DNA from: Spirosoma luteum DSM 19990
Lineage (GTDB): Bacteria; Bacteroidota; Bacteroidia; Cytophagales; Spirosomataceae
Reading direction: 5' to 3'
Length of the DNA: 64,000 bases
Assembly: GCF_000374065.1 (NCBI RefSeq)
Contig: NZ_KB893247.1
Coordinates: 21,998 to 85,997 of the forward strand
Within the stretch, counting starts at the first letter, position 1. The number at the start of each line of letters is the position of its first letter. The notes below the pieces were generated by a model. The model had not been told where the DNA came from. It was given only the letters and a program-made list of their open reading frames with translations, and did not search any database. Shown here piece after piece: positions 1 through 64,000 of this stretch. A program made the position numbers and the translations under genes.

Positions 1-787
1 TTTTAATCTCTCCCGCAATGAACGTTACGTTATTCCAGGCATCGGCCGAAAAAAGCGACCCCACCATGGAGGTGCCAAAAGCCAGCATCAGTGCGATACC
101 CGCAATGGGTACAATCTCGCCCGCTGCCGATGTGGTACTGGCTTCCCAGGCATTGGTCAGGTTGGCAGACAGCATTCCGCTGCTTACCCCCAGGGTGATG
201 CCAATGACAATTAACCCCAGCAGCGCGATTAATTTGGCCGACGTAAATACGTTCTGAATCAGCTTGCCACTTTCGATACCCCGACTGTTAAGCCAGGTGA
301 GCAACACCAAACTGGAAATGGCGAACAGCGAGCCGAAGGAGATATTGACTGGTCCAACGGCTAAAAACACGTTGGCCGGGTTCAGCGCCGGGATAAATAC
401 GGCAGTAAACTTAGTAAAGGCAACGGCAACGGCAGCAATGGTACCCGTCTGGATAACCATGAAAACGGTCCACCCGTATACGAAACCCGTTACCGGACCA
501 AACGCCCGCTGCAGATAAATGTATTGTCCCCCCGCTTTGGGCATCATGCCCGCCAGTTCGCCGTAGCTAAGCGCAGCAGCAACCGTCAAAACACCCGTCA
601 GCACCCATAACATCAACAGCCAGCCCGACGCGCCGAGGTTACGGGCCATATCGGCGGTGACGATAAAAACGCCGGAGCCAATCATGGAGCCGGAAACGAT
701 AAGCGTAGAGTCGATCAGACTGAGCGAACGGTGGAACTCAGTTGATTCTGTGGTTACGGACGCTGATGGAGCAGTATCTTCTGCCAT
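1..787 (-). CDS. APC-family amino acid permease (N-terminal part, cut by window edge)
   Basis: Reading the minus strand from an ATG at 787 gives about 262 residues that run off the left edge. The start reads MAEDTAPSASVTTE, then the first transmembrane helix carries the family signature IVSGSMIGSGVFIV, where the unwound GSG segment binds the substrate amino acid. Further hydrophobic helices follow, with ELAGMMPKAGGQYIYLQ between helices 2 and 3, a hallmark of the APC superfamily (LAT/SteT-like branch). The predicted role is proton- or exchange-coupled amino acid uptake or exchange at the inner membrane. The substrate cannot be told from this half. The C-terminal half lies outside the window. 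Confidence 0.9.
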   Translation of the reverse strand, partial: MAEDTAPSASVTTESTEFHRSLSLIDSTLIVSGSMIGSGVFIVTADMARNLGASGWLLMLWVLTGVLTVAAALSYGELAGMMPKAGGQYIYLQRAFGPVTGFVYGWTVFMVIQTGTIAAVAVAFTKFTAVFIPALNPANVFLAVGPVNISFGSLFAISSLVLLTWLNSRGIESGKLIQNVFTSAKLIALLGLIVIGITLGVSSGMLSANLTNAWEASTTSAAGEIVPIAGIALMLAFGTSMVGSLFSADAWNNVTFIAGEIK

Positions 788-943
788 AAAGGAATAATCG
801 TACAGAAAGTTAGTTTGTGACGGACATTAAGCAAAACTTCCTGTAAGTAGCGTTCAATTCGGTGAAAAACCAAACGGGTTCCCTTAAATCACACCTCTCC
901 TGGTTTACAGGAGCACCTGCCAGCCTCTGCCTGGGATTAGCAT

Positions 944-1507
944 TCAGTCTACTTTCAGCGGTGGCCCCACTACCTGCATGTCATTGGCGGCAAAAATACG
1001 GGCTATTTCGGCTGGCTCAGGTTCTTTGGTCAGGGCAGCCATCGTTACAAAAAACTCTTCCAGCTTACCTGCTGGCTGCACTATTACCGTCATCCGGCCC
1101 TGGTCGCTTACCTGGGTCCAGGCATGGGGCACTTTTCTGGGTAGAAAAATACTCTCGCCGGTTTTGAGCGTGTACGTATCCGGCCCTACCTGAAATCGGT
1201 ATTCACCAGCCAGAATTTGAAACACCTCGTCCTGATTGGGGTGGATGTGCAGCGGGGTACCCCGTTTGGGCGACAAACTCGTCTGCTCAAATATGGCCAG
1301 GTTCCCGTTGGTGTCCTTGCCGGATACTTTCACATCCAGGATATTAACGTTTACTCCTTTTAACTGAATATGACCGTGATATCGCCCCTCGCCGGGCGTT
1401 GTTTTAAAGCCTTTAAGCAGAGGGTCATCTGTGGAGAATGACGGGGAAGCAATAGTCGCCAGTGGTGCGGCTGCCAGGGTAGCCAGCATGAATTTTCGAC
1501 GTTTCAC
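944..1507 (-). CDS. exported cupin-domain protein
   Basis: This is a 187-residue protein with a twin-arginine-like leader (KRRKFMLATLAAAPLATIA), so probably periplasmic and exported folded. The start is GTG at 1507; the alternative ATG six codons later would lose the arginine pair, so GTG is preferred. A single cupin barrel spans about 60-160, with metal ligands H87, H89 and E94 in PLHIHPNQDEVF and H128 in KVPHAW. That is the usual 3-His/1-Glu set for Fe, Mn or Zn. Family members include quercetinase-like dioxygenases and sugar-binding cupins; the substrate is not inferable. It stands alone, convergent with the permease. Confidence 0.85.
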   Translation of the reverse strand: MKRRKFMLATLAAAPLATIASPSFSTDDPLLKGFKTTPGEGRYHGHIQLKGVNVNILDVKVSGKDTNGNLAIFEQTSLSPKRGTPLHIHPNQDEVFQILAGEYRFQVGPDTYTLKTGESIFLPRKVPHAWTQVSDQGRMTVIVQPAGKLEEFFVTMAALTKEPEPAEIARIFAANDMQVVGPPLKVD

Positions 1508-2015
1508 GAGGGATGAAGTTTAACGTGATGGTACTAATAACCGAATTTACTAATATACCTGTTGTAAGCAGCAAACTCTTTAGCGACCGGTACTTGTCCA
1601 GCCGCCTGGGGAATCGGCAAATTGAGCAACGTAATAACCAGCAAACGAACAGGCACAGGCGGAGGGTAACCAAAAGGCGGCCGACATCAACTAATCGGTA
1701 AGCCATTGATATTCAAATTAATCCTTGTACTTTCACGGGGTTTTACACCGAAATGCCCCGTGAAACGCTTGTCTGAGCAATACATTAATTGGTTATAAGT
1801 AACGGCCAGTTGTACCGCCAGCTTCGGATGCAATTCGGTACAGTAGTCGATAAAAAGGCTACTTGGTAAACCTAAAATAAACATAATTCGGTAAAGAAGT
1901 TACCAGGCAGCTGTTGAATTAACAGATTAACGAAAACGGTACGTATGCCAGGCCGCTGCGTATTGATTACCATTCTGACCAAATGGCGTAGTAGTGTACC
2001 CACCGGAACCCCTTA
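1508..2015. other. 508-bp intergenic region with one strong hairpin
   Basis: This gap lies between the divergent cupin and transglycosylase genes. No open frame in it looks coding. The one clear structure is a perfect 10-bp inverted repeat, TTTCACGGGG (1731-1740) and CCCCGTGAAA (1756-1765), with a 15-base loop. It lacks a T-run, so it looks more like an RNA structure or protein site than an intrinsic terminator. The rest is unexplained sequence. Confidence 0.5.
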
Positions 2016-3341
2016 TTGCTTGTGACGAAACTACCCCTGATTGTGGCAGTTGGATTCGGATTTGCCACCCTTACCCCTTCGCTGAAAGGTACAGCCCAGC
2101 CCGGTCCACTTCTTTCACTGCGTATAGCCGCTGCCGGTAAACTGGTAACAAGTAAATTAGTAGCCCGTACGAATGAAACGATCATCCATTTCTGCGGTGA
2201 AACGGTTCCCATCAATCACCCGGCTATTATTGATCGCTGGACCCGAACGCTTACTCATCAGGCGGCATTAGCGGCCAATCTGGCGCTGCTGAAACGACGG
2301 GCCTCAGTGGTTTTCCCCCTGATAGAGCCCATCCTCGAGCAGTATCAGATTCCTTCCGATTTCAAGTTTTTACCGCTCCTCGAAAGTGCTGTTACCAACC
2401 GCGCCGTTTCCCGGAAGGGAGCGGCCGGGTTCTGGCAACTGATGCCTGGAACGGCCCAGACGCTGGGACTGACGGTATCGCCCCGGAACGATGAGCGGTT
2501 TAATTTGCTCAAAGCAACGCACGCAGCCTGTCGGTATATTGTAGAACTGCACGATCTGTTAGGCTCCTGGATGCTGGTGGCAACGGCCTATAATGCCGGA
2601 CCAAATTATATCCAGCAGCTTGTTCGGCAGCATCCTGCCATGCATCCGATGGCGTTACCCTACCGGGCATCCGAAACCAAAGCGTACCTGTTTCAGGCGG
2701 TAGTTATCAAGGAGTTACTTACTCACCCGGCTTTGTATAGCGATCAGCTGAGTGATGCCGATATCGAGTCTCTTTCGGATGGTGCCGAGCCGGTAGAAAC
2801 CGCCGAAAGAGCCGCTATACTGGCCTCGTTCGATATGGACGAAACGATGGTTGCGCAGGCATTGGCAAAACAGCCCGTGGTCGCTGCTATTCCGTTTATT
2901 TCCGATTCAACCACCACTGTTGTCCTGTTGACGGAGGAGGGCACAACGGGCGTTACTTCCCAAACGCTGGCCGCCAGTGGGAAAAAGACACAATCCTCTC
3001 CTGTTGTTTTGGTACAGGAGACTAAGGCACCCACGGCTACACTGAAAACCCGTAGTATGAGTGAGGGGCCGCTCACGGAAGGGAAACTGTGCCTGTTTCA
3101 GGTAATACAGCCGGTTACGCTAAACGGACGGTTCTTTGCCGTTGGTGATATGATTCATGCGTATATCGACGTGATTGATGCCGGTTCGGGGCGGGTGTAC
3201 CTGCGTACCGATCACCTCACATCGGCACAGACGAGGGAAGTCTTTCCCCTCAAAATGGTAGCGACCGAACAATCGAAACAACCGGGCGTAGCCCTGCCCA
3301 ACCGCTTCGACAACTGGCAACTGAACTGGGAGTCGCTGTAA
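2016..3341 (+). CDS. lytic transglycosylase (SLT domain, MltD-like)
   Basis: This 441-residue peptidoglycan lytic transglycosylase would cleave the MurNAc-GlcNAc bond and form 1,6-anhydroMurNAc in the periplasm. The SLT domain covers about 105-240: catalytic Glu is E123 in LLESAVTNRAVSRKGAAG, followed by FWQLMPGTAQTLGL and the closing motif ATAYNAGPNYIQQL. The C-terminal 200 residues lack recognisable LysM repeats; the last about 90 may be a small beta domain. The start is uncertain: TTG at 2016 or GTG at 2022, because the in-frame ATG at 1983 is followed at once by a stop. The hydrophobic N-terminus suggests export. Confidence 0.88.
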   Translation: MLVTKLPLIVAVGFGFATLTPSLKGTAQPGPLLSLRIAAAGKLVTSKLVARTNETIIHFCGETVPINHPAIIDRWTRTLTHQAALAANLALLKRRASVVFPLIEPILEQYQIPSDFKFLPLLESAVTNRAVSRKGAAGFWQLMPGTAQTLGLTVSPRNDERFNLLKATHAACRYIVELHDLLGSWMLVATAYNAGPNYIQQLVRQHPAMHPMALPYRASETKAYLFQAVVIKELLTHPALYSDQLSDADIESLSDGAEPVETAERAAILASFDMDETMVAQALAKQPVVAAIPFISDSTTTVVLLTEEGTTGVTSQTLAASGKKTQSSPVVLVQETKAPTATLKTRSMSEGPLTEGKLCLFQVIQPVTLNGRFFAVGDMIHAYIDVIDAGSGRVYLRTDHLTSAQTREVFPLKMVATEQSKQPGVALPNRFDNWQLNWESL

Positions 3342-3345
3342 GTTG

Positions 3346-3386
3346 AGCAGGCTGATAAGGGCTACTTGTTTCTGCTAAAGCCTGCT
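3346..3386. terminator. hairpin between convergent genes
   Basis: Inverted repeat AGCAGGCT (3346-3353) and AGCCTGCT (3379-3386) lies just past the transglycosylase stop and before the convergent thrB stop. The 8-bp stem has a 25-base loop and no T-run, so this is a weak terminator candidate placed where one is expected. Confidence 0.35.
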
Positions 3387-3445
3387 AACTAGCGGAAGCC
3401 GAATCGGAGCAACGAGGGCGTAGGGTGAAAGAAATCAATGCTGTA

Positions 3446-4387
3446 TTATTCCGCGTCCGTCAGCACCCGGGGTCCCTGCTGATTGATTTGGGAAACGTAA
3501 GTTTCGCTGGTTATGCCGACGGACAAAAAGGCCTGTTGCATGGCCTCACCCACTTTTTCGGCCGTTTGGGCATCCCGGCTCCAGGCAAACATGGAAGGGC
3601 CGGAACCGGAAATACTACAGCCCAGTGCCCCGGCATCCCGGGCGGCTTTTTTTGCTTCGTTGAACTCCGGAATCAGGATAGCCCGTACGGGTTCAATAAT
3701 CACATCGACGAGCGAGCGACTGATAAGCTCGTAGTCGGGCGTCATCAGACCGGCAATCAGACCCGCCACATTCCCCATCTGGGTAATGGTGTTCTTGAGC
3801 GATACCTCGTTTTTAAGAATAAACCGGGCATCTTTCGTATTCACTTCAATGTCGGGATGAACGAGGGTGCAGAACAACTGGGCTTTCGTGTCGATACGGA
3901 TAACATCCAGCGGTTGATAACTGCGAATAACGACGAAACCACCCAGCAACGACGGCCCTACGTTATCGGCATGGGCTGATCCGCTGGCAAATCGCTCGCC
4001 TTCCATCGCGAAGGGTAACAGGTTGATGGTGGGCAACGGACGACCGAGGAGTTCGTTGGCCGCAAAAACACCCGCTACGGCACTGGCTGCACTGGAACCC
4101 AGCCCACTACCCAACGGCATCTTTTTGTGAAGAACAACGTCGAATCCTACCTCCTGCCGACGAATGAATTTAAGAAAAGACTGAATGGCAATACCGGCGG
4201 TGTTCTTGCTGGCATCGCGGGATAAGCGTCCCCCATCTCCCGTGATATCCTTTATCCGAACGCCTGGTTCATCACTGAACGTGAGCGTAAGCTCATCACC
4301 GGGGTTATCGACTGCAAAACCAAAAATATCAAATCCGCAGGCTACATTAGCCACGGTTGCCGGAGCAAATACACGAATAGAATTCAC
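3446..4387 (-). CDS. thrB: homoserine kinase
   Basis: Homoserine kinase (GHMP family) phosphorylates L-homoserine with ATP in the threonine branch of the aspartate pathway; it is cytoplasmic. The N-terminus has VRVFAPATVANVACGFDIFG-type sequence (here SIRVFAPATVANVACGFD). The GHMP ATP-binding motif is MPLGSGLGSSAASAVAG and the C-terminal glycine-rich motif is GCSISGSGPSMFA. I chose GTG at 4387 (313 aa, beginning VNSIRVF), which matches the family N-terminus; an in-frame ATG at 4441 would add 18 residues without family support. The usual partners thrA and thrC are not adjacent. Confidence 0.93.
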   Translation of the reverse strand: MNSIRVFAPATVANVACGFDIFGFAVDNPGDELTLTFSDEPGVRIKDITGDGGRLSRDASKNTAGIAIQSFLKFIRRQEVGFDVVLHKKMPLGSGLGSSAASAVAGVFAANELLGRPLPTINLLPFAMEGERFASGSAHADNVGPSLLGGFVVIRSYQPLDVIRIDTKAQLFCTLVHPDIEVNTKDARFILKNEVSLKNTITQMGNVAGLIAGLMTPDYELISRSLVDVIIEPVRAILIPEFNEAKKAARDAGALGCSISGSGPSMFAWSRDAQTAEKVGEAMQQAFLSVGITSETYVSQINQQGPRVLTDAE

Positions 4388-4535
4388 GATAGAATGAGGG
4401 GGTAACGAAGCGCAAAGGTAATAATTTGGATTAGAAATCAATTGGCGTACTCCGACCCGCCTACGGGTTAATCTGTTAGTATACCAGCTATCCAGACCGT
4501 TGTTCTTTTGTCTCTCCTGTTTCTATTGTTTACAG

Positions 4536-5015
4536 CTACTGCCCAAATAACTGATTCCATATGCCTTTGGCTTTTTCTTTGGCAGCTTCAATCTGGAGAG
4601 CAGCTTCGGCTTTGAGTTCCTCCAGTTTAAGATTAGCGGCTTCTAGATGCACAGCGGCTTCGGCTTTCATTTCGTCGAACTTATCTTCGGCTACGTCCGA
4701 TAGTTTATCGGCTTTTGCTGCGGCTGACGCAAATACTTTTTCCGCTTCAGTTTGTAGGTTGGTCACATTATCGGCAGTGGATGCTTTTACGGCATCGAAG
4801 TGCTCGGTTGCTTTAGCCTTCAACCCGTCAACATCAATATCTTTTCCAAATTCCTGTGCCTGAGCCACTAATTTATCCCGCATCTCGTCGAGTTGAGCAG
4901 CCACTACATCAAGATGCTCACCGGCCGTAGTGCGGAAGGATTCCATTTTGTCGGCCATTGTTTCTTTGGCGGTCCGGGCCTGTTCGGTGGTTGTTTGTTT
5001 CGCGTTATTTTCCAT
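4536..5015 (-). CDS. low-complexity helical coiled-coil protein
   Basis: This 159-residue protein is almost wholly Ala, Glu, Lys and Asp, with no cysteine and no signal peptide. Repeats of the type AEAAVHLEAANLKLEELKAE give continuous amphipathic helix from about residue 10 to 150, ending in GIWNQLFGQ. Composition resembles LEA-like, apolipoprotein-like or YtxH-type stress proteins. That suggests a membrane- or protein-stabilising role, but I recognise no specific family. It is monocistronic, with the stop about 94 bp upstream of the thrB frame. Confidence 0.7.
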   Translation of the reverse strand: MENNAKQTTTEQARTAKETMADKMESFRTTAGEHLDVVAAQLDEMRDKLVAQAQEFGKDIDVDGLKAKATEHFDAVKASTADNVTNLQTEAEKVFASAAAKADKLSDVAEDKFDEMKAEAAVHLEAANLKLEELKAEAALQIEAAKEKAKGIWNQLFGQ

Positions 5016-5292
5016 TGTCTCTATTGTCGTGTTTTTGGTAAAGTTGATGAAAGGGCACGATATAATGAGCAGGAAATAGAAGAAGGGTAAAACGAATCCC
5101 GAAATGGGCCATTCCTGCGTGCTGACGGGTTGATGGGTATATGCCGTTCCCCACCGACATATAGTCAGGCCGGGTTGTTATGCGGAGTAGTAAGCAGGTG
5201 CCTGGAGAGACGCGCAACTGAACAATCGACCCGCATGGCCGTTAATTTAGTAGTAACTCATGATGGGTTTGCCATGTATTTTCTCAATCGGT

Positions 5293-5841
5293 ATGAACAG
5301 ACTATTTATAACTATTTTCCTGTCAATCAGTATTCTGCTGATGGCATTTTGCAGCAAGGTTGTAGCACAGACGACAACCGGCCTGACGCCAACGGGTATC
5401 AAAACCAATACGAATATGGCCATCAGTGCGGCCAATGCCCCCAATCATAAGGTTTTGTTTCAATACCTGAAAGCGTCCGGTTTGCTCAAACAGGCGGCTG
5501 CTGCAAAGGGACAATACACCGTCTTTGCGCCAACCGATGCCGCCTTTTCGGAGCTGCCTGAGGCCGACCGGCGTGACTTGTTATTACCATCGAGTAAGCA
5601 GAAACTGATTAAGCTGCTGACGTACCACGTTGTAAAAGGCCGGCTAACCTCCGATCAGTTACGGGATGGGCAAACCCTTACTAACCTGACTGGCCAGATT
5701 CTGTTAATCCACAAGCAGGGCAATACCATTACCATTGAGGATGGCCGGGGTACGGTAGCCGACGTCATCCAATCCGATATCCGGACCACTAACGGCGTCG
5801 TTTATTCCGTCAGTAGAGTATTGCAACACATTGTCGAATAA
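5293..5841 (+). CDS. fasciclin (FAS1) domain secreted protein
   Basis: The gene encodes 182 residues from an ATG at 5293. It starts with a signal peptide (MNRLFITIFLSISILLMAF), with cleavage probable after KVVAQ. One FAS1 domain occupies about 55-180. The H1 box is YTVFAPTDAAFSELP, the YH motif is TYHVVKGRL, and the H2 box is TTNGVVYSVSRVLQ. FAS1 domains mediate adhesion and extracellular matrix or polysaccharide interaction; single-domain versions are common in Bacteroidota. The open frame extends 11 codons upstream, but only the internal ATG gives a proper signal peptide. Confidence 0.88.
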   Translation: MNRLFITIFLSISILLMAFCSKVVAQTTTGLTPTGIKTNTNMAISAANAPNHKVLFQYLKASGLLKQAAAAKGQYTVFAPTDAAFSELPEADRRDLLLPSSKQKLIKLLTYHVVKGRLTSDQLRDGQTLTNLTGQILLIHKQGNTITIEDGRGTVADVIQSDIRTTNGVVYSVSRVLQHIVE

Positions 5842-5925
5842 GATGTTTCACGTTGTTAGTAAAGTGAGTTGATCTTTACTATTTATCTGTTTAAGGTTGG
5901 CTGACTGTCAAAGCAGTACGTTTAA

Positions 5926-6108
5926 GGTCGTGACTACTACCTAACTTTAAAACGGCTCTCCTTTGTTGTTAAGTCAGCCACGTATGCCGATAATATAGCA
6001 CGTAATTACCTGAACAGGCTGGTTGAGCTAGAAGTATTGGAACGCAGAACAATCGGCGGCAATTACTACTTCATCAACCGGGAATTGTACAGTGTTCTGG
6101 ATAAGTAG
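5926..6108 (+). pseudogene. remnant of a Fic-family protein C-terminus (winged helix)
   Basis: A frame without a start codon ends at a TAG at 6106-6108 and encodes about 60 residues. It includes ARNYLNRLVELEVLERRTIG and then GGNYYFINRELYSVLDK. This closely matches the C-terminal winged-helix segment of Fic AMP-transferases, whose pattern is TA-x-YLKELVELG-x-LE followed by YxINxxLxxLL. An upstream stop at 5923 and the missing HxFx(D/E)GN motif show that only the tail survives. It is a decayed fragment, not a functional gene. Confidence 0.6.
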
Positions 6109-6188
6109 AAACCCTTTTCTCTGTGACCCCGCAAGAAGACTCACCTGCAGTTTGAGCGATGGAACTGTGTTGAGGGAAGCTAAAACCA

Positions 6189-6530
6189 TCACCCTTCAAA
6201 CTGGAATATCTTGTCCATCAGCACCCACTTCTCACCGGGTTTGGCATTGGGAAGGGATTGCTGGTAGCCCCACATCAGCCGTTCCCATTCCTGCACGTGT
6301 GGGCTGTTGGCATCCAGCGCGGCTTTTTTCTCGAACGAAAAATCGTCGTTTGTTTCCATAATCATGAACATCCGGGTACCGGTTCGGTAGATCTGAAGGT
6401 CGATTATGTCGGCATTCAGGTCGTTTTGGCGTACCTCCGGCCAGCCCGCACCGGCCGCATGCCAGCGTTCGTATTCAGCAATTAGGGCGGGGTCGTCTTT
6501 CAGGTCGAGGGCCAGGCAGTAGCGTTTCAT
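6189..6530 (-). CDS. L-rhamnose mutarotase family protein (RhaM/COG3254)
   Basis: This 113-residue cytoplasmic protein interconverts sugar anomers of L-rhamnose or L-fucose, speeding entry into the next enzyme. It has the family start MKRYCLALDLKDDP, the catalytic-region motif EYERWHAAGAGWPEV (His, then Trp-Pro-Glu), LQIYRTGTRMFMIME, and the C-terminal PGEKWVLMDKIFQFE. It is the last gene of a minus-strand operon with three oxidoreductase and isomerase genes. That context suggests L-fucose or L-galactose as likely alternatives to L-rhamnose. Confidence 0.88.
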   Translation of the reverse strand: MKRYCLALDLKDDPALIAEYERWHAAGAGWPEVRQNDLNADIIDLQIYRTGTRMFMIMETNDDFSFEKKAALDANSPHVQEWERLMWGYQQSLPNAKPGEKWVLMDKIFQFEG

Positions 6531-6566
6531 GGGGAGAAAGTTAAGGGAAATGTTAGGTACTGATTA

Positions 6567-7379
6567 TCAGCCGAAATACTGGTTAAAGGATTGAATCGTT
6601 TGTTGAGCGGCTTCGTCAGGGGTGGGCAAGGGAAAAGCTTCGGCAGAAATGTAGCCCTGATAATCAATGTCGATCAGCGCTTGTGCTACAGCAGTCATAG
6701 CCGTGTGTCCCATGCCGATTGGCCCCCGGTTGCTATCGGCGAAGTGAACGTGCCCAATCAGCGAACCCGCCCGGCGGATACTGTCGGACAGGGAGGCTTC
6801 TTCGATGTTCATGTGGAATAAATCGGCTAACAAGCGCACGTTCCGGGTGTTGAGGGAATGGAGCAGGGCTACACCATCGTCCAGCCGGTTAATCAGGTTG
6901 GTCTCGTATCGGTTCAGGGGTTCGTAAATGAGCGTTACGCCATTCGTTTCGGCAAAGTCGCCGAGCGTTGTTAACCCCTTTGCCAACCAGTCCATTGCCC
7001 GCTCCCGGTCGATGCCGTTGGGCACATTGCCCTGCATGGAACCGATAATGGCCGGTGCGCCGACCGATGCCCCGAACGAAATCATGTCCTGAATATACGT
7101 AACGGCTCCGGCACGAATCGCAGGGTCAGGATCGGTGAGGGTTAAGCCATGAATAACTTTGCCGGCCCCGGTTCCCACTGCTCCTACGGACAAGCCCAGT
7201 TCCTGGGTTAAGGCCGACAGGCTGTCGAAAGAAACGGCATCGGCCGACGCCGTGAATAATTCGATACCGGCAAATCCCAGCGCAGCCGCTTTCCGGGCAC
7301 TGGCTTCCAGGTCGTTCCAGTAAATCCAGGGCCCCGACGTGATGGAGGGTACTAGCGCAATGGTAACACAGGATTTCAT
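6567..7379 (-). CDS. TIM-barrel sugar (phosphate) isomerase/epimerase, xylose-isomerase-like
   Basis: The gene encodes 270 residues from an ATG at 7379 (MKSCVTIALVPSITSG); the open frame further upstream overlaps the dehydrogenase and is not used. The AP_endonuc_2/xylose isomerase-like barrel is visible from FAGIELFTAS through LIYEPLNRYETN (metal-ligand Glu), LLADLFHMNIEE (Asp and His), IGHVHFADSNRG (His) and YISAEAFPLP (Glu). Such proteins bind a divalent metal and isomerise or epimerise keto-sugars. The gene starts 7 bp after the dehydrogenase stop, so they are co-transcribed. Exact substrate is unknown. Confidence 0.85.
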   Translation of the reverse strand: MKSCVTIALVPSITSGPWIYWNDLEASARKAAALGFAGIELFTASADAVSFDSLSALTQELGLSVGAVGTGAGKVIHGLTLTDPDPAIRAGAVTYIQDMISFGASVGAPAIIGSMQGNVPNGIDRERAMDWLAKGLTTLGDFAETNGVTLIYEPLNRYETNLINRLDDGVALLHSLNTRNVRLLADLFHMNIEEASLSDSIRRAGSLIGHVHFADSNRGPIGMGHTAMTAVAQALIDIDYQGYISAEAFPLPTPDEAAQQTIQSFNQYFG

Positions 7380-7386
7380 GGAAAAT

Positions 7387-8412
7387 TTAGTCGAAGTGAA
7401 CCATGATTTTGGTGATGGGGCCGGGGTTCTCCGACCATTCGGCCAAGGCCGAACCCGCCTGCTCCAGTGAAACCGTCCGGCTGATGACGTCATCCACCGG
7501 AAACCGGCCCGATTCCAGGTAGGTAATTACGTCGGGGAATTCGCCGAGGCAATTGCGGGAACCAAGGATCTCGATCTCTTTACGCACGAAGGTCCCGGTC
7601 TGGTAGTCGACTGGTTTCTTGGCGTACCCGATGTACACCACCCGACCGGTATAAGCCACCTCATCCACGGCAGCCCGGTAGGTAGTCGGATTACCCACCG
7701 CTTCGATGATGACATCCGGGCCATCGCCGTTGGTGAGTTGCATCAGGGTTTCGTGCAGGTCGACTTTGGCCGTATTGATGGTGTGAGTAGCCCCCGCTTT
7801 CCGGGCAATGGCCAGTTTGGCATCGTCAATATCGATGGCGATAACCTCGGCACCCCGGTGGGCGGACGCTGCGAGTGCGCCCATGCCCACTATGCCGCAC
7901 CCAATGACGGCTATGGTGTCGCCAGCGGCCACCCGACCCCGCGCAGCCGCGTGAAAACCCACCGTCAGCGGTTCAACCAGGGCCAGTTCCCGTAAGGATA
8001 ACTGGGAAGACGGGTGTAGTTTCTGCCAGGGCACGGCAACAAAGCTGGTCATAGCACCCGGTCGCCGGACACCCATCGTTTTGTTATCCTGACAGGCATT
8101 TGTTCGGCCTTTTCGGCAGGAAACGCAAACGCCACAATGCTGGTAGGGGTCGATGGTTACGTGCATACCCGGCTGAAACTCGTCCGGCACCTGCGACCCG
8201 GTTTCCACGATGGTAGCCCCTACTTCGTGGCCCAGCACGTTGGGGTATTCCTGCAACTCGAACAAGCCCCGATACCCGTTCAGGTCACCCCCGCAAAAGC
8301 CCACCCAACTCACCCGTAACAAGACTTCGTTCTCGCTGGGTGTGGGTTTATCCACTTCCCGGATTTCGGTTTTGCCGGGTTCTACCAGCACGAGTGCGTT
8401 CATTTTGTCCAT
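7387..8412 (-). CDS. zinc-dependent medium-chain dehydrogenase (L-galactonate/L-idonate/threonine DH-like)
   Basis: The gene encodes 341 residues from an ATG at 8412 (MDKMNALVLVEPG), one base after the stop of the upstream aldo/keto reductase. Catalytic zinc ligands are the Cys in WVGFCGGDLNGY and the His-Glu in NVLGHEVGA. Structural zinc is bound by CGVCVSCRKGRTNAC. The Rossmann motif is IGCGIVGMGALAA, with an acidic residue at IAIDIDD that favours NAD+. The protein would oxidise a secondary hydroxyl of an aldonate or polyol. Next to an L-sugar 1-dehydrogenase, an L-galactonate or L-fuconate type substrate is plausible, but this is inference. Confidence 0.88.
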   Translation of the reverse strand: MDKMNALVLVEPGKTEIREVDKPTPSENEVLLRVSWVGFCGGDLNGYRGLFELQEYPNVLGHEVGATIVETGSQVPDEFQPGMHVTIDPYQHCGVCVSCRKGRTNACQDNKTMGVRRPGAMTSFVAVPWQKLHPSSQLSLRELALVEPLTVGFHAAARGRVAAGDTIAVIGCGIVGMGALAASAHRGAEVIAIDIDDAKLAIARKAGATHTINTAKVDLHETLMQLTNGDGPDVIIEAVGNPTTYRAAVDEVAYTGRVVYIGYAKKPVDYQTGTFVRKEIEILGSRNCLGEFPDVITYLESGRFPVDDVISRTVSLEQAGSALAEWSENPGPITKIMVHFD

Positions 8413-8413
8413 G

Positions 8414-9361
8414 CTAAGCGGTTGGTTTGGGGATGTTATTTTCGGGTTTTCCCTCAAACCACATCCAGTTTTTTGCCGGGGCCACCAACGCATCAATCTG
8501 GTCCAGCAGGCCGTCGGGCAGCTGAAAATCCAGCACGCGTACGTTCTGCTCCACCTGCCGTTGATCCGACATGCCAATGATGGTTGTGGTGATGGCCGGA
8601 TGGTCGAGGGCGAACCGAAGGGCCACATCACTCAGGGCCACTCCATACTCCTGGCATAGCTTAATAAGGAGGGGTTGCAGGTCTTTTACTGGCTGGGGCG
8701 AACTTTGCCAGACGGGCACGGTAACATCGGACAGGATGCGCTGCATCAGTGGGGCGGCATTCATCAGGCCAAAGCCCATCTGTTGCGAGAGGGGAACTAG
8801 TTCATCGTTAATTTCATCGTCGAGCAGGGTGTAATGGCCCCACGACAATACCGTGTCGACCGTCACCTGCCGGGCAATCTGTGCCAGGTAGCGGACGGGC
8901 AAACCGGAGAAACCCACATAGCGCGCTTTCCCCTGTCTTTTGGCTTCCAGCGCGGCCGGAATGGCTTCTTCCAGCACCTGTTTTCGGTCGCCAAACTCAA
9001 TGTCGTGGACCTGAAGTAAGTCTACGTAGTCGGTCTTTAGCCGCCTGAGGGATTCGTCGATGCTGGTTAGTACGCGCTGGTACGAAAAATCAAAAACACC
9101 ATTTCCGTAGCGGCAGCACTTGGTAGCCAGAAAGATATCGTTTCGTTTGCCGGATAGTGCGTTGCCCAGTCGGGTTTCTGCCAGTGTATCGCCGTAGAAG
9201 GGGGCAACGTCAAAAAAGTTGATACCCGAATCGATGGCGGTATGAACGGCCCGAAACCCTTCCTGTTCATCCGTTACGTCGAAAACGTCGCCCAATGGGG
9301 AGGCCCCGAACCCAATCACCGAGAGTTGCATGTCCGTTTTCCCCAGCTTTCTATACTCCAT
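8414..9361 (-). CDS. aldo/keto reductase, L-galactose (D-threo-aldose) 1-dehydrogenase-like
   Basis: This 315-residue AKR barrel is the first gene of the operon. It has the family start MEYRKLGKTDMQLSVIGFGA, the catalytic Asp and Tyr in NFFDVAPFYGDT, the Lys in DIFLATKCCRYG, and DYVDLLQVHDIEFGD. The region TTTIIGMSDQRQVEQNV is the NAD(P) pocket. The architecture and NWMWFEGKPEN tail resemble plant and bacterial L-galactose or L-fucose 1-dehydrogenases, which make the aldonolactone. No lactonase gene lies beside it. Confidence 0.82.
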   Translation of the reverse strand: MEYRKLGKTDMQLSVIGFGASPLGDVFDVTDEQEGFRAVHTAIDSGINFFDVAPFYGDTLAETRLGNALSGKRNDIFLATKCCRYGNGVFDFSYQRVLTSIDESLRRLKTDYVDLLQVHDIEFGDRKQVLEEAIPAALEAKRQGKARYVGFSGLPVRYLAQIARQVTVDTVLSWGHYTLLDDEINDELVPLSQQMGFGLMNAAPLMQRILSDVTVPVWQSSPQPVKDLQPLLIKLCQEYGVALSDVALRFALDHPAITTTIIGMSDQRQVEQNVRVLDFQLPDGLLDQIDALVAPAKNWMWFEGKPENNIPKPTA

Positions 9362-9488
9362 ACGTTGGCTACATTTTTTGCGTCACGAAGCTAGAAAACC
9401 TCGCTTCGGGGGCAAGTTTTAGGATTAAATTAGGGGTGAAACCCTCATAGCGGATAAGTGTACCAGTACGCTGATTTACCCGAAATAG

Positions 9489-9526
9489 TAAAAAGAAACC
9501 CGCTGAGTCAATTGACTCAGCGGGTT
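9489..9526 (-). terminator. rho-independent terminator: 30-bp perfect palindrome
   Basis: Bases 9497-9526 form a perfect palindrome with 15-bp arms (AACCCGCTGAGTCAA and its complement). On the minus strand it is followed by TCTTTTTAC, a proper T-run. It lies about 40 bp past the stop of the last gene of the PARP-like cluster and so ends that transcript. Confidence 0.85.
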
Positions 9527-9568
9527 AGAATAGTTCAGTATGTTGTTGTTACGTCATCAAGCAGGGGC

Positions 9569-10036
9569 TTATGCCAGCGCGCGGGCAAATAAACCCACCC
9601 GTTCGCGCAGCAGATAGCTGCTGACATCGGAGCGAAGGTTGCCGTTCAGGGTAAAGGCCCGCAGGTCGGCGGGGAGGTTGGCGTATTTGTCCAGTGCCCG
9701 TAACCAGGCGTTACGATCCAGGTAAGGAGCCAGCAGGATGCGGGCCTGACCTAGGGCGCGGTGCTGCCGGGGCGACCAGATGGGCCGTTGCCGGTAAGCG
9801 GCTCCCTGTCCGTTGAGCAGGTCGGGTAAAAACTGGGGAGGCACCAGGGGTAATAATTCGGCCAGTAGGTACAGGCCCAGTTCAACGTTGAGAATGCGGT
9901 TAGCTACCATGCCGGGCAGTGCGTGCCGAAAACGAAGCCGGGTTGCCAGCGGCTCCTGCCACTGTAACAGACTGGCCAAAGCCGGACGAGTAGCAGAAGC
10001 GGTAGTAGGATATGCCGATGTGAAAGCCGTATTCAT
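9569..10036 (-). CDS. unknown helical protein, paralog of the protein at 11026-11421
   Basis: This 155-residue cytoplasmic protein has no recognised family. It is predicted mostly alpha-helical and rich in Leu, Ala and Arg. It aligns along its last about 110 residues with the 131-residue protein at the other end of the cluster. Shared blocks are VELGLYLL/LELGLYLL, PPQFLPDLL/PPAALPELL, WSPRQHRALGQARILLAPY/FTPRQQKFLNRGRMLLAHF, and ERVGLFARALA/NRLGVLRKMLA at the C-terminus. The two copies flank a PARP-like gene and each has its own copy of the same promoter-palindrome module, so a partner, inhibitor or target role is reasonable. Function is unknown. Confidence 0.75.
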   Translation of the reverse strand: MNTAFTSAYPTTASATRPALASLLQWQEPLATRLRFRHALPGMVANRILNVELGLYLLAELLPLVPPQFLPDLLNGQGAAYRQRPIWSPRQHRALGQARILLAPYLDRNAWLRALDKYANLPADLRAFTLNGNLRSDVSSYLLRERVGLFARALA

Positions 10037-10062
10037 TAGTAGGTTGTTGTTTTTGTTCTATA

Positions 10063-10098
10063 CAAATATCAACCCCTTAGAACGTAATCTTTTTACGT
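10063..10098 (-). promoter_or_regulatory. promoter/operator module upstream of the distal paralog
   Basis: The palindrome ACGTAA-TCTTT-TTACGT (10082-10098, perfect 6-bp arms) lies 11 bp upstream of GATATTTG (10063-10070, minus strand), a 7/8 match to the Bacteroidetes -7 box TAnnTTTG. Start codon of the gene is at 10036. The same palindrome at the same 11-bp spacing occurs before the first gene of the cluster. The palindrome would cover the -33 region, as expected for a repressor site. Confidence 0.6.
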
Positions 10099-10133
10099 TG
10101 TTCTATTTATTTTTGATTATTTTTTTGCGCTTG

Positions 10134-10400
10134 TCAGTTCGATGCCAGCTGGGCGGACAACACGCGTGGGAACGAGTACACCCGCTGCTGCCCCGTGTCT
10201 TTTACGGCCCAGTTTTCCCAGAAACAAATGACCAGCAGCCACTGGGCTACATCGGCCTGCCGGGCTTCGTAGCCGCGTCGGCGCAGGGCCTGTTTAACCG
10301 TTTCGGCGGTGGTGTTGCCGTGCGCCAGAATGAGGGCGGTGGCCACAAAACGGACAACGAGCGGTTCCAGTTTTTTGCGTTGTGTGTGCATACTAAGCAT
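10134..10400 (-). CDS. small protein, possible winged helix-turn-helix
   Basis: This 88-residue protein from an ATG at 10400 overlaps the end of the PARP-like gene by 8 bp; a second ATG at 10391 would leave a 1-bp gap instead. No family is recognised. The middle, TAETVKQALRRRGYEARQAD followed by VAQWLLVICFWENWAVKD, reads like helix-turn-helix-wing: two helices, a recognition helix, then a short beta hairpin ending QQRVYSF. Translational coupling suggests it is made with, and may act on, the PARP-like protein. A DNA-binding role is only a structural guess. Confidence 0.6.
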   Translation of the reverse strand: MLSMHTQRKKLEPLVVRFVATALILAHGNTTAETVKQALRRRGYEARQADVAQWLLVICFWENWAVKDTGQQRVYSFPRVLSAQLASN

Positions 10401-11004
10401 TGATTTGGACGAGATACCGAATGGTATACTGCGACGGGTTGTAAACGGTGAATTCGTTGGTGTGCAACCGGTTACCCTGACGGACGAATACCGAATCGTA
10501 GTGTTCGTCCAGGCTATTCAGGAAGAGAGGAGTCCCCTGTTCCGGTTTGTGCGTAGTCAGTTCCAGCTGGTTGCCCAGGTGTACTTCACAGATGGCTCCG
10601 TACACGATGCGCCGTTGGCCGTCAGGCCAGCCTTTAGCCTGCCTGAACTGGTCCGTGAAGCGGATTCCCTGCCCGAACGGTTGCCTGACCCTGGCCGCCG
10701 TTTTGATTGCTCCATCTGGTTGAAGAATGGATAAACCATCCGGGCAGTCGTGCCAGAGAGCCAGCGTTTTTCGATTTGACCGATTTCGTACGTAGGCGTT
10801 GAAAGCCGCTTCTGTTGTGGCCTGCCGTACGCTGAAAACGGCGCTAAAGCTACTTTCTCCGGTACCCATCATGCGTTGAATGAGCGTCAGTACGTGGCCG
10901 TCTGTAACGGGGGCAACGGTTAGGTTTCGCTGTTCAGACAGACGGGTTAAGGTATTGACCGGGTCTGGCCGGTTCCATACCCGTTGCAGCAACTGATTGA
11001 GCAT
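10393..11004 (-). CDS. compact PARP-fold ADP-ribosyltransferase-like protein
   Basis: This 203-residue protein lines up with the catalytic domain of eukaryotic PARPs. It has a strand-helix start (FSAVFSVRQATTEAAFNAY), NR..LALWHD (equivalent of LLWHGS, His at H85), FGQGIRFTD (equivalent of FGKGIYFAD), ICEVHLGN (equivalent of LCEVALG), and the hallmark end NEFTVYNPSQYTIRYLVQI with E184 at the place of PARP1 E988. The triad therefore reads H85-R115-E184 instead of H-Y-E, and the second pocket Tyr is W126. There is no WGR, zinc-finger or helical regulatory domain in the chain. Substrate could be protein, DNA or RNA; activity is unproven given the Tyr to Arg change. Confidence 0.75.
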   Translation of the reverse strand: MLNQLLQRVWNRPDPVNTLTRLSEQRNLTVAPVTDGHVLTLIQRMMGTGESSFSAVFSVRQATTEAAFNAYVRNRSNRKTLALWHDCPDGLSILQPDGAIKTAARVRQPFGQGIRFTDQFRQAKGWPDGQRRIVYGAICEVHLGNQLELTTHKPEQGTPLFLNSLDEHYDSVFVRQGNRLHTNEFTVYNPSQYTIRYLVQINA

Positions 11005-11025
11005 GATAATTAGTCGTTAGAGGGT

Positions 11026-11421
11026 TTAAGCTAGCATTTTACGTAACACGCCTAGGCGGTTGCGGGAGAAGCCAACGGTTTTCTCGGCAAAATGCGTGCA
11101 TTCCTGGTTGAGGTCATAGGCCAGCCGGTAGTCGGGTGCCGAGGCATAAACGCGTAACAGAGACTGCCAGTGCAGTTTATCGGCGAAATGGGCTAGGAGC
11201 ATCCGGCCCCGGTTCAGGAATTTCTGCTGCCGGGGGGTAAACTGGTTGTTGGTTTCATTGCTGAACCGAAGCAGTTCGGGCAGGGCAGCAGGTGGGGCGG
11301 CTGGATGGAGTTGATGAAGTAGATACAACCCCAGTTCGAGGTCAACCAGTTGCCGGGTCGAAAGAACCGTGCGGGGCGCAGTGGCCGGGGTGTTTGGGCG
11401 GGGACGCGATGTATGAGTCAT
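11026..11421 (-). CDS. unknown helical protein, first gene of the PARP-like cluster
   Basis: This 131-residue, probably all-helical protein has a Pro/Thr-rich N-terminus. It is paralogous to the 155-residue product at 9569-10036 (shared LELGLYLL, PPAALPELL, FTPRQQKFLNRGRMLLAHF). Its stop lies 21 bp before the PARP-like start, so the two are co-transcribed. The pattern of helices ending in a PRQ-x-x-L-x-x-G-x-x-L block vaguely recalls the PARP helical regulatory domain, supplied in trans, but sequence alone cannot support that. Function is unknown. Confidence 0.72.
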   Translation of the reverse strand: MTHTSRPRPNTPATAPRTVLSTRQLVDLELGLYLLHQLHPAAPPAALPELLRFSNETNNQFTPRQQKFLNRGRMLLAHFADKLHWQSLLRVYASAPDYRLAYDLNQECTHFAEKTVGFSRNRLGVLRKMLA

Positions 11422-11446
11422 GAGTGAGCTGTGTAAATGTCCGTGT

Positions 11447-11482
11447 CAAAACTATGTCCCCAAAAACGTAATCTATTTACGG
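11447..11482 (-). promoter_or_regulatory. promoter/operator module of the PARP-like cluster
   Basis: On the minus strand TAGTTTTG (11447-11454) matches the Bacteroidetes -7 consensus TAnnTTTG exactly. Eleven bp upstream lies ACGTAA-TCTAT-TTACGG (11466-11482), a palindrome with five of six arm bases paired. An AT-rich tract follows further upstream. The start codon is at 11421. The palindrome covers the expected -33 region and matches the module at 10063-10098 in sequence and spacing. Confidence 0.65.
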
Positions 11483-11530
11483 TGTTCTTTTTTTTATAAA
11501 TTATTTTTTATCATGTTTGTCGGGTGGTAT

Positions 11531-11548
11531 GACGCAGTACCTTGCGTC
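11531..11548. promoter_or_regulatory. operator copy 1, GACGCA-N6-TGCGTC
   Basis: Perfect 6-bp arms GACGCA and TGCGTC are separated by GTACCT. This overlaps TACCTTG (11538-11544), a weak -7 box for the WYL gene with TTTG at 11516-11519 eighteen bases upstream. It is therefore placed for autorepression of the WYL regulator. Confidence 0.7.
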
Positions 11549-11582
11549 TGTTTACGATTGAACCAAGACCTCCGGATCAGGA

Positions 11583-11600
11583 GACGCAGGGTATTGCGTC
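11583..11600. promoter_or_regulatory. operator copy 2, GACGCA-N6-TGCGTC
   Basis: The same arms recur around GGGTAT, 52 bp (about five helical turns) downstream of copy 1, so both sites face the same side of the DNA. The site ends 15 bp before the ATG of the WYL regulator. WYL repressors such as BrxR and CapW are known to bind inverted repeats as dimers, so this gene's product is the likely binder. Confidence 0.7.
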
Positions 11601-11615
11601 TTTTCCACCGCACAC

Positions 11616-12704
11616 ATGCCTATCACCCGTTCTGCCTTCCAGCGGTATCGCCTGATTGACGAAACCATTAGTCGATACCCACGTCGCTTCTCCAAACAGC
11701 GTTTGTTTGAACTCTGTCAGGACAAATGCGGTATCCGGTCCATCTCATCGCTCGAAAAAGACATTCAGCGGATGCGCGAAGACCACGAAGCCCCTATCGA
11801 ATATGACAAACGGGCCAATGGCTATTACTACAGCAATCCGCAGTTTCGACTGCTGAACCTGATGCTCTCGCCGGAGGACATGGATGCCCTCGACTACGCC
11901 CGCGAGGTACTGGCCGCTACACAGGGGGCTACCGTTGCCGACGAACTGACCAACGCACTGCAAAAAGTACGGCAGAGTCTGGACATTATCCGGGAGGTGA
12001 AAAGTGATGATAGCCCGGCTCTGTCCCGCCGGATTGTATACGTAGAAGAGAAGATTCTGGGGGGGAATCGGCAGTACGTACCCATTCTTATTCGGGCGGT
12101 GAACCAGAGTCGGCAGGTAGCGTTTCGGTACCTGAAGCACGAGGATGTGGTATCCATCCGGAGCATGACCGCCATTGTTCCTAAACAAAAGAACGGCCCC
12201 CGCCCTGCCATAACCAGCCCGATTCCCCCCGAACGGCCCAAACTCCGTATTTTACACCCCATTCTGCTACGGGAAGTAGCGGATAGCTGGTACGTAATCG
12301 GCTACGATGCGGCCAGCGGTGGTGAGCGTACTTTCGCCCTCGACCGGATGAGTGAGCTGGAAATTCTGGACGACCCCTGCGATGTGCCCCCCGCCATCCT
12401 GACCAATGTGAGTGAGTTATTCGAGCATATTTACGGCATCACCGATAGCCACGGACCGGTTGAGGATATTGTCCTGTCATTTAGCCCTCTGTTTGGTCGC
12501 TACGTCAAAGCCAAGCCCATCCATCAGTCGCAGGAAGTTTTGAGCGATACAGCTACCGAATGCGTCATCCGGCTTCGGCTGGCCCCCAACCGCGATTTAC
12601 TGATGCACCTTCGCAGTTACGGGGAACACCTCACGGTGCAACAACCGGCCAGTCTGGTGCAGGAGATGAAAGAATCGCTGTCCGCTACGTTGGCGCGGTA
12701 CTGA
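11616..12704 (+). CDS. WYL-domain transcriptional regulator
   Basis: This 362-residue regulator has an N-terminal winged helix-turn-helix (about 10-75: RYRLIDETIS, SISSLEKDIQRMREDH, with the wing at GYYY). It has a helical linker, a WYL domain at about 165-262 (RQVAFRYLKHED, LHPILLREVADSWYVIGYD, FALDRMSELEIL) and a WCX C-terminal extension (to LLMHLRSYGEHLTVQQP). WYL domains sense nucleic-acid or nucleotide ligands and control many defence loci. The gene is divergent from the PARP-like cluster across 195 bp that hold all the palindromes described here, so it probably controls itself and possibly the cluster. Confidence 0.9.
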   Translation: MPITRSAFQRYRLIDETISRYPRRFSKQRLFELCQDKCGIRSISSLEKDIQRMREDHEAPIEYDKRANGYYYSNPQFRLLNLMLSPEDMDALDYAREVLAATQGATVADELTNALQKVRQSLDIIREVKSDDSPALSRRIVYVEEKILGGNRQYVPILIRAVNQSRQVAFRYLKHEDVVSIRSMTAIVPKQKNGPRPAITSPIPPERPKLRILHPILLREVADSWYVIGYDAASGGERTFALDRMSELEILDDPCDVPPAILTNVSELFEHIYGITDSHGPVEDIVLSFSPLFGRYVKAKPIHQSQEVLSDTATECVIRLRLAPNRDLLMHLRSYGEHLTVQQPASLVQEMKESLSATLARY

Positions 12705-12826
12705 GCAGGCTGAAACCGCCATAGCCTGTTTCGTAGTGATTGGTGGAGTAACAGAAGGATTTAGTTGATGGTCGACCAAAACTGGGTTATCCTGACCCGG
12801 AGTCAGCAAATGTAAAACCGAGTTCT

Positions 12827-14098
12827 ATGAAGAAGTTATATCACACATTGGTCATGGCTCTGACAGGCCTGGTTTTTGGTCTGCCCGGCGCTGATGCGCA
12901 AACCACAACACTCCGGTTTGGGAAACTCATAACCGGTCGGGGCGACGTTATTACGGATGCTGTTGTAGTGATCGAGGGCAATAAAATTAGTAAGGTTGCT
13001 TCCGGAGAAGCCAGCATCCCGCCCAATACGACGCTGGTCGATCTCCGTCCGCTTTGCGCCATTCCGGGGCTCATCGATGTGCACACCCACATCACCTACT
13101 ACTGGGATAAAACCGCCGGGACCAATCCGTGGGCCAGCCGTATGGACCCCGCCACAACGGTTTTTCTGGCGCAGGAAAATGCCCTGAAAACCTTGAAAAC
13201 CGGCGTGACAACCATCCGGGATTTGGGCTCGTCGGGCGGTACGGATATTGCTATGCGGGATTTGATCAATCGCGGTGCCATGAAAGGTCCCCGCATGTAT
13301 GTGGCCGGTAATGGCCTGCACGTTTCCCGAGCCCGGGTTACGCCCGGTGTAAGTACGGTGGACCCGGGTCGAGCCGATGGGGTCGATGAGGTGATAAAAG
13401 TAGTGCGGCAGGAACTCGGTGCCGGGGTGGACTGGATAAAGATTTACGGCTCTACCGGAAGTGCCCAGAACGTAACCGGTTTTCAGACGTTTACGCAGGA
13501 AGAAATGGCGGCTGCCGTTACCATTGCGCACCTGGCGGGCAAACGGGTAGCTATTCACTCCTACGGTCCGGATGGGTGTAAGGCGGCCGTACTGGCCGGT
13601 GCCGAATCGGTTGAGCACGCTACGGATGTGGATAAAGCAACCTTTGAGGAGATGATTAAACGGGGTACGTACTACGTGCCAACGGTTGACCACAACCGGT
13701 ACTACGCCGATCATCGGGCGGAGTACGGCTATACGGACCAGGTTGTGAGCGGGCTGAATGCGTACATAGACCGGAACTTTAAAAGCCTGCAATTAGCCGT
13801 AAAAATGAAGGTGAAAATAGCGATGGGGTCGGATGCCGTGTTTACCGGATTTGGTGAAAATACCCGGGAGTTGCGCTGGTTTGTAAAAGCAGGTATGACC
13901 CCGCTACAGGCATTGCAGACCGCTACGGTCAATGCCGCAGAACTGCTGGGCAAAACGAATGAACTGGGGGCCATTGCTCCCGGCTTTCTGGCTGATATTG
14001 TGGCCGTAGACGGTAATCCGGTAGAGACTATCGACGTGGTAATCGATAAGGTACGCTGGGTGATGAAAGATGGCAAAGTGGTGGTCGATGAGCGGTAG
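12827..14098 (+). CDS. secreted amidohydrolase (imidazolonepropionase/prolidase-like)
   Basis: The gene encodes 423 residues with a signal peptide (MKKLYHTLVMALTGLVFGLP, cleavage near DAQ). It is a metal-dependent amidohydrolase TIM barrel. First ligands are PGLIDVHTHITYY (HxH), the bridging Lys is in DWIKIYGSTG, His ligands are in VAIHSYGPDG and VEHATDVD, and the catalytic Asp is in IAMGSDAVFTGF. The C-terminal beta domain ends with GFLADIVAVDGNPVETI. Relatives hydrolyse cyclic amides or X-Pro and X-Arg dipeptides in the periplasm. The exact substrate is unknown. Confidence 0.88.
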   Translation: MKKLYHTLVMALTGLVFGLPGADAQTTTLRFGKLITGRGDVITDAVVVIEGNKISKVASGEASIPPNTTLVDLRPLCAIPGLIDVHTHITYYWDKTAGTNPWASRMDPATTVFLAQENALKTLKTGVTTIRDLGSSGGTDIAMRDLINRGAMKGPRMYVAGNGLHVSRARVTPGVSTVDPGRADGVDEVIKVVRQELGAGVDWIKIYGSTGSAQNVTGFQTFTQEEMAAAVTIAHLAGKRVAIHSYGPDGCKAAVLAGAESVEHATDVDKATFEEMIKRGTYYVPTVDHNRYYADHRAEYGYTDQVVSGLNAYIDRNFKSLQLAVKMKVKIAMGSDAVFTGFGENTRELRWFVKAGMTPLQALQTATVNAAELLGKTNELGAIAPGFLADIVAVDGNPVETIDVVIDKVRWVMKDGKVVVDER

Positions 14099-14128
14099 TC
14101 CTATTACAAGAAGCAACCTTGTTTCCCC

Positions 14129-14554
14129 ATGCCTACGTTTACAACAACCCTGCTGAAATTTGGCGATAAAGGGGAGAAAACCGGCTGGACATATATCCAC
14201 ATTCCACCGGACATTACCGAAGCCATCAGACCCGGCCAGAAACCATCTTTCCGGGTGAAAGGGAAGCTGGATGCGTTTATCCTGAGTCAGGTGGCGGTGT
14301 TGCCCATGGGCGATGGAGAATTTATCATTCCGGTCAATGCAGCCATGCGCCGGGCCATTCGCAAAGAAGCGGGGGCGTCGGTTCAGGTAGCGCTGGAGGC
14401 CGACGATTCACCCATGCCGCTCTCCACGGATTTGCTGGCCTGTCTGGACGATGCCCCCGACGCGCTGGCCTATTTTCAGCAGTTGAGCCAGGGCCACCAG
14501 CGGTATTTCAGCAACTGGATTGATGAGGCCAAAACAATGGAAACCAAAACATAA
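14129..14554 (+). CDS. YdeI/OmpD-associated family protein (DUF1905 plus OmdA)
   Basis: This 141-residue cytoplasmic protein has a DUF1905 beta-barrel domain at about 1-85 (GWTYIHIPPDI, GKLDAFILSQVAVLPMGDG, EFIIPVNAAMRRAI). A short OmdA helical tail follows (LLACLDDAPDALAYF, SQGHQRYFSNWIDEAKTMETKT). The tail stops right after the EAKT motif, earlier than many relatives. Biochemical function of the family is not established. It starts 30 bp after the amidohydrolase stop and may be co-transcribed. Confidence 0.85.
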   Translation: MPTFTTTLLKFGDKGEKTGWTYIHIPPDITEAIRPGQKPSFRVKGKLDAFILSQVAVLPMGDGEFIIPVNAAMRRAIRKEAGASVQVALEADDSPMPLSTDLLACLDDAPDALAYFQQLSQGHQRYFSNWIDEAKTMETKT

Positions 14555-14573
14555 CGGCTTACGCAGGCCGTTA
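14552..14573 (+). terminator. hairpin at the end of the YdeI-like gene
   Basis: TAACGGC (14552-14558) and GCCGTTA (14567-14573) form a 7-bp stem that overlaps the stop codon. It is followed by TGGGTTTATC, a poor T-run, so termination is plausible but weak. Confidence 0.45.
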
Positions 14574-14843
14574 TGGGTTTATCTATGGGTTTGGGGTATG
14601 GCGAAATGATCCGCTATTTCAAGAAGCACTCGTAAGGTTCAGGTAGCAGATTGCTGAAGGAATTGCCCCCAGCTTTGCCGTTCCCCCGCCGACCATAGCG
14701 ACGGAAAAAACACCCATTGTTGGTGCATGGGGGTAAGTAGGCCTGCCAGTTAGTGCCGCCCGTGGCTTTGCTGTCTCCCGGCTCTTTGTGCAGGTGGGAA
14801 AGTTTCCACCGGATGTTCACCCCTGGTCCGGAACGAAGGCATA
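14574..14843. other. gene-free stretch before the terminator
   Basis: About 270 bp without a convincing gene. An 80-codon minus-strand frame (14614-14856) begins inside the terminator hairpin and shows no family resemblance, so it is not called. Confidence 0.5.
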
Positions 14844-14887
14844 AAAAAATGCCCAAAGGCCACTGAACAGGACTTTGGGCATTTTTT
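14844..14887. terminator. strong bidirectional intrinsic terminator
   Basis: AAAAAATGCCCAAAG (14844-14858) pairs perfectly with CTTTGGGCATTTTTT (14873-14887) across a 14-base loop. The A/T flanks supply a U-run in both directions. It lies 17 bp past the crtZ-like stop on the minus strand. Confidence 0.9.
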
Positions 14888-14903
14888 ATTGTAAGACCGG
14901 GAG

Positions 14904-15359
14904 TTACTCCCGCGATTTTGGCTCGAATTTTTTCGGGGCAAACAGGAAGCCGAAGGCTTCGGCTCCTTCTTTGGTATGAACGCGGTGGTGAATGTAGTGT
15001 GCGTTCATGATACGGCGCATATAGGTATGCCGGGCTGAATACTTAATCTTAACGCGCCGGTGCACGATGATGTCGTGAAAAACAAAATAAAAGACGCCAT
15101 AGAACAAAACACCAATACCAATCCAAAGCAGAAACCACAGGCTTTCAACGCGCAGTCCAACCGCAATGGTCAGGATGGAAACGACGCTGAAGACGACAGC
15201 AAAATAGTCGTTTTTCTCGAAAAAGCCTTTATGATGATTGTGATGGTCTTCATGCCAGTTCCACATCAGGCCATGCATGATGTATTTGTGAATGAACCAG
15301 GCGGCACCTTCCATAAAAATGACAGTAGCAACAACAATGAAAATCTTAAGCCAGATCAT
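14904..15359 (-). CDS. crtZ: beta-carotene hydroxylase
   Basis: The gene encodes 151 residues from an ATG at 15359 (MIWLKIFIVVATVIFMEG). It is a membrane di-iron fatty acid hydroxylase-type protein that adds 3-hydroxyl groups to beta-ionone rings. Histidine clusters are HKYIMHGLMWNWHEDHHNHH, FHDIIVHRR and NAHYIHHRVH, the expected CrtZ set, with four hydrophobic helices. The longer frame upstream starts in the gap after the ketolase stop and lacks family support. It sits 62 bp downstream of the ketolase gene in the same direction, forming a ketocarotenoid pair. Confidence 0.92.
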   Translation of the reverse strand: MIWLKIFIVVATVIFMEGAAWFIHKYIMHGLMWNWHEDHHNHHKGFFEKNDYFAVVFSVVSILTIAVGLRVESLWFLLWIGIGVLFYGVFYFVFHDIIVHRRVKIKYSARHTYMRRIMNAHYIHHRVHTKEGAEAFGFLFAPKKFEPKSRE

Positions 15360-15421
15360 AGGTAGTAGCAAAGGATTACGGACTTGTTTGTGAACAGGTA
15401 AATGAAAAATAAAGTTTTTTA

Positions 15422-16156
15422 TCAACGGGACCTGGCTGCCGTCTGTTCGCGGGCTTTTGCCAGTTTCCACCAGGGCAGGTAGGGGTAAGCGTGGTGTTCG
15501 TAGTGGTAGCCGAAAAAGTAACAGCTAAAAAAGGCAAGTATATGATTCAGCCCCTGACTACGGGCATAGTGTGGCGGTTGGGAGTGATCACCCCGGTGGG
15601 GGAGGTACGTTCCGAAAATAAACAACTGAATGGTGCTCAGCCAGGCGGGTACGACCCAGAACATAATCAGATTTTCTACCGGGAACCAGATGTAGAGCAC
15701 CGTAAACGTTGAAGCCATAGCCAGTACCTGCCACACCGTTATGTACTCAAGTAGAAAACTATACCACCAGGCCAGCAAACCCGGATTACCACTGTGGTAG
15801 TCGGGATCCTCGGATGACGCCGGATGCTTGTGATGCAAATGGTGGTTTTTGTATAAAGTATCGTAGTTGTTATACGCAAAGAAAATAGCCGAAAATCGAC
15901 CAATCCAGCGGTTTATACGGGGGAAATCTGGTGCTACCAGGCCATGAATGGAGTCATGAGTCGTAATGAAAACACCCGTAAAGAGATGAGTTTGTGCCAG
16001 CACGAAGACGTAAACCAGTGGGTCATCCCACTGGATGGTATAGGTAAGCAGAAAGGCAAGCAGGGCCACCCAGCTGATTAAGATAGCCATCGCAATAAAA
16101 ATGCCCTTCGTGCCGATCTGGACCGGCTTTATCTGAACCGTTGAGTGCTCATGCAT
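15422..16156 (-). CDS. crtW: beta-carotene ketolase (CrtW type, fatty acid desaturase fold)
   Basis: This 244-residue integral membrane di-iron oxygenase puts the 4-keto group on beta-ionone rings. Histidine boxes are TTHDSIHG, KNHHLHHKHPAS, and FGYHYEHHAYPYLPWWKL. FGTYLPHRGDH is diagnostic for CrtW as against ordinary desaturases. With CrtZ it would give canthaxanthin- or astaxanthin-like or related monocyclic ketocarotenoids. No phytoene synthase or desaturase is in the window, so the backbone is made elsewhere. Divergent from the SDR gene. Confidence 0.92.
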   Translation of the reverse strand: MHEHSTVQIKPVQIGTKGIFIAMAILISWVALLAFLLTYTIQWDDPLVYVFVLAQTHLFTGVFITTHDSIHGLVAPDFPRINRWIGRFSAIFFAYNNYDTLYKNHHLHHKHPASSEDPDYHSGNPGLLAWWYSFLLEYITVWQVLAMASTFTVLYIWFPVENLIMFWVVPAWLSTIQLFIFGTYLPHRGDHSQPPHYARSQGLNHILAFFSCYFFGYHYEHHAYPYLPWWKLAKAREQTAARSR

Positions 16157-16236
16157 GTGTATTTAACGGCTGGTTTTACGAAATGGTTTCTACGAAAAAC
16201 GGTTTGTAAAACGCTGTTCTCTACAGGTATTCTTCA

Positions 16237-16263
16237 TTGGCAGCGCAAACCGGGTTTACTTTG
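16237..16263 (+). promoter_or_regulatory. possible promoter of the SDR gene
   Basis: TTACTTTG (16256-16263) matches seven of eight bases of the -7 consensus TAnnTTTG, 29 bp before the ATG. TTG at 16237-16239 could be the -33 part, though the spacing is a few bases short. Confidence 0.35.
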
Positions 16264-16292
16264 TACGATCAAATTCGCTCAATAACTACCTA

Positions 16293-17012
16293 ATGTTAAC
16301 TAACAAAACCATCATCATTTCCGGTGCCTCGCGGGGCATTGGCCGGGCTACGGCCCTGCTGTTAGCGCAGCACGGTGCCAACGTAGTAGCCACCGCCCGC
16401 AATGCCGATGACCTGAAAGACCTGGAGAAAACGGCTACCGAAGGGCGCGTTCGCGGGAAAGTTGTAACGATACCGGGCGATGTGACCAACGAAGCCGACA
16501 TGGAAGCGGTTGTGAAAACTACCCTCGACCACTTCAAGCGTATCGACGTGGTGATTAACAACGCAGGCTATGGCGTCTTTAAAAATGTGGAAGAAATAAC
16601 ATCCGACGAGTGGGACAGCGTGATGGCCACCAACGTAAAGGGCACGTTTTTGCTCACGAAAGCGGCTCTGCCGACCCTGAAAGCGCAGGGCTCGGGGCAC
16701 GTCGTTGTAGTGGCTTCGGATGTGGCCAAACGCACCTTTGCGGGTGGATCACTGTACACCGCCAGCAAGTACGCCCAGGAAGCGTTCATGGGTGCGCTGC
16801 GTAAGGAAGTTCGGTCGTTTGGTGTCAAGGTCAGCGGGGTGTACACGGGGCTGGTCGATTCGCATTTTCACGCTAAAGGGCACGGCCACGAGACATCGTC
16901 GCATTACCTGAAAGAGCAGGACGTAGCCGAATCTATGCTCTTCATCATTAGCCGTCCGGCTCATGTGGTCATCGACGAATTCATGGTGCATCCGCTGGAG
17001 CAGGAATATTAA
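16293..17012 (+). CDS. short-chain dehydrogenase/reductase
   Basis: This 239-residue classical SDR has the cofactor motif ISGASRGIGRA (TGxxxGxG type), NNAGYG, the active-site Ser in VVVVASDVAKR and the YxxxK in LYTASKYAQEA. Relatives are 3-ketoacyl reductase-like oxidoreductases of unassigned substrate. The residue after the second strand (TARN) suggests NADP(H). Monocistronic; the downstream DUF2254 gene starts 82 bp later. Confidence 0.88.
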   Translation: MLTNKTIIISGASRGIGRATALLLAQHGANVVATARNADDLKDLEKTATEGRVRGKVVTIPGDVTNEADMEAVVKTTLDHFKRIDVVINNAGYGVFKNVEEITSDEWDSVMATNVKGTFLLTKAALPTLKAQGSGHVVVVASDVAKRTFAGGSLYTASKYAQEAFMGALRKEVRSFGVKVSGVYTGLVDSHFHAKGHGHETSSHYLKEQDVAESMLFIISRPAHVVIDEFMVHPLEQEY

Positions 17013-17093
17013 GTGGAAACGGTTATATGCTCTGAACAACCAGGGTACACAACGGGTAATTGAGCTGGAATACACGGCTCATTACCACGCACC

Positions 17094-18419
17094 ATGACCT
17101 TAAAAGCCATTTTAATTTACCTCCGGGCCAGTATGTGGTTCGTTCCCCTGCTGGTGGTGGGGGCGGCCATTCTACTGGCCTATTCGTGCCTGGCCATTGA
17201 CAATGCCTCGACAGCCGATTTTGCCCGACATTACCCCCAGCCTTTTGCCGGAGGAGCCGATAGCATTCGGGTTATGCTGGCTTCCATTGCCACGTCTATG
17301 GTTACGGTGTCGGGCATTACTTTTTCACTGACCATCTCGTCTTTGGCGCAGGTGTCCGGGCAGCTGACAGTACGGGTAATCCGAAACTTCACGAGTCACA
17401 TTACCAGCAAACTGGTACTCGGCTTCTTCGTGGGGCTGTTTGTGTACTGCGTTATCGTCATGCGTACCATCCGGATAAAAGAGGACCCGGCCGGGCCTTT
17501 TGTTCCCGCCCTCAGCGCATGGGTGGCTATGGTACTGGCCATTATTGGCATTGGGGTGGTTGTTTACTTCATCCACTACATTGCCCGGGCCGTGCAGGCC
17601 AGTACGGTGGTATCCAGCGTAACCCGTGAGGCCCTGGCCGTCCTGGATAAATTATATCCCGACCCGTTGCCCGCCGACAGTTCCGAGCTAGTGTCCAGCC
17701 TCCCGGCCCCTGCTAACGGTCAGGTGCTGCAAACGGTAGAGTCCCGGTCGTACGGCTACGTACAATTGATTGATGAAACAAAATTAAGGCAGTTTGCCCT
17801 GACTAATCAGCTTGCCCTGCGCGTCGATGCCGCCACTGGGGACTATGTAACGCTGGGTAGTTCGCTGGTGTCAATTATTGGACTGCCACAGACTGTTGGT
17901 TCGGCTATCGTGAAAGCTATAAACGGAGCTTTCATTATTCGGCAAACCCGGGCAGTCGATGAGGAAATTGCGTTTGGTATCCGACAACTGGTCGACATTG
18001 GGCTAAAGGCCCTGTCGGGTGCTTCGGATGATACCACTACCGCCATTCTTACGCTGGATAATCTGAGTACCGTATTGGTTAAGCTGGTACAACGACAACT
18101 GCTACCGACCACTGGCACCGCCTATTTTGTCCCTAAACACCCATCTTTCGCCAGCCTGATGGCGGGCGCTATGGATCAGCTTCGGGATACGGCGGGTGGC
18201 AACACCGTTATACTGACCCGGCTCCTGTACCTGCTGATGGTGGTGGGACGGCAAACCCGGAACCCCGGCCGACGCGCTGTTTTATTGCGCCACACCCGGC
18301 TGATTGCCGACCAGGCCAGCGCCACGCTACATACCGACTATCAGCGTAACCTGGTGCAGCAGCAGCTGTCCGAAACGCTCATCGCCTTCGGCGAAGAAAA
18401 AGAGCCTACTCCTCACTGA
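17094..18419 (+). CDS. DUF2254 membrane protein
   Basis: This 441-residue inner-membrane protein has about four N-terminal helices (LIYLRASMWFVPLLVVGAA, a helix at VMLASIATSMVTVSGITF, VLGFFVGLFVYCVIVM, and VAMVLAIIGIGVVVYFIHYI). A roughly 270-residue soluble C-terminal part follows. The motif SGITFSLTISSLAQVSGQ is typical of DUF2254. No biochemical function is established. It is convergent with the TonB receptor gene. Confidence 0.85.
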   Translation: MTLKAILIYLRASMWFVPLLVVGAAILLAYSCLAIDNASTADFARHYPQPFAGGADSIRVMLASIATSMVTVSGITFSLTISSLAQVSGQLTVRVIRNFTSHITSKLVLGFFVGLFVYCVIVMRTIRIKEDPAGPFVPALSAWVAMVLAIIGIGVVVYFIHYIARAVQASTVVSSVTREALAVLDKLYPDPLPADSSELVSSLPAPANGQVLQTVESRSYGYVQLIDETKLRQFALTNQLALRVDAATGDYVTLGSSLVSIIGLPQTVGSAIVKAINGAFIIRQTRAVDEEIAFGIRQLVDIGLKALSGASDDTTTAILTLDNLSTVLVKLVQRQLLPTTGTAYFVPKHPSFASLMAGAMDQLRDTAGGNTVILTRLLYLLMVVGRQTRNPGRRAVLLRHTRLIADQASATLHTDYQRNLVQQQLSETLIAFGEEKEPTPH

Positions 18420-18456
18420 TGAGTATACGGATAACGCACTGACCATTCTGCCGTGT

Positions 18457-20658
18457 CTACAGCGTGTACTTCAGCGCGATGTTCACAATCCGGCCTTCCA
18501 GTGGTGCCCATATAGGACGGAAAGTGGGCTGTACCGCTGGGTTGGCGCCCAGCACTACCGTTTCGTAATTGGCCTGCCGGACATCAAACAGGTTCTCGCC
18601 GTTCAGCACCAACCGCCAGTGGTCGTTGTAGTGGTATTCGGCGGCACCGGCCACGATCCAGTAATTTGCCACGCGCAGATTGTCGTACAGGTATTGCCGA
18701 CCCACGAAACTGCTTTCGATACCAAACCGGAAGTGCTCATTTTCCCAGGCCACCGTGGTCGAGAATTTGTCCTGTGGAGCCAAAGGCAAATAGGTGTTAT
18801 CGGTAGGTCCGTCGCGACGGGCGAGGGTGTGGTTGTAACCCAGGTATAATTCGTACGCCTTGTATTCGAGCCGGACATAGGTGTCTGTTCCTACGCTGAA
18901 CAGGTTGTATGGGGCGTTGATAAGCTGGGTATAGAGCCCCAGGCTCCCCGATACATTGGAAAAAGCCGATACTACCGGCGTATTGACCCGCGTATAGTAA
19001 AACGCCTGGTCTACCTGCACCGAAAAACCACTCTCGAAGGTTTTCGTGTAGGCAATATCCATGTTTGCCCCAATGGACCGTTCGGCTTTTACCGTATTTA
19101 CATCGATGGGCAGCAAACGCGGGAAAATAAGACTGACATTCAGGGCGCCGGGCGTCTGATTTACGAATAGGTTTGGCGCTTTATAGCTCGTACCCACGCT
19201 TAGCCGCACCGTCCACGGGTCGGAGGGTTTGATTTTAACGGACAGCCGGGGCAGCAGGAAACTCCCGAACGTGTTGTGATGGTCGAAGCGCAGGCCCGCC
19301 TGTAACGCCACTTTCTCCGTTAGCTGGTAATCGTCCTGCACAAACGCACCGATGGTTTGATAGGTGTAATCCACGAGCCGGGTACTGTCTGGATTACGAT
19401 GAAAATCTTCAACCGTCAGGTTGGCCCCGCCAATGAGTTGGTTTTTGCCGAAGCGTACCAGGTCATTGGCTTCCAGATAAACGGAGGCCTGCCGCCCGTC
19501 GGATAGTTTCTGGTAGTCGGTATTTTTGCGATTGAACGTGCTCACGGCCCCTTTAAAGCCTACTACGTTGGTTTCGCTGGTATTGTGACTACTGTTAAAA
19601 TCAACGGTATGGCGTTGCAGGTCCGTGATATTTTTATAGCCGTTGGCCTGAGAACCATCCAGACCGGGTAAATAGCCGCCTTCGCGGTGTTCGGTTGTGA
19701 AGGCGTAACCCACGTCGATTTTAGTATGGTCGGATGGGTTCCAGAAAAAACGGGGATGAAAATTGAACTGCTTGATACCGGGACTATCCGTGAAGCCATC
19801 GCCCGTTACGTCCAGTGCCTGCTGGTTGGTATAGCCCGTAAACAAGGTCAGGCCGGTTTTCCCATTGCCATACCGCTGCGAGTAATAGGCGTTCAGGTTC
19901 GTTTCTTTCAGGTTCGACCGGTTGAGCAGGGCTGTCAATTCAGGCGTTTCGGAGTGGGGCGTTTTCGAGACAATGTTAATCATTCCGCCAATGGCTCCGC
20001 CCCCGTATAGGGTTGAAACGGAGCCTTTTACCACTTCAATCTGCTTCAAATCCAGCGGTGGAATCTGCAGTACGCCGAGGTTGCCCGAAAAGCCTTCGTA
20101 GAGTGGTAGTCCATCGTGCAGAATCTGGGTGTACTTCGGGTCGAGGCCCTGCATCCGGATGGCGTGATTACCGTTTACCGCCGACGTTCGCTGCACGTGA
20201 ATGATGGAAATGTCGCCCAGAATACTGCTGATATTACCTGGTACCACGGCACTTTCCTCATTCATATCCTCCAGCCCCAGCACTTCTACTTTGATGGGCA
20301 AATCCTCAATGCGGGAGTTGGTCCGGGTGGCCGACACCGTTACCTCTTCAATGGTTTCTTCGGCGGCTTTGAGCCGAAAAACCAGCGTGTCGGCTTCCGG
20401 CGTTACCGGAAATTTTTCGGTTTCGTATCCGACGGCACTCACCGTCAAGGTAGTAATACCAGCGGGCAGGTTCGTGATGCGGGCCATACCGGTAACGTCC
20501 GTTACAGCTCCCACAACGGGCTTGGTCGTGGTGCGCACCGTTGCTGCAATAACGGGCTGACGGGTCAGGCTGTCTTCTACCCGGATGAGCAAGATAGTCT
20601 GGCCAAAAACGGGGGCAATGGCTAAAAAGAGTAGAATAAAGAGAAAGAGCTTGTTCAT
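18457..20658 (-). CDS. TonB-dependent outer-membrane receptor
   Basis: The gene encodes 733 residues from an ATG at 20658, with signal peptide MNKLFLFILLFLAIAPVFG. An N-terminal CarboxypepD-reg beta-sandwich (about 25-105) precedes the plug (about 120-230: IEDLPIKVEVLGLEDM, RMQGLDPKYTQILHDGLPLY, VVKGSVSTLYGGGAIGGMIN). A 22-stranded barrel follows to the terminal NIALKYTL. It resembles the CirA/FepA/BtuB-like class and probably imports a siderophore or other large ligand. No adjacent SusD homologue exists, so glycan uptake is less likely. Confidence 0.9.
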   Translation of the reverse strand: MNKLFLFILLFLAIAPVFGQTILLIRVEDSLTRQPVIAATVRTTTKPVVGAVTDVTGMARITNLPAGITTLTVSAVGYETEKFPVTPEADTLVFRLKAAEETIEEVTVSATRTNSRIEDLPIKVEVLGLEDMNEESAVVPGNISSILGDISIIHVQRTSAVNGNHAIRMQGLDPKYTQILHDGLPLYEGFSGNLGVLQIPPLDLKQIEVVKGSVSTLYGGGAIGGMINIVSKTPHSETPELTALLNRSNLKETNLNAYYSQRYGNGKTGLTLFTGYTNQQALDVTGDGFTDSPGIKQFNFHPRFFWNPSDHTKIDVGYAFTTEHREGGYLPGLDGSQANGYKNITDLQRHTVDFNSSHNTSETNVVGFKGAVSTFNRKNTDYQKLSDGRQASVYLEANDLVRFGKNQLIGGANLTVEDFHRNPDSTRLVDYTYQTIGAFVQDDYQLTEKVALQAGLRFDHHNTFGSFLLPRLSVKIKPSDPWTVRLSVGTSYKAPNLFVNQTPGALNVSLIFPRLLPIDVNTVKAERSIGANMDIAYTKTFESGFSVQVDQAFYYTRVNTPVVSAFSNVSGSLGLYTQLINAPYNLFSVGTDTYVRLEYKAYELYLGYNHTLARRDGPTDNTYLPLAPQDKFSTTVAWENEHFRFGIESSFVGRQYLYDNLRVANYWIVAGAAEYHYNDHWRLVLNGENLFDVRQANYETVVLGANPAVQPTFRPIWAPLEGRIVNIALKYTL

Positions 20659-21230
20659 CACATACTGAATTTGCCCGCAAGGTACGGCGTGAATTTGGAG
20701 AGAATTTGAAGCGTTCAATTTTATGTTCCTGGTGAACCCACCTGGAACAGATGCTCTACGCTCTCTGGAATGTACATATACGATAAGGGCAGACTATACC
20801 GGTCGCAGCCCTGCTTGGCTAATACCAGCCTCAAGCCGGTGGAGTAGGGCCGGGTCTTTCACGAAGCAATTGAATAACTGGCTATTAGTGAAGGTAGGGA
20901 AGCCGGCGGTACAGATTGGCAGGGCATCGGCCCTCAGTTCAACACTGGCGTACCTACCCGATTTGTCATGCCGAACTACATTTCTGAGTAGGTTCGTGCG
21001 CATCACAACTACCAATTGCCGGCTTATACGCAGGTATATATCGGGCCGCATAGTCTGCTGAACAGCTATACGGTTTGACTGCCTTAGTCAACTAAGGGCG
21101 TTGGTGGCCGGTCAGTTTACCGGCCAGGGCCTGTTTCCGTAGTGTTCGTCGATTCCGTCAGCGGGTGAATTAAACAGTCCACCGTCGCGGTCACCCGCTG
21201 ACGGAACACGAAACAACGGAAATTACACCC
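20659..21230. other. 570-bp gene-poor region with decayed coding traces and a large hairpin
   Basis: No intact gene is supported. A plus-strand frame around 20890-21080 (GGTDWQGIGPQFNTGVPT, then a stop, then LPAYTQVYIGPHSLLNSYTV) reads like old coding sequence broken by stop codons, but I cannot assign it. The 3' part holds the hairpin listed separately. Confidence 0.4.
21153..21206. repeat. 16-bp inverted repeat (hairpin) after an aldo/keto reductase gene
   Basis: TTCCGTCAGCGGGTGA (21153-21168) pairs perfectly with TCACCCGCTGACGGAA (21191-21206). Imperfect pairing continues outward toward about 21135 and 21221 (ACGGAAA-type flanks). It lies just past the minus-strand reductase stop at 21231. 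Lacking a clear T-run, it may be a REP-like element or an mRNA-stabilising hairpin as easily as a terminator. Confidence 0.6.
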
Positions 21231-22202
21231 CTACTGACTCCACTCGGTGGGCGTTCTGTCCCAGCGGTGGCCCTTTAGATCCTGCAGTAAGTCGGGTGCC
21301 AGACTACGCCCGTCACTCACGCCCGTGTTGGCTTCTACATTCCGAATCTGGCGCATGCCGGGAATGGTGGTATGCACATCGGGATTGGCCAGGATGAACC
21401 GCAGGGCCATTTCGGCCATAGTCATCCCGGCGGGAATAAGTGGCTTCAGCGCGTCGGCATGGTCCACGCTACTGTTCAGGTTTTCGGGCACGAAATACGT
21501 TGACCGCCAGTCGCTGGCCGGGAAGGTCGTTTCTTTGGTAAATGTACCCGTCAGCGTTCCTTCGTCGAAAGGCACCCGGGCAATTACGCCAATGTTCAGC
21601 TCGCGGCACAGGGGAAACAGGGTATCTTCGGGATTCTGATCGAAGATGTTATAAATGACCTGTACCGCGTCAATTTTACCCGTGCGGAGAGTGTCCAGGC
21701 AGTTGTCCGGCTCCCAGCGGTTCACCGAAACGCCCCAGGCCTGCACTTTGCCCTGCTGGGTGAGTTTGGTAATGGCCTCCTGCCATTCGTCGTGACTGGC
21801 CCAGCTATCTTCCCACACGTGGAACTGCATCAGGTCAATGGTCTCTACGGACAGGTTTTTCAGGCTTTTCTCCGTGTACTCAACAATATAATCGGCGGGG
21901 AACACGTCGGCGATATCGGAGCCCGCCTTCGACGGCCACTGTCGGTTTTTGGGCGGGATTTTGGTGGCTGCGTACAGCTTTTTGTCGGGGAATTTTTTGA
22001 GCAGCTGCCCCAGGATTTCTTCACTGACGCCTTCGGCGTAGCCCCAGGCGGTGTCGAAAAAGTTGCACCCCAGGTCAACGGAGCGTTCGAGGGCGCGGAG
22101 GACCTCCTGTTTGTCGGAGCCGGTCCAGCCAGCCAGTCCCCACATGCCGTAGCCAATTTCGGAAACCTGCCAGCCGGTTCGGCCAAATGTTCGGTAATTC
22201 AT
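21231..22202 (-). CDS. aldo/keto reductase
   Basis: This 323-residue AKR barrel begins MNYRTFGRTGWQVSEIGYG. The catalytic region is NFFDTAWGYAEGVSEEILG (Asp, Tyr), the Lys is in LYAATKIPP, and the His is in DLMQFHVWEDSW. The cofactor pocket is TTIPGMRQIRNVEANT. It belongs to the general-stress or YhdN-like AKR group; physiological substrate unknown. It is divergent from the monooxygenase gene with a 116-bp shared upstream region. Confidence 0.85.
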   Translation of the reverse strand: MNYRTFGRTGWQVSEIGYGMWGLAGWTGSDKQEVLRALERSVDLGCNFFDTAWGYAEGVSEEILGQLLKKFPDKKLYAATKIPPKNRQWPSKAGSDIADVFPADYIVEYTEKSLKNLSVETIDLMQFHVWEDSWASHDEWQEAITKLTQQGKVQAWGVSVNRWEPDNCLDTLRTGKIDAVQVIYNIFDQNPEDTLFPLCRELNIGVIARVPFDEGTLTGTFTKETTFPASDWRSTYFVPENLNSSVDHADALKPLIPAGMTMAEMALRFILANPDVHTTIPGMRQIRNVEANTGVSDGRSLAPDLLQDLKGHRWDRTPTEWSQ

Positions 22203-22318
22203 GCGTTTGGTTTAGGTTTTGTTAGTTGTAGTTTAGTCTGCCTTTATGGTTGGTACGGGCAAATAGTTATACAAACATCAACCGACAAACCGCAAACTAC
22301 AAACGAATTCAAAAAAAC

Positions 22319-22627
22319 ATGCTTATTCGTATCGTTCGTATGACGTTTCAGGAGGGGAAACTCGATGCGTTTCAGGCTATCTTCAATCAATCGAAACAGC
22401 ACATCCGGGACTTTCCCGGTAACCACCACCTCGCACTTCTGCGCGATCCTGACCAGCCGAACGTTCGAATGACGTACAGCCTGTGGGCGTCGGCGGAGGC
22501 TTTGGAAGCTTACCGCCAAAGCGAGTTGTTTCGGACCACCTGGGCGGCCACCAAAGCCCTGTTTGCCGACCGGGCCGTGGCTTTTTCAGGCCAGACACTG
22601 GAGGAGGTGACAGAAAGAGAGAGTTAG
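22319..22627 (+). CDS. antibiotic biosynthesis monooxygenase (ABM) domain protein
   Basis: This 102-residue dimeric ferredoxin-like-fold protein starts at ATG 22319 (MLIRIVRMTFQEGKLDAF). Typical ABM features are HIRDFPGNHHLALLRD and TYSLWASAEALEAYRQSELF. The family includes quinol monooxygenases and haem-degrading enzymes; this one's substrate is unknown. Its 3' end overlaps the PIN-domain gene stop by 4 bp tail to tail. A second, diverged copy of its last 50 codons lies at 23449-23616. Confidence 0.8.
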   Translation: MLIRIVRMTFQEGKLDAFQAIFNQSKQHIRDFPGNHHLALLRDPDQPNVRMTYSLWASAEALEAYRQSELFRTTWAATKALFADRAVAFSGQTLEEVTERES

Positions 22628-23109
22628 CTAATGCGCAGATTGTTGAAATTTATGGATAAAAGTCCATTGCCTTGTAGGTAAGCGCAGAAATTCAGGTCGT
22701 CTGTTAAGATTAGGTATTTTTCGCTGGCAACCCGATGAATAACGGCATCGCTTAGACCGTATTTGAGGTAACTTTTGGGATAACCATGCATGGTAGACAG
22801 ACTCTCGCATATTATTTCTTTGGTACCCTGCGTAAAGCGCTCCAACGTAGCCAAAGCATAATTGCCTCTGTATGAATATCCCTCGAGTAGGTTACTGGCT
22901 TCCGTAAGAATATTGGGAGTAGTCACCAGTAACTTAAATCGATCGGCAAATGCTAGTAACAGACTGTAATCGTCGGCAGAATAACTGGTCGTACGTTTAT
23001 GCGAACTTATCTGAGTTGGGTTGATAGTACCTACAATCAACAGTACCAGCAGATTTGTATCTATCAATAAACCTTTACTGGAGTATAATTCAGTTACGTT
23101 CATTCTCAA
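22624..23109 (-). CDS. PIN-domain protein (putative ribonuclease toxin)
   Basis: This 161-residue protein shows the PIN acidic set: Asp-Thr-Asn in GLLIDTNLLVLL, Glu in PNILTEASNLL, Asp in YGLSDAVIHRV, and Asp-Asp in LILTDDLNF. PIN domains are Mg-dependent RNases, often VapC-type toxins. The start (ATG 23109 or 23103) overlaps the end of the upstream 93-residue gene by about 20 bp, the layout of a two-gene toxin-antitoxin operon. The partner is not a known antitoxin fold, so the toxin role is inferred. Confidence 0.75.
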   Translation of the reverse strand: MRMNVTELYSSKGLLIDTNLLVLLIVGTINPTQISSHKRTTSYSADDYSLLLAFADRFKLLVTTPNILTEASNLLEGYSYRGNYALATLERFTQGTKEIICESLSTMHGYPKSYLKYGLSDAVIHRVASEKYLILTDDLNFCAYLQGNGLLSINFNNLRIS

Positions 23110-23371
23110 GAAGTCTGATTTTCATCGACACTACTTCGCCGTTTTTTGCATCTACTTCGAATGTTTTGTATTTCCGTTCAAACTTTGGCTGGAGAATATT
23201 TGATAATGGTGATTGTGAATTATCAACTTTCATGGGGAAGCTTAGTGTAATCAGCCAGTATTGACGTGTCGAATCAAATTCCACTTCCTCTATTAGCTCG
23301 CCACTGATTTCTGGATAAATATCTTTGTAAAAATTCAGCGCATTTTTAGCGGCATCTCGAACTGAAATCAT
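23090..23371 (-). CDS. small partner of the PIN protein, PepSY-like fold
   Basis: This 93-residue cytoplasmic protein has an N-terminal helix (ISVRDAAKNALNFYKDIYPE) and strands such as QYWLITLSFPM and KYKTFEVDAKNGEVVSMKIR. The helix-then-beta pattern ending in D-x-x-NGEVVSMKI looks like a PepSY-like module. It overlaps and precedes the PIN gene, so it is translated first, like an antitoxin. No DNA-binding motif is visible. I recognise no named family; antitoxin or substrate-adaptor roles are both possible. Confidence 0.6.
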   Translation of the reverse strand: MISVRDAAKNALNFYKDIYPEISGELIEEVEFDSTRQYWLITLSFPMKVDNSQSPLSNILQPKFERKYKTFEVDAKNGEVVSMKIRLLENERN

Positions 23372-23448
23372 AGATGTACTTGATTAGTGAACACACAATA
23401 TTATAACAAAAAATTCAATAAAACCGGAAGTCGCTGACTCGGCCAAAC

Positions 23449-23616
23449 GCCAGCCTGTGGGCGTCGGCGGAGGCCCTGGAAGTCTACCGCCAGAGCGAAC
23501 TGTTCCGCACCACCTGGGTGGCCACCAAAGCCATATTTGCTGAACGGGCTGTAGCCTTTTCGGGCGAAACGCTGAAGGTAGTTTCGGATAATACAGGAAT
23601 GAGTAAAATGGATTAA
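23449..23616 (+). pseudogene. truncated duplicate of the ABM monooxygenase 3' end
   Basis: The frame reads ASLWASAEALEVYRQSELF, then RTTWVATKAIFAERAVAFSG and ETLKVVSDNTGMSKMD before a stop at 23614. It matches the C-terminal half of the protein at 22319-22627 with several substitutions and a replaced tail. It has no start and no N-terminal half. Together with the intact gene it brackets the PIN cassette as direct repeats about 1 kb apart. Confidence 0.85.
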
Positions 23617-23657
23617 CTTAGGGCTTCTGGAATCAGCGTATCAAGGGCTGGAAATCA

Positions 23658-26600
23658 ATGAACTATCGGTCTATTCGCATCTGGCTTGCCACTTGCCTGC
23701 TCCTGGGGCTGGCTACGCTATCCATTGCCCAGACCACTACCCTGACTGGTGTGGTGGCCGATGCCGTGACGGGAAAGCCAATGCCGTTTGCCAATGTGTA
23801 TTTGAACGGCAGCACACACGGCACATTGACCGATGAAAAGGGAACATACTCGCTGCCCGGTATGCGGCTGGGTACGGTAGAGGTTGTGGCTTCATTTGTA
23901 GGTTACCAGCCTCAGCGGCTACGCCTTCGCCTGTACGATGCCAATGCCAAACGGGCTAACTTTCGCCTGACTCCCACCAACCAGACCCTGGCTACGGTAG
24001 TGGTGCGGGGTAATCTAAAACGCTGGCAGCAGCATCTGCGCCAGTTCAAACGTCAGCTCTTTGGCGAACCGTTCGGCGGACAGTGCGAGATTTTGAATCC
24101 CGATGTGCTTAGTTTCAAGGAAGAACGCGGTCATCTGACCGCTACGGCTACTGAGCCACTCGCCATTATCAATCACGCTCTCGGCTACAAACTCTGGTAT
24201 GATCTACTACGTTTCGACGGTACCAGTCAGAAGGTATATTACGCCGGTGCGGCCCGCTTTGAGGAAACGACCTCAAAAGACGAAAAACAGGAGAAAAAAA
24301 TTCAGCGTAACCGCATGACGGCCTACCGGGGGTCAGTGCGGCACCTCATGGCTACCCTCGTGGACAGCACCTACGAGCAGGAAGGCTTTATGGCTTATCA
24401 GGAAAAGGTAGCAACGCCCATTGCCCAAACCAAAGAAGGACGCCTTACATTTTACGGCTCCATCAATCGCCGACTGGTGCCCCTGCCCATCAGAGCAATG
24501 ATACAGCCGGGGCAACTCCCGCACGAACGTCGGTTGGTATCGGCCCTGCCAATTGTGGTGTTTTATACCAGAGCGATGTCTAACTACTCGCCCTATCCTG
24601 ATGCCCATTACGCCTACTCGCAGTTCCGTTTTCCGGCCAATCAAATTCAGTTTACCGTCGATGGTACAATTACCTTGCCCGAAGGCATGGAAATTGAGGG
24701 TACGCTGGCCGACGACCGGCTGTCGACGATGCTTCCCGCCGACTGGCAGCCGACTAAGTCCGAAAATGGGCTTATCACGGGTGCGCCGGTAGCTATGATG
24801 GGCAAACTCAAAAATCCTGATAGCCATCTGGTCAGGATTGCTACCGACTTTACGGAGACGTTCAACGAACTGGCACCGGTGGTGTTCGTGCATACCGACA
24901 AGTCCTTTTACACCACCGGCGACAGTCTTTGGCTGAGTGCGTACGTACTCGATGCGGCCACCAACCGGCGGCAGGTGGGCGAAACCGCCATGCACGTCGA
25001 TTTGCTCACGCCCGGCGGAAAATCCGTTCTACACCAGTGGCTTTATGTCACCGATGGCCGGGCTACCGCCAGTTTGCGGCTTTCCGATTCACTGGCCACC
25101 GGCACCTATCGGTTACGGGCTTATACCGACGAAGACGACGGACAGCACGGCCCGGCTTTCGAGCGAAATGTAGCGGTATATAACCTGCTCAGAACGATAC
25201 CCGATGCTGCTGCTGACACGGCACAAAAAACGCCGGATGTTCAGTTCCTGCCCGAAGGTGGGCATTGGCTGGTGGGTGTGCCGACCAAAATTGGGATTAA
25301 AGTACTTACTCCTAACGGGCGGGGTACAGCCATTTCAGGGCGGATTGTCACCAACACGGGGGCAGATGTAGCACCGTTTCAGACCAACGCTCTGGGCATG
25401 GGGAGCGTATTGATGACGGCCACCGCCGAAACGCAGTACCACGCCGAAATAACCCACAACGGCCATCATCAGGTAGTGCCGCTTCTATCAGCCAGCCTCG
25501 AAGGCATGACGCTTGTGGCCGATGTGCTTAGTGACACTACCCGGTTGTTACTGACCCTCCATGATAGAAGCCGTATTCCAACTGATTCCGTGTACGTGCT
25601 TATTCAACAACAGGGCCGCTTAGTGGGTCAGCACAAAATTCTGTTGCAGGATCGCATGGCGAAGGTTAGTTTGCCACTGGCGGCTTTGCCCGCCGGTGTA
25701 AATCAGGTAACGCTCTATGATGTATCGGCCCGTCCCCGTGCCGAACGGCTCATTTTCTCGCCTATGCAGTTTGACCCCGTTCGGGTGGTGATGGACCTGA
25801 ACAAACCCCGGTTTAAGCCCCGCGAACAAGCCTCGCTGAGTATTAACCTCAACGATGAAGGGCTACCCGCCGTGGGTATTCTCTCCGCATCCATTACCGA
25901 TGCCGACCAGGTGCCGGACGATACCGCTGCGGCTACCATTCAAACGCACCTGCTGCTGACCGGAGAATTGCGCGGTCGCGTGGAGCAACCCAGCTTTTAC
26001 CTAAAAAACACCGCCCCCGAAACCCGGAAAGCCCTGGACGACCTCCTGCTGACGCAGGGCTGGCGACGCATCGGCGGTACGCCTGGTACCGACCTGCTCG
26101 GTGGTATTTCGCTTATGGGAAGGGTGTTCGACAGGAAAGAAAAGCCCCTTCCGGGGGCGCGGGTTACGGTGGCTTCCACCAGGCCGGGGCAATCGTTTGT
26201 GCGCTCGGCAGTGGCCGATGAGCAGGGTCATTTCCGGCTGGCAGGGTTGAATGTAGCCGATACGCTGAACCTGCTGGTGCAGCTGGCTACCCATAAGCTG
26301 AAAGACTTGTCTGCTACTGAAGCGCATTTAGTACTCGACGGTCCAGGCGCATCGTGGCAGCGAGACACCCTCAAATTGTCTGTCAACTGGATGAACCTGC
26401 GGGCACAGATGGAAGCCGCCCGTCTCCGGCAGTCGGCCGACAATGCTTTTTACCGCGACAAAACCGTTAAGGTATTGAAGGAGGTGGTTGTGCGGGCAAG
26501 AAAAAATGAAGAGCGTCCTGATGACATCCGGCGGAGAAGCTTGCACGGTGCACCCGATGCGACCGTTATTTTTGAGGATAACAGCGGCAGTTTTGCTAAT

Positions 26601-27185
26601 CTTTACGAGATGATTCGGGGGCGGCTGGCTGGCGTAGAGGTGCGCCAAAGACCACTGGATGGGGGCTATCAGGTTTTGGTGCGCGGGCCTGGTAGTGTGC
26701 AGGGGAGCAGCGGTCCGTTGTTTTTAATGGATGGGATGGCGCTTCAGGGTGATGACCTGCTGAATTATACGCCTACCGATATAGAGCGGGTCGAGTTGTT
26801 AAAAAATGCCGGGACAGCCGGTATTTATGGCGCTCGGGGTGGTGGCGGGGTCATTGCTTTCTACACTAAGACCTACCGGCCCGGCCAACTCAAAAACGAG
26901 GAGAAAGAAGGGATGATACCCATTCAGTTAATCGGCTACCCGTCCGTGCAGCGGGAATTTTACGTGCCCCGCTATGAGACCGAATCGCAACCGGTTGCTC
27001 TGAATGACCGTATCGACCGGCGGGATGTGCTGCACTGGAAACCGTTGATGCAAACCGATAATCAGGGCCATACGCAACTCCTGTTCCCCTTATCGGATGT
27101 AGTTCGTAACGTGCGCGTTACTGTTCAGGGTATAACAGCCGATGGAAAACCGGTGGTAGGCATGGCCGTTATCCAGGTGCAGTAA
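23658..27185 (+). CDS. large TonB-plug-domain surface protein, copy 1
   Basis: The protein has 1175 residues with a signal peptide (ending near SIAQ). Visible modules are a CarboxypepD-reg domain (about 28-110), a long unassigned region, an alpha-2-macroglobulin-like MG2 segment (about 410-510: VFVHTDKSFYTTGDSLWLSA, YRLRAYTDED), a second CarboxypepD-reg (about 815-870), and a TonB plug domain (about 965-1085: LYEMIRGRLAGVEV, FLMDGMAL, VELLKNAGTAGIYGARGG). After the plug only about 90 residues follow, so there is no beta-barrel. Function is unknown; it probably sits in the periplasm or on the cell surface. It is tandemly duplicated. Confidence 0.8.
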   Translation: MNYRSIRIWLATCLLLGLATLSIAQTTTLTGVVADAVTGKPMPFANVYLNGSTHGTLTDEKGTYSLPGMRLGTVEVVASFVGYQPQRLRLRLYDANAKRANFRLTPTNQTLATVVVRGNLKRWQQHLRQFKRQLFGEPFGGQCEILNPDVLSFKEERGHLTATATEPLAIINHALGYKLWYDLLRFDGTSQKVYYAGAARFEETTSKDEKQEKKIQRNRMTAYRGSVRHLMATLVDSTYEQEGFMAYQEKVATPIAQTKEGRLTFYGSINRRLVPLPIRAMIQPGQLPHERRLVSALPIVVFYTRAMSNYSPYPDAHYAYSQFRFPANQIQFTVDGTITLPEGMEIEGTLADDRLSTMLPADWQPTKSENGLITGAPVAMMGKLKNPDSHLVRIATDFTETFNELAPVVFVHTDKSFYTTGDSLWLSAYVLDAATNRRQVGETAMHVDLLTPGGKSVLHQWLYVTDGRATASLRLSDSLATGTYRLRAYTDEDDGQHGPAFERNVAVYNLLRTIPDAAADTAQKTPDVQFLPEGGHWLVGVPTKIGIKVLTPNGRGTAISGRIVTNTGADVAPFQTNALGMGSVLMTATAETQYHAEITHNGHHQVVPLLSASLEGMTLVADVLSDTTRLLLTLHDRSRIPTDSVYVLIQQQGRLVGQHKILLQDRMAKVSLPLAALPAGVNQVTLYDVSARPRAERLIFSPMQFDPVRVVMDLNKPRFKPREQASLSINLNDEGLPAVGILSASITDADQVPDDTAAATIQTHLLLTGELRGRVEQPSFYLKNTAPETRKALDDLLLTQGWRRIGGTPGTDLLGGISLMGRVFDRKEKPLPGARVTVASTRPGQSFVRSAVADEQGHFRLAGLNVADTLNLLVQLATHKLKDLSATEAHLVLDGPGASWQRDTLKLSVNWMNLRAQMEAARLRQSADNAFYRDKTVKVLKEVVVRARKNEERPDDIRRRSLHGAPDATVIFEDNSGSFANLYEMIRGRLAGVEVRQRPLDGGYQVLVRGPGSVQGSSGPLFLMDGMALQGDDLLNYTPTDIERVELLKNAGTAGIYGARGGGGVIAFYTKTYRPGQLKNEEKEGMIPIQLIGYPSVQREFYVPRYETESQPVALNDRIDRRDVLHWKPLMQTDNQGHTQLLFPLSDVVRNVRVTVQGITADGKPVVGMAVIQVQ

Positions 27186-27269
27186 ACCAACCCGGTAGCG
27201 ACCCACCACATTGGGTAAAATGGATTAACTTGTGGCTTATCAGAAAAGCAATCTTACGGCTAACGACCA

Positions 27270-30200
27270 ATGAACTATCGGTCTATTCGCATCTGGCTTG
27301 CCACTTGCCTGCTCCTGGGACTGGCAACCCTATCCATTGCCCAGACCACTACCCTGACCGGTATTGTGGCCGACGCCGTGACGGGGAAACCCATGCCCTT
27401 TGCCAACGTATATGTGGACGGGAGCACGCAGGGGACGCTGACGAATGAAGAAGGCCGGTATTCGCTGACTGGCGTGCCGCTGGGTAACGTCGAGGTGGTG
27501 GCTTCGTTCGTGGGGTATACTCCGCAGAAGGGTACTTTTCGGTTTGAGGATGGACAGGTTCAGCGCGCAAATTTTCGGCTTAAACCAACCAACCAAACGC
27601 TGGCTTCGGTAACGGTTCACGGTAACTACAAGAAGTGGCAGCAGCACCTCAAACAGTTTAAAAAACAGCTCCTCGGCGAGCCGTTTGCGGGGCAGTGCCA
27701 GATAATGAATCCCGATGCCCTGAGTTTCTCCGAAGAAAAGGGCCACCTGAAAGCAACGGCCACCGAACCCATCGTTATCGAAAATACGGCTACTGGCTAC
27801 AGGATGTGGTACGACATGCTCTACTTCGATAGTACTTCCCGGAAAGTGTACTTTGCCGGGTCGACCCGATTCGAGGAGATGAAACCAGAAAATGAACGGC
27901 AGGCCAATCGCTTCCGGCGTAACCGGATGATTGCCTACAAAGGCTCGACCCGGCACCTGATGGCCAGCCTGATCGACAGTACGTATGCGAAAGAGGGTTT
28001 TATGGTGTATCAGGAGAATATAGGGGTGCCGACGGCGAAATCACTGGACAACCGGACCACGCTGGATGGCTCGGTTAGTGACAGCACCCGAAAAGGGCAT
28101 TTGCAACCCATAAACCTGAATCAACTGATTCTGCCGGGCCGGTTACCCTTCGAAAGACGGCTGGTATCGAGTAAAGCACTGATCGTTTTTTACACCTTTG
28201 CCACATCGAACTATTCGCCCTATATGGATGCCCGCTATGCGTATTCGGAAATTAAACTCCCCACCGGCCAGATACAGCTGACTGTGGACGGGACGGTGAC
28301 GATACCAAACGGCATGGAGGCATCCGGTTCGCTGGGCGACGACCGCCTGTCGCGGATGCTCCCCGCCGACTGGCAACCGAAAAAAAACGACGTCGATTCA
28401 GTTAGCAACAAGCCCCTTGTGACGCAGGGGAAACTACTCCCGCCCGATGCCCGGATGAATCGCATCGCTACCGCCTTCAATGACCGGTTCAACCTGCGCG
28501 CTCCCGTATTATTCGTCCACACCGATAAACCGCTCTATGCCACCGGCGACCGGATGTGGCTCAGTACCTACCTGCTCGATGCAGCCACTAATATCCGTCC
28601 TCTGGGCGAAACGGCTGTTCATGTAGACTTGCTGACGCCCGCTGGTAAGCTGGTGCAGCACCAGTGGCTGCGGGTAACGGATGGCCGCGCTGCGGGCAGT
28701 TTTCGGCTGTCAGACTCCCTGGCTTCGGGTACGTACCGGTTGCGGGCGTACACCGATGAGGATGATGCCCAGCACGGACCGGCTTTCGAACGGTCAATTG
28801 CGGTGTACAACTTTATTCAGCCGACCGAACCCGGCAGTACGGAAATAAAGCCTAAGCCCCTGGATGTCCAGTTTCTGCCCGAAGGGGGCCGCTGGATAAT
28901 GGGATCACCCGCCCGGTTGGGTATCAAAGCGAGTGGGGCCGATGGAACCGGTGTTTCGGTATCGGGTCGGGTTATAAACAACGAAGGGGCAGAAATCGCC
29001 CGGTTCAACACCAGTGCCCTGGGCATGGGGAGTATACTGCTAACCCCGGTTTCCGGACGGAAATACTACGCCGAACTGTCATATAACGGCCAGCAACAGG
29101 TGGTACCTCTTCCAGCAGTAGAATTGGAAGGATTGGTACTGTCTGCCGATGTTGTCAGTGATACTAACCGATTGAGCCTCACCATTACCGGCACCAGCCG
29201 GTCGGCGCTGGATTCCGCGTATATCCTGATTCAGCAGCAGGGGCGGATTGTGGACCAGCGAAAAGTACTGCTGGAAAACGGAGTTGCCCGTGTAAGCCTG
29301 CCCGTGGCGGGACTTCCGGCGGGATTGAATCAACTAACGTTATACGATGCCTCCGCCCACCCGCAGGCGGAGCGACTACTTTTCATACCCGACCGGCTGC
29401 CGCCCCTGCGCGTGCTGATTGGCCTGAACAAAACCACCTACCAGCCCCGCGAACGGGCTATTCTGAGCGTTAATTTAGTCGATGATGGTCTTCCCGTGGT
29501 GGCGGCTCTGTCGGCTTCGGTTACCGATGTGGGGCAGGTGCCGGACGATACTGCTGCGGCTACCTTTCAAACCCATCTCCTGCTGACGGGCGAGCTACGG
29601 GGCCGTGTTGAGCAACCGAATCGCTACCTGAAAGACAACACCCCCGAAACGCGTCGGGCGCTGGATGATCTGCTGCTCACCCAGGGCTGGCGACGGATTA
29701 CCGGTACGCCCCAAACTGAGCTACTCGGTGGGGTATCACTGATGGGCCGGATACTGGATGCCAAAAACCAACCCATTGCTGATGCCCAGGTTATCGTGGC
29801 CTCTACCACATCCGACCCATCGTTCGTCCGGTCGGCGGGGGGCGATAGAAGAGGACGGTTCCGGCTGGCAGGACTCCCCATTGCCGATACGGTGCAGCTA
29901 ATGACCCAGCTTACCGATCATCAACTGAAGGAGTTCCCCGATAAAGTAGCCCATCTCGTGCTGGAAGGGCCGGGAGCATCCTGGGAGAAAGATACCACGG
30001 GTAGCATGCCGGACTGGGCTGCCCTGCGGGCTCAACTGGAGGCCGCCCGCGTACGGCAGGAAGCCAACGCCGATTTGTATCGGGATAAAACCGTCAAGCA
30101 ACTGAAGGAGGTAGTGGTACGGGCGCGCAGACCTGATGAACGCCCCGAAGACATCCGACGGATGAGCCTACACAACGGGGCCGATGCTACCATCATCTTC

Positions 30201-30836
30201 GACGAAAAATCCCCCCAGTTTACTAACCTGTACGAGATGATACGCGGGCGGCTGGCGGGTGTCAATGTGCTGCAATCAGCAACCGGCGAGACATCGGGGT
30301 ATCAGGTGGTTGTTCGGGGTGTTAGCAGCGTTACGACCCTCACGGGTGAGCGAGGTCCCTTGTATCTGGTGGATGGGATGGCCATTCAGGACCCGGACGG
30401 AACGGCGCTGATGAATTTCAACCCGGGTGATATTGAACGGGTCGAGTTACTGAAAAATGCCGGAACGGCGGGGATTTACGGGGTGCGCGGGGGAAATGGC
30501 GTTATTGCTTTCTACACCAAACGATTCCGGCCCGACCAACTCAGGAATGAGGAAAAGAAAGGCATGAAACCCATTCAACTGATTGGCTACCCGTCCGTGC
30601 AACGGGAATTTTACGTGCCTCGCTACGAGACCGAATCGCAGCCGGTTGCCCTGAATGACCGCATCGACCGTCGGGATGTGCTGTATTGGAAGCCGCTGAT
30701 GCAAACCGATGGGCAGGGGCGCAGTCAGGTACAATTCCCGCTCTCCGACGTGGTACGGACCATTCGCGTAACCGTGCAGGGCATCAGCATGAGTGGCCGC
30801 CCGGTGGTGGGTATCGTTGACATAAAGGTGCAGTAG
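27270..30836 (+). CDS. large TonB-plug-domain surface protein, copy 2
   Basis: This 1188-residue paralog has the same modules in the same order, again ending soon after the plug (IRGRLAGVNVLQ, VDGMAIQD, VELLKNAGTAGIYGVRGGNG) with no barrel. Its start codon is 3612 bp after that of copy 1. The first 75 bases of the two genes and the C-terminal GYPSVQREFYVPRYETESQP block are almost identical while the middle has diverged, which suggests gene conversion at the ends. It begins 84 bp after copy 1 and is probably co-transcribed. Confidence 0.8.
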   Translation: MNYRSIRIWLATCLLLGLATLSIAQTTTLTGIVADAVTGKPMPFANVYVDGSTQGTLTNEEGRYSLTGVPLGNVEVVASFVGYTPQKGTFRFEDGQVQRANFRLKPTNQTLASVTVHGNYKKWQQHLKQFKKQLLGEPFAGQCQIMNPDALSFSEEKGHLKATATEPIVIENTATGYRMWYDMLYFDSTSRKVYFAGSTRFEEMKPENERQANRFRRNRMIAYKGSTRHLMASLIDSTYAKEGFMVYQENIGVPTAKSLDNRTTLDGSVSDSTRKGHLQPINLNQLILPGRLPFERRLVSSKALIVFYTFATSNYSPYMDARYAYSEIKLPTGQIQLTVDGTVTIPNGMEASGSLGDDRLSRMLPADWQPKKNDVDSVSNKPLVTQGKLLPPDARMNRIATAFNDRFNLRAPVLFVHTDKPLYATGDRMWLSTYLLDAATNIRPLGETAVHVDLLTPAGKLVQHQWLRVTDGRAAGSFRLSDSLASGTYRLRAYTDEDDAQHGPAFERSIAVYNFIQPTEPGSTEIKPKPLDVQFLPEGGRWIMGSPARLGIKASGADGTGVSVSGRVINNEGAEIARFNTSALGMGSILLTPVSGRKYYAELSYNGQQQVVPLPAVELEGLVLSADVVSDTNRLSLTITGTSRSALDSAYILIQQQGRIVDQRKVLLENGVARVSLPVAGLPAGLNQLTLYDASAHPQAERLLFIPDRLPPLRVLIGLNKTTYQPRERAILSVNLVDDGLPVVAALSASVTDVGQVPDDTAAATFQTHLLLTGELRGRVEQPNRYLKDNTPETRRALDDLLLTQGWRRITGTPQTELLGGVSLMGRILDAKNQPIADAQVIVASTTSDPSFVRSAGGDRRGRFRLAGLPIADTVQLMTQLTDHQLKEFPDKVAHLVLEGPGASWEKDTTGSMPDWAALRAQLEAARVRQEANADLYRDKTVKQLKEVVVRARRPDERPEDIRRMSLHNGADATIIFDEKSPQFTNLYEMIRGRLAGVNVLQSATGETSGYQVVVRGVSSVTTLTGERGPLYLVDGMAIQDPDGTALMNFNPGDIERVELLKNAGTAGIYGVRGGNGVIAFYTKRFRPDQLRNEEKKGMKPIQLIGYPSVQREFYVPRYETESQPVALNDRIDRRDVLYWKPLMQTDGQGRSQVQFPLSDVVRTIRVTVQGISMSGRPVVGIVDIKVQ

Positions 30837-30841
30837 GGACG

Positions 30842-31381
30842 CTACCTGGCCCAGGCTGGTGTGGGCGTAGCAGGGTCGAACAACTCGTTGATGTAGTATT
30901 CCCGTCGGGGACGCTTGTCGCACTCGTCCCCACCAATTGGGTAATGGCAGGGCGCATACACGCCTACGTTATTGGGATTCATCAGACTTTTAAACGCCCC
31001 CATCGGGAACGTATCGGTCCGATGCCCCAGTTTGAGCAGGCAATGACCCAGTTCGTGAAAAACCAGCCCTTCCCGCTCTTCTTTGTTGGCCTGCTGCCAG
31101 CAAAAGGAGTCGCTATTCAGAACGATACGGGGCGTTTTGCCCGTTTCCAGCAGGCATTGTCCGCAAATATCTTCTTTTAGCACCGTGCCAAAGGTGATGA
31201 TCAGATTGGTCGTTGATACCGGATTATTACGCTTGCCGGCTTCCTCCCGAAACGACTTCACATAGGGTTCCACCTCCGCCGGGACGTTGTACTGCACCGG
31301 CTCCGGCTCGGCCGTTTGGGAAGACTGGCAACTGAGGGTAAGCACAAGCAGCAACAGAGAGACTAGCGATGTCGGACGCAT
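30842..31381 (-). CDS. putative zinc metalloprotease lipoprotein
   Basis: This 179-residue protein has a lipoprotein signal (SLLLLVLTLSC, lipid Cys at residue 18). The zinc site is VFHELGHCLLKLGH, an HExxH followed six residues later by GH, one residue longer than the metzincin spacing. A downstream SLMNPN may serve as the Met-turn. Two cysteine pairs (CGQC and C...C near the end) could form disulfides in the periplasm. Family not recognised beyond metzincin-like. Convergent with the plug-protein gene, 5 bp apart. Confidence 0.7.
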   Translation of the reverse strand: MRPTSLVSLLLLVLTLSCQSSQTAEPEPVQYNVPAEVEPYVKSFREEAGKRNNPVSTTNLIITFGTVLKEDICGQCLLETGKTPRIVLNSDSFCWQQANKEEREGLVFHELGHCLLKLGHRTDTFPMGAFKSLMNPNNVGVYAPCHYPIGGDECDKRPRREYYINELFDPATPTPAWAR

Positions 31382-31463
31382 AGGGGAAACGGAAAGTCGT
31401 TGAAATTACGAAAAAACTGCTTTGTTCTGGGTATTAGCCCGATTGAGGAGCGTGCTGTTTACT

Positions 31464-32693
31464 TTACAACGCTGTCTGATTTTTACGTTTCATACCCCGC
31501 CATGCCAGCCACGCTACCGCCCCCACGCACAGGGCAAACCAGATGAAGGGCAGGCGAAGGTCGAGCAGGGATAGCCCGCCAAACAGCACCGTTGTCGTTA
31601 TACTCGCCAGCCCCTGCATAGCCTGATTGATGCCAAAAGTTTCGCCCCGGTCAGTGTCCGTCGTGTGCCCCGCCATTAGCCCTTCTATCAGTCCCTGAAT
31701 CAGTGAAATCGTTAAGCAGTCTATCGTGACGAGTACGTACAAACTAACTACTGAGGTGCCGATAAAACTATACCCTGCCAGCACCGGTACCGACAGGGCG
31801 GCCAGCCAGACAATGGCCCTGCGCTGATTGATGCGGTCGGCAAAGTAGGTATAAAACACGTAGTTGATAACCACACTCAGGAAGCCGAAATACATAAAGA
31901 AGTACGAAATCTGACGGGCATCCATCTGCATTGAACCAAAACTCACAAACGTGACGAAGTAAAAATAGTAGCCCGTGCTCATGGTGAGGGCTACCTGCAT
32001 GAGTACCAACTGCTTCAGGCCGGGAGAGGCTGTATTCTTGTGGGACAGTCGCTGCCAGAGCGTCGTAACATCCACCGCCTGCCCAACGTCGGTTTTTAGT
32101 TCGCGCAGGGCAATCGGCACCACGGGCGTCTGTTTGGTTTCGCGCAGGAGCAGACTCAGTACCACGTTGACGGTGGACAGGATAATGGCCATCAGGATAA
32201 CGACCCGCGCCTGATTTTCGGCATCGGTTACGTCGAGTACGGTTAGCAGCAGGCCCGCTACGCCCGGCCCGACCACAAAACCGAGCGAGAGAATGGCGCC
32301 TTCGATACCCAGGTTTTTGAAGAGCTTATCCGGCGGAGAAATATCCGTGATGGCCGACCGGACGGTAGCGTACATGCCATTCGTCAGCCCATCACTTACC
32401 CGGTTCGTCAGGTAATAGCCCAGCCGCACGGGGAGCAGCAGGCAGTTGGCCAACAGAGTACCAACGGCCGATACGATAAAAATGGACCGGCGACCGTACC
32501 CATCCGACAGTTTGCCCAGTAAAGGCCCGGAGAATAGTTGTACACCCAGAAAAAGCCCCGTGCCCAGGGCCAGCCACAACTCCGGGTGGGGTCGTTCTTT
32601 AACAAAGGCGGGCAGCACGGGGGCCACTGCCGAACCCACTACAACATCGAAAAAAATAATAGCGTAAATGAGGGCCAGTCGGCGATCCTGCAC
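31464..32693 (-). CDS. MFS transporter (TetA-like drug/proton antiporter)
   Basis: This 409-residue protein has twelve predicted helices. Motif A is GPLLGKLSDGYGRRSIF between helices 2 and 3, and the motif-C-like stretch LSLGFVVGPGVAGLLL lies in helix 5. Both are typical of DHA1 exporters. A second gate is at YFADRINQRRAIVWL. Substrate is not inferable. No regulator is adjacent. Confidence 0.88.
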   Translation of the reverse strand: MQDRRLALIYAIIFFDVVVGSAVAPVLPAFVKERPHPELWLALGTGLFLGVQLFSGPLLGKLSDGYGRRSIFIVSAVGTLLANCLLLPVRLGYYLTNRVSDGLTNGMYATVRSAITDISPPDKLFKNLGIEGAILSLGFVVGPGVAGLLLTVLDVTDAENQARVVILMAIILSTVNVVLSLLLRETKQTPVVPIALRELKTDVGQAVDVTTLWQRLSHKNTASPGLKQLVLMQVALTMSTGYYFYFVTFVSFGSMQMDARQISYFFMYFGFLSVVINYVFYTYFADRINQRRAIVWLAALSVPVLAGYSFIGTSVVSLYVLVTIDCLTISLIQGLIEGLMAGHTTDTDRGETFGINQAMQGLASITTTVLFGGLSLLDLRLPFIWFALCVGAVAWLAWRGMKRKNQTAL

Positions 32694-32924
32694 GGATTGG
32701 TGGATTAATTCAGCGGCAAAGGTAGCCGTAAAAAACTCACCACCCTTTGGTACCGGTCAGGTGCGCCAGCAGTAATCCATATTTATCCGGCAGGAGCCTG
32801 CACCCGTACAAGGCCACTGGGCGCAGGCGGTTGCTCCATTGCTTTTTGGTTTCGGCAAATGGGAAGGGCTTTGGTGTTTTGCCGGTGAGGATGTGTGTAA
32901 CTCGTCCCGTTTGATAGCCCGTTT
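32694..32924. other. 231-bp intergenic, possible short coding remnant
   Basis: On the minus strand, codons ending at the stop at 32737-32739 stay open through the gap without a start codon and read like protein (NRLRPVALYGCRLLPDKYG). I cannot assign it. It may be a decayed gene end or chance. Confidence 0.25.
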
Positions 32925-34508
32925 CTATTTCTCTTTCACCCGCTGTAAATCGAGGTCCTGAAAATCGAAACTAAAATCGGTTAGGGGCGAAATGGGCTTC
33001 ATTTTGATAGAAGCCGGTTTCATGTTTTCATTGAGCTGAAACGTGACGTAGGCGTCGGCATCGAAACTCCGGTTGTTCCATTTTACCACAAAGGTATTAT
33101 CCTTGTAGTAGAACAGTTCCCCTGTTAGTTTGGGCGAACGCACCGACTGGAGCCACCATTTGTTATCTTTCTGACTCAGGATTACATCGCCAAACCAGCG
33201 GTCGCGGTAGGTACCGGCATAGGTCGCAAAATCAACTTTTGCAGTGTTATTCTTTTGCTCACTGGTGATACCGGTCCAGATGTCTTTAGTTATTTTGTCG
33301 GCTTCGGCCATGCCTTTCTTTACCCGCTCGTCGTACCTGGCGACCCAGTCTGATGCCGGAATACCCAGATAGCTGTCTTTTATAGTGTTGGTAACCGCGC
33401 TGAAAGCCGCCCCCGACTGCTGATTGGTGAAAACGATAATGCCCAGGTTGAGTTCGGGCAACAGCGTAACCTGCGTTACCATCCCGGCCAGTCCACCCGT
33501 GTGGGTCACCTGTTTGTACCCTTGTACATCCGATAAAAACCAGCCCAGACCGTAGGCGGCAAAGTGGGTGTTGTAAGGCGGAACGGGCGTGGGGCTTACG
33601 GGTAAGATGGTTTGCGGTGCCCACATCTCATTATGAACACCTTCGCTGAACAGTCGCTTCCCCTCACCGTACTTACCGTTATTGAGTTGTGCAATGACCC
33701 ATTTACTCATATCGGCCACGCTGGAGTTGATACCACCCGCCGAATACCCGAACCGGAACATGTCCCGGCTGATGACCTGCACCGTTCCGTTGACTGACGC
33801 GTGGGCATCAATCACGTTGCCTTTGTCGGGCAGCCGGGCGTATGAACCGGCACTGCGATTCATGCCCAGCGGTTTCATGATGCGCTCTTCCACAAACACT
33901 TCCCACGGCTTACCGCTTACCCGTTCCACCACTTCGCCCGCCACCATATACAGCAGGTTGTCGTAGTCGTATTTAGTCCGAAAGCCCGATGTTGGTTTCA
34001 GGTAGCGCAGGTTATGAATAATGTCCTTAATGGTAAAATTACTGGAATCAGGCCAGAACATCAGGTCACCCGCGCCCAGCCCCAGACCACTGCGGTGGGT
34101 AAGCAAATCCCGAATCGTGAATTCTTCGGTCACGTAGCCGTTGTACATCCGAAACTCCGGAATGTAGTCGATCACCTTATCGTCCCAGGTCAGTTTGCCT
34201 TCATCCATCAACATACCGATAGCGGCCGACGTGAAGGCTTTACTGTTGGACGCAATGCCGAAGGCGGTGTTTTCGTCTACTTTTTCCTTCGTTTTCAGCG
34301 AGCGAACACCGTACCCTTTCGCGTGTACTACCTTCCCATCTTTAACAACCGCCACGGCAATACCCGGCACATCAAACGTCGTCAGCGTGCGTTGCACCAG
34401 CGCGTCAATCTGCGGGGACGTAATCACCTGCGCCGTTGCGATTAATGGGCTGGCGGTAATCAGGCAAACCAGTAAGGGGAGAAGAAGGATTAGAGGTTGT
34501 TTTTTCAT
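32925..34508 (-). CDS. serine hydrolase (class C beta-lactamase fold) with DUF3471
   Basis: The gene encodes 527 residues from an ATG at 34508, with signal peptide MKKQPLILLLPLLVCLITA. The beta-lactamase/DD-peptidase fold has SxxK in GIASNSKAFTS (nucleophile Ser), the Tyr motif in DYDNLLYMVAGE, and HTGG in KQVTHTGGLAGM in place of KTG. A C-terminal lipocalin-like DUF3471 domain follows (about 410-527). It may be a periplasmic esterase or peptidase; not a proven resistance enzyme. Confidence 0.88.
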   Translation of the reverse strand: MKKQPLILLLPLLVCLITASPLIATAQVITSPQIDALVQRTLTTFDVPGIAVAVVKDGKVVHAKGYGVRSLKTKEKVDENTAFGIASNSKAFTSAAIGMLMDEGKLTWDDKVIDYIPEFRMYNGYVTEEFTIRDLLTHRSGLGLGAGDLMFWPDSSNFTIKDIIHNLRYLKPTSGFRTKYDYDNLLYMVAGEVVERVSGKPWEVFVEERIMKPLGMNRSAGSYARLPDKGNVIDAHASVNGTVQVISRDMFRFGYSAGGINSSVADMSKWVIAQLNNGKYGEGKRLFSEGVHNEMWAPQTILPVSPTPVPPYNTHFAAYGLGWFLSDVQGYKQVTHTGGLAGMVTQVTLLPELNLGIIVFTNQQSGAAFSAVTNTIKDSYLGIPASDWVARYDERVKKGMAEADKITKDIWTGITSEQKNNTAKVDFATYAGTYRDRWFGDVILSQKDNKWWLQSVRSPKLTGELFYYKDNTFVVKWNNRSFDADAYVTFQLNENMKPASIKMKPISPLTDFSFDFQDLDLQRVKEK

Positions 34509-34571
34509 GATTAACAAAGAGGGAACAGTGAACGGTTGACGTCTACTAGTGAGAAACATTTCCGGATTTAT

Positions 34572-34652
34572 GTGCTTTTGTCATCCCGACGCAGGAGGGA
34601 TCTCAAGCGTCAGGGTAATTAGATACTTCCTGCGTCGGGATGACAAAAGCAC
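34572..34652. repeat. REP-like palindrome (25-bp perfect arms)
   Basis: The arm at 34572-34596 (GTGCTTTTGTCATCCCGACG and five more bases) is exactly complementary to 34628-34652, with a 31-base spacer that includes GGGATCTCAAG. The core TCATCCCGACG-x-AGGAGGGATCT resembles dispersed palindromes common in Bacteroidota genomes. It lies between two co-directional minus-strand genes and may also attenuate transcription. Confidence 0.75.
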
Positions 34653-34673
34653 GCTTATTTACAGCTTTAGTAC

Positions 34674-36947
34674 TTACTTAGCCGATACCTGCCCCGTAAT
34701 GGCAGCGGCTTTGTCGACCTGGTCGGTGAAGCGGTTGAGGGTAGCAGTAGTTGACCGGATTTGCTCGTCGGCTTCCGCCCATTTGCGCTCTTCGATTGCC
34801 TCCCGGATGCCGGGCAGGGTTTTTACGCCGTAGCCGGTATAAAAACCGGGGGCGTAAATCTGGTGTTTAAACCACGGCCGGCGGGGTAAGCCTTCTTCGC
34901 TCAGGAGGTAACGCTCTGTTTGGTACAAAAGCTGGTTCAGTTCCAGCTTCTGCGCGTTGGAGAGTGAAGATTCTTTTTTGCTGCCCTTATCGTATTCGCG
35001 GGCGCTCTTTTCCAGCCGGAGCAGGGCGTTTTCGAGCGGAGAAAAGTTCAGGTAAGGAACGGGTTCTTTACGGGTTGGGGACAGCATGGTTTCCTTCGGG
35101 TCGGCCACGGCGTCGTACCGCTTATCCTGAATGAGCTGGTTCTGTCGGTCGGTTTCTGCCCGCATCGTTTCGGCCAGTTTTTTTACTTCACTGCCGTACC
35201 GGGCCACCGTATTCGAGAAACTCTGGAACGAAAAGGGCAACACATCGGCATTGGCCAGTCGCAGGACACAGCGTCCCATCGTTTTTGCCAGCGCAACGCC
35301 ATAGGCAAAGTCGGTATCTTTAAACTTAACATAGTCTTCGTAGGAGTCATACACGGAATGGTAGTCGCCACCTGCGTCCTCACCGCCAAAGCCAACATTC
35401 ATGGCCGCAATGCCCGCGTGCTGCAAAAAGGAGGTGTAGTCGGAGCCGGACCCCAGGGCTTCAATACGCATGTCGTTCCCCGCCTGGGCTTCCTGCCGGG
35501 CCTCGGGAGAACCGTTCACCAGATTGGCCGCCCGGCGACGTTCCAGGATTGAGATACCTTTTTCGGGGTCGGTCACGTCGCGGGCTACCTGATTAAAAAA
35601 GGGCTCCAGCGTGTGCGAGCCGCCCGCCCCCAGAAAGCCCCGCCCGTTGCCGTCGGTGTTCAGGTAAGCCACCACATTTTTTTTCAGCAACTCCTCATTG
35701 GTTTCAACCCATTCGGTCGAGCCCAGCAGGCCCGGCTCTTCGCCATCCCAGGCCGCAAAAACGATTGTGCGCTTTGGTTTCCAGCCCGTTTTGGCCAGTT
35801 CGCTCAGGGCGCGGGCTTCTTCCAGCACCGCCACCATGCCGCTAACTGGATCGGCAGCCCCGTTTACCCAGGCATCGTGGTGGTTGCCGCGCATAATCCA
35901 CTGATCAGGAAATTCGCTCCCTTTCATGGTAGCAATGATGTTATAGACCGGTTCGGTTTTCCAGTCGAAGGTGAGTTTCAGGTGTACTTTCGCCGGACCC
36001 GGACCCAGCCGGTAAGCGATGGGCAGGCCACCCCGCCAGGCTGTGGGAGCCATCGGGCCACCCATAGCTTTAAGCAGGGGCAGCGCATCGGCGTAGGAAA
36101 TGGGTTGCACCGGTATTTTCATGATGGTCGGAGCCGATTTGTAATCCAGCCGCTTTGCGTCCTTCGTGGCACCGTAGCCGGGTGTGAGCGGATCGCCGGG
36201 GGCCACGGGCATATCCAGCACGGAGCCCCGCTGCACCATCGTTTCATTTTTAAACGGGCCTTTGGGGTACACATCGCCCTGTGCGTAGCCATCGTCTTTG
36301 GGGTCGGAATAGATAAGGCACCCGATAGCTCCTTTTTCGGCGGCTACTTTGGGTTTGATACCCCGCCAGGAACCCCCGTATTTGGCAATGACGATTTTCC
36401 CCTTTACGTCGATGCCCCGCCGTTCCAGTTCGTCGTAATCGCCGGGGACGCCGTAGTTGACAAAGACCAGTTCGGCGGTAACGTCGCCATCCGCCGAGAA
36501 GCAATTATAAGTAGGAAGCTGCTCGCGGGTCTGCTTCGAAACGGGGTCTTCCTTTACGGGTGCTTCAACCAGACCGGCTTTGTAGGTAGCTGGACTCACC
36601 AGTTCCAGGACCCGGATTTTGGGCGTGGGAAACAGCACGTACGACGTGTCGATACGGGTGTCGTAGCCCCAGGATTTGAACAGGGAGGCCATGAAGCGAG
36701 CGTTCTCCCGGTCGTATGGGGAGCCAACGTGGTGGGGCTGCGCGGCCAGTTTTTTCATCCATTCGCGCAGGTTATCGGCCTTTAGCTGGGCGTCGAACTG
36801 ACTCTCCAGCGTGTATTCAGCCGAAGCCTGAGCGGGCGCGAAGCCCAGCAGCGGTTTTGTTAGAGCGGGGGCCTGTGCCGGGCTGTAGTGACTGAGCAGC
36901 AGACCGGCCAGCAGAAAGAGAGACTGTCTTGTGGAGCGAAGGAGCAT
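34674..36947 (-). CDS. M28 zinc peptidase, glutamate carboxypeptidase II-like
   Basis: The gene encodes 757 residues from an ATG at 36947 with a signal peptide ending near SPAQA. Order: N-terminal region, PA domain (GVPGDYDELERRGIDVKGKI, GAIGCLIYSDPKDDG), M28 catalytic domain, transferrin-receptor-like dimerisation domain. Co-catalytic zinc ligands are visible as NHHDAWVNGAADP (His, Asp), WDGEEPGLLGSTEW (Glu-Glu), YLNTDG (Asp) and GGDYHSVYDSY (His). It would release C-terminal residues from peptides in the periplasm. The start is 36 bp upstream of the GNAT stop at 36983. Confidence 0.92.
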   Translation of the reverse strand: MLLRSTRQSLFLLAGLLLSHYSPAQAPALTKPLLGFAPAQASAEYTLESQFDAQLKADNLREWMKKLAAQPHHVGSPYDRENARFMASLFKSWGYDTRIDTSYVLFPTPKIRVLELVSPATYKAGLVEAPVKEDPVSKQTREQLPTYNCFSADGDVTAELVFVNYGVPGDYDELERRGIDVKGKIVIAKYGGSWRGIKPKVAAEKGAIGCLIYSDPKDDGYAQGDVYPKGPFKNETMVQRGSVLDMPVAPGDPLTPGYGATKDAKRLDYKSAPTIMKIPVQPISYADALPLLKAMGGPMAPTAWRGGLPIAYRLGPGPAKVHLKLTFDWKTEPVYNIIATMKGSEFPDQWIMRGNHHDAWVNGAADPVSGMVAVLEEARALSELAKTGWKPKRTIVFAAWDGEEPGLLGSTEWVETNEELLKKNVVAYLNTDGNGRGFLGAGGSHTLEPFFNQVARDVTDPEKGISILERRRAANLVNGSPEARQEAQAGNDMRIEALGSGSDYTSFLQHAGIAAMNVGFGGEDAGGDYHSVYDSYEDYVKFKDTDFAYGVALAKTMGRCVLRLANADVLPFSFQSFSNTVARYGSEVKKLAETMRAETDRQNQLIQDKRYDAVADPKETMLSPTRKEPVPYLNFSPLENALLRLEKSAREYDKGSKKESSLSNAQKLELNQLLYQTERYLLSEEGLPRRPWFKHQIYAPGFYTGYGVKTLPGIREAIEERKWAEADEQIRSTTATLNRFTDQVDKAAAITGQVSAK

Positions 36948-36982
36948 AGTTGTCAGGTTGTTTGAATGGTTGAAAAAGCTAC

Positions 36983-37474
36983 TTAAAATTCGAGCAAATA
37001 ATATTGACACCGGAATGATTGACCAAATTCCTGAATGTCCCGCTGGTAGGTTGGGGTGAAGCCGTAGCGTTCGTAATACTGCATGAGTTTGGGGCGGATC
37101 GCATCCGTTTCAAGCTGGAGTTGAGTAATACCCCGTTGTCGGCATTCGTTCCGGCAAAAATCAATGATGGTACTAAACAGATTTTGTTTGGCAAAGGACC
37201 GTCGAATGGCCAATTTGTGAATAAACCCAGACGTATTGGCCGGAACGTCGGGCCAGAAAAGCGGGTCTTCCCATTGTAGAATAACCGTGGCCGCTGGTAC
37301 AGCATCGACGTACAGAACGTAGCAATTGCCCTGCGTGTGGGTATCAATCAGGTTATCGGCCGTGAGGGTGTCCAGGTTCCACAGCGTTTGGCTGGTGTCC
37401 ACAAGCCACTGACCTACTTCGCGCACGATAGCTAAAAATTCATCAGGCTGGTCATTACGAAACGAAAAAGGCAT
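36983..37474 (-). CDS. GNAT-family N-acetyltransferase
   Basis: This 163-residue protein has the GNAT core. Motif A resembles IHKLAIRRSFAKQNLFSTII, with the acetyl-CoA pyrophosphate loop changed from Q/RxxGxG/A to RRSFAKQ. The C-terminal motif B is KLMQYYERYGFTP. Substrate is unknown. It probably forms one transcript with the M28 peptidase and serine hydrolase downstream. Confidence 0.8.
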   Translation of the reverse strand: MPFSFRNDQPDEFLAIVREVGQWLVDTSQTLWNLDTLTADNLIDTHTQGNCYVLYVDAVPAATVILQWEDPLFWPDVPANTSGFIHKLAIRRSFAKQNLFSTIIDFCRNECRQRGITQLQLETDAIRPKLMQYYERYGFTPTYQRDIQEFGQSFRCQYYLLEF

Positions 37475-37562
37475 ATGACTGGCGTAGGGGTGGTTGGGAA
37501 ATCAGGGTAATATACGAACCAGGTTCTGGCAACATTTGGTCCGGCTCCCAAGTTAAGCACCT

Positions 37563-38051
37563 ATGACGAAAACTAACAGAACAATCCTGCAATCGCTGGG
37601 CAGTGGGTTAATTGGTGCCACCGCGCTTACCGTACTCCACGAAACCGCCCGTCGGTTTATTTCCGATGCGCCCCGGGCCGATATTCTGGGCATGCGTGCC
37701 ATCTCGAAGGTGATGGAAAGTGCTGACGAAAAACCCCCCGCCGACGATGAGCTGCACACCTGGGCGCTGGGGGGTGATCTACTATCGAATACGCTCTACT
37801 ACAGCATGATCGGGTTTGCCAAACCCAAACATGCGCTGCTGGCCGGTACGGCTCTGGGGCTGGCTGCTGGGCTGGGTGCGGTTGGCTTACCCGGCCCGAT
37901 GGGGCTGGGAACGGCGCCTACCCGCCGAACGGAGGCTACGACGGTCATGACCGTTGGCTGGTATTTGGTGGGTGGCCTGGTAACGGCAGTTGCGTTTAAG
38001 GCACTGAAGAAGAAGCGGCTGCTTAAGGCATTTCCTTTTTTGAAAAAGTAA
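37563..38051 (+). CDS. hypothetical small membrane protein
   Basis: This 162-residue protein has two Gly/Ala-rich hydrophobic stretches (HALLAGTALGLAAGLGAVGL and VGWYLVGGLVTAVAFKAL), an N-terminal SLGSGLIGATALTVLHE segment and a basic C-terminus (KKKRLLKAFPFLKK). No family recognised. Membrane association is the only safe prediction. Confidence 0.65.
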   Translation: MTKTNRTILQSLGSGLIGATALTVLHETARRFISDAPRADILGMRAISKVMESADEKPPADDELHTWALGGDLLSNTLYYSMIGFAKPKHALLAGTALGLAAGLGAVGLPGPMGLGTAPTRRTEATTVMTVGWYLVGGLVTAVAFKALKKKRLLKAFPFLKK

Positions 38052-38136
38052 AACAGCTGTTTTTCAATACCATTCAAAACCAGCACGAGCGTCTGTCGGC
38101 TTCAAACCTGATACTAACCGGCAGACAGTGTACCGT

Positions 38137-39105
38137 ATGAAAGTCATTCAATTTACCCAAACCGGCGGGCCGGACGTGCTCACCCTCACCGATCTGCCAA
38201 CGCCATCGCCCAAAGCGGGCGACGTGCTGGTGCGGCATACCGCCATCGGCATCAATTACATTGACACGTACCACCGCACCGGCCTGTATCCAGTTCCATT
38301 GCCCTACGTGCCAGGTTCGGAAGGAGCGGGGGTGATTGAAAAACTGGGGGAGGGAGTAACGGACCTGACGGTTGGGCAGCGCGTAGCCTATGTCATGCAG
38401 CCCGGTGCCTATGCCGAATACAGCAGCGTTCCGGCTGATAAACTAGTGTTAATCCCGGATGGTATGACCGATCAGCAGGCGGCCGCCGTCCTGTTGCAGG
38501 GCATGACTGCCCATTATCTGGCGTTTACCACGTATCCAATTCGCCCCGGCGATACGGTACTGATTCATGCCGGAGCTGGTGGCGTTGGCTTGTTGCTGAC
38601 CCAGATAGCCCGAATGCGGGGTGCGCGGGTTATTACCACGGTATCGATAGAAGAAAAAGCGCAGTTATCCCGCGAAAACGGAGCCGACGAGGTGATTTTG
38701 TACACCCAAACGGATTTTGCCGACGAAGTGAAGAGACTGACTGGTGGCCAGGGGGTTCATGCCGTGTACGATTCTGTGGGGAAGACTACGTTTGAGGGAA
38801 GCCTGAATTGCCTGAAACCCGTTGGGATGATGGTATCCTTCGGCAATGCGAGTGGGGCCGTACCGCCGTTTGCTCCGGCTTTGCTGGCCAGTAAAGGGTC
38901 GCTTATGTTTACCCGTCCGTCGCTGGCGCACTACATCCTGACTCGTTCAGCGTTACTGGAACGGGCCACTACGCTATTCAACTGGGTGGTTGAGGGCAAG
39001 CTGACTGTACATATTCAGCCTACCTATGCCCTGGCCGATGCCGCACAGGCCCACCGCGACCTTGAAGCACGGAAAACAACCGGAAAACTACTGCTGATAC
39101 CCTGA
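38137..39105 (+). CDS. quinone oxidoreductase (zeta-crystallin type MDR)
   Basis: The gene encodes 322 residues from an ATG at 38137 (MKVIQFTQTGGPDVL). It is a zinc-free medium-chain reductase: GINYIDTYHRTGLYPVPLPY, PGSEGAGVI, and the NADPH motif IHAGAGGVGLLLTQIA. It would reduce quinones or enones with NADPH in the cytosol. The annotated family gene is qorA, but the substrate here is untested. Confidence 0.9.
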   Translation: MKVIQFTQTGGPDVLTLTDLPTPSPKAGDVLVRHTAIGINYIDTYHRTGLYPVPLPYVPGSEGAGVIEKLGEGVTDLTVGQRVAYVMQPGAYAEYSSVPADKLVLIPDGMTDQQAAAVLLQGMTAHYLAFTTYPIRPGDTVLIHAGAGGVGLLLTQIARMRGARVITTVSIEEKAQLSRENGADEVILYTQTDFADEVKRLTGGQGVHAVYDSVGKTTFEGSLNCLKPVGMMVSFGNASGAVPPFAPALLASKGSLMFTRPSLAHYILTRSALLERATTLFNWVVEGKLTVHIQPTYALADAAQAHRDLEARKTTGKLLLIP

Positions 39106-39216
39106 GTAAAGATGTTTGTAGCCTACCTGAAATAGTCGTTCGATGGGTTTCTTTTCGGGAGGACAACGACCCCGAAGATATTGTTTACGCTCCCAGTACG
39201 TCGCCACCCGGTTGTG

Positions 39217-39432
39217 TTACCCTTCATAGTCCGGAGAGATGGGTGAGCGCCTGAATTCATTGGGCGTAATGCCCACGTATTTTTTGAAAAACTGACTAAA
39301 ATCAGGCTGGTCGGCGAAGCCAATAAGCTGGCTGATTTCCTGCAACGTCCGGGCGGTTTGAAGCAGCAGCGCTTTACTTTCTTCCAGCAAGCGATTTTTG
39401 ATGACTGTGCTGATGGGTTGCTCGGTAACCAT
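39217..39432 (-). pseudogene. fragment of an AraC-family regulator (second HTH)
   Basis: The 71 residues include IKNRLLEESKALLLQTARTL, EISQLIGFADQPDFSQFF and KKYVGITPNEFRR. This is the C-terminal half of an AraC/XylS DNA-binding domain. The sensor domain and first HTH helix are missing, so it is most likely a truncated relic of a second regulator beside the intact AraC gene. Confidence 0.75.
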
Positions 39433-39555
39433 CTAGTTCCTTCGTCACAAAAACTCCTTACACAAAACGGGGAAGAAATTATGGATTGTCGTCAACCGGG
39501 CATATAGTGAAGTAATGAGACTTCCCCTTACGCGTAACTATCGCCGGTAAAAGGC

Positions 39556-40443
39556 TTAGTTCATCAGGCGGTATTCACTGGGTGACACACCCACTTTTTG
39601 CTTGAAGAACCGGGTAAAATGCTGCGAATATTTAAAGCCCATTTCATAAGAAATTTCACTGATGGACTTAGAGGTATCAAAGATGCGTTCTTTGGCTAGA
39701 TCAATCAGACGAAGCTGGATGTATTCCAGCGCCGATTTGCCGGTTTCTTTCTTGATTAAATCGCCAAAGTAGTTGGCTGACAGGTGCAATTCACCGGCGA
39801 AGCGGGCTACCGTTGGAACACCATCGGTTTTCAGCTTATCTCCTGCCAAATACTCATTTAGTTTCTGCTCAAACTGCTCAATAATACCGTGGTTGGCATG
39901 CTCACGGGTGATAAACTGACGGTCGTAGAAACGTAAACAATATTTCAGCAGCAATTCAAGATTGGCTACAATCAACTTCTTGCTATGCCGATCAATATTT
40001 TGAGAAACTTCGGTGGCAATATTCGCAAAACAGACATCCACAAGGTCTCTTTCTTTTTCTGAAAGATGCAGGGCTTCGTTGGATTGATAGCTGAAAAACG
40101 AATAGTCGTGAACTTGTTTGCCTAAGCTAGTGCCTTTTATAATGTCGGAATGAAAGATGAGGGCTTTGCCAAAGGGTTGATGGATTTCCCCTTCCGGTTC
40201 GCTTGTGATAATCTGCCCAGGTCCAAAAAAGACGACAGTGCCCTCGGCATAATCATAGTATTTGTTACCGTATCGCAGATCACCACAGTGGGTCTCCTTG
40301 ATAATAATGGCATAAAAGTCCAGCGTAAACTTCGTTCTTTCCAACGGGGCGGATTTATTTAAATCAACCAGACTGATGAGCGGGTGCTGCGTCTTGTTGT
40401 TATGCCTATCGCAGAACTTTTTTATGGTATCGTAGACGATCAT
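39556..40443 (-). CDS. AraC-family transcriptional regulator
   Basis: This 295-residue regulator has an N-terminal cupin-like sensor region (about 40-150) and a C-terminal double HTH (about 200-295: TVARFAGELHLSANYFGDLI, SISEISYEMGFKYSQHFTRF, FKQKVGVSPSEYR). It is divergent from the redox island that starts at 40601, so it probably activates those genes in response to an aldehyde or related small molecule. The inducer is inference. Confidence 0.9.
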   Translation of the reverse strand: MIVYDTIKKFCDRHNNKTQHPLISLVDLNKSAPLERTKFTLDFYAIIIKETHCGDLRYGNKYYDYAEGTVVFFGPGQIITSEPEGEIHQPFGKALIFHSDIIKGTSLGKQVHDYSFFSYQSNEALHLSEKERDLVDVCFANIATEVSQNIDRHSKKLIVANLELLLKYCLRFYDRQFITREHANHGIIEQFEQKLNEYLAGDKLKTDGVPTVARFAGELHLSANYFGDLIKKETGKSALEYIQLRLIDLAKERIFDTSKSISEISYEMGFKYSQHFTRFFKQKVGVSPSEYRLMN

Positions 40444-40554
40444 CGACTTGTTTTTAGGTCAAAGCTATAGACGAAAACAGTGGGTCACCACGGAAACAGT
40501 GAAAGTGGTAAGTAAAACCGTAAAATGTATAAAAGTAAGTCTATAGATGCCAGG

Positions 40555-40562
40555 TAATTTTG
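40555..40562 (+). promoter_or_regulatory. -7 box before the cyclophilin-like lipoprotein gene
   Basis: TAATTTTG matches the Bacteroidetes consensus TAnnTTTG exactly, 38 bp before the ATG at 40601. No clear -33 TTTG is present, which fits an activator-dependent (AraC) promoter. Confidence 0.5.
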
Positions 40563-40600
40563 CAGTGGATTTACTTGGCCACCCCTATAATCGTCTGTAA

Positions 40601-41068
40601 ATGAAGATCCTCGTTCTATTTTTCTTTCCACTCCTGCTACTCATCGGTGGTATGGCCTGCAAAACGGATGATGGCCTGGTTTCCGTGCAATCCGGCACTG
40701 AAAACAACGATCCGAATATAATGCGCAATCAATTAAAAATTACCATTGGCACCCGTACGTTCAGGGCAACGCTCGGCAGCAATGCCGCTATAACCGCATT
40801 CAAAGCCCGGCTACCCCTGACTATCTCCATGAAGGAGTTGAACGGGAATGAGAAGTTTACGGACCTGACCAACGACTTGCCCACAAACGCCACGAAACCC
40901 GGTATCATTCAAACGGGCGATTTGATGCTCTACGGCAGCAACACGCTGGTGCTTTTTTATGAATCGTTTCAGACATCATACAATTATACAAAACTGGGGC
41001 GTATTGATAACCCCGCGGCACTGGCTGCCGCCGTGGGCACCGGAAGCGTTACGGTTACTTTTGAATAA
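40601..41068 (+). CDS. cyclophilin-like fold lipoprotein
   Basis: This 155-residue protein has a lipoprotein signal (LLLLIGGMAC, Cys20). The mature part is the bacterial cyclophilin-like domain: LKITIGTRTFRATLGSNAA, TAFKARLPLTISMKELNG, GDLMLYGSNTLVLFYESF, and GRIDNPAALAAAVGTGSVTV. These small beta-barrels are not proven prolyl isomerases and often sit beside oxidoreductase genes. A second intact copy is at 47943 and a broken one at 41142. Confidence 0.85.
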   Translation: MKILVLFFFPLLLLIGGMACKTDDGLVSVQSGTENNDPNIMRNQLKITIGTRTFRATLGSNAAITAFKARLPLTISMKELNGNEKFTDLTNDLPTNATKPGIIQTGDLMLYGSNTLVLFYESFQTSYNYTKLGRIDNPAALAAAVGTGSVTVTFE

Positions 41069-41141
41069 GTCTGCTCAAAAAGAAAAGGCAGCCACCTATG
41101 GTTCAGCAAATGGAATTAAATAAAACATAAAAAGGAAGTGC

Positions 41142-41457
41142 ATGAAATTAAAAATAACCATCGGTCAAACTGTGCTAACAGCTACGATGTATGATAATCC
41201 AACTGCTGCCGATTTTATTGCACTGTTGCCTTTGACCCTTACCCTTCAGGATTATGCGGCCGACAAAAGATGCACCTGCAGGATATAAGCCATCAGTTGG
41301 GGATATAACCTTTTATGCACCTTGGGGTAACCTTGCCATCTTTTATAAAGGCTTCAGTTATTCAAATGGTTTGATTGTTATGGGCAAGATAGATTGAGAT
41401 ATGCGTGTTTTAAAACAGTCTGGATCGGTTCAGGCTACTATTGAGCTTATTGGTTAA
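41142..41457 (+). pseudogene. broken cyclophilin-like gene
   Basis: From ATG 41142 the frame reads MKLKITIGQTVLTATMYDNP and LTLTLQDYAADK, then shifts near 41270. The continuation in another frame is AGYKPSVGDITFYAPWGNLA, FYKGFSYSNGLIVMGKID, an in-frame TGA, then RVLKQSGSVQATIELIG and a stop at 41455. One frameshift and one internal stop thus disable a homologue of the 40601 gene without a lipoprotein leader. Confidence 0.8.
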
Positions 41458-41471
41458 CCTAACTTAATAAA

Positions 41472-41969
41472 ATGAAACTCATTATGACAAAGATAAAAAT
41501 GTTGTCAGCGAGCATTTGCCTGCTTCTGTTGACTGTCGGTTGTAGTCAGAAAGCTGCTGATAATAAAAGCAGTAATCAAGTAGAGGCTATTTTTCCTAAA
41601 GGGGAATTAGGACCGGCCCAAAACTTCACCGGTAAGGCATGGGCCTACAGTTTGGTTGCCAATGATAGTACGTACAATACGCTGGTGGGCAACGTCTATT
41701 TTGAGCCGGGTGCCCGAAGCAACTGGCACATTCATCCGGCCGGACAGATGCTGCTCATTACCGATGGCGTGGGCTACCACCAGATAAAAGGCCAGCCCCG
41801 GCAAACGATCAGGAAAGGCGATGTAGTAAAGTGCCCGCCCAACGTCATGCACTGGCACGGTGCCAGCCCTGATACTGGTATGCAGCAGATCTATATCCTG
41901 CCCAATACGGAAAAAGGAATTGTGAAATGGCTGCACCCGGTCTCGGATGAGGAATATGGGGCTAAGTGA
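41472..41969 (+). CDS. cupin-domain lipoprotein
   Basis: This 165-residue protein has a lipoprotein signal (LLLLTVGC, Cys24). The cupin core is FEPGARSNWHIHPAGQMLLI (H86, H88, Q92) with later ligand His in NVMHWHGASP, the metal site of small (R)-mandelonitrile-lyase- or CMD-associated cupins. The end KWLHPVSDEEY is shared with the cupin at 54339. An alternative start is ATG 41484. A near-identical stretch is duplicated at 46101-46405. Confidence 0.85.
   Translation: MKLIMTKIKMLSASICLLLLTVGCSQKAADNKSSNQVEAIFPKGELGPAQNFTGKAWAYSLVANDSTYNTLVGNVYFEPGARSNWHIHPAGQMLLITDGVGYHQIKGQPRQTIRKGDVVKCPPNVMHWHGASPDTGMQQIYILPNTEKGIVKWLHPVSDEEYGAK
41668..41955. repeat. direct repeat, copy 1 (inside the cupin gene)
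   Basis: These 288 bp recur, with only scattered substitutions plus one 16-bp insertion, at 46101-46405. The two copies flank the first molybdenum hydroxylase operon in direct orientation, so recombination between them could delete it. Confidence 0.85.
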
Positions 41970-42149
41970 GTCACAATCTAAAATTAGATGGTACAACATG
42001 ATGGAAAGTAATATCAAGGGTCACCTGTCGCTTTGGCATAATGGCCTCAAGCCGTAAATACTGATCTAGGTACGCCCTCAGTAACACTACCTAGTACACT
42101 GATTTATATAGCGAAGTGGATATTGATTAACCCCATAAATCGGAATACG

Positions 42150-42788
42150 ATGGAAGAGACAAACGAGTCGACGATAAGTCGGCGTGAAATGATTGTTGGA
42201 ACGACCGCTGCGATTGCCGCTATCACCCTGGCGAACGTGATGGGCACCCAGGCGGCTCCGCATTCAGTTCCCCTGTCGCTGGCGAAGGTATCATTTACCG
42301 TGAATGGGCAATCCCACGACCTGGAAATGGATACCCGAACGACCCTGCTCGATACCCTCCGGGAACACCTGCACGTTACGGGCACCAAAAAAGGCTGTGA
42401 CCACGGGCAGTGTGGCGCGTGCACAGTACTGGTCAACAACCAGCGGATCAATTCCTGTCTATCGCTGGCTCTCCAGCATCAGGGCGATACCATCACGACC
42501 ATTGAGGGGCTGGGAACACCAGACAAGCTCCATCCCATGCAGGCGGCATTCATCAAGCATGATGGCTATCAGTGTGGCTATTGTACCCCAGGTCAGATTT
42601 GCTCAGCCGTAGCGGTGCTCAACGAAATTAAAGCCGGCATACCCAGCCACGTGAGCGCCAGTCTGTTGGATACACCACAGGTCACCAATATGGAACTGCG
42701 CGAACGGATGAGTGGCAACATCTGCCGCTGCGGGGCTTACTCCAATATTGCCGAAGCGATGAGTGAAGTGGCTCAGAAGCAAGCCTAA
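42150..42788 (+). CDS. [2Fe-2S] subunit of periplasmic aldehyde oxidoreductase (PaoA-like), set 1
   Basis: The 212-residue electron-transfer subunit starts at ATG 42150 (MEETNESTISRREMIVG), whose Arg pair and hydrophobic stretch form a Tat-type leader. The first cluster uses GCDHGQCGACTVLV with a later Cys (RINSC). The second uses YQCGYCTPGQIC and NICRCGAYSN. In the xanthine oxidase family these two clusters pass electrons between Moco and FAD. It is followed 60 bp later by the FAD and Moco genes, giving the S-M-L subunit order of paoABC. Confidence 0.92.
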   Translation: MEETNESTISRREMIVGTTAAIAAITLANVMGTQAAPHSVPLSLAKVSFTVNGQSHDLEMDTRTTLLDTLREHLHVTGTKKGCDHGQCGACTVLVNNQRINSCLSLALQHQGDTITTIEGLGTPDKLHPMQAAFIKHDGYQCGYCTPGQICSAVAVLNEIKAGIPSHVSASLLDTPQVTNMELRERMSGNICRCGAYSNIAEAMSEVAQKQA

Positions 42789-42848
42789 ATCACCAGCTCA
42801 TACCCGATCCTAATTAATCCGTAGCCAGCCCTAAATCAACAAAGGCTT

Positions 42849-43799
42849 ATGAAAACTTTCACCTACGAGCGGGCAAGCACACCCGCCGAAGCCGCGGCTG
42901 CCTCGGCCCGAACGCCGGGGGCTAAATTCCTAGCCGGGGGTACCAACCTGCTCGATTTGATGAAGCTGGAAATCGAAGCCCCACAGCATATCATCGATAT
43001 TGGTAAAATTGGCCTCAACAAGATCGAATCAACCCCAACTGGCGGTCTGCGCATCGGCGCCCTGGTGAGCAATACGAATCTGGCGGCTCACCCCATCGTA
43101 CGCCGGGATTACGGGCTGCTGGCCAGGGCGCTGCTGGCGGGCGCATCGGGGCAGTTGCGCAACAAGGCTACTACGGCCGGTAACCTGCTGCAACGTACAC
43201 GCTGCCCCTATTTTTACGATACCAACCAGCTTTGTAACAAGCGCGTGCCCGGCAGCGGGTGCGCGGCCATTGCCGGATTTAGTCGGCAACTGGGCATCAT
43301 CGGTACCAGTACTTCGTGCATCGCTACCTATCCGGGCGACATGGCCGTGGCTATGCGCGCCCTCGATGCGACGGTTGAAACGGTAAAAGCCAACGGGGCC
43401 AAACGAACCCTTTCGCTGGACCAGCTTTACCGCCTGCCGGGCCAGACTCCGCACCTGGAAACGACACTGGAGAAAAACGAACTGATTACCACTGTCGTCC
43501 TGCCGCCACCCGTGGGTGGGGTACATATCTACCACAAGGTGCGCGACCGTAGCTCTTACGCCTTTGCCCTGGTCTCAGTAGGGGCTATTCTCAAGAAAGA
43601 TGGCACAGGCCGGGTAGCTGTTGGGGGGATAGCCCCCCGACCCTGGCGGATTGAGTCGGCCGAACCACTGCTGCCATCCGGGGCGAAGGCATTTACCGCT
43701 CAACTCCTGAAAGGAGCCCGACCCACCAAAGAAAACGAGTTTAAGCTAGCCCTGGTTGAACGAACCCTGGCGGCCGTTTTAAACGAAGCCAAGCACTGA
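42849..43799 (+). CDS. FAD-binding subunit of aldehyde oxidoreductase (PaoB-like), set 1
   Basis: This 316-residue CO dehydrogenase flavoprotein-type subunit has the FAD motif [15 protein letters not shown] and [34 protein letters not shown] plus a further Cys (GSGCAAI) is the extra cysteine insertion known to hold a [4Fe-4S] cluster in PaoB-like subunits. It would act in the periplasmic complex. Its stop is 1 bp before the Moco gene. Confidence 0.9.
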
Positions 43800-43800
43800 C

Positions 43801-46011
43801 ATGAAATTTGAAACGCCTGCCGGAACCAACCCAATCGACCAGCTCAAGGTCATTGGGAAACCAACCGACCGCATCGAAGGCCCGCTGAAAACAACGGGAA
43901 CGGCTACATACGCCTACGAACACAATGACGAAGTTACGAATCCCGCTTATGGATACGTTGTGGGTGCGGGCATTGCCAAAGGCCGCATAAAGGCCATCGA
44001 CCAGACGAAAGCAAAAGCCGCGCCCGGTGTACTAGCCATCGTAACGGCGGCCAGTGCCGGGCCGCTCAAGACGGGTCAGTTCTACGTCGACCGGCTGCTG
44101 GCCGGGCCAGACATCGACCATTACCACCAGGCGGTCGCCGTGGTGGTGGCCGAGACCTTCGAGCAGGCCCGCGCTGCGGCTTCACTCCTGAAAATAAGCT
44201 ACACAAAAACCAAAGGAGCGTTCGATCTGGCAGCCGCCAAAGACTCGGCACCCCTTATCAAGCAGGGTCAGTTTAGTCCACCCCCGACAACGAACGTGGG
44301 GAATTTTGAGGGAGCCTTTGCGTCGGCCCCGGTCAAGCTGGACGAAACCTACACCACCCCCGACCAGACCCATGCCATGATGGAGCCTCACGCAACCATT
44401 GCCAAATGGGACGGGGATAAGCTGACGTGCTGGGCATCCATTCAACAGATCAATTGGGGCGTTCGGGACATAGCTACGGTGCTGGGTATCCCGAAAGAGA
44501 ATATCCGGCTCATATCGGCCTTTATTGGTGGCGGCTTCGGCGGGAAAGGTACCGTCCTGTCCGACATTATCGCGGCTGCCCTGGCGGCACGGGCCGCGGG
44601 TCGACCGGTAAAAGTAACCCTGCCCCGGCCGCTGATTGCCAATAACACGACCCACCGTCCCGCCACGATCCAGCGCATCCGCATTGGGGCCACTCCCGAC
44701 GGAACCATCACCGCTATCGGGCACGAAAGCTGGTCAGGTAATTTGCCCGGCGGAATATCCGAAACGGCCACCGCAGCGACCCGGCTGCTGTACGCGGGCG
44801 CCAATCGGTTTACCCAACTCCGGTTAGCCGTTCTCGATCTGGCCGAAGGAAGTGCCATGCGGGCACCGGGGGAAGCCACAGGGATGATGGCGCTGGAAAT
44901 CGCCATGGATGAGCTGGCCGAAAAACTGACCATGGACCCCGTGGCCTTCCGTATTAAAAACGATACGCAGGAAGACCCCGGAAAACCCGGCCGTAAATTT
45001 TCATCCCGCAAACTGGTCGAGTGTCTGCAAACCGGGGCCAAGCAATTTGGCTGGAACAAGCGGCAAGCTAAACCCGGCACCGTTCGAGAGGGTCAATGGC
45101 TGATCGGGATGGGCGTGGCATCGGCCATCCGGGGGGCACCCATCCTGAAGTCGGCCGCCCGCGTTCGGTTGAGCCGGGAAGGCATCGTGACGGTCGAGAC
45201 CGATATGACCGATATTGGAACGGGTAGTTACACCATTATCGGGCAAACGGCGGCCGAGATGATGGGCATTAGCCTAGATAAAGTGGTCGTCAAACTGGGC
45301 GATTCAACGTTTCCCGAATCACCCGGCTCGGGTGGACAGTGGGGAGCGGCCTCCGCTACATCGGGCGTATATGCCGCCTGCGTCAAACTGCGTGAAGCGG
45401 TGGCCAATTCACTGGGCGTTAGCCTCGAGGAAGCCGAGTTTGTGGGTGGACAGGTACGCGGGGGTAACCGCAGCTATCCGCTGGGCGACGCAGCTAAAGC
45501 CACCGAGCTGGTTGTCCAGGATGAAATGACCTACGGAACCCTTTCCAGGGAGTATGCGCAGGATGCCTTCGGGGCTCATTTCGTGGAAGTGGGCGTAAAC
45601 AGCTATACCGGGGAGATCCGGGTCCGACGAATGCTGGCGGTTTGCCATGCCGGGCGTATTCTGAATCCCAAAGCCGCCCGCAGTCAGGTCATCGGTGCCA
45701 TGACAATGGGCGTGGGCGCGGCCCTGATGGAAGAACTGGTGGTGGATAAACAGGTTGGTTTCTTTGTCAACCACGACCTGGCAGGCTATGAAGTGCCCGT
45801 TCATGCTGACATTCCGCATCAGGAAGTCGTACTGCTCGAAGACCTCGACCCGACCATGTCGCCCATGAAGGCCAAAGGTATTGGTGAACTGGGTATCGTT
45901 GGCGTAGCGGCCGCGGTTGCCAACGCTGTTTATAACGCCACAGGGATTAGGGTTCGCGAATACCCCATTACTCTCGATAAGCTGATTGGTAAACTCAGCA
46001 TCAATGGGTGA
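43801..46011 (+). CDS. molybdopterin-binding catalytic subunit (PaoC-like), set 1
   Basis: This 736-residue large subunit of a xanthine oxidase-family enzyme oxidises aldehydes to acids, probably with a molybdopterin-cytosine dinucleotide cofactor. Visible are FIGGGFGGKGT (Moco loop), MRAPGEATGMMALEIAMDEL, GSGGQWGAASATSGV and the catalytic Glu region GIGELGIVGVAAAVANAV. It has no leader of its own, as expected when the small subunit carries the Tat signal. No XdhC/PaoD-type maturation chaperone is in the window. Confidence 0.92.
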   Translation: MKFETPAGTNPIDQLKVIGKPTDRIEGPLKTTGTATYAYEHNDEVTNPAYGYVVGAGIAKGRIKAIDQTKAKAAPGVLAIVTAASAGPLKTGQFYVDRLLAGPDIDHYHQAVAVVVAETFEQARAAASLLKISYTKTKGAFDLAAAKDSAPLIKQGQFSPPPTTNVGNFEGAFASAPVKLDETYTTPDQTHAMMEPHATIAKWDGDKLTCWASIQQINWGVRDIATVLGIPKENIRLISAFIGGGFGGKGTVLSDIIAAALAARAAGRPVKVTLPRPLIANNTTHRPATIQRIRIGATPDGTITAIGHESWSGNLPGGISETATAATRLLYAGANRFTQLRLAVLDLAEGSAMRAPGEATGMMALEIAMDELAEKLTMDPVAFRIKNDTQEDPGKPGRKFSSRKLVECLQTGAKQFGWNKRQAKPGTVREGQWLIGMGVASAIRGAPILKSAARVRLSREGIVTVETDMTDIGTGSYTIIGQTAAEMMGISLDKVVVKLGDSTFPESPGSGGQWGAASATSGVYAACVKLREAVANSLGVSLEEAEFVGGQVRGGNRSYPLGDAAKATELVVQDEMTYGTLSREYAQDAFGAHFVEVGVNSYTGEIRVRRMLAVCHAGRILNPKAARSQVIGAMTMGVGAALMEELVVDKQVGFFVNHDLAGYEVPVHADIPHQEVVLLEDLDPTMSPMKAKGIGELGIVGVAAAVANAVYNATGIRVREYPITLDKLIGKLSING

Positions 46012-46012
46012 T

Positions 46013-46421
46013 ATGAAAAATAATAGTAAAGGGAAGGTGATCGTCATTACAGGGGCAAGCAGTGGTATGGGCGAAGCGGCAGCCAGGCACTTGTCAACCC
46101 GTACGTACAATACGCTGGTGGGCAACGTCTCTTTCGAGCCGGGTGCCCGAAGCAACCGCTTCGGCGGACCGATGGCACATTCATCCGGCCGGACAAATGC
46201 TGCTCATTACCGATGGCGTGGGCTACCACCAGATAAAAGGCCAGCCCCGTCAAACGATCAGGAAAGGCGATGTAGTAAAGTGCCCGCCCAACGTCATGCA
46301 CTGGCACGGTGCCAGTCCTGATACCGGTATGCAGCAAATCTATATCCTGCCCATTACGGAAAAAGGAATTGTGAAATGGCTGCACCCGGTTTCGGATGGA
46401 GAATACACCAAAGATAATTAA
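46013..46421 (+). pseudogene. chimeric relic: SDR N-terminus joined to a frameshifted cupin
   Basis: ATG 46013 begins KVIVITGASSGMGEAAARHL, a clear SDR cofactor motif, and then switches at about 46101 into a nearly exact copy of the cupin at 41472. That copy carries a 16-bp insertion (CGCTTCGGCGGACCGA, 46157-46172) that replaces SNWHIHP with a frameshift. The downstream cupin frame (WHIHPAGQ through WLHPVSDGEYTKDN) is intact but lacks its start and leader. It is not expected to make a working protein. Confidence 0.85.
46101..46405. repeat. direct repeat, copy 2
   Basis: This is a near-identical copy of 41668-41955 with one 16-bp insertion at 46157-46172. It marks a recent duplication across the molybdenum hydroxylase operon. 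Confidence 0.85.
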
Positions 46422-46432
46422 AGCAAAAAGCC

Positions 46433-47710
46433 ATGAAGCAGATGACTAAATCAACTTGTAAACTACTGATACTACTGGTAGCCTCAGTAATCATATCACT
46501 GGTTACTACTATGAATGCAATTGCCAAAATCACTTTTTCAAAAGCACAGCCGGTTGAAACATATACCGTAACGCTTGTTCCGGCCGAAAACGGTTCTTAT
46601 ACAATTACGCCCACCATTCCGGAAGACGGTAAACTACCGGCGGGCACCATACTAACCGTTAAAGCAAAGCCAGCATCCGGTTTTAGTTTGGATGCGGTTT
46701 ACTACACCGTAAAGGGAGGCATGTGGGGAACGACAAGCTACGAGAGCTTTTCGCCTACCACGAAAATTGCCGTGACAAAAGACATGGCTGTCGGGGCAAC
46801 ATTTGTTCCCGGTTCACTGGTGGAGAACATCAATGTAACGCAGGACATCGTTTATGCCAAGCCAGGAATCAAGCCCCTGAAGTACGATGTCTTCTCACCG
46901 AAAGAGGCCAAAAATCTTCCGTGTATCATCATTATTCATGGTGGCGGTTGGTCTTCCAACAATGAAGACATCATGCGGAGCCTGGCGCGTGAACTGGTGA
47001 AAGGTGGCCGCTATGTCGTATTCAGTATTGACTACCGGTGGATTAACAAGCTGGATGGAGAAACAAAGCCTACTCACATGCATCAATTGATTGATGATGT
47101 TTTTGGGGCTATAGCGCATATCCAGGAACATGCTGCACAGTACGGTGGCGATCCAACCCGCATTGCGGTTACGGGCGACAGTGCCGGTGGTCATTTAGCT
47201 GAAGCAGCGGCAACCCTTAGTCCACTTATTGGCGACGGTGGTTTTGGTATAACGAGTGGAGTTTACCAGTATATGCCAAGCTACCTGCCGAAAGGAAAAT
47301 CAATTGTCGACGTAAAGAATGAGATTACCAGGGCGATCAAGGCTGTGGCACCCAGTTATGGGCCGTCCGATGCGGCTGACTTCAAAATGTTTGTGGAGCA
47401 AACAGACCAGGGGTATTGGGATGCCATCTCTCCCATAAAGCATGTTGCCAACGTTCGCGACCGTGTTCTTCCGCACTTCATTGTGCGTGGCACCGCAGAT
47501 GCACTCGTCACCCATGACGTGGTGCAGCGGTATGTAGATGTGCTGAAAGCGGCCGGACAACCCGTTCAATACAGTCAGGTGGACGGTGCCGGGCACGCCT
47601 TTTTTGATTGGAAGCCAGACGCAGCCACAAGAGCAACATTTGCCCGGTACGGTGTACCCTACGCAGCTCAAATGCAGGCCTTCTTCAACACTGTTTTTTA
47701 CAAGGGTTAA
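46433..47710 (+). CDS. exported alpha/beta hydrolase (BD-FAE/Aes-like esterase)
   Basis: The protein has 425 residues with an N-terminal signal (LLILLVASVIISLVTT). A beta-rich region of about 100 residues (VTLVPAENGSYTITPT) is followed by an alpha/beta hydrolase. The oxyanion motif is IIIHGGGWSSNN, the nucleophile Ser is in VTGDSAGGHLAE, the Asp is in VRGTADALV, and the His is in GAGHAFFDW. Relatives are acetyl, feruloyl or carboxyl esterases. It lies inside the redox island directly after the chimeric relic. Confidence 0.88.
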   Translation: MKQMTKSTCKLLILLVASVIISLVTTMNAIAKITFSKAQPVETYTVTLVPAENGSYTITPTIPEDGKLPAGTILTVKAKPASGFSLDAVYYTVKGGMWGTTSYESFSPTTKIAVTKDMAVGATFVPGSLVENINVTQDIVYAKPGIKPLKYDVFSPKEAKNLPCIIIIHGGGWSSNNEDIMRSLARELVKGGRYVVFSIDYRWINKLDGETKPTHMHQLIDDVFGAIAHIQEHAAQYGGDPTRIAVTGDSAGGHLAEAAATLSPLIGDGGFGITSGVYQYMPSYLPKGKSIVDVKNEITRAIKAVAPSYGPSDAADFKMFVEQTDQGYWDAISPIKHVANVRDRVLPHFIVRGTADALVTHDVVQRYVDVLKAAGQPVQYSQVDGAGHAFFDWKPDAATRATFARYGVPYAAQMQAFFNTVFYKG

Positions 47711-47728
47711 TACGGGTTATTTTTTGAC

Positions 47729-47839
47729 ATGATAGACGTAAAAAATAGTAAAGCGTTCGGCACAGAAGCAGCCGAAGCGCCTTTGAACCGTGGTGTCAAA
47801 TATCGCTTCGTCATTGACATGGCTTCGCTGAAAAAATAA
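47729..47839 (+). pseudogene. internally deleted alcohol dehydrogenase relic
   Basis: A 36-residue frame reads MIDVKNSKAFGTEAAEAPL, then NRGVKYRFVIDMASLKK. The first half matches the N-terminus, and the second half the extreme C-terminus, of YahK-type dehydrogenases; compare KGDVRYRFVIDMATL at the end of the intact gene at 52582. About 310 codons between are missing. Confidence 0.75.
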
Positions 47840-47942
47840 GCGCGGTCTTGTTTGCCCGCAAATCCAGTTGCTCAAATCCAAAGGAGTTAATAATGACCGG
47901 AAAAATGTGCTGGATAAGGAAGTCTGTTAAAAGATAAATACC

Positions 47943-48428
47943 ATGAACTATTCATTTGTCATCGGTTTCATCCTTTCTTCGTTGTTCACCAGCTTAGCGT
48001 CCCGCGATAAAAATGAGGCTATGTTGGTAAACTCCGCAGCGGACATCACTAAGGGGAATAGTACGCCTAATTTAAACGAAAGTCAAATGAGAATTAAGGT
48101 TGGAACCCGTACGTTCACAGCCACGCTGTATGATAATGCTACAGCCACTGCATTCAAAGCACGGTTGCCCATGACCGTGACGATGACCGAACTGAACGGC
48201 AATGAGAAGTACGCTGATTTACCTGACAACCTACCCGTTAAGGCATCGAATCCCGGCGCCATTCAAAACGGCGATTTGATGCTGTACGGAGCTAATACCC
48301 TGGTGCTCTTTTACAAATCGTTTTCCACTCCCTACAGTTATACCAGAATGGGGCGAATCGACAACCCGACGGGGCTTGCTGCCGCCCTGGGTTCTGGAAA
48401 CGTGATGGTCACGTTTGCCCTAGAGTAA
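47943..48428 (+). CDS. cyclophilin-like fold protein, second copy
   Basis: This 161-residue paralog of the 40601 product has IKVGTRTFTATLYDNATATA, FKARLPMTVTMTELNGNEKY, GDLMLYGANTLVLFYKSF and GRIDNPTGLAAALGSGNVMV. The N-terminus is hydrophobic (MNYSFVIGFILSSLFTSLA) but lacks a lipobox Cys, unlike copy 1. It precedes the second molybdenum hydroxylase operon as copy 1 precedes the first, so a module of cyclophilin-like plus three-subunit enzyme was duplicated. Confidence 0.82.
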   Translation: MNYSFVIGFILSSLFTSLASRDKNEAMLVNSAADITKGNSTPNLNESQMRIKVGTRTFTATLYDNATATAFKARLPMTVTMTELNGNEKYADLPDNLPVKASNPGAIQNGDLMLYGANTLVLFYKSFSTPYSYTRMGRIDNPTGLAAALGSGNVMVTFALE

Positions 48429-48485
48429 TCCTTACGGTTTTATTACCATCCATACGCGTATCTGAACGTTACTAAAACTCGCTTT

Positions 48486-49121
48486 ATGAACCAGCATGAA
48501 CATTTCGGTGATGAGTTAGACTCATCCGATTCATCCCGACGAAACTTTTTAAAGCAGTCATCGGCATTGGCAGCTCTGGCCCTAACGCCAGCAGCTGCCA
48601 ATGCCGCCATCCACAACGGCCTGGACGAAAAACTGGCCGCTGCTATTGAGCAGCTGCCGCTTCAGGTCGACATAAACGGTACGATGCAAAAACTCTCCAT
48701 TGAGCCACGCGTAACGTTGCTCGACCTCCTGCGCGAGCAACTTCACTTGACGGGTACTAAAAAAGGGTGCGACCACGGTCAATGCGGGGCCTGTACCGTA
48801 CACGTCGATGGTCAACGAGTCAATTCCTGTCTCACATTGGCCATGACCACCGAAGGCTGTAAAGTGACGACGATTGAAGGGCTGGGCAGCGTGGATCAGA
48901 TGCACCCCATGCAGGAAGCCTTCATTAAACACGACGGCTTCCAGTGCGGGTACTGCACGCCCGGCCAGATCATGTCGGCTGTAGCCTGTATCCGGGAAGG
49001 ACATGCCAACAACCCCGACGAGATTCGGGAATATATGAGCGGGAACATCTGCCGCTGTGGCGCCTACGCCAATATTGTGGATGCGATTATGGACGTAAAA
49101 CAAGGAGGGGCCAGGGTATGA
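48486..49121 (+). CDS. [2Fe-2S] subunit of aldehyde oxidoreductase (PaoA-like), set 2
   Basis: The 211 residues begin with a textbook Tat leader (SSRRNFLKQSSALAALAL). Both clusters are present: GCDHGQCGACTVHVDG with VNSC, and FQCGYCTPGQIMSA with NICRCGAYANI. Its stop overlaps the next start (ATGA at 49118-49121), showing translational coupling with the FAD subunit. Paralogous to 42150-42788. Confidence 0.93.
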   Translation: MNQHEHFGDELDSSDSSRRNFLKQSSALAALALTPAAANAAIHNGLDEKLAAAIEQLPLQVDINGTMQKLSIEPRVTLLDLLREQLHLTGTKKGCDHGQCGACTVHVDGQRVNSCLTLAMTTEGCKVTTIEGLGSVDQMHPMQEAFIKHDGFQCGYCTPGQIMSAVACIREGHANNPDEIREYMSGNICRCGAYANIVDAIMDVKQGGARV

Positions 49122-50137
49122 ATCCATTTCAATATACGCGGGTGACAACCCCCAAAGCCGCCGTTTCGGCCCTTTCTCAGGAAAGCGGCACGTACTTTCT
49201 GGCAGGCGGCACTAACCTCATCGATTTGATAAAACGTGAGGTCGTGGTACCCGAGCGGCTGGTCGACATCAACAAACTACCGCTGGCAACCATCGAGAAA
49301 ACGGCAACTGGTCTGCGGATTGGGGCCATGGCGAAGAATTCAGCCGTGGCCGAACATGAGCTGGTGAAAAAACACTTTCCGTTGCTGTCGATGGCCCTCA
49401 ATGCCGGTGCCTCAGCGCAACTACGTAACATGGCGACCGTAGGCGGAAACATGATGCAGCGCACCCGTTGCCCCTATTTTTACGATACGTCTATGCCCTG
49501 CAACAAGCGCAGCCCCGTGCAGGCCGGTCCGGACAAGGGGAAGCCAAACGGCCCGTCGGGCTGCGGGGCTATCGACGGTTACAACCGGATGCACGCCATT
49601 TTTGGGGGCTCAACGAAGTGCATCGCTGTGCATCCCAGTGACATGTGCATTGCACTCGTGGCACTGGATGCGACGGTAAACGTGTCGGGGCCGAAGGGCG
49701 ACCGGAAAATTCCGTTCAGTGATTTCCACCGGCTCCCCGGCGATACACCCCAGAAAGACAACACGCTGCTGCCCGGCGAACTGATTATGTCCGTTGACAT
49801 TCCAACTAACAAGTTTGCCGACAATTCGCACTACCTGAAAGTACGCGACCGGGCCTCATACGCCTTTGCGCTTATCTCGGTAGGCGTGGCAGTTGATATG
49901 AAGCGGGACGTAATCCAGGACATCCGGCTGGCAATGGGCGGGGTAGCGCACAAGCCCTGGCGGCTGACCGAAGCCGAGCAGTTTTTGCGCGGCAAATCCG
50001 CTACGGAGGCCAATTTTAAACAGGCTGCCACGATCGCAATGAACGGCGCGAAAGGCTACGGCGAGAATGATTTCAAACTCACCCTCGCGCCCAACTCGAT
50101 TATCGACGCGCTGAAAACAGCCACTAAAACCGCCTGA
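49118..50137 (+). CDS. FAD-binding subunit of aldehyde oxidoreductase (PaoB-like), set 2
   Basis: The gene encodes 339 residues from the coupled ATG at 49118 (MNPFQYTRVTTPKAA). It has [36 protein letters not shown] and the cysteine insertion FYDTSMPCNKRSPVQ with SGCGAIDG for a [4Fe-4S] cluster. A longer open frame from 48944 lies inside the iron-sulfur gene and is not used. Confidence 0.92.
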   Translation: MNPFQYTRVTTPKAAVSALSQESGTYFLAGGTNLIDLIKREVVVPERLVDINKLPLATIEKTATGLRIGAMAKNSAVAEHELVKKHFPLLSMALNAGASAQLRNMATVGGNMMQRTRCPYFYDTSMPCNKRSPVQAGPDKGKPNGPSGCGAIDGYNRMHAIFGGSTKCIAVHPSDMCIALVALDATVNVSGPKGDRKIPFSDFHRLPGDTPQKDNTLLPGELIMSVDIPTNKFADNSHYLKVRDRASYAFALISVGVAVDMKRDVIQDIRLAMGGVAHKPWRLTEAEQFLRGKSATEANFKQAATIAMNGAKGYGENDFKLTLAPNSIIDALKTATKTA

Positions 50138-50139
50138 TC

Positions 50140-52377
50140 ATGACAAAAGACCTGAAAAATCCGCCTATCGACCGAATCGATGGACGGATGAAAGTAACCG
50201 GCGGAGCCCAATATTTCGCCGATTTTGAGCTGCCCAACATGGCCTATTGCGTCATTGTCGGGAGCGAAATTGGCCGTGGTACCATCGCCAGTATCGATAC
50301 CAAAAAAGCGCAGGGCGCACCGGGCGTACTAGGGGTATTTACGCATCAGAACATGCCCCCCATTCCGGGTTGGGACGCCCCCGTTGGCGGAGAAGCCGAC
50401 GGACCAGCGCCCAAGCCGGATACAAAAGAGAAATACCGGATACTGCACACCCCCAAAATTCTGTTCGATGGGCAACCCATTGCGATGGTGGTGGCTGATA
50501 GTTACGAGCGGGCCACGTATGCGGCTTCACTGGTGAAGGCGACCTATGCCAAACAGGCGGCCCGGACTGATCTGGAAAAGCACTTAGCCGAAGGTATTGC
50601 CCCCGGAAGGCCTGGTTCGAGCGATTACCTGCGGGGCAAAGCCGACGGTTATCAGTCGGCACCCGTTACGCTGGAAGCCAACTACACGATTCCTGTTGAG
50701 GTGCACAACCCGATGGAACTGCACGGTATTCTGGCCCACTGGACCGGAGCAGATTCGCTGATGATCTACGCCAAAACGCAGGGTGTCAATGCTACGCAAA
50801 ACGCGATGGCCGAAGCCTTCAAGATCGACCCCAAGAAAATCCATGTGCATACCGAATTTATGGGGGGCGGCTTTGGTATGGGGCTACGTACCTGGCCGCA
50901 GGAAACGGCGGTGGTGGCCATTGCCAAAAAAATTGGACGCCCGCTGAAGCTGGTAGTCACCCGCAACCAGATGTTTACGCTGGTGGGCCACCGGCCCTAT
51001 ACGGTGCAGACCATCAATATGGGCGCCGATACCAACGGCAAGCTAATCGGGATTGCCCACGCGGCCACGGCCGAAACGGCCAGCTACGAAGACTTTACGG
51101 AAGCGACTGTCAACATGACCAAGTTCATGTACGAATGCCCGAACGTGAGCACCCGCTACCGCATCGTGCGGCTCGACCGGAGCGTGCCCATCTGGATGCG
51201 CGGACCGGGTGAAGCAACGGGGGCCTTTGCGCTGGAATCGGCGATGGATGAAATGGCCCACAAGCTGGGGCTCGACCCCATCGAGTTCCGTCTGCGCAAC
51301 TATACCGAAACCGATCCTGAACATAACCGACCTTATTCGAGCAAAAACCTCAAAGAAGCCTATCAGCGCGGAGCCGAAGCCATTGGCTGGAACAAACGTC
51401 AAAACCAACCGGCCAGTCAGCGCGAGGGCGATTGGCTCATTGGCTACGGTATGAGCACCGGAACGTTCAACGCGTTCCGGTGGGAGGCTTCGGCCCGCGC
51501 CCTGCTTAACGCCGATGGTTCGCTGACAATACAGAGCGCCGTAACCGACATTGGCCCCGGCACGGGCACCGCCCTGACCATGATTGCCCACAACGTACTG
51601 GGTGTGCCGCTCAACAGGATTAAGGTGGCCTACGGCGATACGTCCCTGCCGAAAGCGCCCACGCAGGGTGGTTCGGCCATTGTTTCGGCGGTAGGGTCGG
51701 CGGTGTACGATGCGTGTACGAAAATCAAAAATCAATTGGTTGAATTAGCTATCAAAGACGGTAGTCCCCTGGCGGGTCGGCAGGCGGATGAGTTGACGCT
51801 GACCGATGGGGTGCTTTTCGTTGAAAAGGAACCGGAAAAAAAAATAGTTGTCAGCGAGCTAATGTGGACCAACAATCTGACAGTAGTCGACAAAAGTGCG
51901 GATTCGAAAGGCGGGCCGGAACTGGGCAAGTACTCGATGTATTCGTTTTCGGTGCATTTCGTGCAGGTACGGGTCAACCCGCTAACGGGTGTGGTGCGCG
52001 TGTCTAAAGCTGTGAGCGTGGCCGATTCGGGCCGGATTATCAGTCCCAAAACGGCGGCCAGTCAGATGATTGGGGGTGTTGCGGGGGGCATTGGGATGGC
52101 CCTGACGGAAGAAGCCGTCATTGACCACCGCTTTGGCCGATTCGTGAACAATAACCTCGCCGACTACCACGTAGCGGTTCACGCCGACGTGCCCGCCATC
52201 GAAACGATTATGATCGACAAGCCCGACCCCATCATTAACCCGATGGGTGCCAAAGGTATGGGCGAGATTGCGCTGATCGGTTTTGCCGGTGCGGTAGCCA
52301 ATGCGGTTTTCAACGCCACGGGCCAGCGTGTCCGGGACTTGCCCATTACCCCCGACAAGCTGTTGCGGACTGTTTAA
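50140..52377 (+). CDS. molybdopterin-binding catalytic subunit (PaoC-like), set 2
   Basis: This 745-residue Moco subunit has FMGGGFGMGLRTWPQE, MRGPGEATGAFALESAMDEM, AVTDIGPGTGTALTMIAHN and the catalytic-Glu end GMGEIALIGFAGAVANAV. It starts 2 bp after the FAD subunit stop. Moderate divergence from set 1 in the substrate-facing regions suggests a different aldehyde range. It exits the cell only with the Tat-tagged small subunit. Confidence 0.92.
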   Translation: MTKDLKNPPIDRIDGRMKVTGGAQYFADFELPNMAYCVIVGSEIGRGTIASIDTKKAQGAPGVLGVFTHQNMPPIPGWDAPVGGEADGPAPKPDTKEKYRILHTPKILFDGQPIAMVVADSYERATYAASLVKATYAKQAARTDLEKHLAEGIAPGRPGSSDYLRGKADGYQSAPVTLEANYTIPVEVHNPMELHGILAHWTGADSLMIYAKTQGVNATQNAMAEAFKIDPKKIHVHTEFMGGGFGMGLRTWPQETAVVAIAKKIGRPLKLVVTRNQMFTLVGHRPYTVQTINMGADTNGKLIGIAHAATAETASYEDFTEATVNMTKFMYECPNVSTRYRIVRLDRSVPIWMRGPGEATGAFALESAMDEMAHKLGLDPIEFRLRNYTETDPEHNRPYSSKNLKEAYQRGAEAIGWNKRQNQPASQREGDWLIGYGMSTGTFNAFRWEASARALLNADGSLTIQSAVTDIGPGTGTALTMIAHNVLGVPLNRIKVAYGDTSLPKAPTQGGSAIVSAVGSAVYDACTKIKNQLVELAIKDGSPLAGRQADELTLTDGVLFVEKEPEKKIVVSELMWTNNLTVVDKSADSKGGPELGKYSMYSFSVHFVQVRVNPLTGVVRVSKAVSVADSGRIISPKTAASQMIGGVAGGIGMALTEEAVIDHRFGRFVNNNLADYHVAVHADVPAIETIMIDKPDPIINPMGAKGMGEIALIGFAGAVANAVFNATGQRVRDLPITPDKLLRTV

Positions 52378-52581
52378 GAAGGCTTGAATCAACACACGCG
52401 TATAAAGACAATCAACGAAACGGAAAACGCTGCTGGCACGGTAGCATCCTTACTTACAGCTTGTAAAGCTGGATTAAGGTCAGCCGGTCGGATTCGGGCA
52501 GGAAAACATTAACCCTGCCTTATCGCTTATAAAACGGCTGGCTAAAGGTCATTTACGCCAGATTTTTAACTAAAACAAACA

Positions 52582-53625
52582 ATGATTACAACAAAAGGAT
52601 ACGCGGCTCAAACCGAAGATTCGGGACTCGCTCCCTGGGATTTCCAACGTCGAGAACTGGGTGCTCACGATGTTCATTTCGATATTCGTTACTGTGGTGT
52701 CTGCCATTCCGATATTCACCAGGTTCGGGGCGAGTGGGGCAATAGCATGTATCCCATGGTGCCCGGTCACGAAATTGTTGGCCGCGTGGTGGCGGTTGGG
52801 ACCGAGGTAAGTAAGTTTGCCGTGGGCGATCTGGCCGGTACGGGCTGCCTGGTCGACTCCTGCCGCGTTTGCGATAACTGCCAGCATGGGCTGGAGCAGT
52901 ATTGCACCAATGGCCACTCCCAGACGTACAATGGGCTGGAACAGGATAAAAAGACGCCTACCTACGGTGGCTATTCCAACACAATTGTAGTTCATGAGGA
53001 TTTTGTGCTGCATATTTCCGACAAGCTGGACCTGGCCGCTACGGCTCCCCTGCTCTGTGCCGGCATCACGACCTACTCACCCCTGCGGCACTGGAGCGTG
53101 GGTAAGGGCCATAAACTGGCGGTTGTGGGTTTGGGTGGCCTGGGGCACATGGGCGTAAAATTTGGCGTAGCCTTCGGGGCCGAGGTAACCGTTCTGAGCA
53201 CCTCGCCTGATAAAGAAGCAGATGCCAAAAAACTCGGTGCCCATAAATTTGTAGTCACCAGCGACCCGGCTCAACTCGAATCGGTAGCAGGCTATTATGA
53301 TTTTATTCTGGATACGGTTTCTGCCGAGCACGATTACAATGTGTACCTGTCCCTGCTAAAAACGGACGGGGTGCATATTTGCGTGGGTGCGCCACCAACG
53401 CCATCGGCTCTGCGGGCCTTTAGCCTGATTCCCGGCCGGAAAAGCATTGCTGGATCGAGTATTGGCGGGCTTCCCGAAACGCAGGAGATGCTGGATTTTT
53501 GCGCTGAACACGACATTGTTTCGGACATTGAACTCATCCCGATTCAGGACGTTGAAAAGGCCTACGAACGGATGCTGAAAGGTGATGTGCGCTACCGGTT
53601 TGTGATCGACATGGCAACGCTGTAG
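52582..53625 (+). CDS. NAD(P)-dependent zinc alcohol dehydrogenase (YahK-like)
   Basis: This 347-residue cinnamyl-alcohol-dehydrogenase-type MDR has catalytic zinc at YCGVCHSDIHQVRGEW and PGHEIVGRVVAVG. Structural zinc is at CRVCDNCQHGLEQYC. The cofactor motif VVGLGGLGHMGVKF is followed by LSTS, typical of NADPH-preferring aldehyde reductases. It reduces aldehydes to alcohols, the opposite direction to the two PaoABC-like oxidases upstream, together giving broad aldehyde detoxification. Confidence 0.92.
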   Translation: MITTKGYAAQTEDSGLAPWDFQRRELGAHDVHFDIRYCGVCHSDIHQVRGEWGNSMYPMVPGHEIVGRVVAVGTEVSKFAVGDLAGTGCLVDSCRVCDNCQHGLEQYCTNGHSQTYNGLEQDKKTPTYGGYSNTIVVHEDFVLHISDKLDLAATAPLLCAGITTYSPLRHWSVGKGHKLAVVGLGGLGHMGVKFGVAFGAEVTVLSTSPDKEADAKKLGAHKFVVTSDPAQLESVAGYYDFILDTVSAEHDYNVYLSLLKTDGVHICVGAPPTPSALRAFSLIPGRKSIAGSSIGGLPETQEMLDFCAEHDIVSDIELIPIQDVEKAYERMLKGDVRYRFVIDMATL

Positions 53626-53727
53626 TGCCCGGACGGTTCCGGTAACGCATTACATTCATCATCAACGGGGCCTGTTCGTTTGAGCAGACCCCCTCTTTTT
53701 AGTTTTGTTACTGCCTTCTTTTACTCT

Positions 53728-54303
53728 ATGAGTGCTCTTTCAGACCAAACCGATATTTTCCAGCGCCTGCAAGCTGGTGAGCCACTTCGTAAGGATGACC
53801 CGGAGTATGGCCAGTTTGGTGAAGTTGTAGCGCGTACCATCCGGTTGTGCGTCGAGATGAACGCAACGGCTACCGACATCGATCAGGTACGTACCCAACT
53901 GAGCGATATTATCGGAATCGGAATCGACCCGTCGACCACGATTTTTCCTCCATTCCATACCAACTTTGGCCGGTTTATCCGGCTGGGTAAAAACATTTTT
54001 ATCAACCATGCCTGCTCGTTCCTGGATATTGGAGGCATCACTATTGAAGATGAGGTTCAGATTGGGCCACGAGTGAATCTTACCTCCGAAAACCACCCGT
54101 TGGACCCGGCGGATCGAACAACGCTGATTCCCCGCCCAATTGTGATCAAACGCAACGCCTGGATTGGCGCGGGAGCCACCATCTTGCCGGGTGTCACCAT
54201 TGGCGAAAACTCAGTCGTTGCCGCCGGTGCCGTGGTGAGCCGCGATGTGCCACCAAACACCGTAGTGGCGGGAGTTCCCGCTAAAGTTGTTAAGTATCTG
54301 TAG
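53728..54303 (+). CDS. left-handed beta-helix O-acetyltransferase (maltose/galactoside type)
   Basis: The gene encodes 191 residues from an ATG at 53728 ([14 protein letters not shown]). The hexapeptide-repeat acetyltransferase has [20 protein letters not shown], the conserved His loop TSENHPLDP, and the trimer coil [20 protein letters not shown] ending [10 protein letters not shown]. It moves acetyl from acetyl-CoA to a sugar or other hydroxyl. It follows the dehydrogenase by about 100 bp and shares its direction. Confidence 0.9.
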
Positions 54304-54338
54304 GTCAGGTGCTATTCTGTCTCAAAGCGATAGTCATT

Positions 54339-54734
54339 ATGGACATTACACGAATTGGTTCGCAGCCTTCAGCTAAAGGGCCGGAAGACTGGTTTAGTGG
54401 TGTTGTGCGCATTGACCCCTTATTTGCGGCCAATGACGCCCGACGGGCTGCCGCAGCGAGTGTCACCTTCGAACCCGGTGCGCGAACGGCCTGGCATACC
54501 CATCCGCTGGGGCAGACGTTGCTTGTTACTGCCGGTTGTGGCTGGGTGCAACGGGAGGGCGGCCCAATTGAGGAGATTCGTCCGGGTGACGTGGTTTGGT
54601 TTGAGCCTGACGAGAAGCATTGGCACGGGGCCACGCCCACTACCAGTATGACCCACATCGCCATGCAGGAAAACCTGAACGGGAACGTAGTTGACTGGCT
54701 GGAGAAAGTCAGCGATGAGCAATACCGGAAGTGA
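54339..54734 (+). CDS. small cupin-domain protein
   Basis: The gene encodes 131 residues from an ATG at 54339 ([20 protein letters not shown]). The cupin site is [20 protein letters not shown] with [17 protein letters not shown] and the ending [11 protein letters not shown]. It is a cytoplasmic relative of the lipoprotein cupin at 41472. The family is often found beside SDRs and YahK-like dehydrogenases; enzymatic role not established. Confidence 0.87.
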
Positions 54735-54771
54735 TTAAAAACGTCACCTTCACCAAGCAGTGGTTAATAAG

Positions 54772-54851
54772 AAATTCTTATCACTAGGTAAGAATTTACA
54801 ATTAGACTTTTCCAATAATTTTCTGTCTTTTTACTCTTAATAAAAAAAGAC
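54772..54851. promoter_or_regulatory. AT-rich upstream region with two palindromes
   Basis: AAATTCTTA (54772-54780) and TAAGAATTT (54789-54797) form a 26-bp palindrome. GTCTTTTT (54825-54832) and AAAAAGAC (54844-54851) form a second one 33 bp before the ATG at 54884. Either could be an operator or terminator in the gap between the cupin and the carboxylesterase gene. Confidence 0.4.
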
Positions 54852-54883
54852 GATGATTTCACCTTAGTATTCCTGAAACTACC

Positions 54884-56545
54884 ATGAACCTGATTGACCG
54901 CAGAGATTTTTTGGCACAACTGTCATTAACGACCGCAGCCTTCTCACTTCCCCTGTCTGGATTTTCTTCGGCTGGCAAGGACGATGAGTTTGTTACCACA
55001 GACACCACCTACGGTCGCCTGCGTGGGGCACGGAAGGACGGCGTAAACCTGTTTAAAGGCATACCATATGGCGGTCGAATTTCGGGCGACAGGCGGTTCC
55101 GTCGGCCTGCTCCGCTTGAACCCTGGACAGGTGTACGGGATGCGCTTGAGTTTGGCGCACCAGCCATACAGAGTCCGCGTCGGAACGAACCCGCCCCTTC
55201 TGAGGATTGTCTTTTTCTGAACGTCTGGACACCGGCTAACGACAATAAGAAACGGCCCGTGATGTTTTACAGTCACGGCGGTGGTTTTGTGATTGGTTCA
55301 GGTGCTTCGGGGGGGCAGGATGGGTCAAACCTGGCCCGTAATTTCGACGTAGTGGTTGTGCAGACTAACCACCGCTTAGGGTTATTGGGCTTTCTGTATC
55401 TGGACGACATTGCCGGACCTGAGTACGCCGGTTCGGGCAATATGGGGATGCTCGACATTGTGGATGGCCTGAAATGGGTGCATGACAACGTTGCCCGTTT
55501 TGGTGGAGACCCGGCCAACGTCATGATTTTTGGTGAATCGGGCGGGGGCGCTAAAACGTCCTGCCTGTACGCCATGCCATCAGCGGCTCCTTACTTCAAC
55601 AAAGCCTCCATCGAGAGTGGACCCGGTGTTCGGATGGCTTCCAAAGAGACAGCTGCCGAAACGACGGCCATGCTGCTCAGAGAGTTGAACATAGCCCCAA
55701 AAGACTGGCGCAAACTGCTGGATATACCGGCGGCAGATTTACTGGCGATGCAGGCGAAGTTACCCTTTGCTCCGCCATTCCAGGAGAAGAATAACCGGAA
55801 ACCCCTGATGGAACGGAGAGCGGGTGGTTTTTCGCCGGTGGTCGATGGCGTGGTACTGCCGCATAACCCCTTCGACCCAACGGCCCCGGCCATCTCCCGC
55901 GATAAACCCCTGCTGGTAGGCTGGAATGAAGATGAATTCACCTTTTTCGCCTGGGAGCGTAAGGATACCGAATTTGCTAAACTAACGTTTGAGACCTTAC
56001 CCAAACGACTGGAACCGCAATTTGGCGAGGATACCCCCAAAATTATCGACATCTACCGGAAAGCGAACCCTAATGCTACGGCACCGGATATTTTTATTGC
56101 CGTATCGTCCATTACCATGATGGGCCTGGGTTCGGTGGATATTGCCGAGAAGAAGACCAAACAGGGCGGGGCACCAGCTTATCTATACAATTTCGGCTAC
56201 AAGTCCGAGAAGAAGATTCCCGGTACCGACTATGCCATGGGAACGCCCCACGCCATGGATATTTCGTTCAAGTTCAATAATGAACTGCCCCCCCGCGACG
56301 GTTCAGCACCGAAAGAAAGCTTCTTCGGCGGCAACCGGCCCGAACGGTTTACGGCCTCGCACCACTTTGCTGAACTCTGGACAACCTTCGCCCGCACGGG
56401 TAAACCAGCCGCCAAAGATGTACCGGTATGGCCCGCCTATAACCTTACTACCCGGCCAACCATGCGGATTGACGCTACCTGCGAAGTGATCAACAACCGA
56501 TTCAGTCAGGAACTGGCCATGTGGCGATCTGTCGGACGATTATAG
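54884..56545 (+). CDS. type-B carboxylesterase
   Basis: This 553-residue secreted esterase has a Tat-like leader (DRRDFLAQLSLTTAAFSLPL). The oxyanion region is FYSHGGGFVIGSGAS, the nucleophile Ser is in IFGESGGGAKTS, and the acid and His regions are VVDGVVLPHNPFD and GTPHAMDISFKF. It hydrolyses carboxylic esters in the periplasm. It closes the redox island and could release alcohols that the island then oxidises; that link is inference. Confidence 0.9.
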   Translation: MNLIDRRDFLAQLSLTTAAFSLPLSGFSSAGKDDEFVTTDTTYGRLRGARKDGVNLFKGIPYGGRISGDRRFRRPAPLEPWTGVRDALEFGAPAIQSPRRNEPAPSEDCLFLNVWTPANDNKKRPVMFYSHGGGFVIGSGASGGQDGSNLARNFDVVVVQTNHRLGLLGFLYLDDIAGPEYAGSGNMGMLDIVDGLKWVHDNVARFGGDPANVMIFGESGGGAKTSCLYAMPSAAPYFNKASIESGPGVRMASKETAAETTAMLLRELNIAPKDWRKLLDIPAADLLAMQAKLPFAPPFQEKNNRKPLMERRAGGFSPVVDGVVLPHNPFDPTAPAISRDKPLLVGWNEDEFTFFAWERKDTEFAKLTFETLPKRLEPQFGEDTPKIIDIYRKANPNATAPDIFIAVSSITMMGLGSVDIAEKKTKQGGAPAYLYNFGYKSEKKIPGTDYAMGTPHAMDISFKFNNELPPRDGSAPKESFFGGNRPERFTASHHFAELWTTFARTGKPAAKDVPVWPAYNLTTRPTMRIDATCEVINNRFSQELAMWRSVGRL

Positions 56546-56604
56546 GTTGCCATGAGCCGTAGCCGTTGGCTGATAATCAGTTGTTTGTGTATTTTATTCC
56601 AAGG

Positions 56605-56648
56605 TACCCCAACCCCTTCCCCTTGACATAAGGAGCGGGGTTGGGGTA
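56605..56648. terminator. GC-rich hairpin after the carboxylesterase gene
   Basis: TACCCCAACCCC (56605-56616) pairs perfectly with GGGGTTGGGGTA (56637-56648), a 12-bp stem. There is no T-run behind it, so it may be a REP-like element or a factor-assisted terminator. Confidence 0.5.
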
Positions 56649-56680
56649 ATTCCCCTAATGCCCTTAACAGACCTGTTCCA

Positions 56681-59122
56681 ATGAGAATAAAGCTATCTAT
56701 CTTTTTTATCTACGTCATAACGCTGGTGGCACCACTTCCCCAGCTAAGGGCACAGCCCATCCGGGAAGACCTTTTACAAAAACCCTGGAAAGCCCAGTGG
56801 ATTACCGGCCCCGGTCGGCCCATCAATCGGTTCACGGCTTCATCGGATCTCACGCTTAAAGACTACGGGGTCTATAAGTTCAGGAAAACCATTGAGTTGA
56901 GCAGTAAACCGACTTCATTCGTTGTTCACGTGTCGGGCGACAACCGGTATAAGCTCGTTGTGAATGGGAAGCAGGTAGCGCAGGGGCCAGCGCGGGGTGA
57001 TCTGTACTTCTGGAATTTCGAAACGCTGGATTTGGCTCCCTACCTACAGGCAGGTCAAAATACGGTGGCGGCAGTGGTCTGGAATGATGGTCGGTTCAAG
57101 CCCGAAGCCCAGATTTCCTTCCTGACGGCCTTTATCCTTCAGGGCAACGGCCCCGCCGAGGAAGTGCTGAATACCAACGATACCTGGAAAACCAGTAAGG
57201 ACGAAAGCTACCAGCCGCTGGCCGTTCGGGTTCCGGGCTATTACGTAGCCGGGCCTGCCGAACTACTGGACATGAGCAAGCACCTGAAAGGCTGGGAGAA
57301 AACAGCGTACGACGACAGTAAATGGGTCAGCGCCCGCCAGATTGGCCCCGGTGTCACCAAAGATGCGGCCGTTAATTCGTCGGGCTGGATGCTGGTGCCA
57401 TCCCCGCTTCCCGCCATGGAAATGACAACCCAGCGGTTAGCTACTACCCGGAAAGCAACCGGGGTCGACGTACCCGCCGGGTTTCCGGCCACCCCCGCCA
57501 AAGTGACCATCCCCGCCAATACAACGGCTACTATCCTGCTGGATCAGGGTTTTTTGACCAACGCGTATCCAACGCTCCAGTTTAGCGGGGGGCTGGGCGC
57601 GGGGGTATCCATCGGATACTCGGAAGGGCTCTATATTCGGAAGAATGAAAACGTTAGCGGTCCGAGATTACCCTCACTGCCCAAAGGAAACCGGGACGAA
57701 ATCGACGGGAAAATATTTATCGGCAAAGCGGATATTCTCCTGTCCGATGGTACGGCCAATCAGGTTTATACCCCGCTCTGGTGGCGAACCTATCGGTACG
57801 TGCGCCTGGTGGTGAGCACCAAAGCCGAACCGCTCGTGATCGACGACATCTACGGTACGTTTACAGGTTACCCCTTTACCGTCAATGCCAAACTGCAAAG
57901 TCAAAACCCCGAGTTGGGAAAAATGCTCGACATTGGCTGGCGAACCGCCCGGCTCTGTGCCTTCGAAACCTACATGGATTGCCCGTATTACGAACAATTA
58001 CAGTACATCGGCGATGCCCGTATACAGGGCCTGGTCTCGCTCTACTATGCGGGCGATGACCGGCTTTTGCGCTACGGGCTGACCCTGATGGATCATTCCC
58101 GCCTTGCGGAAGGCATTACCCTGAGCCGCTACCCAACCGATTTGCATCAGGAGATACCGACGTTCTCGCTCTGGTGGGTAGCCATGCTCCACGATTACTA
58201 CCAGTACCGGCCCGACAGCCTGTTCATTAAAGACAAACTGCCCGGTGCCCGGCAGGTGATGTCGTTTTTTGAACGCTATCAGCAGCCCGATGGCTCGCTG
58301 AAGAATGTTCCTTACTGGTTATTTACCGACTGGACACAAGGCAAAGGCTGGGATTTTGGCATGCCCCCTATCGGAAAAAACGGGGAGTCGGCAATACTGG
58401 ATATGCAACTGCTGTGGACCTATCAGTTAGCCGCCGAACTGGAAACTAACCTCGGCCTGAAAGAGCTGGGACGCCAGTATACAAGCCGGGCCGAGCAACT
58501 AAAAAAGACAATTCAGCGTAAATACTGGAATACGACCAAAAACCTCTTTGCCGATACCGAAACGAAAGATACGTACTCGCAGCACGCCAATTCACTGGCT
58601 ATTCTGTCGGGGGTGACCCAGGGCAGTCAGGCGACAGCGATTGCCAAAACGATGCTGGCCGATACCGCACTAACTCCGGCCTCCATCTACTTTAAGTTTT
58701 ATCTGCATCAGGCCCTCACCAAAGCCGGGTTGGGCGATGACTATCTGAACTGGTTGGGTAAGTGGCGCGAAAATATGGCATCGGGCCTGACCACCTGGGC
58801 TGAAACCTCGGACGTGAACACGTCGCGCTCCGATTGCCACGCCTGGGGATCGAGCCCCAACGTGGAGTTTTTCCGAACCGTCCTGGGCATCGACAGCGAT
58901 GCACCCGGCTTTGCCAAAGTAAAAATCACTCCTCATTTAGGGACTATTGACGCCATCAGCGGAGAAATTCCCCATCCGAACGGGAAGGTATCCGTTGCTT
59001 ACAAGGTAGAGAAAGGAGCACTAAAAGCTGACATCACACTTCCTCCCAAAACAACCGGAAGTTTTGTTTGGAAAGGGAAAACCTCTGTACTGAAAGCCGG
59101 GAAGAATGCCCTTTCGCTGTAA
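56681..59122 (+). CDS. alpha-L-rhamnosidase (GH78)
   Basis: This 813-residue secreted enzyme has a signal peptide ending near QLRAQ. The N-terminal beta-sandwich (about 50-250, SGDNRYKLVVNGKQVAQGPA) is typical of GH78 and precedes further beta domains. The (alpha/alpha)6 catalytic barrel begins near FETYMDCPYYEQLQYIGDAR, the equivalent of the DCPxRDE block. SRYPTDLHQEIPTFSLWW and SDCHAWGSSPNVEFF follow, then a C-terminal beta domain. It releases L-rhamnose from glycans or flavonoid glycosides. Confidence 0.9.
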   Translation: MRIKLSIFFIYVITLVAPLPQLRAQPIREDLLQKPWKAQWITGPGRPINRFTASSDLTLKDYGVYKFRKTIELSSKPTSFVVHVSGDNRYKLVVNGKQVAQGPARGDLYFWNFETLDLAPYLQAGQNTVAAVVWNDGRFKPEAQISFLTAFILQGNGPAEEVLNTNDTWKTSKDESYQPLAVRVPGYYVAGPAELLDMSKHLKGWEKTAYDDSKWVSARQIGPGVTKDAAVNSSGWMLVPSPLPAMEMTTQRLATTRKATGVDVPAGFPATPAKVTIPANTTATILLDQGFLTNAYPTLQFSGGLGAGVSIGYSEGLYIRKNENVSGPRLPSLPKGNRDEIDGKIFIGKADILLSDGTANQVYTPLWWRTYRYVRLVVSTKAEPLVIDDIYGTFTGYPFTVNAKLQSQNPELGKMLDIGWRTARLCAFETYMDCPYYEQLQYIGDARIQGLVSLYYAGDDRLLRYGLTLMDHSRLAEGITLSRYPTDLHQEIPTFSLWWVAMLHDYYQYRPDSLFIKDKLPGARQVMSFFERYQQPDGSLKNVPYWLFTDWTQGKGWDFGMPPIGKNGESAILDMQLLWTYQLAAELETNLGLKELGRQYTSRAEQLKKTIQRKYWNTTKNLFADTETKDTYSQHANSLAILSGVTQGSQATAIAKTMLADTALTPASIYFKFYLHQALTKAGLGDDYLNWLGKWRENMASGLTTWAETSDVNTSRSDCHAWGSSPNVEFFRTVLGIDSDAPGFAKVKITPHLGTIDAISGEIPHPNGKVSVAYKVEKGALKADITLPPKTTGSFVWKGKTSVLKAGKNALSL

Positions 59123-59291
59123 GGTCTATTCGATCTCTCATGCTACTGAATCTGGCCGATGTGGAAACCCTGCAAATCTCCATTGGGTCGGGTACTTCCA
59201 CTACTCCGTTGAATGAAAAGCACGGTTTCGCCATCAGCCACGTAACGCTGGAATAAGCACTGTTCGGTGGTGTGACTGCAGGACTACTAAT

Positions 59292-59327
59292 AAAAGCCGC
59301 GTTCAACGGGTGTTGACGCGGCTTTTT
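59292..59327. terminator. bidirectional intrinsic terminator
   Basis: AAAAGCCGCGT and ACGCGGCTTTT pair perfectly, with T-runs in both directions (GCGGCTTTTTACT on plus). It separates the rhamnosidase gene from the convergent monooxygenase gene. Confidence 0.85.
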
Positions 59328-59357
59328 ACTGTGCTGTTGAGCGAGAATAGCTCCGGC

Positions 59358-59651
59358 TTATTTGGCGGCCAGGATATCGACCATTTCAATAACGGGGTCC
59401 GACGCCAGTAGGTCCGCAGCGTTAGCCATCAACGCAGCCGCAATGGGTCCGTTGAGGTGCGCCTGCCGACCGGCATCATTCGGAAAGGTGTCAAAAATAC
59501 CAAACGTCGACGGTCCCAGTTGAACGGCGTACCAGGTAACGGTAGCGGGTTCATTCTGCGCCATGGACAACGCACTTTTTAAAAAATCAGCGACAACCTG
59601 CTCCTTGCCCGACTTGGCTTCCAGCCGTACCAGTAGTCCTACAGTAACCAT
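59358..59651 (-). CDS. putative quinol monooxygenase (ABM domain)
   Basis: The gene encodes 97 residues from an ATG at 59651 (MVTVGLLVRLEAKSGKEQ). The ABM fold has ATVTWYAVQLGPSTFGIFDT, then a His in RQAHLNGPIAAALMANA and LLASDPVIEMVDILAAK. Homologous to YgiN-like quinol monooxygenases, which oxidise quinols without cofactor. It is unrelated in detail to the ABM gene at 22319. Confidence 0.85.
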   Translation of the reverse strand: MVTVGLLVRLEAKSGKEQVVADFLKSALSMAQNEPATVTWYAVQLGPSTFGIFDTFPNDAGRQAHLNGPIAAALMANAADLLASDPVIEMVDILAAK

Positions 59652-59805
59652 AAATAAGGTGAGTTTTAAGGGGTATGTTGACAAGCTCAATCCATCAGGC
59701 AGATGGTACTTATCAGTAGGTAAGTACGCGAACCGGCCTGATACAGATTGCCCAGCAGGCGCTATCTACTTTTTACCCCATCAATCAGGGTGTGAAGGCC
59801 AGTTT

Positions 59806-59910
59806 TTAACTGTCTTCCGACTCGCAGTCTTCCTGCATGCTCGTTTCCGTTTTGAGCATAACGGGACTGATGGTGCGGTGTTCGAGCCGGTGGCGGACGC
59901 GTTTAAGGCC
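59806..59910 (-). pseudogene. orphan C-terminus of a CDF exporter gene
   Basis: The minus-strand frame reads GLKRVRHRLEHRTISPVMLK and then TETSMQEDCESEDS before a TAA. It matches the end of the intact CDF protein at 63079 (RHRLEHRNISHVTLETETS, then DDCESEEC). Nothing else of the gene remains. The two copies have the same orientation and are 3.3 kb apart, with the histidine kinase and DUF433/DUF5615 genes between them. Confidence 0.85.
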
Positions 59911-60177
59911 GCTGAAACGAGTCTAAACCCACTCGTTTATAATTAGTTTCTTTCCCCTGACAGGTTCCTGTCTTTATTAGGGTACCTTGCTGATATCTCC
60001 TTCTTTCCTCCCCGCCATGCCCCGACTTTTACTGATTTGCCTGCTCCTTTCCCTGGCGTATGGCCCTGCCATTGCCCAACCCAAAACAGGCCAAGCCCGA
60101 CTGGATTCGCTATTGGCCGAACTGCCCCGTGCCAAACCCGATACTAACCGTGTTTTGCTGCTAAATGCGATAAGTTT

Positions 60178-60219
60178 TTCCTATTCCCGTACTAGCCCAG
60201 GTTCTTCCTATTCCCGTAC
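60178..60219 (+). repeat. 27-bp tandem duplication in the kinase gene
   Basis: TTCCTATTCCCGTAC occurs at 60178-60192 and again at 60205-60219, a 27-bp period. The second copy is followed by AGTCC where the reading frame expects AAGTCC, placing the single-base loss at the repeat edge. Confidence 0.8.
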
Positions 60220-62067
60220 AGTCCAAATGAAGATATCAACTACGCCAATCAGGCCCTGGAACTTGCCCGGCAATTGGCTTGGAAAAGAGGCATGCTTCTT
60301 GCCTATCTTGGTTTAGGAATTAGATATGAAAACAAGTCCAAGTATCCCCAGGCCATGACGGCTTACTTGAGTGGCTTGAAGATTGCTGAAGAAAGGAAGG
60401 ATAAATTCGGAATTTTTGCAACTAGTACTATAACACTCTATATGGGTAATATTTACTCATCCCTGGCCAATTATCCCCAGGCTTTAGCTAACTATGAAAA
60501 AGCCCTGAAAGGTGCTGAGGAATCAGGCAGTAAAACCGGAGTGGTGGTTAGTCTGAACAATATTGGTAACGTATACAGCGAACAAGGTGAGTATGATAAA
60601 GCGTTGGACTATCGGCTAAAATCGCTGCAACTAAATGAAGCCATGGGGTTTCAAGGTCCACCTAAGGAATTGAACTTTGACAACGTGGGGCAGAGCTATC
60701 TTAACCTGGCTAACTATTCGCAAGCGCTTACCTATCTGCAAAACGGACTGAACATAAGTAAAGCAAATAGAAATAAAACCATATTAGTAAGAAGTTATAA
60801 CAACCTTAGTCAACTGTACTTAAAAATTGCCATTGACAGCAACGCTACTTCCTTAACGACGCTACTAAGAAGCAATAAAACCAGTACGCTACAAAAAGCA
60901 AGCGCTTATGCCGACAGTGCCCTAGTATTGGCAAAAGAACAGGGTGATTTAAGGTACTTATATCGAGCCTATCAAACCCGGAGCCAGATTCAGGACGCGC
61001 TGGGCGATCCACAGGCCGCTTTAGCCAATTATCAAGACTTCATCAAAACCAAAGACCTGGTCATCAACCAGCAAAACAGTAACCAAATTGCCGTCGCCAC
61101 CCTTCAGTATGATTTTGATAAAAAAGAAACGGCCCTCCAATTTCAGCAGCAACTCACCGCTGCCCAACTCCAAAAACAAACCCTGTTGACTAGTCAACAG
61201 GCGCAGGCGCTGATTCTCAAGGCCCAGGCCGCCGAGCTGGCCAATAAAGAACGGGACTTGCAGCGGCTTCAATACCTCCAGGAGAGAGCGGCCAAACAGG
61301 ACAAGGAAAAGCAACTGGCGCTCTCTCAGCGAGAGCAAGCCCTGAAAGCCACGGCCTTGGAGCTTTCCCAAACCGAAGTCAAAAACCAGACCCAGCAACG
61401 GACGTATTTATTGGCTGGGTTTGGGTTACTGGCAGCATTACTGGGCTTCATTGTGTATGGGTATGCCCAGAAACAGAAAGCCAATACCGTTTTGCAGCGA
61501 CAGAAAGAGGAGATCAATCAAAAAAGCAGTCAATTAGAACAATCCCTGGCCGAGCTAAAAGCTACCCAAACCCAACTGGTCCAGAAAGAGAAGATGGCCA
61601 GCCTGGGCGAGCTAACAGCAGGCATAGCCCACGAGATTCAGAACCCGTTGAACTTCGTCAACAACTTCTCGGAAGTGAGTGCCGAGTTGGTCACCGAACT
61701 CGAAGAAGAACAACAAAAGCCCAACCGCGATACCGATCTGGAAGCCGAACTACTGGTCGATTTAAAGCAGAACCTGCAAAAGATCACCCACCACGGCAGC
61801 CGGGCCTCCGCCATTGTACGGGGTATGCTCGAACACTCTCGCAGCTCCACCGGCGAGAAACAACCCACCAACCTCAACGCCCTAGCCGATGAATACTTCA
61901 AGCTGGCTTATCACGGCCTAAAGGCTAAAGACAAAGAATTTAATGCAGAACTGGTCACGGACTTTATGCCTGATTTGGGTATGATTAACGTGGTACCCCA
62001 GGAGATTGGCCGGGTGCTGCTGAACCTCTACAACAACGCCTTTTACGCTGTGCAGCAACGGAGCAAA

Positions 62068-62098
62068 AACCTGCAAGGTCTTCAAGACCTTACAGGTT
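62068..62098. repeat. palindromic element inside the kinase ATPase domain
   Basis: AACCTGCAAGGTCTT (62068-62082) and AAGACCTTACAGGTT (62084-62098) form a palindrome with one mismatch. It encodes an extra NLQGLQDLTGL loop between the N-box helix and the next strand without breaking the frame. It looks like a small REP-type insertion tolerated in coding sequence. Confidence 0.65.
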
Positions 62099-62386
62099 TA
62101 AATAACTACCAACCTAACGTCACGGTCAGCACCGTTCAGGCCAATGGGAAAGTAGAAATCCGAGTCAGCGACAATGGGACGGGTATTCCTGAGGCTGTCA
62201 AGGCCAAGATATTCCAACCCTTTTTCACCACCAAGCCTACGGGGGAGGGCACGGGTCTGGGCTTGTCATTGAGTTATGACATTATTACCAAGGGACACGG
62301 TGGAAGCCTGACGGTGGAAAGCCAGGAAGGGGAGGGAACGACGTTTGTGATTCAACTACCTGCGCTGAATTAAGCGGGCGAGTTGG

Positions 62387-62394
62387 TATCTTTG
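62387..62394 (+). promoter_or_regulatory. -7 promoter box of the DUF433 gene
   Basis: TATCTTTG is an exact TAnnTTTG match, 19 bp before ATG 62414. Transcription would begin near 62400, so the upstream in-frame ATGs at 62399 and 62402 would be at or before the 5' end, which favours 62414 as the start. Confidence 0.6.
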
Positions 62395-62413
62395 AATAAT
62401 GATGGCTAATCCT

Positions 62414-62647
62414 ATGAAAGCAACTAGTATTACTTCTGACCCCGATATTCTGGGAGGAACGCCTGTTTTTAACGGGACACGAGTGCCGATTCGGGCTTTA
62501 TTCGATTACCTGCAATTCAGTTCAATAGATGAATTTCTACTTGGTTATCCGCATATCAGCCGCCAAATGGTCAATCAGGTATTAGCTGATATTGCCAGAC
62601 AAGTGTCGGTCCCTCCCCGCAAAAGAAATCATGAAGCTACTTCTTGA
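62414..62647 (+). CDS. DUF433 protein (VapB45-like antitoxin)
   Basis: This 77-residue protein has the DUF433 signature DPDILGGTPVFNGTRVPIRA, LFDYLQFSSIDEFLLGYPHI, and SRQMVNQVLADIARQ, a winged-helix-like DNA-binding fold. DUF433 genes are regularly the antitoxin upstream of DUF5615 toxins. The next gene starts 17 bp inside its end, the coupled layout of such pairs. Confidence 0.88.
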   Translation: MKATSITSDPDILGGTPVFNGTRVPIRALFDYLQFSSIDEFLLGYPHISRQMVNQVLADIARQVSVPPRKRNHEATS

Positions 62648-63035
62648 CGAACAAATTGATGTTCGGCTAAAAACCGTGCTGGCTGAGTTAGATGTCTATA
62701 CACTCGTTGATATGGGTTGGCAGGGATTTAAAAATGGCGTTCTAAGCGAAAAAATAAATGAAGGTGCGTTTGCGTTTTTCATCACCGCTGACAAAAATTT
62801 ACCCTTTCAGCAGAATCTTGACAAGCTATTATTTACCCTTATCTTGCTGGATACGCCCACGCTCTTGTGGGAGCATCAATCTCTTTTCGCTCCAAAAATA
62901 AGGGCATATGTGACGGAGTTTTCGTCAACTCCCCTTTTTAAAATCGTTCACATTAGCCTGGAGGGCTTTAGCAAAGGAAAAAAACGAGAGCAGTTTCGGC
63001 GTGTTTTTTCGCCCGAACAAATTTTATTTATATAA
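62631..63035 (+). CDS. DUF5615 PIN-like protein (VapC45-like toxin)
   Basis: The gene encodes 134 residues from an ATG at 62631 (MKLLLDEQIDVRLKTVLAEL). The PIN-like acidic residues are LLLDEQID (Asp-Glu) and FITADKNLPFQQN (Asp), typical of DUF5615 putative RNases. With the overlapping DUF433 gene it forms a probable type II toxin-antitoxin system. The C-terminal SKGKKREQFRRVF tail is basic, which fits RNA binding. Confidence 0.85.
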   Translation: MKLLLDEQIDVRLKTVLAELDVYTLVDMGWQGFKNGVLSEKINEGAFAFFITADKNLPFQQNLDKLLFTLILLDTPTLLWEHQSLFAPKIRAYVTEFSSTPLFKIVHISLEGFSKGKKREQFRRVFSPEQILFI

Positions 63036-63078
63036 CCTGTGTGGCTCAAGTCAACAAGGATAGAACTTCTGAAAATCG

Positions 63079-64000
63079 TCAGCATTCTTCGGATTCGCAG
63101 TCGTCGTGCCTGCTCGTCTCTGTTTCGAGCGTGACGTGACTGATGTTGCGGTGTTCGAGTCGGTGACGGGCATCGCGCTTGAGCGAACTAATCTGATCAC
63201 CGGACAGGTCGTCCTGCAAGACGAGGTGGGCCGTCAGGGCATTTTCGGTGGTGCTCATAGCCCATACGTGTACGTGATGCACATCCTGAACGCCCTTAAC
63301 TGCCCGCAGGTCGGTCTGCACCGCTTCCATATTGATGCCCGCCGGAACCCCGTCCATCGACAACCGCAGGCTATCGGTCAACAGACTCCAGGTCGACCCC
63401 ATAATGACAATGGCAACCACAACACCAATGGCGGGGTCGAGCCAGACCCAGCCGGTGTAGCTGATAACGATACCCGCCACCACTACACCCAGCGATACCA
63501 GGGCATCGGCTACCAGGTGCAGATAGGCTCCCTTCGCATTGAGGTCGTGTTCTTTATTCCGGAAAAAAAGCAGGGCCGAAATCGTATTGACAATCAGCCC
63601 TAACCCGGCTACCCAGGCCACAACGCCACCTTCTACTGGGGCGGGGTGACGGAACCGCTGGAAGCTCTCCCATAGAATGGCTCCGATGGTGATCAGCAGA
63701 ATAACGGCATTGGTCAGGGAGGCCAGCACTGTACTCTTTCGGTAGCCGTACGTAAAACTTGGGGTTTGCCGGACTCGCGCCAGCCGAAACGCCAGCAGGG
63801 AGAGCAGCAGGCTGGCCACATCGCTCAGGTTGTGCCCCGCGTCGGCCACCAGCGCCAGTGAGTTGTAATAAAACCCCATGCCGAACTCCACCAGTACATA
63901 GACCGTATTGAGCACGGCCCCAATAATCAGAGCCCGGTTGATGCTGGTCAGCACCACGGGGCCGTGGCTATGCCCGGCGTGATCATTGGCCGCATGGTCG
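63079..64000 (-). CDS. cation diffusion facilitator (CzcD/ZitB-like), 5' end beyond window
   Basis: About 307 residues are visible. The frame runs off the right edge and starts inside a His-rich cytoplasmic leader (DHAANDHAGHSHGPV) typical of zinc exporters. Six helices follow. The transport site is formed by ADAGHNLSDVASLLL (HxxxD) in helix 2 and HLVADALVSLGVV (HxxxD) in helix 5. The C-terminal cytoplasmic domain is VHHVHVWAMSTTENALTAHL, ending TETSRHDDCESEEC. It exports Zn, Cd or Co in exchange for protons. Confidence 0.92.
   Translation of the reverse strand, partial: DHAANDHAGHSHGPVVLTSINRALIIGAVLNTVYVLVEFGMGFYYNSLALVADAGHNLSDVASLLLSLLAFRLARVRQTPSFTYGYRKSTVLASLTNAVILLITIGAILWESFQRFRHPAPVEGGVVAWVAGLGLIVNTISALLFFRNKEHDLNAKGAYLHLVADALVSLGVVVAGIVISYTGWVWLDPAIGVVVAIVIMGSTWSLLTDSLRLSMDGVPAGINMEAVQTDLRAVKGVQDVHHVHVWAMSTTENALTAHLVLQDDLSGDQISSLKRDARHRLEHRNISHVTLETETSRHDDCESEEC

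Follow-up and report, generated by a model that had tools for sequence, protein, structure and literature searches.

Gene content of the island

Two sets of genes for a three-subunit molybdenum hydroxylase stand close together, among the remains of broken genes, in a 64,000 nt stretch of DNA (the window) from the soil bacterium Spirosoma luteum DSM 19990, which raises the questions of whether one set is a copy of the other, and what the cyclophilin-like genes accompanying both sets do. The original prediction described positions 39217-54734 as a duplicated aldehyde-redox island full of relics. Pfam searches and analysis of open reading frames recovered the whole predicted inventory, with two cyclophilin-like/PaoABC modules, three cupin copies, a YahK-like reductase, an AraC regulator and four relics, and the description is thus right as to content, with the substrates of the enzymes and the signals of the regulators being presumed. 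The features are given below with window coordinates, strand and supporting evidence (bit scores versus cut-off where applicable).

39217-39432, minus: AraC2 C-terminal fragment, relic (homology to full-length regulators)
39556-40443, minus: AraC1 regulator, intact (HTH_18, 4.5e-19)
40444-40600, no strand: divergent control region with block AAAACCGTAAAATGTATAAAA and TAATTTTG element (alignment)
40601-41068, plus: CYP1, cyclophilin-like lipoprotein, PF18050 (Cyclophil_like2; Pfam 6.3e-31)
41142-41445, plus: frameshifted cyclophilin-like gene, relic (two HMM pieces, frames)
41472-41969, plus: CUP1 cupin, hydroxynitrile-lyase-like (NF049940, 136.9 versus 140)
42123-42788, plus: PaoA1, 2Fe-2S subunit (NF008514 PaoA, 358.1 versus 322)
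42849-43799, plus: PaoB1, FAD subunit (5g5g_B, 1.7e-139)
43801-46011, plus: PaoC1, molybdenum subunit (NF041671 PaoC, 1313.5 versus 1180)
46013-46421, plus: SDR-cupin (CUP2) chimera, relic (ORF, alignment to CUP1, homologues)
46433-47710, plus: secreted alpha/beta hydrolase (BD-FAE; Pfam)
47729-47839, plus: YahK/Ahr-type reductase remnant, relic (alignment to L038)
47943-48428, plus: CYP2, cyclophilin-like, PF18050 (Pfam 3.5e-35)
48486-49121, plus: PaoA2-like subunit (NF008514, 254.2 versus 322; TIGR01409, 19.5 versus 16.7)
49118-50137, plus: PaoB2-like FAD subunit (5g5g_B, 2e-82)
50140-52377, plus: PaoC2-like molybdenum subunit (NF041671, 600.6 versus 1180)
52582-53625, plus: YahK/Ahr-like zinc aldehyde reductase, intact (ADH_N, 1.1e-23; NF047908 Ahr, 311.3 versus 470)
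53680-54303, plus: hexapeptide acetyltransferase (Hexapep, 7.1e-12)
about 54309-54734, plus: CUP3 cupin, hydroxynitrile-lyase type (NF049940, 207.4 versus 140)
54884-56545, plus: carboxylesterase (COesterase, 1e-90)

The Fer2/FAD/Moco trio was found by Pfam at 42123-46011 and again at 48486-52377. The run of plus strand genes also includes the secreted alpha/beta hydrolase and the hexapeptide acetyltransferase, and extends beyond 54734 into the carboxylesterase. Relatives of the hydrolase at 35% identity adjoin cyclophilin-like genes in three loci (L077, L119 and L139), and a relative of the carboxylesterase is located 3′ of PaoC1 in one Spirosoma locus (L048) and 3′ of CUP3 in another (L044). 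Purifying selection (dN/dS 0.04–0.15) was detected in 12 of a set of 13 intact genes of the island, with CUP1 giving no value and the AraC1 and hydrolase genes lying outside the set. tRNA genes were looked for as marks of integration, and none were found.

Relatedness of the two oxidase sets

The two oxidase sets had been taken for duplicates, which does not agree with their divergence: between module 1 and module 2 the PaoC proteins are 36% identical, the PaoA proteins 56% and the cyclophilin-like proteins 55%. In the phylogenetic tree PaoC1 and PaoC2 fall in separate, old and supported clades. Dyadobacter, Pedobacter, Hymenobacter and Pricia sequences belong to one of them, Larkinella and likewise Dyadobacter sequences to the other. 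Over 305 columns (16 gap columns included) CUP1 matches CUP2 at 91% identity, which shows that a short stretch was copied not long ago; such a similarity would be expected if one operon had recently been duplicated in tandem and its second copy had then decayed. Such a history is extremely improbable given the low identities, the separation into two PaoC clades and the purifying selection on both oxidases, and for the oxidase sets a recent duplication is ruled out by the tree and the identities. The sets also differ in class, with module 1 scoring above the curated equivalog cut-offs for PaoA and PaoC and module 2 below both, so that on its profile scores the module 2 oxidase is classed as PaoABC-like only.

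Relics and rearrangement

Each module is present intact elsewhere in Spirosoma. Module 1 is found in locus L048 (genome G035), with AraC1, a cyclophilin-like gene, PaoABC1 (87% nucleotide identity), a carboxylesterase and an SDR, while the module 2 genes of locus L044 are colinear with window positions 48493-56004 at 85–88% nucleotide identity, together with a full-length AraC2. The AraC2 fragment of the window consists of 71 codons, 82–90% identical to the ends of full-length AraC genes in relatives; full-length AraC2 genes (315–346 aa) were found in seven loci (L040, L044, L045, L049, L053, L055 and L059). By this homology the stump is likely the former regulator of module 2, and since relatives have this second regulator at full length, it suggests that the modules were once regulated apart and now form a rearranged mosaic. 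In L048, AraC2 is likewise a stump, with stop codons, adjoining a cyclophilin-like stump between the modules, whereas in S. luteum it lies to the left of AraC1. We do not claim that AraC2 was lost twice independently, since a single early loss with later rearrangement may account for both stumps.

The other relics are of different kinds. The cyclophilin-like relic at 41142-41445 is split across frames into two HMM pieces, with a stop within one of them. In the SDR-cupin chimera, about 29 SDR codons are joined in frame to CUP2, the frame of which is shifted by a REP-like insertion of 16 bases (46157-46172); this junction and the gap in the YahK gene were both located by homologues. Only 36 codons are left of the latter, with about 950 bases (about 316 codons) absent relative to the 365-aa homologue of locus L038, close to the deletion of about 310 codons originally proposed. 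For CYP2 and the YahK remnant there is a likeness to yet another arrangement, that of L038, so that two modules may be too few.

We consider it probable that the island is a mosaic under AraC control that deals with toxic aldehydes, and in which a rearrangement brought together two once separately regulated modules. The first would have comprised AraC1, the cyclophilin-like lipoprotein, a true PaoABC and formerly the SDR, and the second formerly AraC2, with a cyclophilin-like protein, the PaoABC-like oxidase, the YahK/Ahr-like reductase, the acetyltransferase, the hydroxynitrile-lyase-type cupin and the carboxylesterase. AraC2 would have been cut to its stump, the SDR and a cupin copy would have been fused and later broken, one reductase would have been deleted for the greater part, and a cyclophilin-like gene would have decayed. 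The Tat-exported oxidases would oxidise aldehydes in the periplasm, and the reductase would reduce those that enter the cell. The wreckage between the oxidase sets shows how such islands get reshuffled.

Control of the two modules

Nine loci of the genus (L037, L041, L043, L046, L048, L050, L051, L052 and L054) have a relative of AraC1 (77–83% identical) close to a cyclophilin-like gene, and the control region block, or a near form of it, is present in all nine. There is one exact copy of this block in the S. luteum genome, and its conservation makes it a candidate operator. For AraC2-type sites, six were found in the window against 5.2 expected, which is nothing above chance. As the plus strand run from 40601 lacks a second intact AraC gene, module 2 is now most likely driven by AraC1 and read-through from 40444-40600, although a promoter before 47943 or 52582, if present, would spare it from read-through. 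The island shows how, of two operons with regulators of their own, one can be left without its regulator, and how the two may then merge.

Cupins, reductase and possible cyanohydrin breakdown

CUP3 exceeds the (R)-mandelonitrile lyase cut-off (NF049940), CUP1 just misses it, and the intact reductase scores below the Ahr cut-off. The closest solved relative of CUP1 is TM1010 (2f4p). CUP3 matches 4bif, which we take to be the hydroxynitrile lyase of Granulicella tundricola, over ORF residues 11–141 (1.5e-68), and a hydroxynitrile-lyase-type cupin is hereby placed beside aldehyde oxidases. The island could accordingly be read as catabolic for plant cyanohydrins, in which the cupin would cleave mandelonitrile-type compounds, PaoABC would oxidise the released benzaldehyde, and the reductase would convert it to the alcohol. 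Apart from the CUP3 score and its closeness to 4bif, this agrees with the presence of PaoC1 or PaoC2 within 10 kb of 11 of the 17 congeneric CUP3-type cupins outside the window, but the remaining six have neither within that distance, and such cupins may catalyse the lyase reaction only as a side reaction; we regard this reading as unlikely. Passages of PMC10947199, and the further papers listed on the subject, do not say what cupin hydroxynitrile lyases do in nature.

Association of cyclophilin-like genes with oxidases

The cyclophilin-like genes were originally proposed to be constantly paired with the oxidase sets and to serve these enzymes, with co-occurrence in other genomes suggested as a check. 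Among all 21 cyclophilin-like places found by HMM in the genus outside the window, 13 have a PaoC1 or PaoC2 orthologue within 5 kb, where uniform placement predicts 0.05. Co-occurrence, the absence of which was to refute the proposal, thus exists elsewhere and is far above chance, yet it is not constant, as PaoC1/C2 is absent within 5 kb in 8 of the 20 loci of the genus neighbour table (L059 having no labelled ORF). Seen from the oxidases, a PF18050 match is missing within 5 kb for 12 of the 23 PaoC2 and four of the seven PaoC1 orthologues outside the window (11/23 and 2/7 within 10 kb); one unpaired PaoC2 place, in G035, adjoins a cyclophilin-like stump, and two unpaired cases fall in the fragmented genome G033.

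A wider survey kept the 80 best places out of 549 confirmed; 78 of these were tallied after dropping L090 and L098, which had no cyclophilin-like ORF by BLAST labels. ORFs were called simply as the longest, 25 of the 78 loci are cut less than 5.5 kb from the gene on at least one side, and some of the places surveyed are in Spirosoma and hence not independent of the genus set. A PaoC-type gene was present within 4 kb in 15 of these 78 loci (11 at ≥45% identity), and at 5.5–10 kb in only two, while AraC genes (47/78) and acetyltransferase genes (46/78, within 4 kb) were commoner neighbours. The cyclophilin-like gene keeps no less closely to the set under AraC control than it does to the oxidase.

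Open-access literature gave no joint mention of cyclophilin-like proteins and paoABC or aldehyde oxidoreductase among the matches listed. Combined with AraC and aldehyde, the term returned only text on anti-HIV products, and with flavodoxin and operon, or with Bacteroidetes and gene cluster, nothing; among the matches listed for molybdopterin or aldehyde gene clusters, none named Spirosoma. PF18050, a widespread family without an assigned function in our searches, gains a repeatable gene context from the island and its relatives.

Features and predicted fold of the cyclophilin-like proteins

CYP1 and CYP2 pass the PF18050 gathering score (107.2 and 121 versus 22.7). By eye, CYP1 has a lipobox-like GGMAC, while in the alignment the lipobox cysteine of CYP2 is replaced by arginine (SLASR, versus SLASC in L035 and L038); a lipobox pattern matched 33 of 75 cyclophilin-like proteins but missed evident cases such as CYP1, and no count was drawn from it. 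Prolyl isomerases need a catalytic arginine. In the alignment of these 75 sequences no column has arginine in at least half of them, and by this test CYP1 and CYP2 do not class as cyclophilin prolyl isomerases. The CYP2 domain covers residues 44–161, with E88 and Y133 as invariant residues.

No solved sequence relatives were found by phmmer, and two profile searches of the PDB gave weak matches only, mostly to ribosomal protein eL38 and none to McbB. The predicted model of CYP2 is confident (pLDDT block means 97–99 over residues 51–160) and has a cyclophilin-type fold. Its matches include KslB (Z 15.4), 3kop (Z 15.1) and McbB (Z 14.4), above the prolyl isomerases at Z 11.0–11.7 among the matches listed; as differences within Z 1 count as ties, 3kop is as near as KslB. 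The model fits the cyclophilin-like part of the Pictet-Spenglerases KslB and McbB.

If the cyclophilin-like proteins were prolyl isomerases dedicated to the folding of the exported PaoABC enzymes, the predicted fold, the genus-wide pairing and the concentration of PaoC-type genes within 4 kb would be explained, but not the unpaired orthologues and loci, nor the lack of a conserved arginine and the better fold match to KslB, 3kop and McbB. The last two findings make such a role doubtful, and we judge it quite improbable. Of the proposal that these proteins serve the oxidases, the co-occurrence above chance therefore stands, whereas service as prolyl isomerases probably does not, given the missing arginine and the tracking of the AraC set. 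Their part is most likely to bind or modify a small carbonyl compound rather than to isomerise prolines. It is a long shot that PF18050 lipoproteins, instead of helping folding, handle carbonyl compounds in the cell envelope: they would bind aldehydes or keto acids like the Pictet-Spenglerase part, perhaps condense these with an amine, and so carry out the capture in a defence against aldehydes that is under AraC control in many Bacteroidota. The idea of a prolyl isomerase thereby has a rival that can be put to the test.

Comparison with known systems

Module 1 resembles E. coli PaoABC (5g5g, 5g5h) in its three subunits, in the twin-arginine motif on the A subunit (SRREMI, by eye), in the extra cysteines of PaoB (PaoB1 aligned to 5g5g_B) and in its PaoA and PaoC scores, with PaoC1 aligning to 5g5g_C over 1–732. 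Unlike in E. coli, no PaoD-type chaperone gene adjoins it: PaoD (XdhC family) was not found in the module 1 operon, and the three XdhC_CoxI places of the genome are on other contigs. As PaoD is an accessory protein, the enzyme may still be a PaoABC. The companions in the island also differ from those of E. coli, being AraC, the cyclophilin-like lipoprotein, cupins and reductases. Module 2 is further removed, falling below the Pao cut-offs and having the aldehyde oxidase 5y6q as nearest solved structure to PaoC2, with SRRNFLK as twin-arginine signal of PaoA2 (TIGR01409 above cut-off). CUP3 is alike to the cupin hydroxynitrile lyase 4bif over the matched residues, but is one gene within a run of aldehyde enzymes and a predicted lyase. 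Finally, TM1367 (1zx8), 3kop and the cyclophilin-like part of KslB/McbB match the predicted CYP2 fold at Z 13.8–15.4 over 112–120 residues, whereas they are only 14–21% identical to CYP2, a single-domain exported protein, and the likeness is one of common fold only.

Gene content and layout of the island

The island, located on contig C3 of the 6.6 Mb genome, is an aldehyde-handling mosaic built of known kinds of enzyme. The genes and relics named in the original prediction were present in the window, as confirmed with ORFs, Pfam and alignments. Between 40601 and 56545 the named genes occupy the plus strand, with AraC1 divergent from that run:

39217-39432, minus, AraC2 stump
39556-40443, minus, regulator AraC1
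40601-41068, plus, cyclophilin-like CYP1 (PF18050)
41142-41445, cyclophilin-like relic
41472-41969, plus, cupin CUP1
42123-46011, plus, PaoA1, PaoB1 and PaoC1
46013-46421, SDR-cupin chimera (CUP2)
47729-47839, YahK remnant
47943-48428, plus, cyclophilin-like CYP2
48486-52377, plus, PaoA2, PaoB2 and PaoC2-like genes
54339-54734, plus, cupin CUP3

Module 1 includes AraC1, CYP1 and PaoABC1, and module 2 includes CYP2, the PaoABC2-like genes, a reductase, an acetyltransferase, CUP3 and a carboxylesterase. Elsewhere in the window, adjoining stretches of ~3.6 kb (23600-27184 and 27212-30835) have the same orientation and 67% identity, and appear to be two related genes in tandem. There is also an 84-base repeat pair (59813-59896 and 63086-63169, 83%) and an inverted self-match of ~80 bases (34572-34652, 82%).

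Association of the cyclophilin-like protein with the oxidases

PF18050 was detected in 22/59 genomes and PF20256 (MoCoBD_2) in 46/59, own genome included. In the genus, excluding the window, 13 of the 21 PF18050 places had a PaoC1 or PaoC2 orthologue within 5 kb, versus 0.05 expected by chance, and 14 had one within 10 kb. The reverse association is weaker, with PF18050 within 5 kb of 11/23 PaoC2 and 3/7 PaoC1 orthologues in the genus (12/23 and 5/7 within 10 kb). Within 5 kb at 20 congeneric loci we found AraC1 or AraC2 (16 loci), PaoC1 or PaoC2 (12), cupins (12) and acetyltransferases (9). A wider survey of the best 80 loci (78 usable; unlabelled neighbour groups were named from a later scan) gave, within 4 kb of the cyclophilin-like gene, AraC family members at 47/78, acetyltransferases at 46/78, alpha/beta hydrolases at 31/78 and cupins at 28/78, followed by PaoC type (15/78), PaoA (13/78), PaoB (12/78), YahK and SDR (8/78 each). 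Some of the 15 PaoC-type genes are distant relatives: 11 have ≥45% identity to PaoC1 or PaoC2, and nine have ≥60%. Based on these neighbour counts, the cyclophilin-like protein is a member of an AraC-type set, which PaoABC joins often, but not always. The proposal that cyclophilin-like proteins serve the oxidases has only partial support; co-occurrence with PaoABC was recovered, but its supposed constancy was not.

Fold and possible role of the cyclophilin-like protein

Residues 48-160 of CYP2 are confidently predicted in its AlphaFold model, for which the best Foldseek match is TM1367. VIA-align gave Z-scores of 15.4 for KslB, 15.1 for 3kop, 14.4 for McbB, 13.8 for TM1367 and 11.0-11.7 for prolyl isomerases; by the rule of this tool, the first three are tied, as are TM1367 and McbB. 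E88 and Y133 were invariant in 75 cyclophilin-like sequences, among which no column had arginine in at least half of the rows. KslB and McbB are reported to condense tryptophan with a second substrate, either a keto acid or an aldehyde (PMC12513458, PMC7024544). The modelled likeness to KslB and McbB is a lead on the role of CYP2; a shared fold is no proof of shared activity. At four survey loci (L112, L126, L128 and L136) the domain was found inside longer proteins of 360-422 aa; the only one scanned, from L136, is a flavodoxin fusion.

Cupins

Relative to the cut-off for (R)-mandelonitrile lyase, CUP3 scored above and CUP1 narrowly below. Outside the window, the genus has 17 CUP3-type places (≥68% identity, plus one partial at 65%), of which 11 are within 10 kb of PaoC1 or PaoC2 and 10 within 10 kb of PF18050; 13 are near either, and four near neither.

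Origin of the mosaic

Much of the history of the island is readable from the sequences of relatives. Module 2 of locus L044 is colinear with window 48493-56004 (85-88% nucleotide identity), and the final codons of its full-length AraC match the stump at 39217-39432. Locus L048 has a complete module 1 (AraC1, cyclophilin-like gene, PaoABC1, carboxylesterase and SDR), followed by an AraC2 stump with stops, a cyclophilin-like stump and PaoABC2, while L049 and L055 have a full-length AraC2 between the modules. The stumps in the window and L048 therefore show decay of the second regulator in two genomes, compatible with either one event or two. A third arrangement, of reductase, cyclophilin-like gene, acetyltransferase and cupin, is seen in L038, and it is this one that the YahK remnant and CYP2 resemble.

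Among 36 genus genomes, PaoC2 was within 12 kb of PaoC1 at 4/8 PaoC1 places, including the window. Outside the genus, Dyadobacter sp. Leaf189 carries a single AraC, a single cyclophilin-like gene and both PaoABC1 and PaoABC2 in consecutive order; the two oxidases may have been paired for a long time, and their pairing may be functional.

The AraC1/CYP1 interval contains a block that is conserved, in exact or near form, in 9/9 other loci with AraC1 at ≥77% identity; these include L050 and L054, where ORF-start calls had shortened the intervals in the first alignment. It also contains the element TAATTTTG, which resembles the Bacteroidota -7 box. The own genome has one exact copy of the AraC1 block and two copies with two mismatches. 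Seven AraC2 intervals share a distinct conserved block, which was not above chance in the window. We infer that module 2 now depends on AraC1 or on other promoters.

Relics, sequence constraint and a REP-like element

The SDR-cupin chimera retains ~29 SDR codons, joined in frame to a cupin copy at the stretch GTACGTAC, and an exact 16-base insertion shifts the frame of this cupin copy. The CYP2 lipobox aligned as SLASR versus SLASC in L035 and L038. Comparison of each intact gene with its best homologue among the fetched loci gave dN/dS of 0.04-0.15 for 12 of 13; CUP1 has no value due to saturated dS, and that of CYP1 is rough because of its high dS (2.3).

The exact 16-base sequence TCGGTCCGCCGAAGCG, which with its next base corresponds to the hairpin CCGC-TTCG-GCGG, is present at three places in the own genome (window 46157-46172, C10:111042 and C13:114527), with copies in the cupin part of the chimera and, judged by eye, in a Uma2-type gene. 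Allowing one mismatch, it was found in 33/36 genus genomes (own included) with up to 48 copies per genome, compared with 0-3 matches for the reversed control pattern. Some of the places listed form inverted pairs ~45-140 bases apart, and the sequence looks like a genus-wide REP-like mini-element.

Two distinct oxidases

The genus is rich in xanthine-oxidase-family molybdenum enzymes, with 14 MoCoBD_2 places in the own genome, two within the island, and 3 to 17 per genome across the 36 genus genomes. Pairwise identity was 36% between PaoC1 and PaoC2 and 56% between PaoA1 and PaoA2. In a PaoC tree of 39 rows (35 different), PaoC1 and PaoC2 were placed in two separate, fully supported groups, both extending outside the genus; a long-branch warning concerns other rows. 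PaoA and PaoC of module 1 scored above the curated cut-offs, and PaoC1 and PaoB1 aligned over nearly their whole lengths with their E. coli counterparts. Module 2 reached only about half of the PaoC cut-off, and the best solved relative of its PaoC is the aldehyde oxidase 5y6q.
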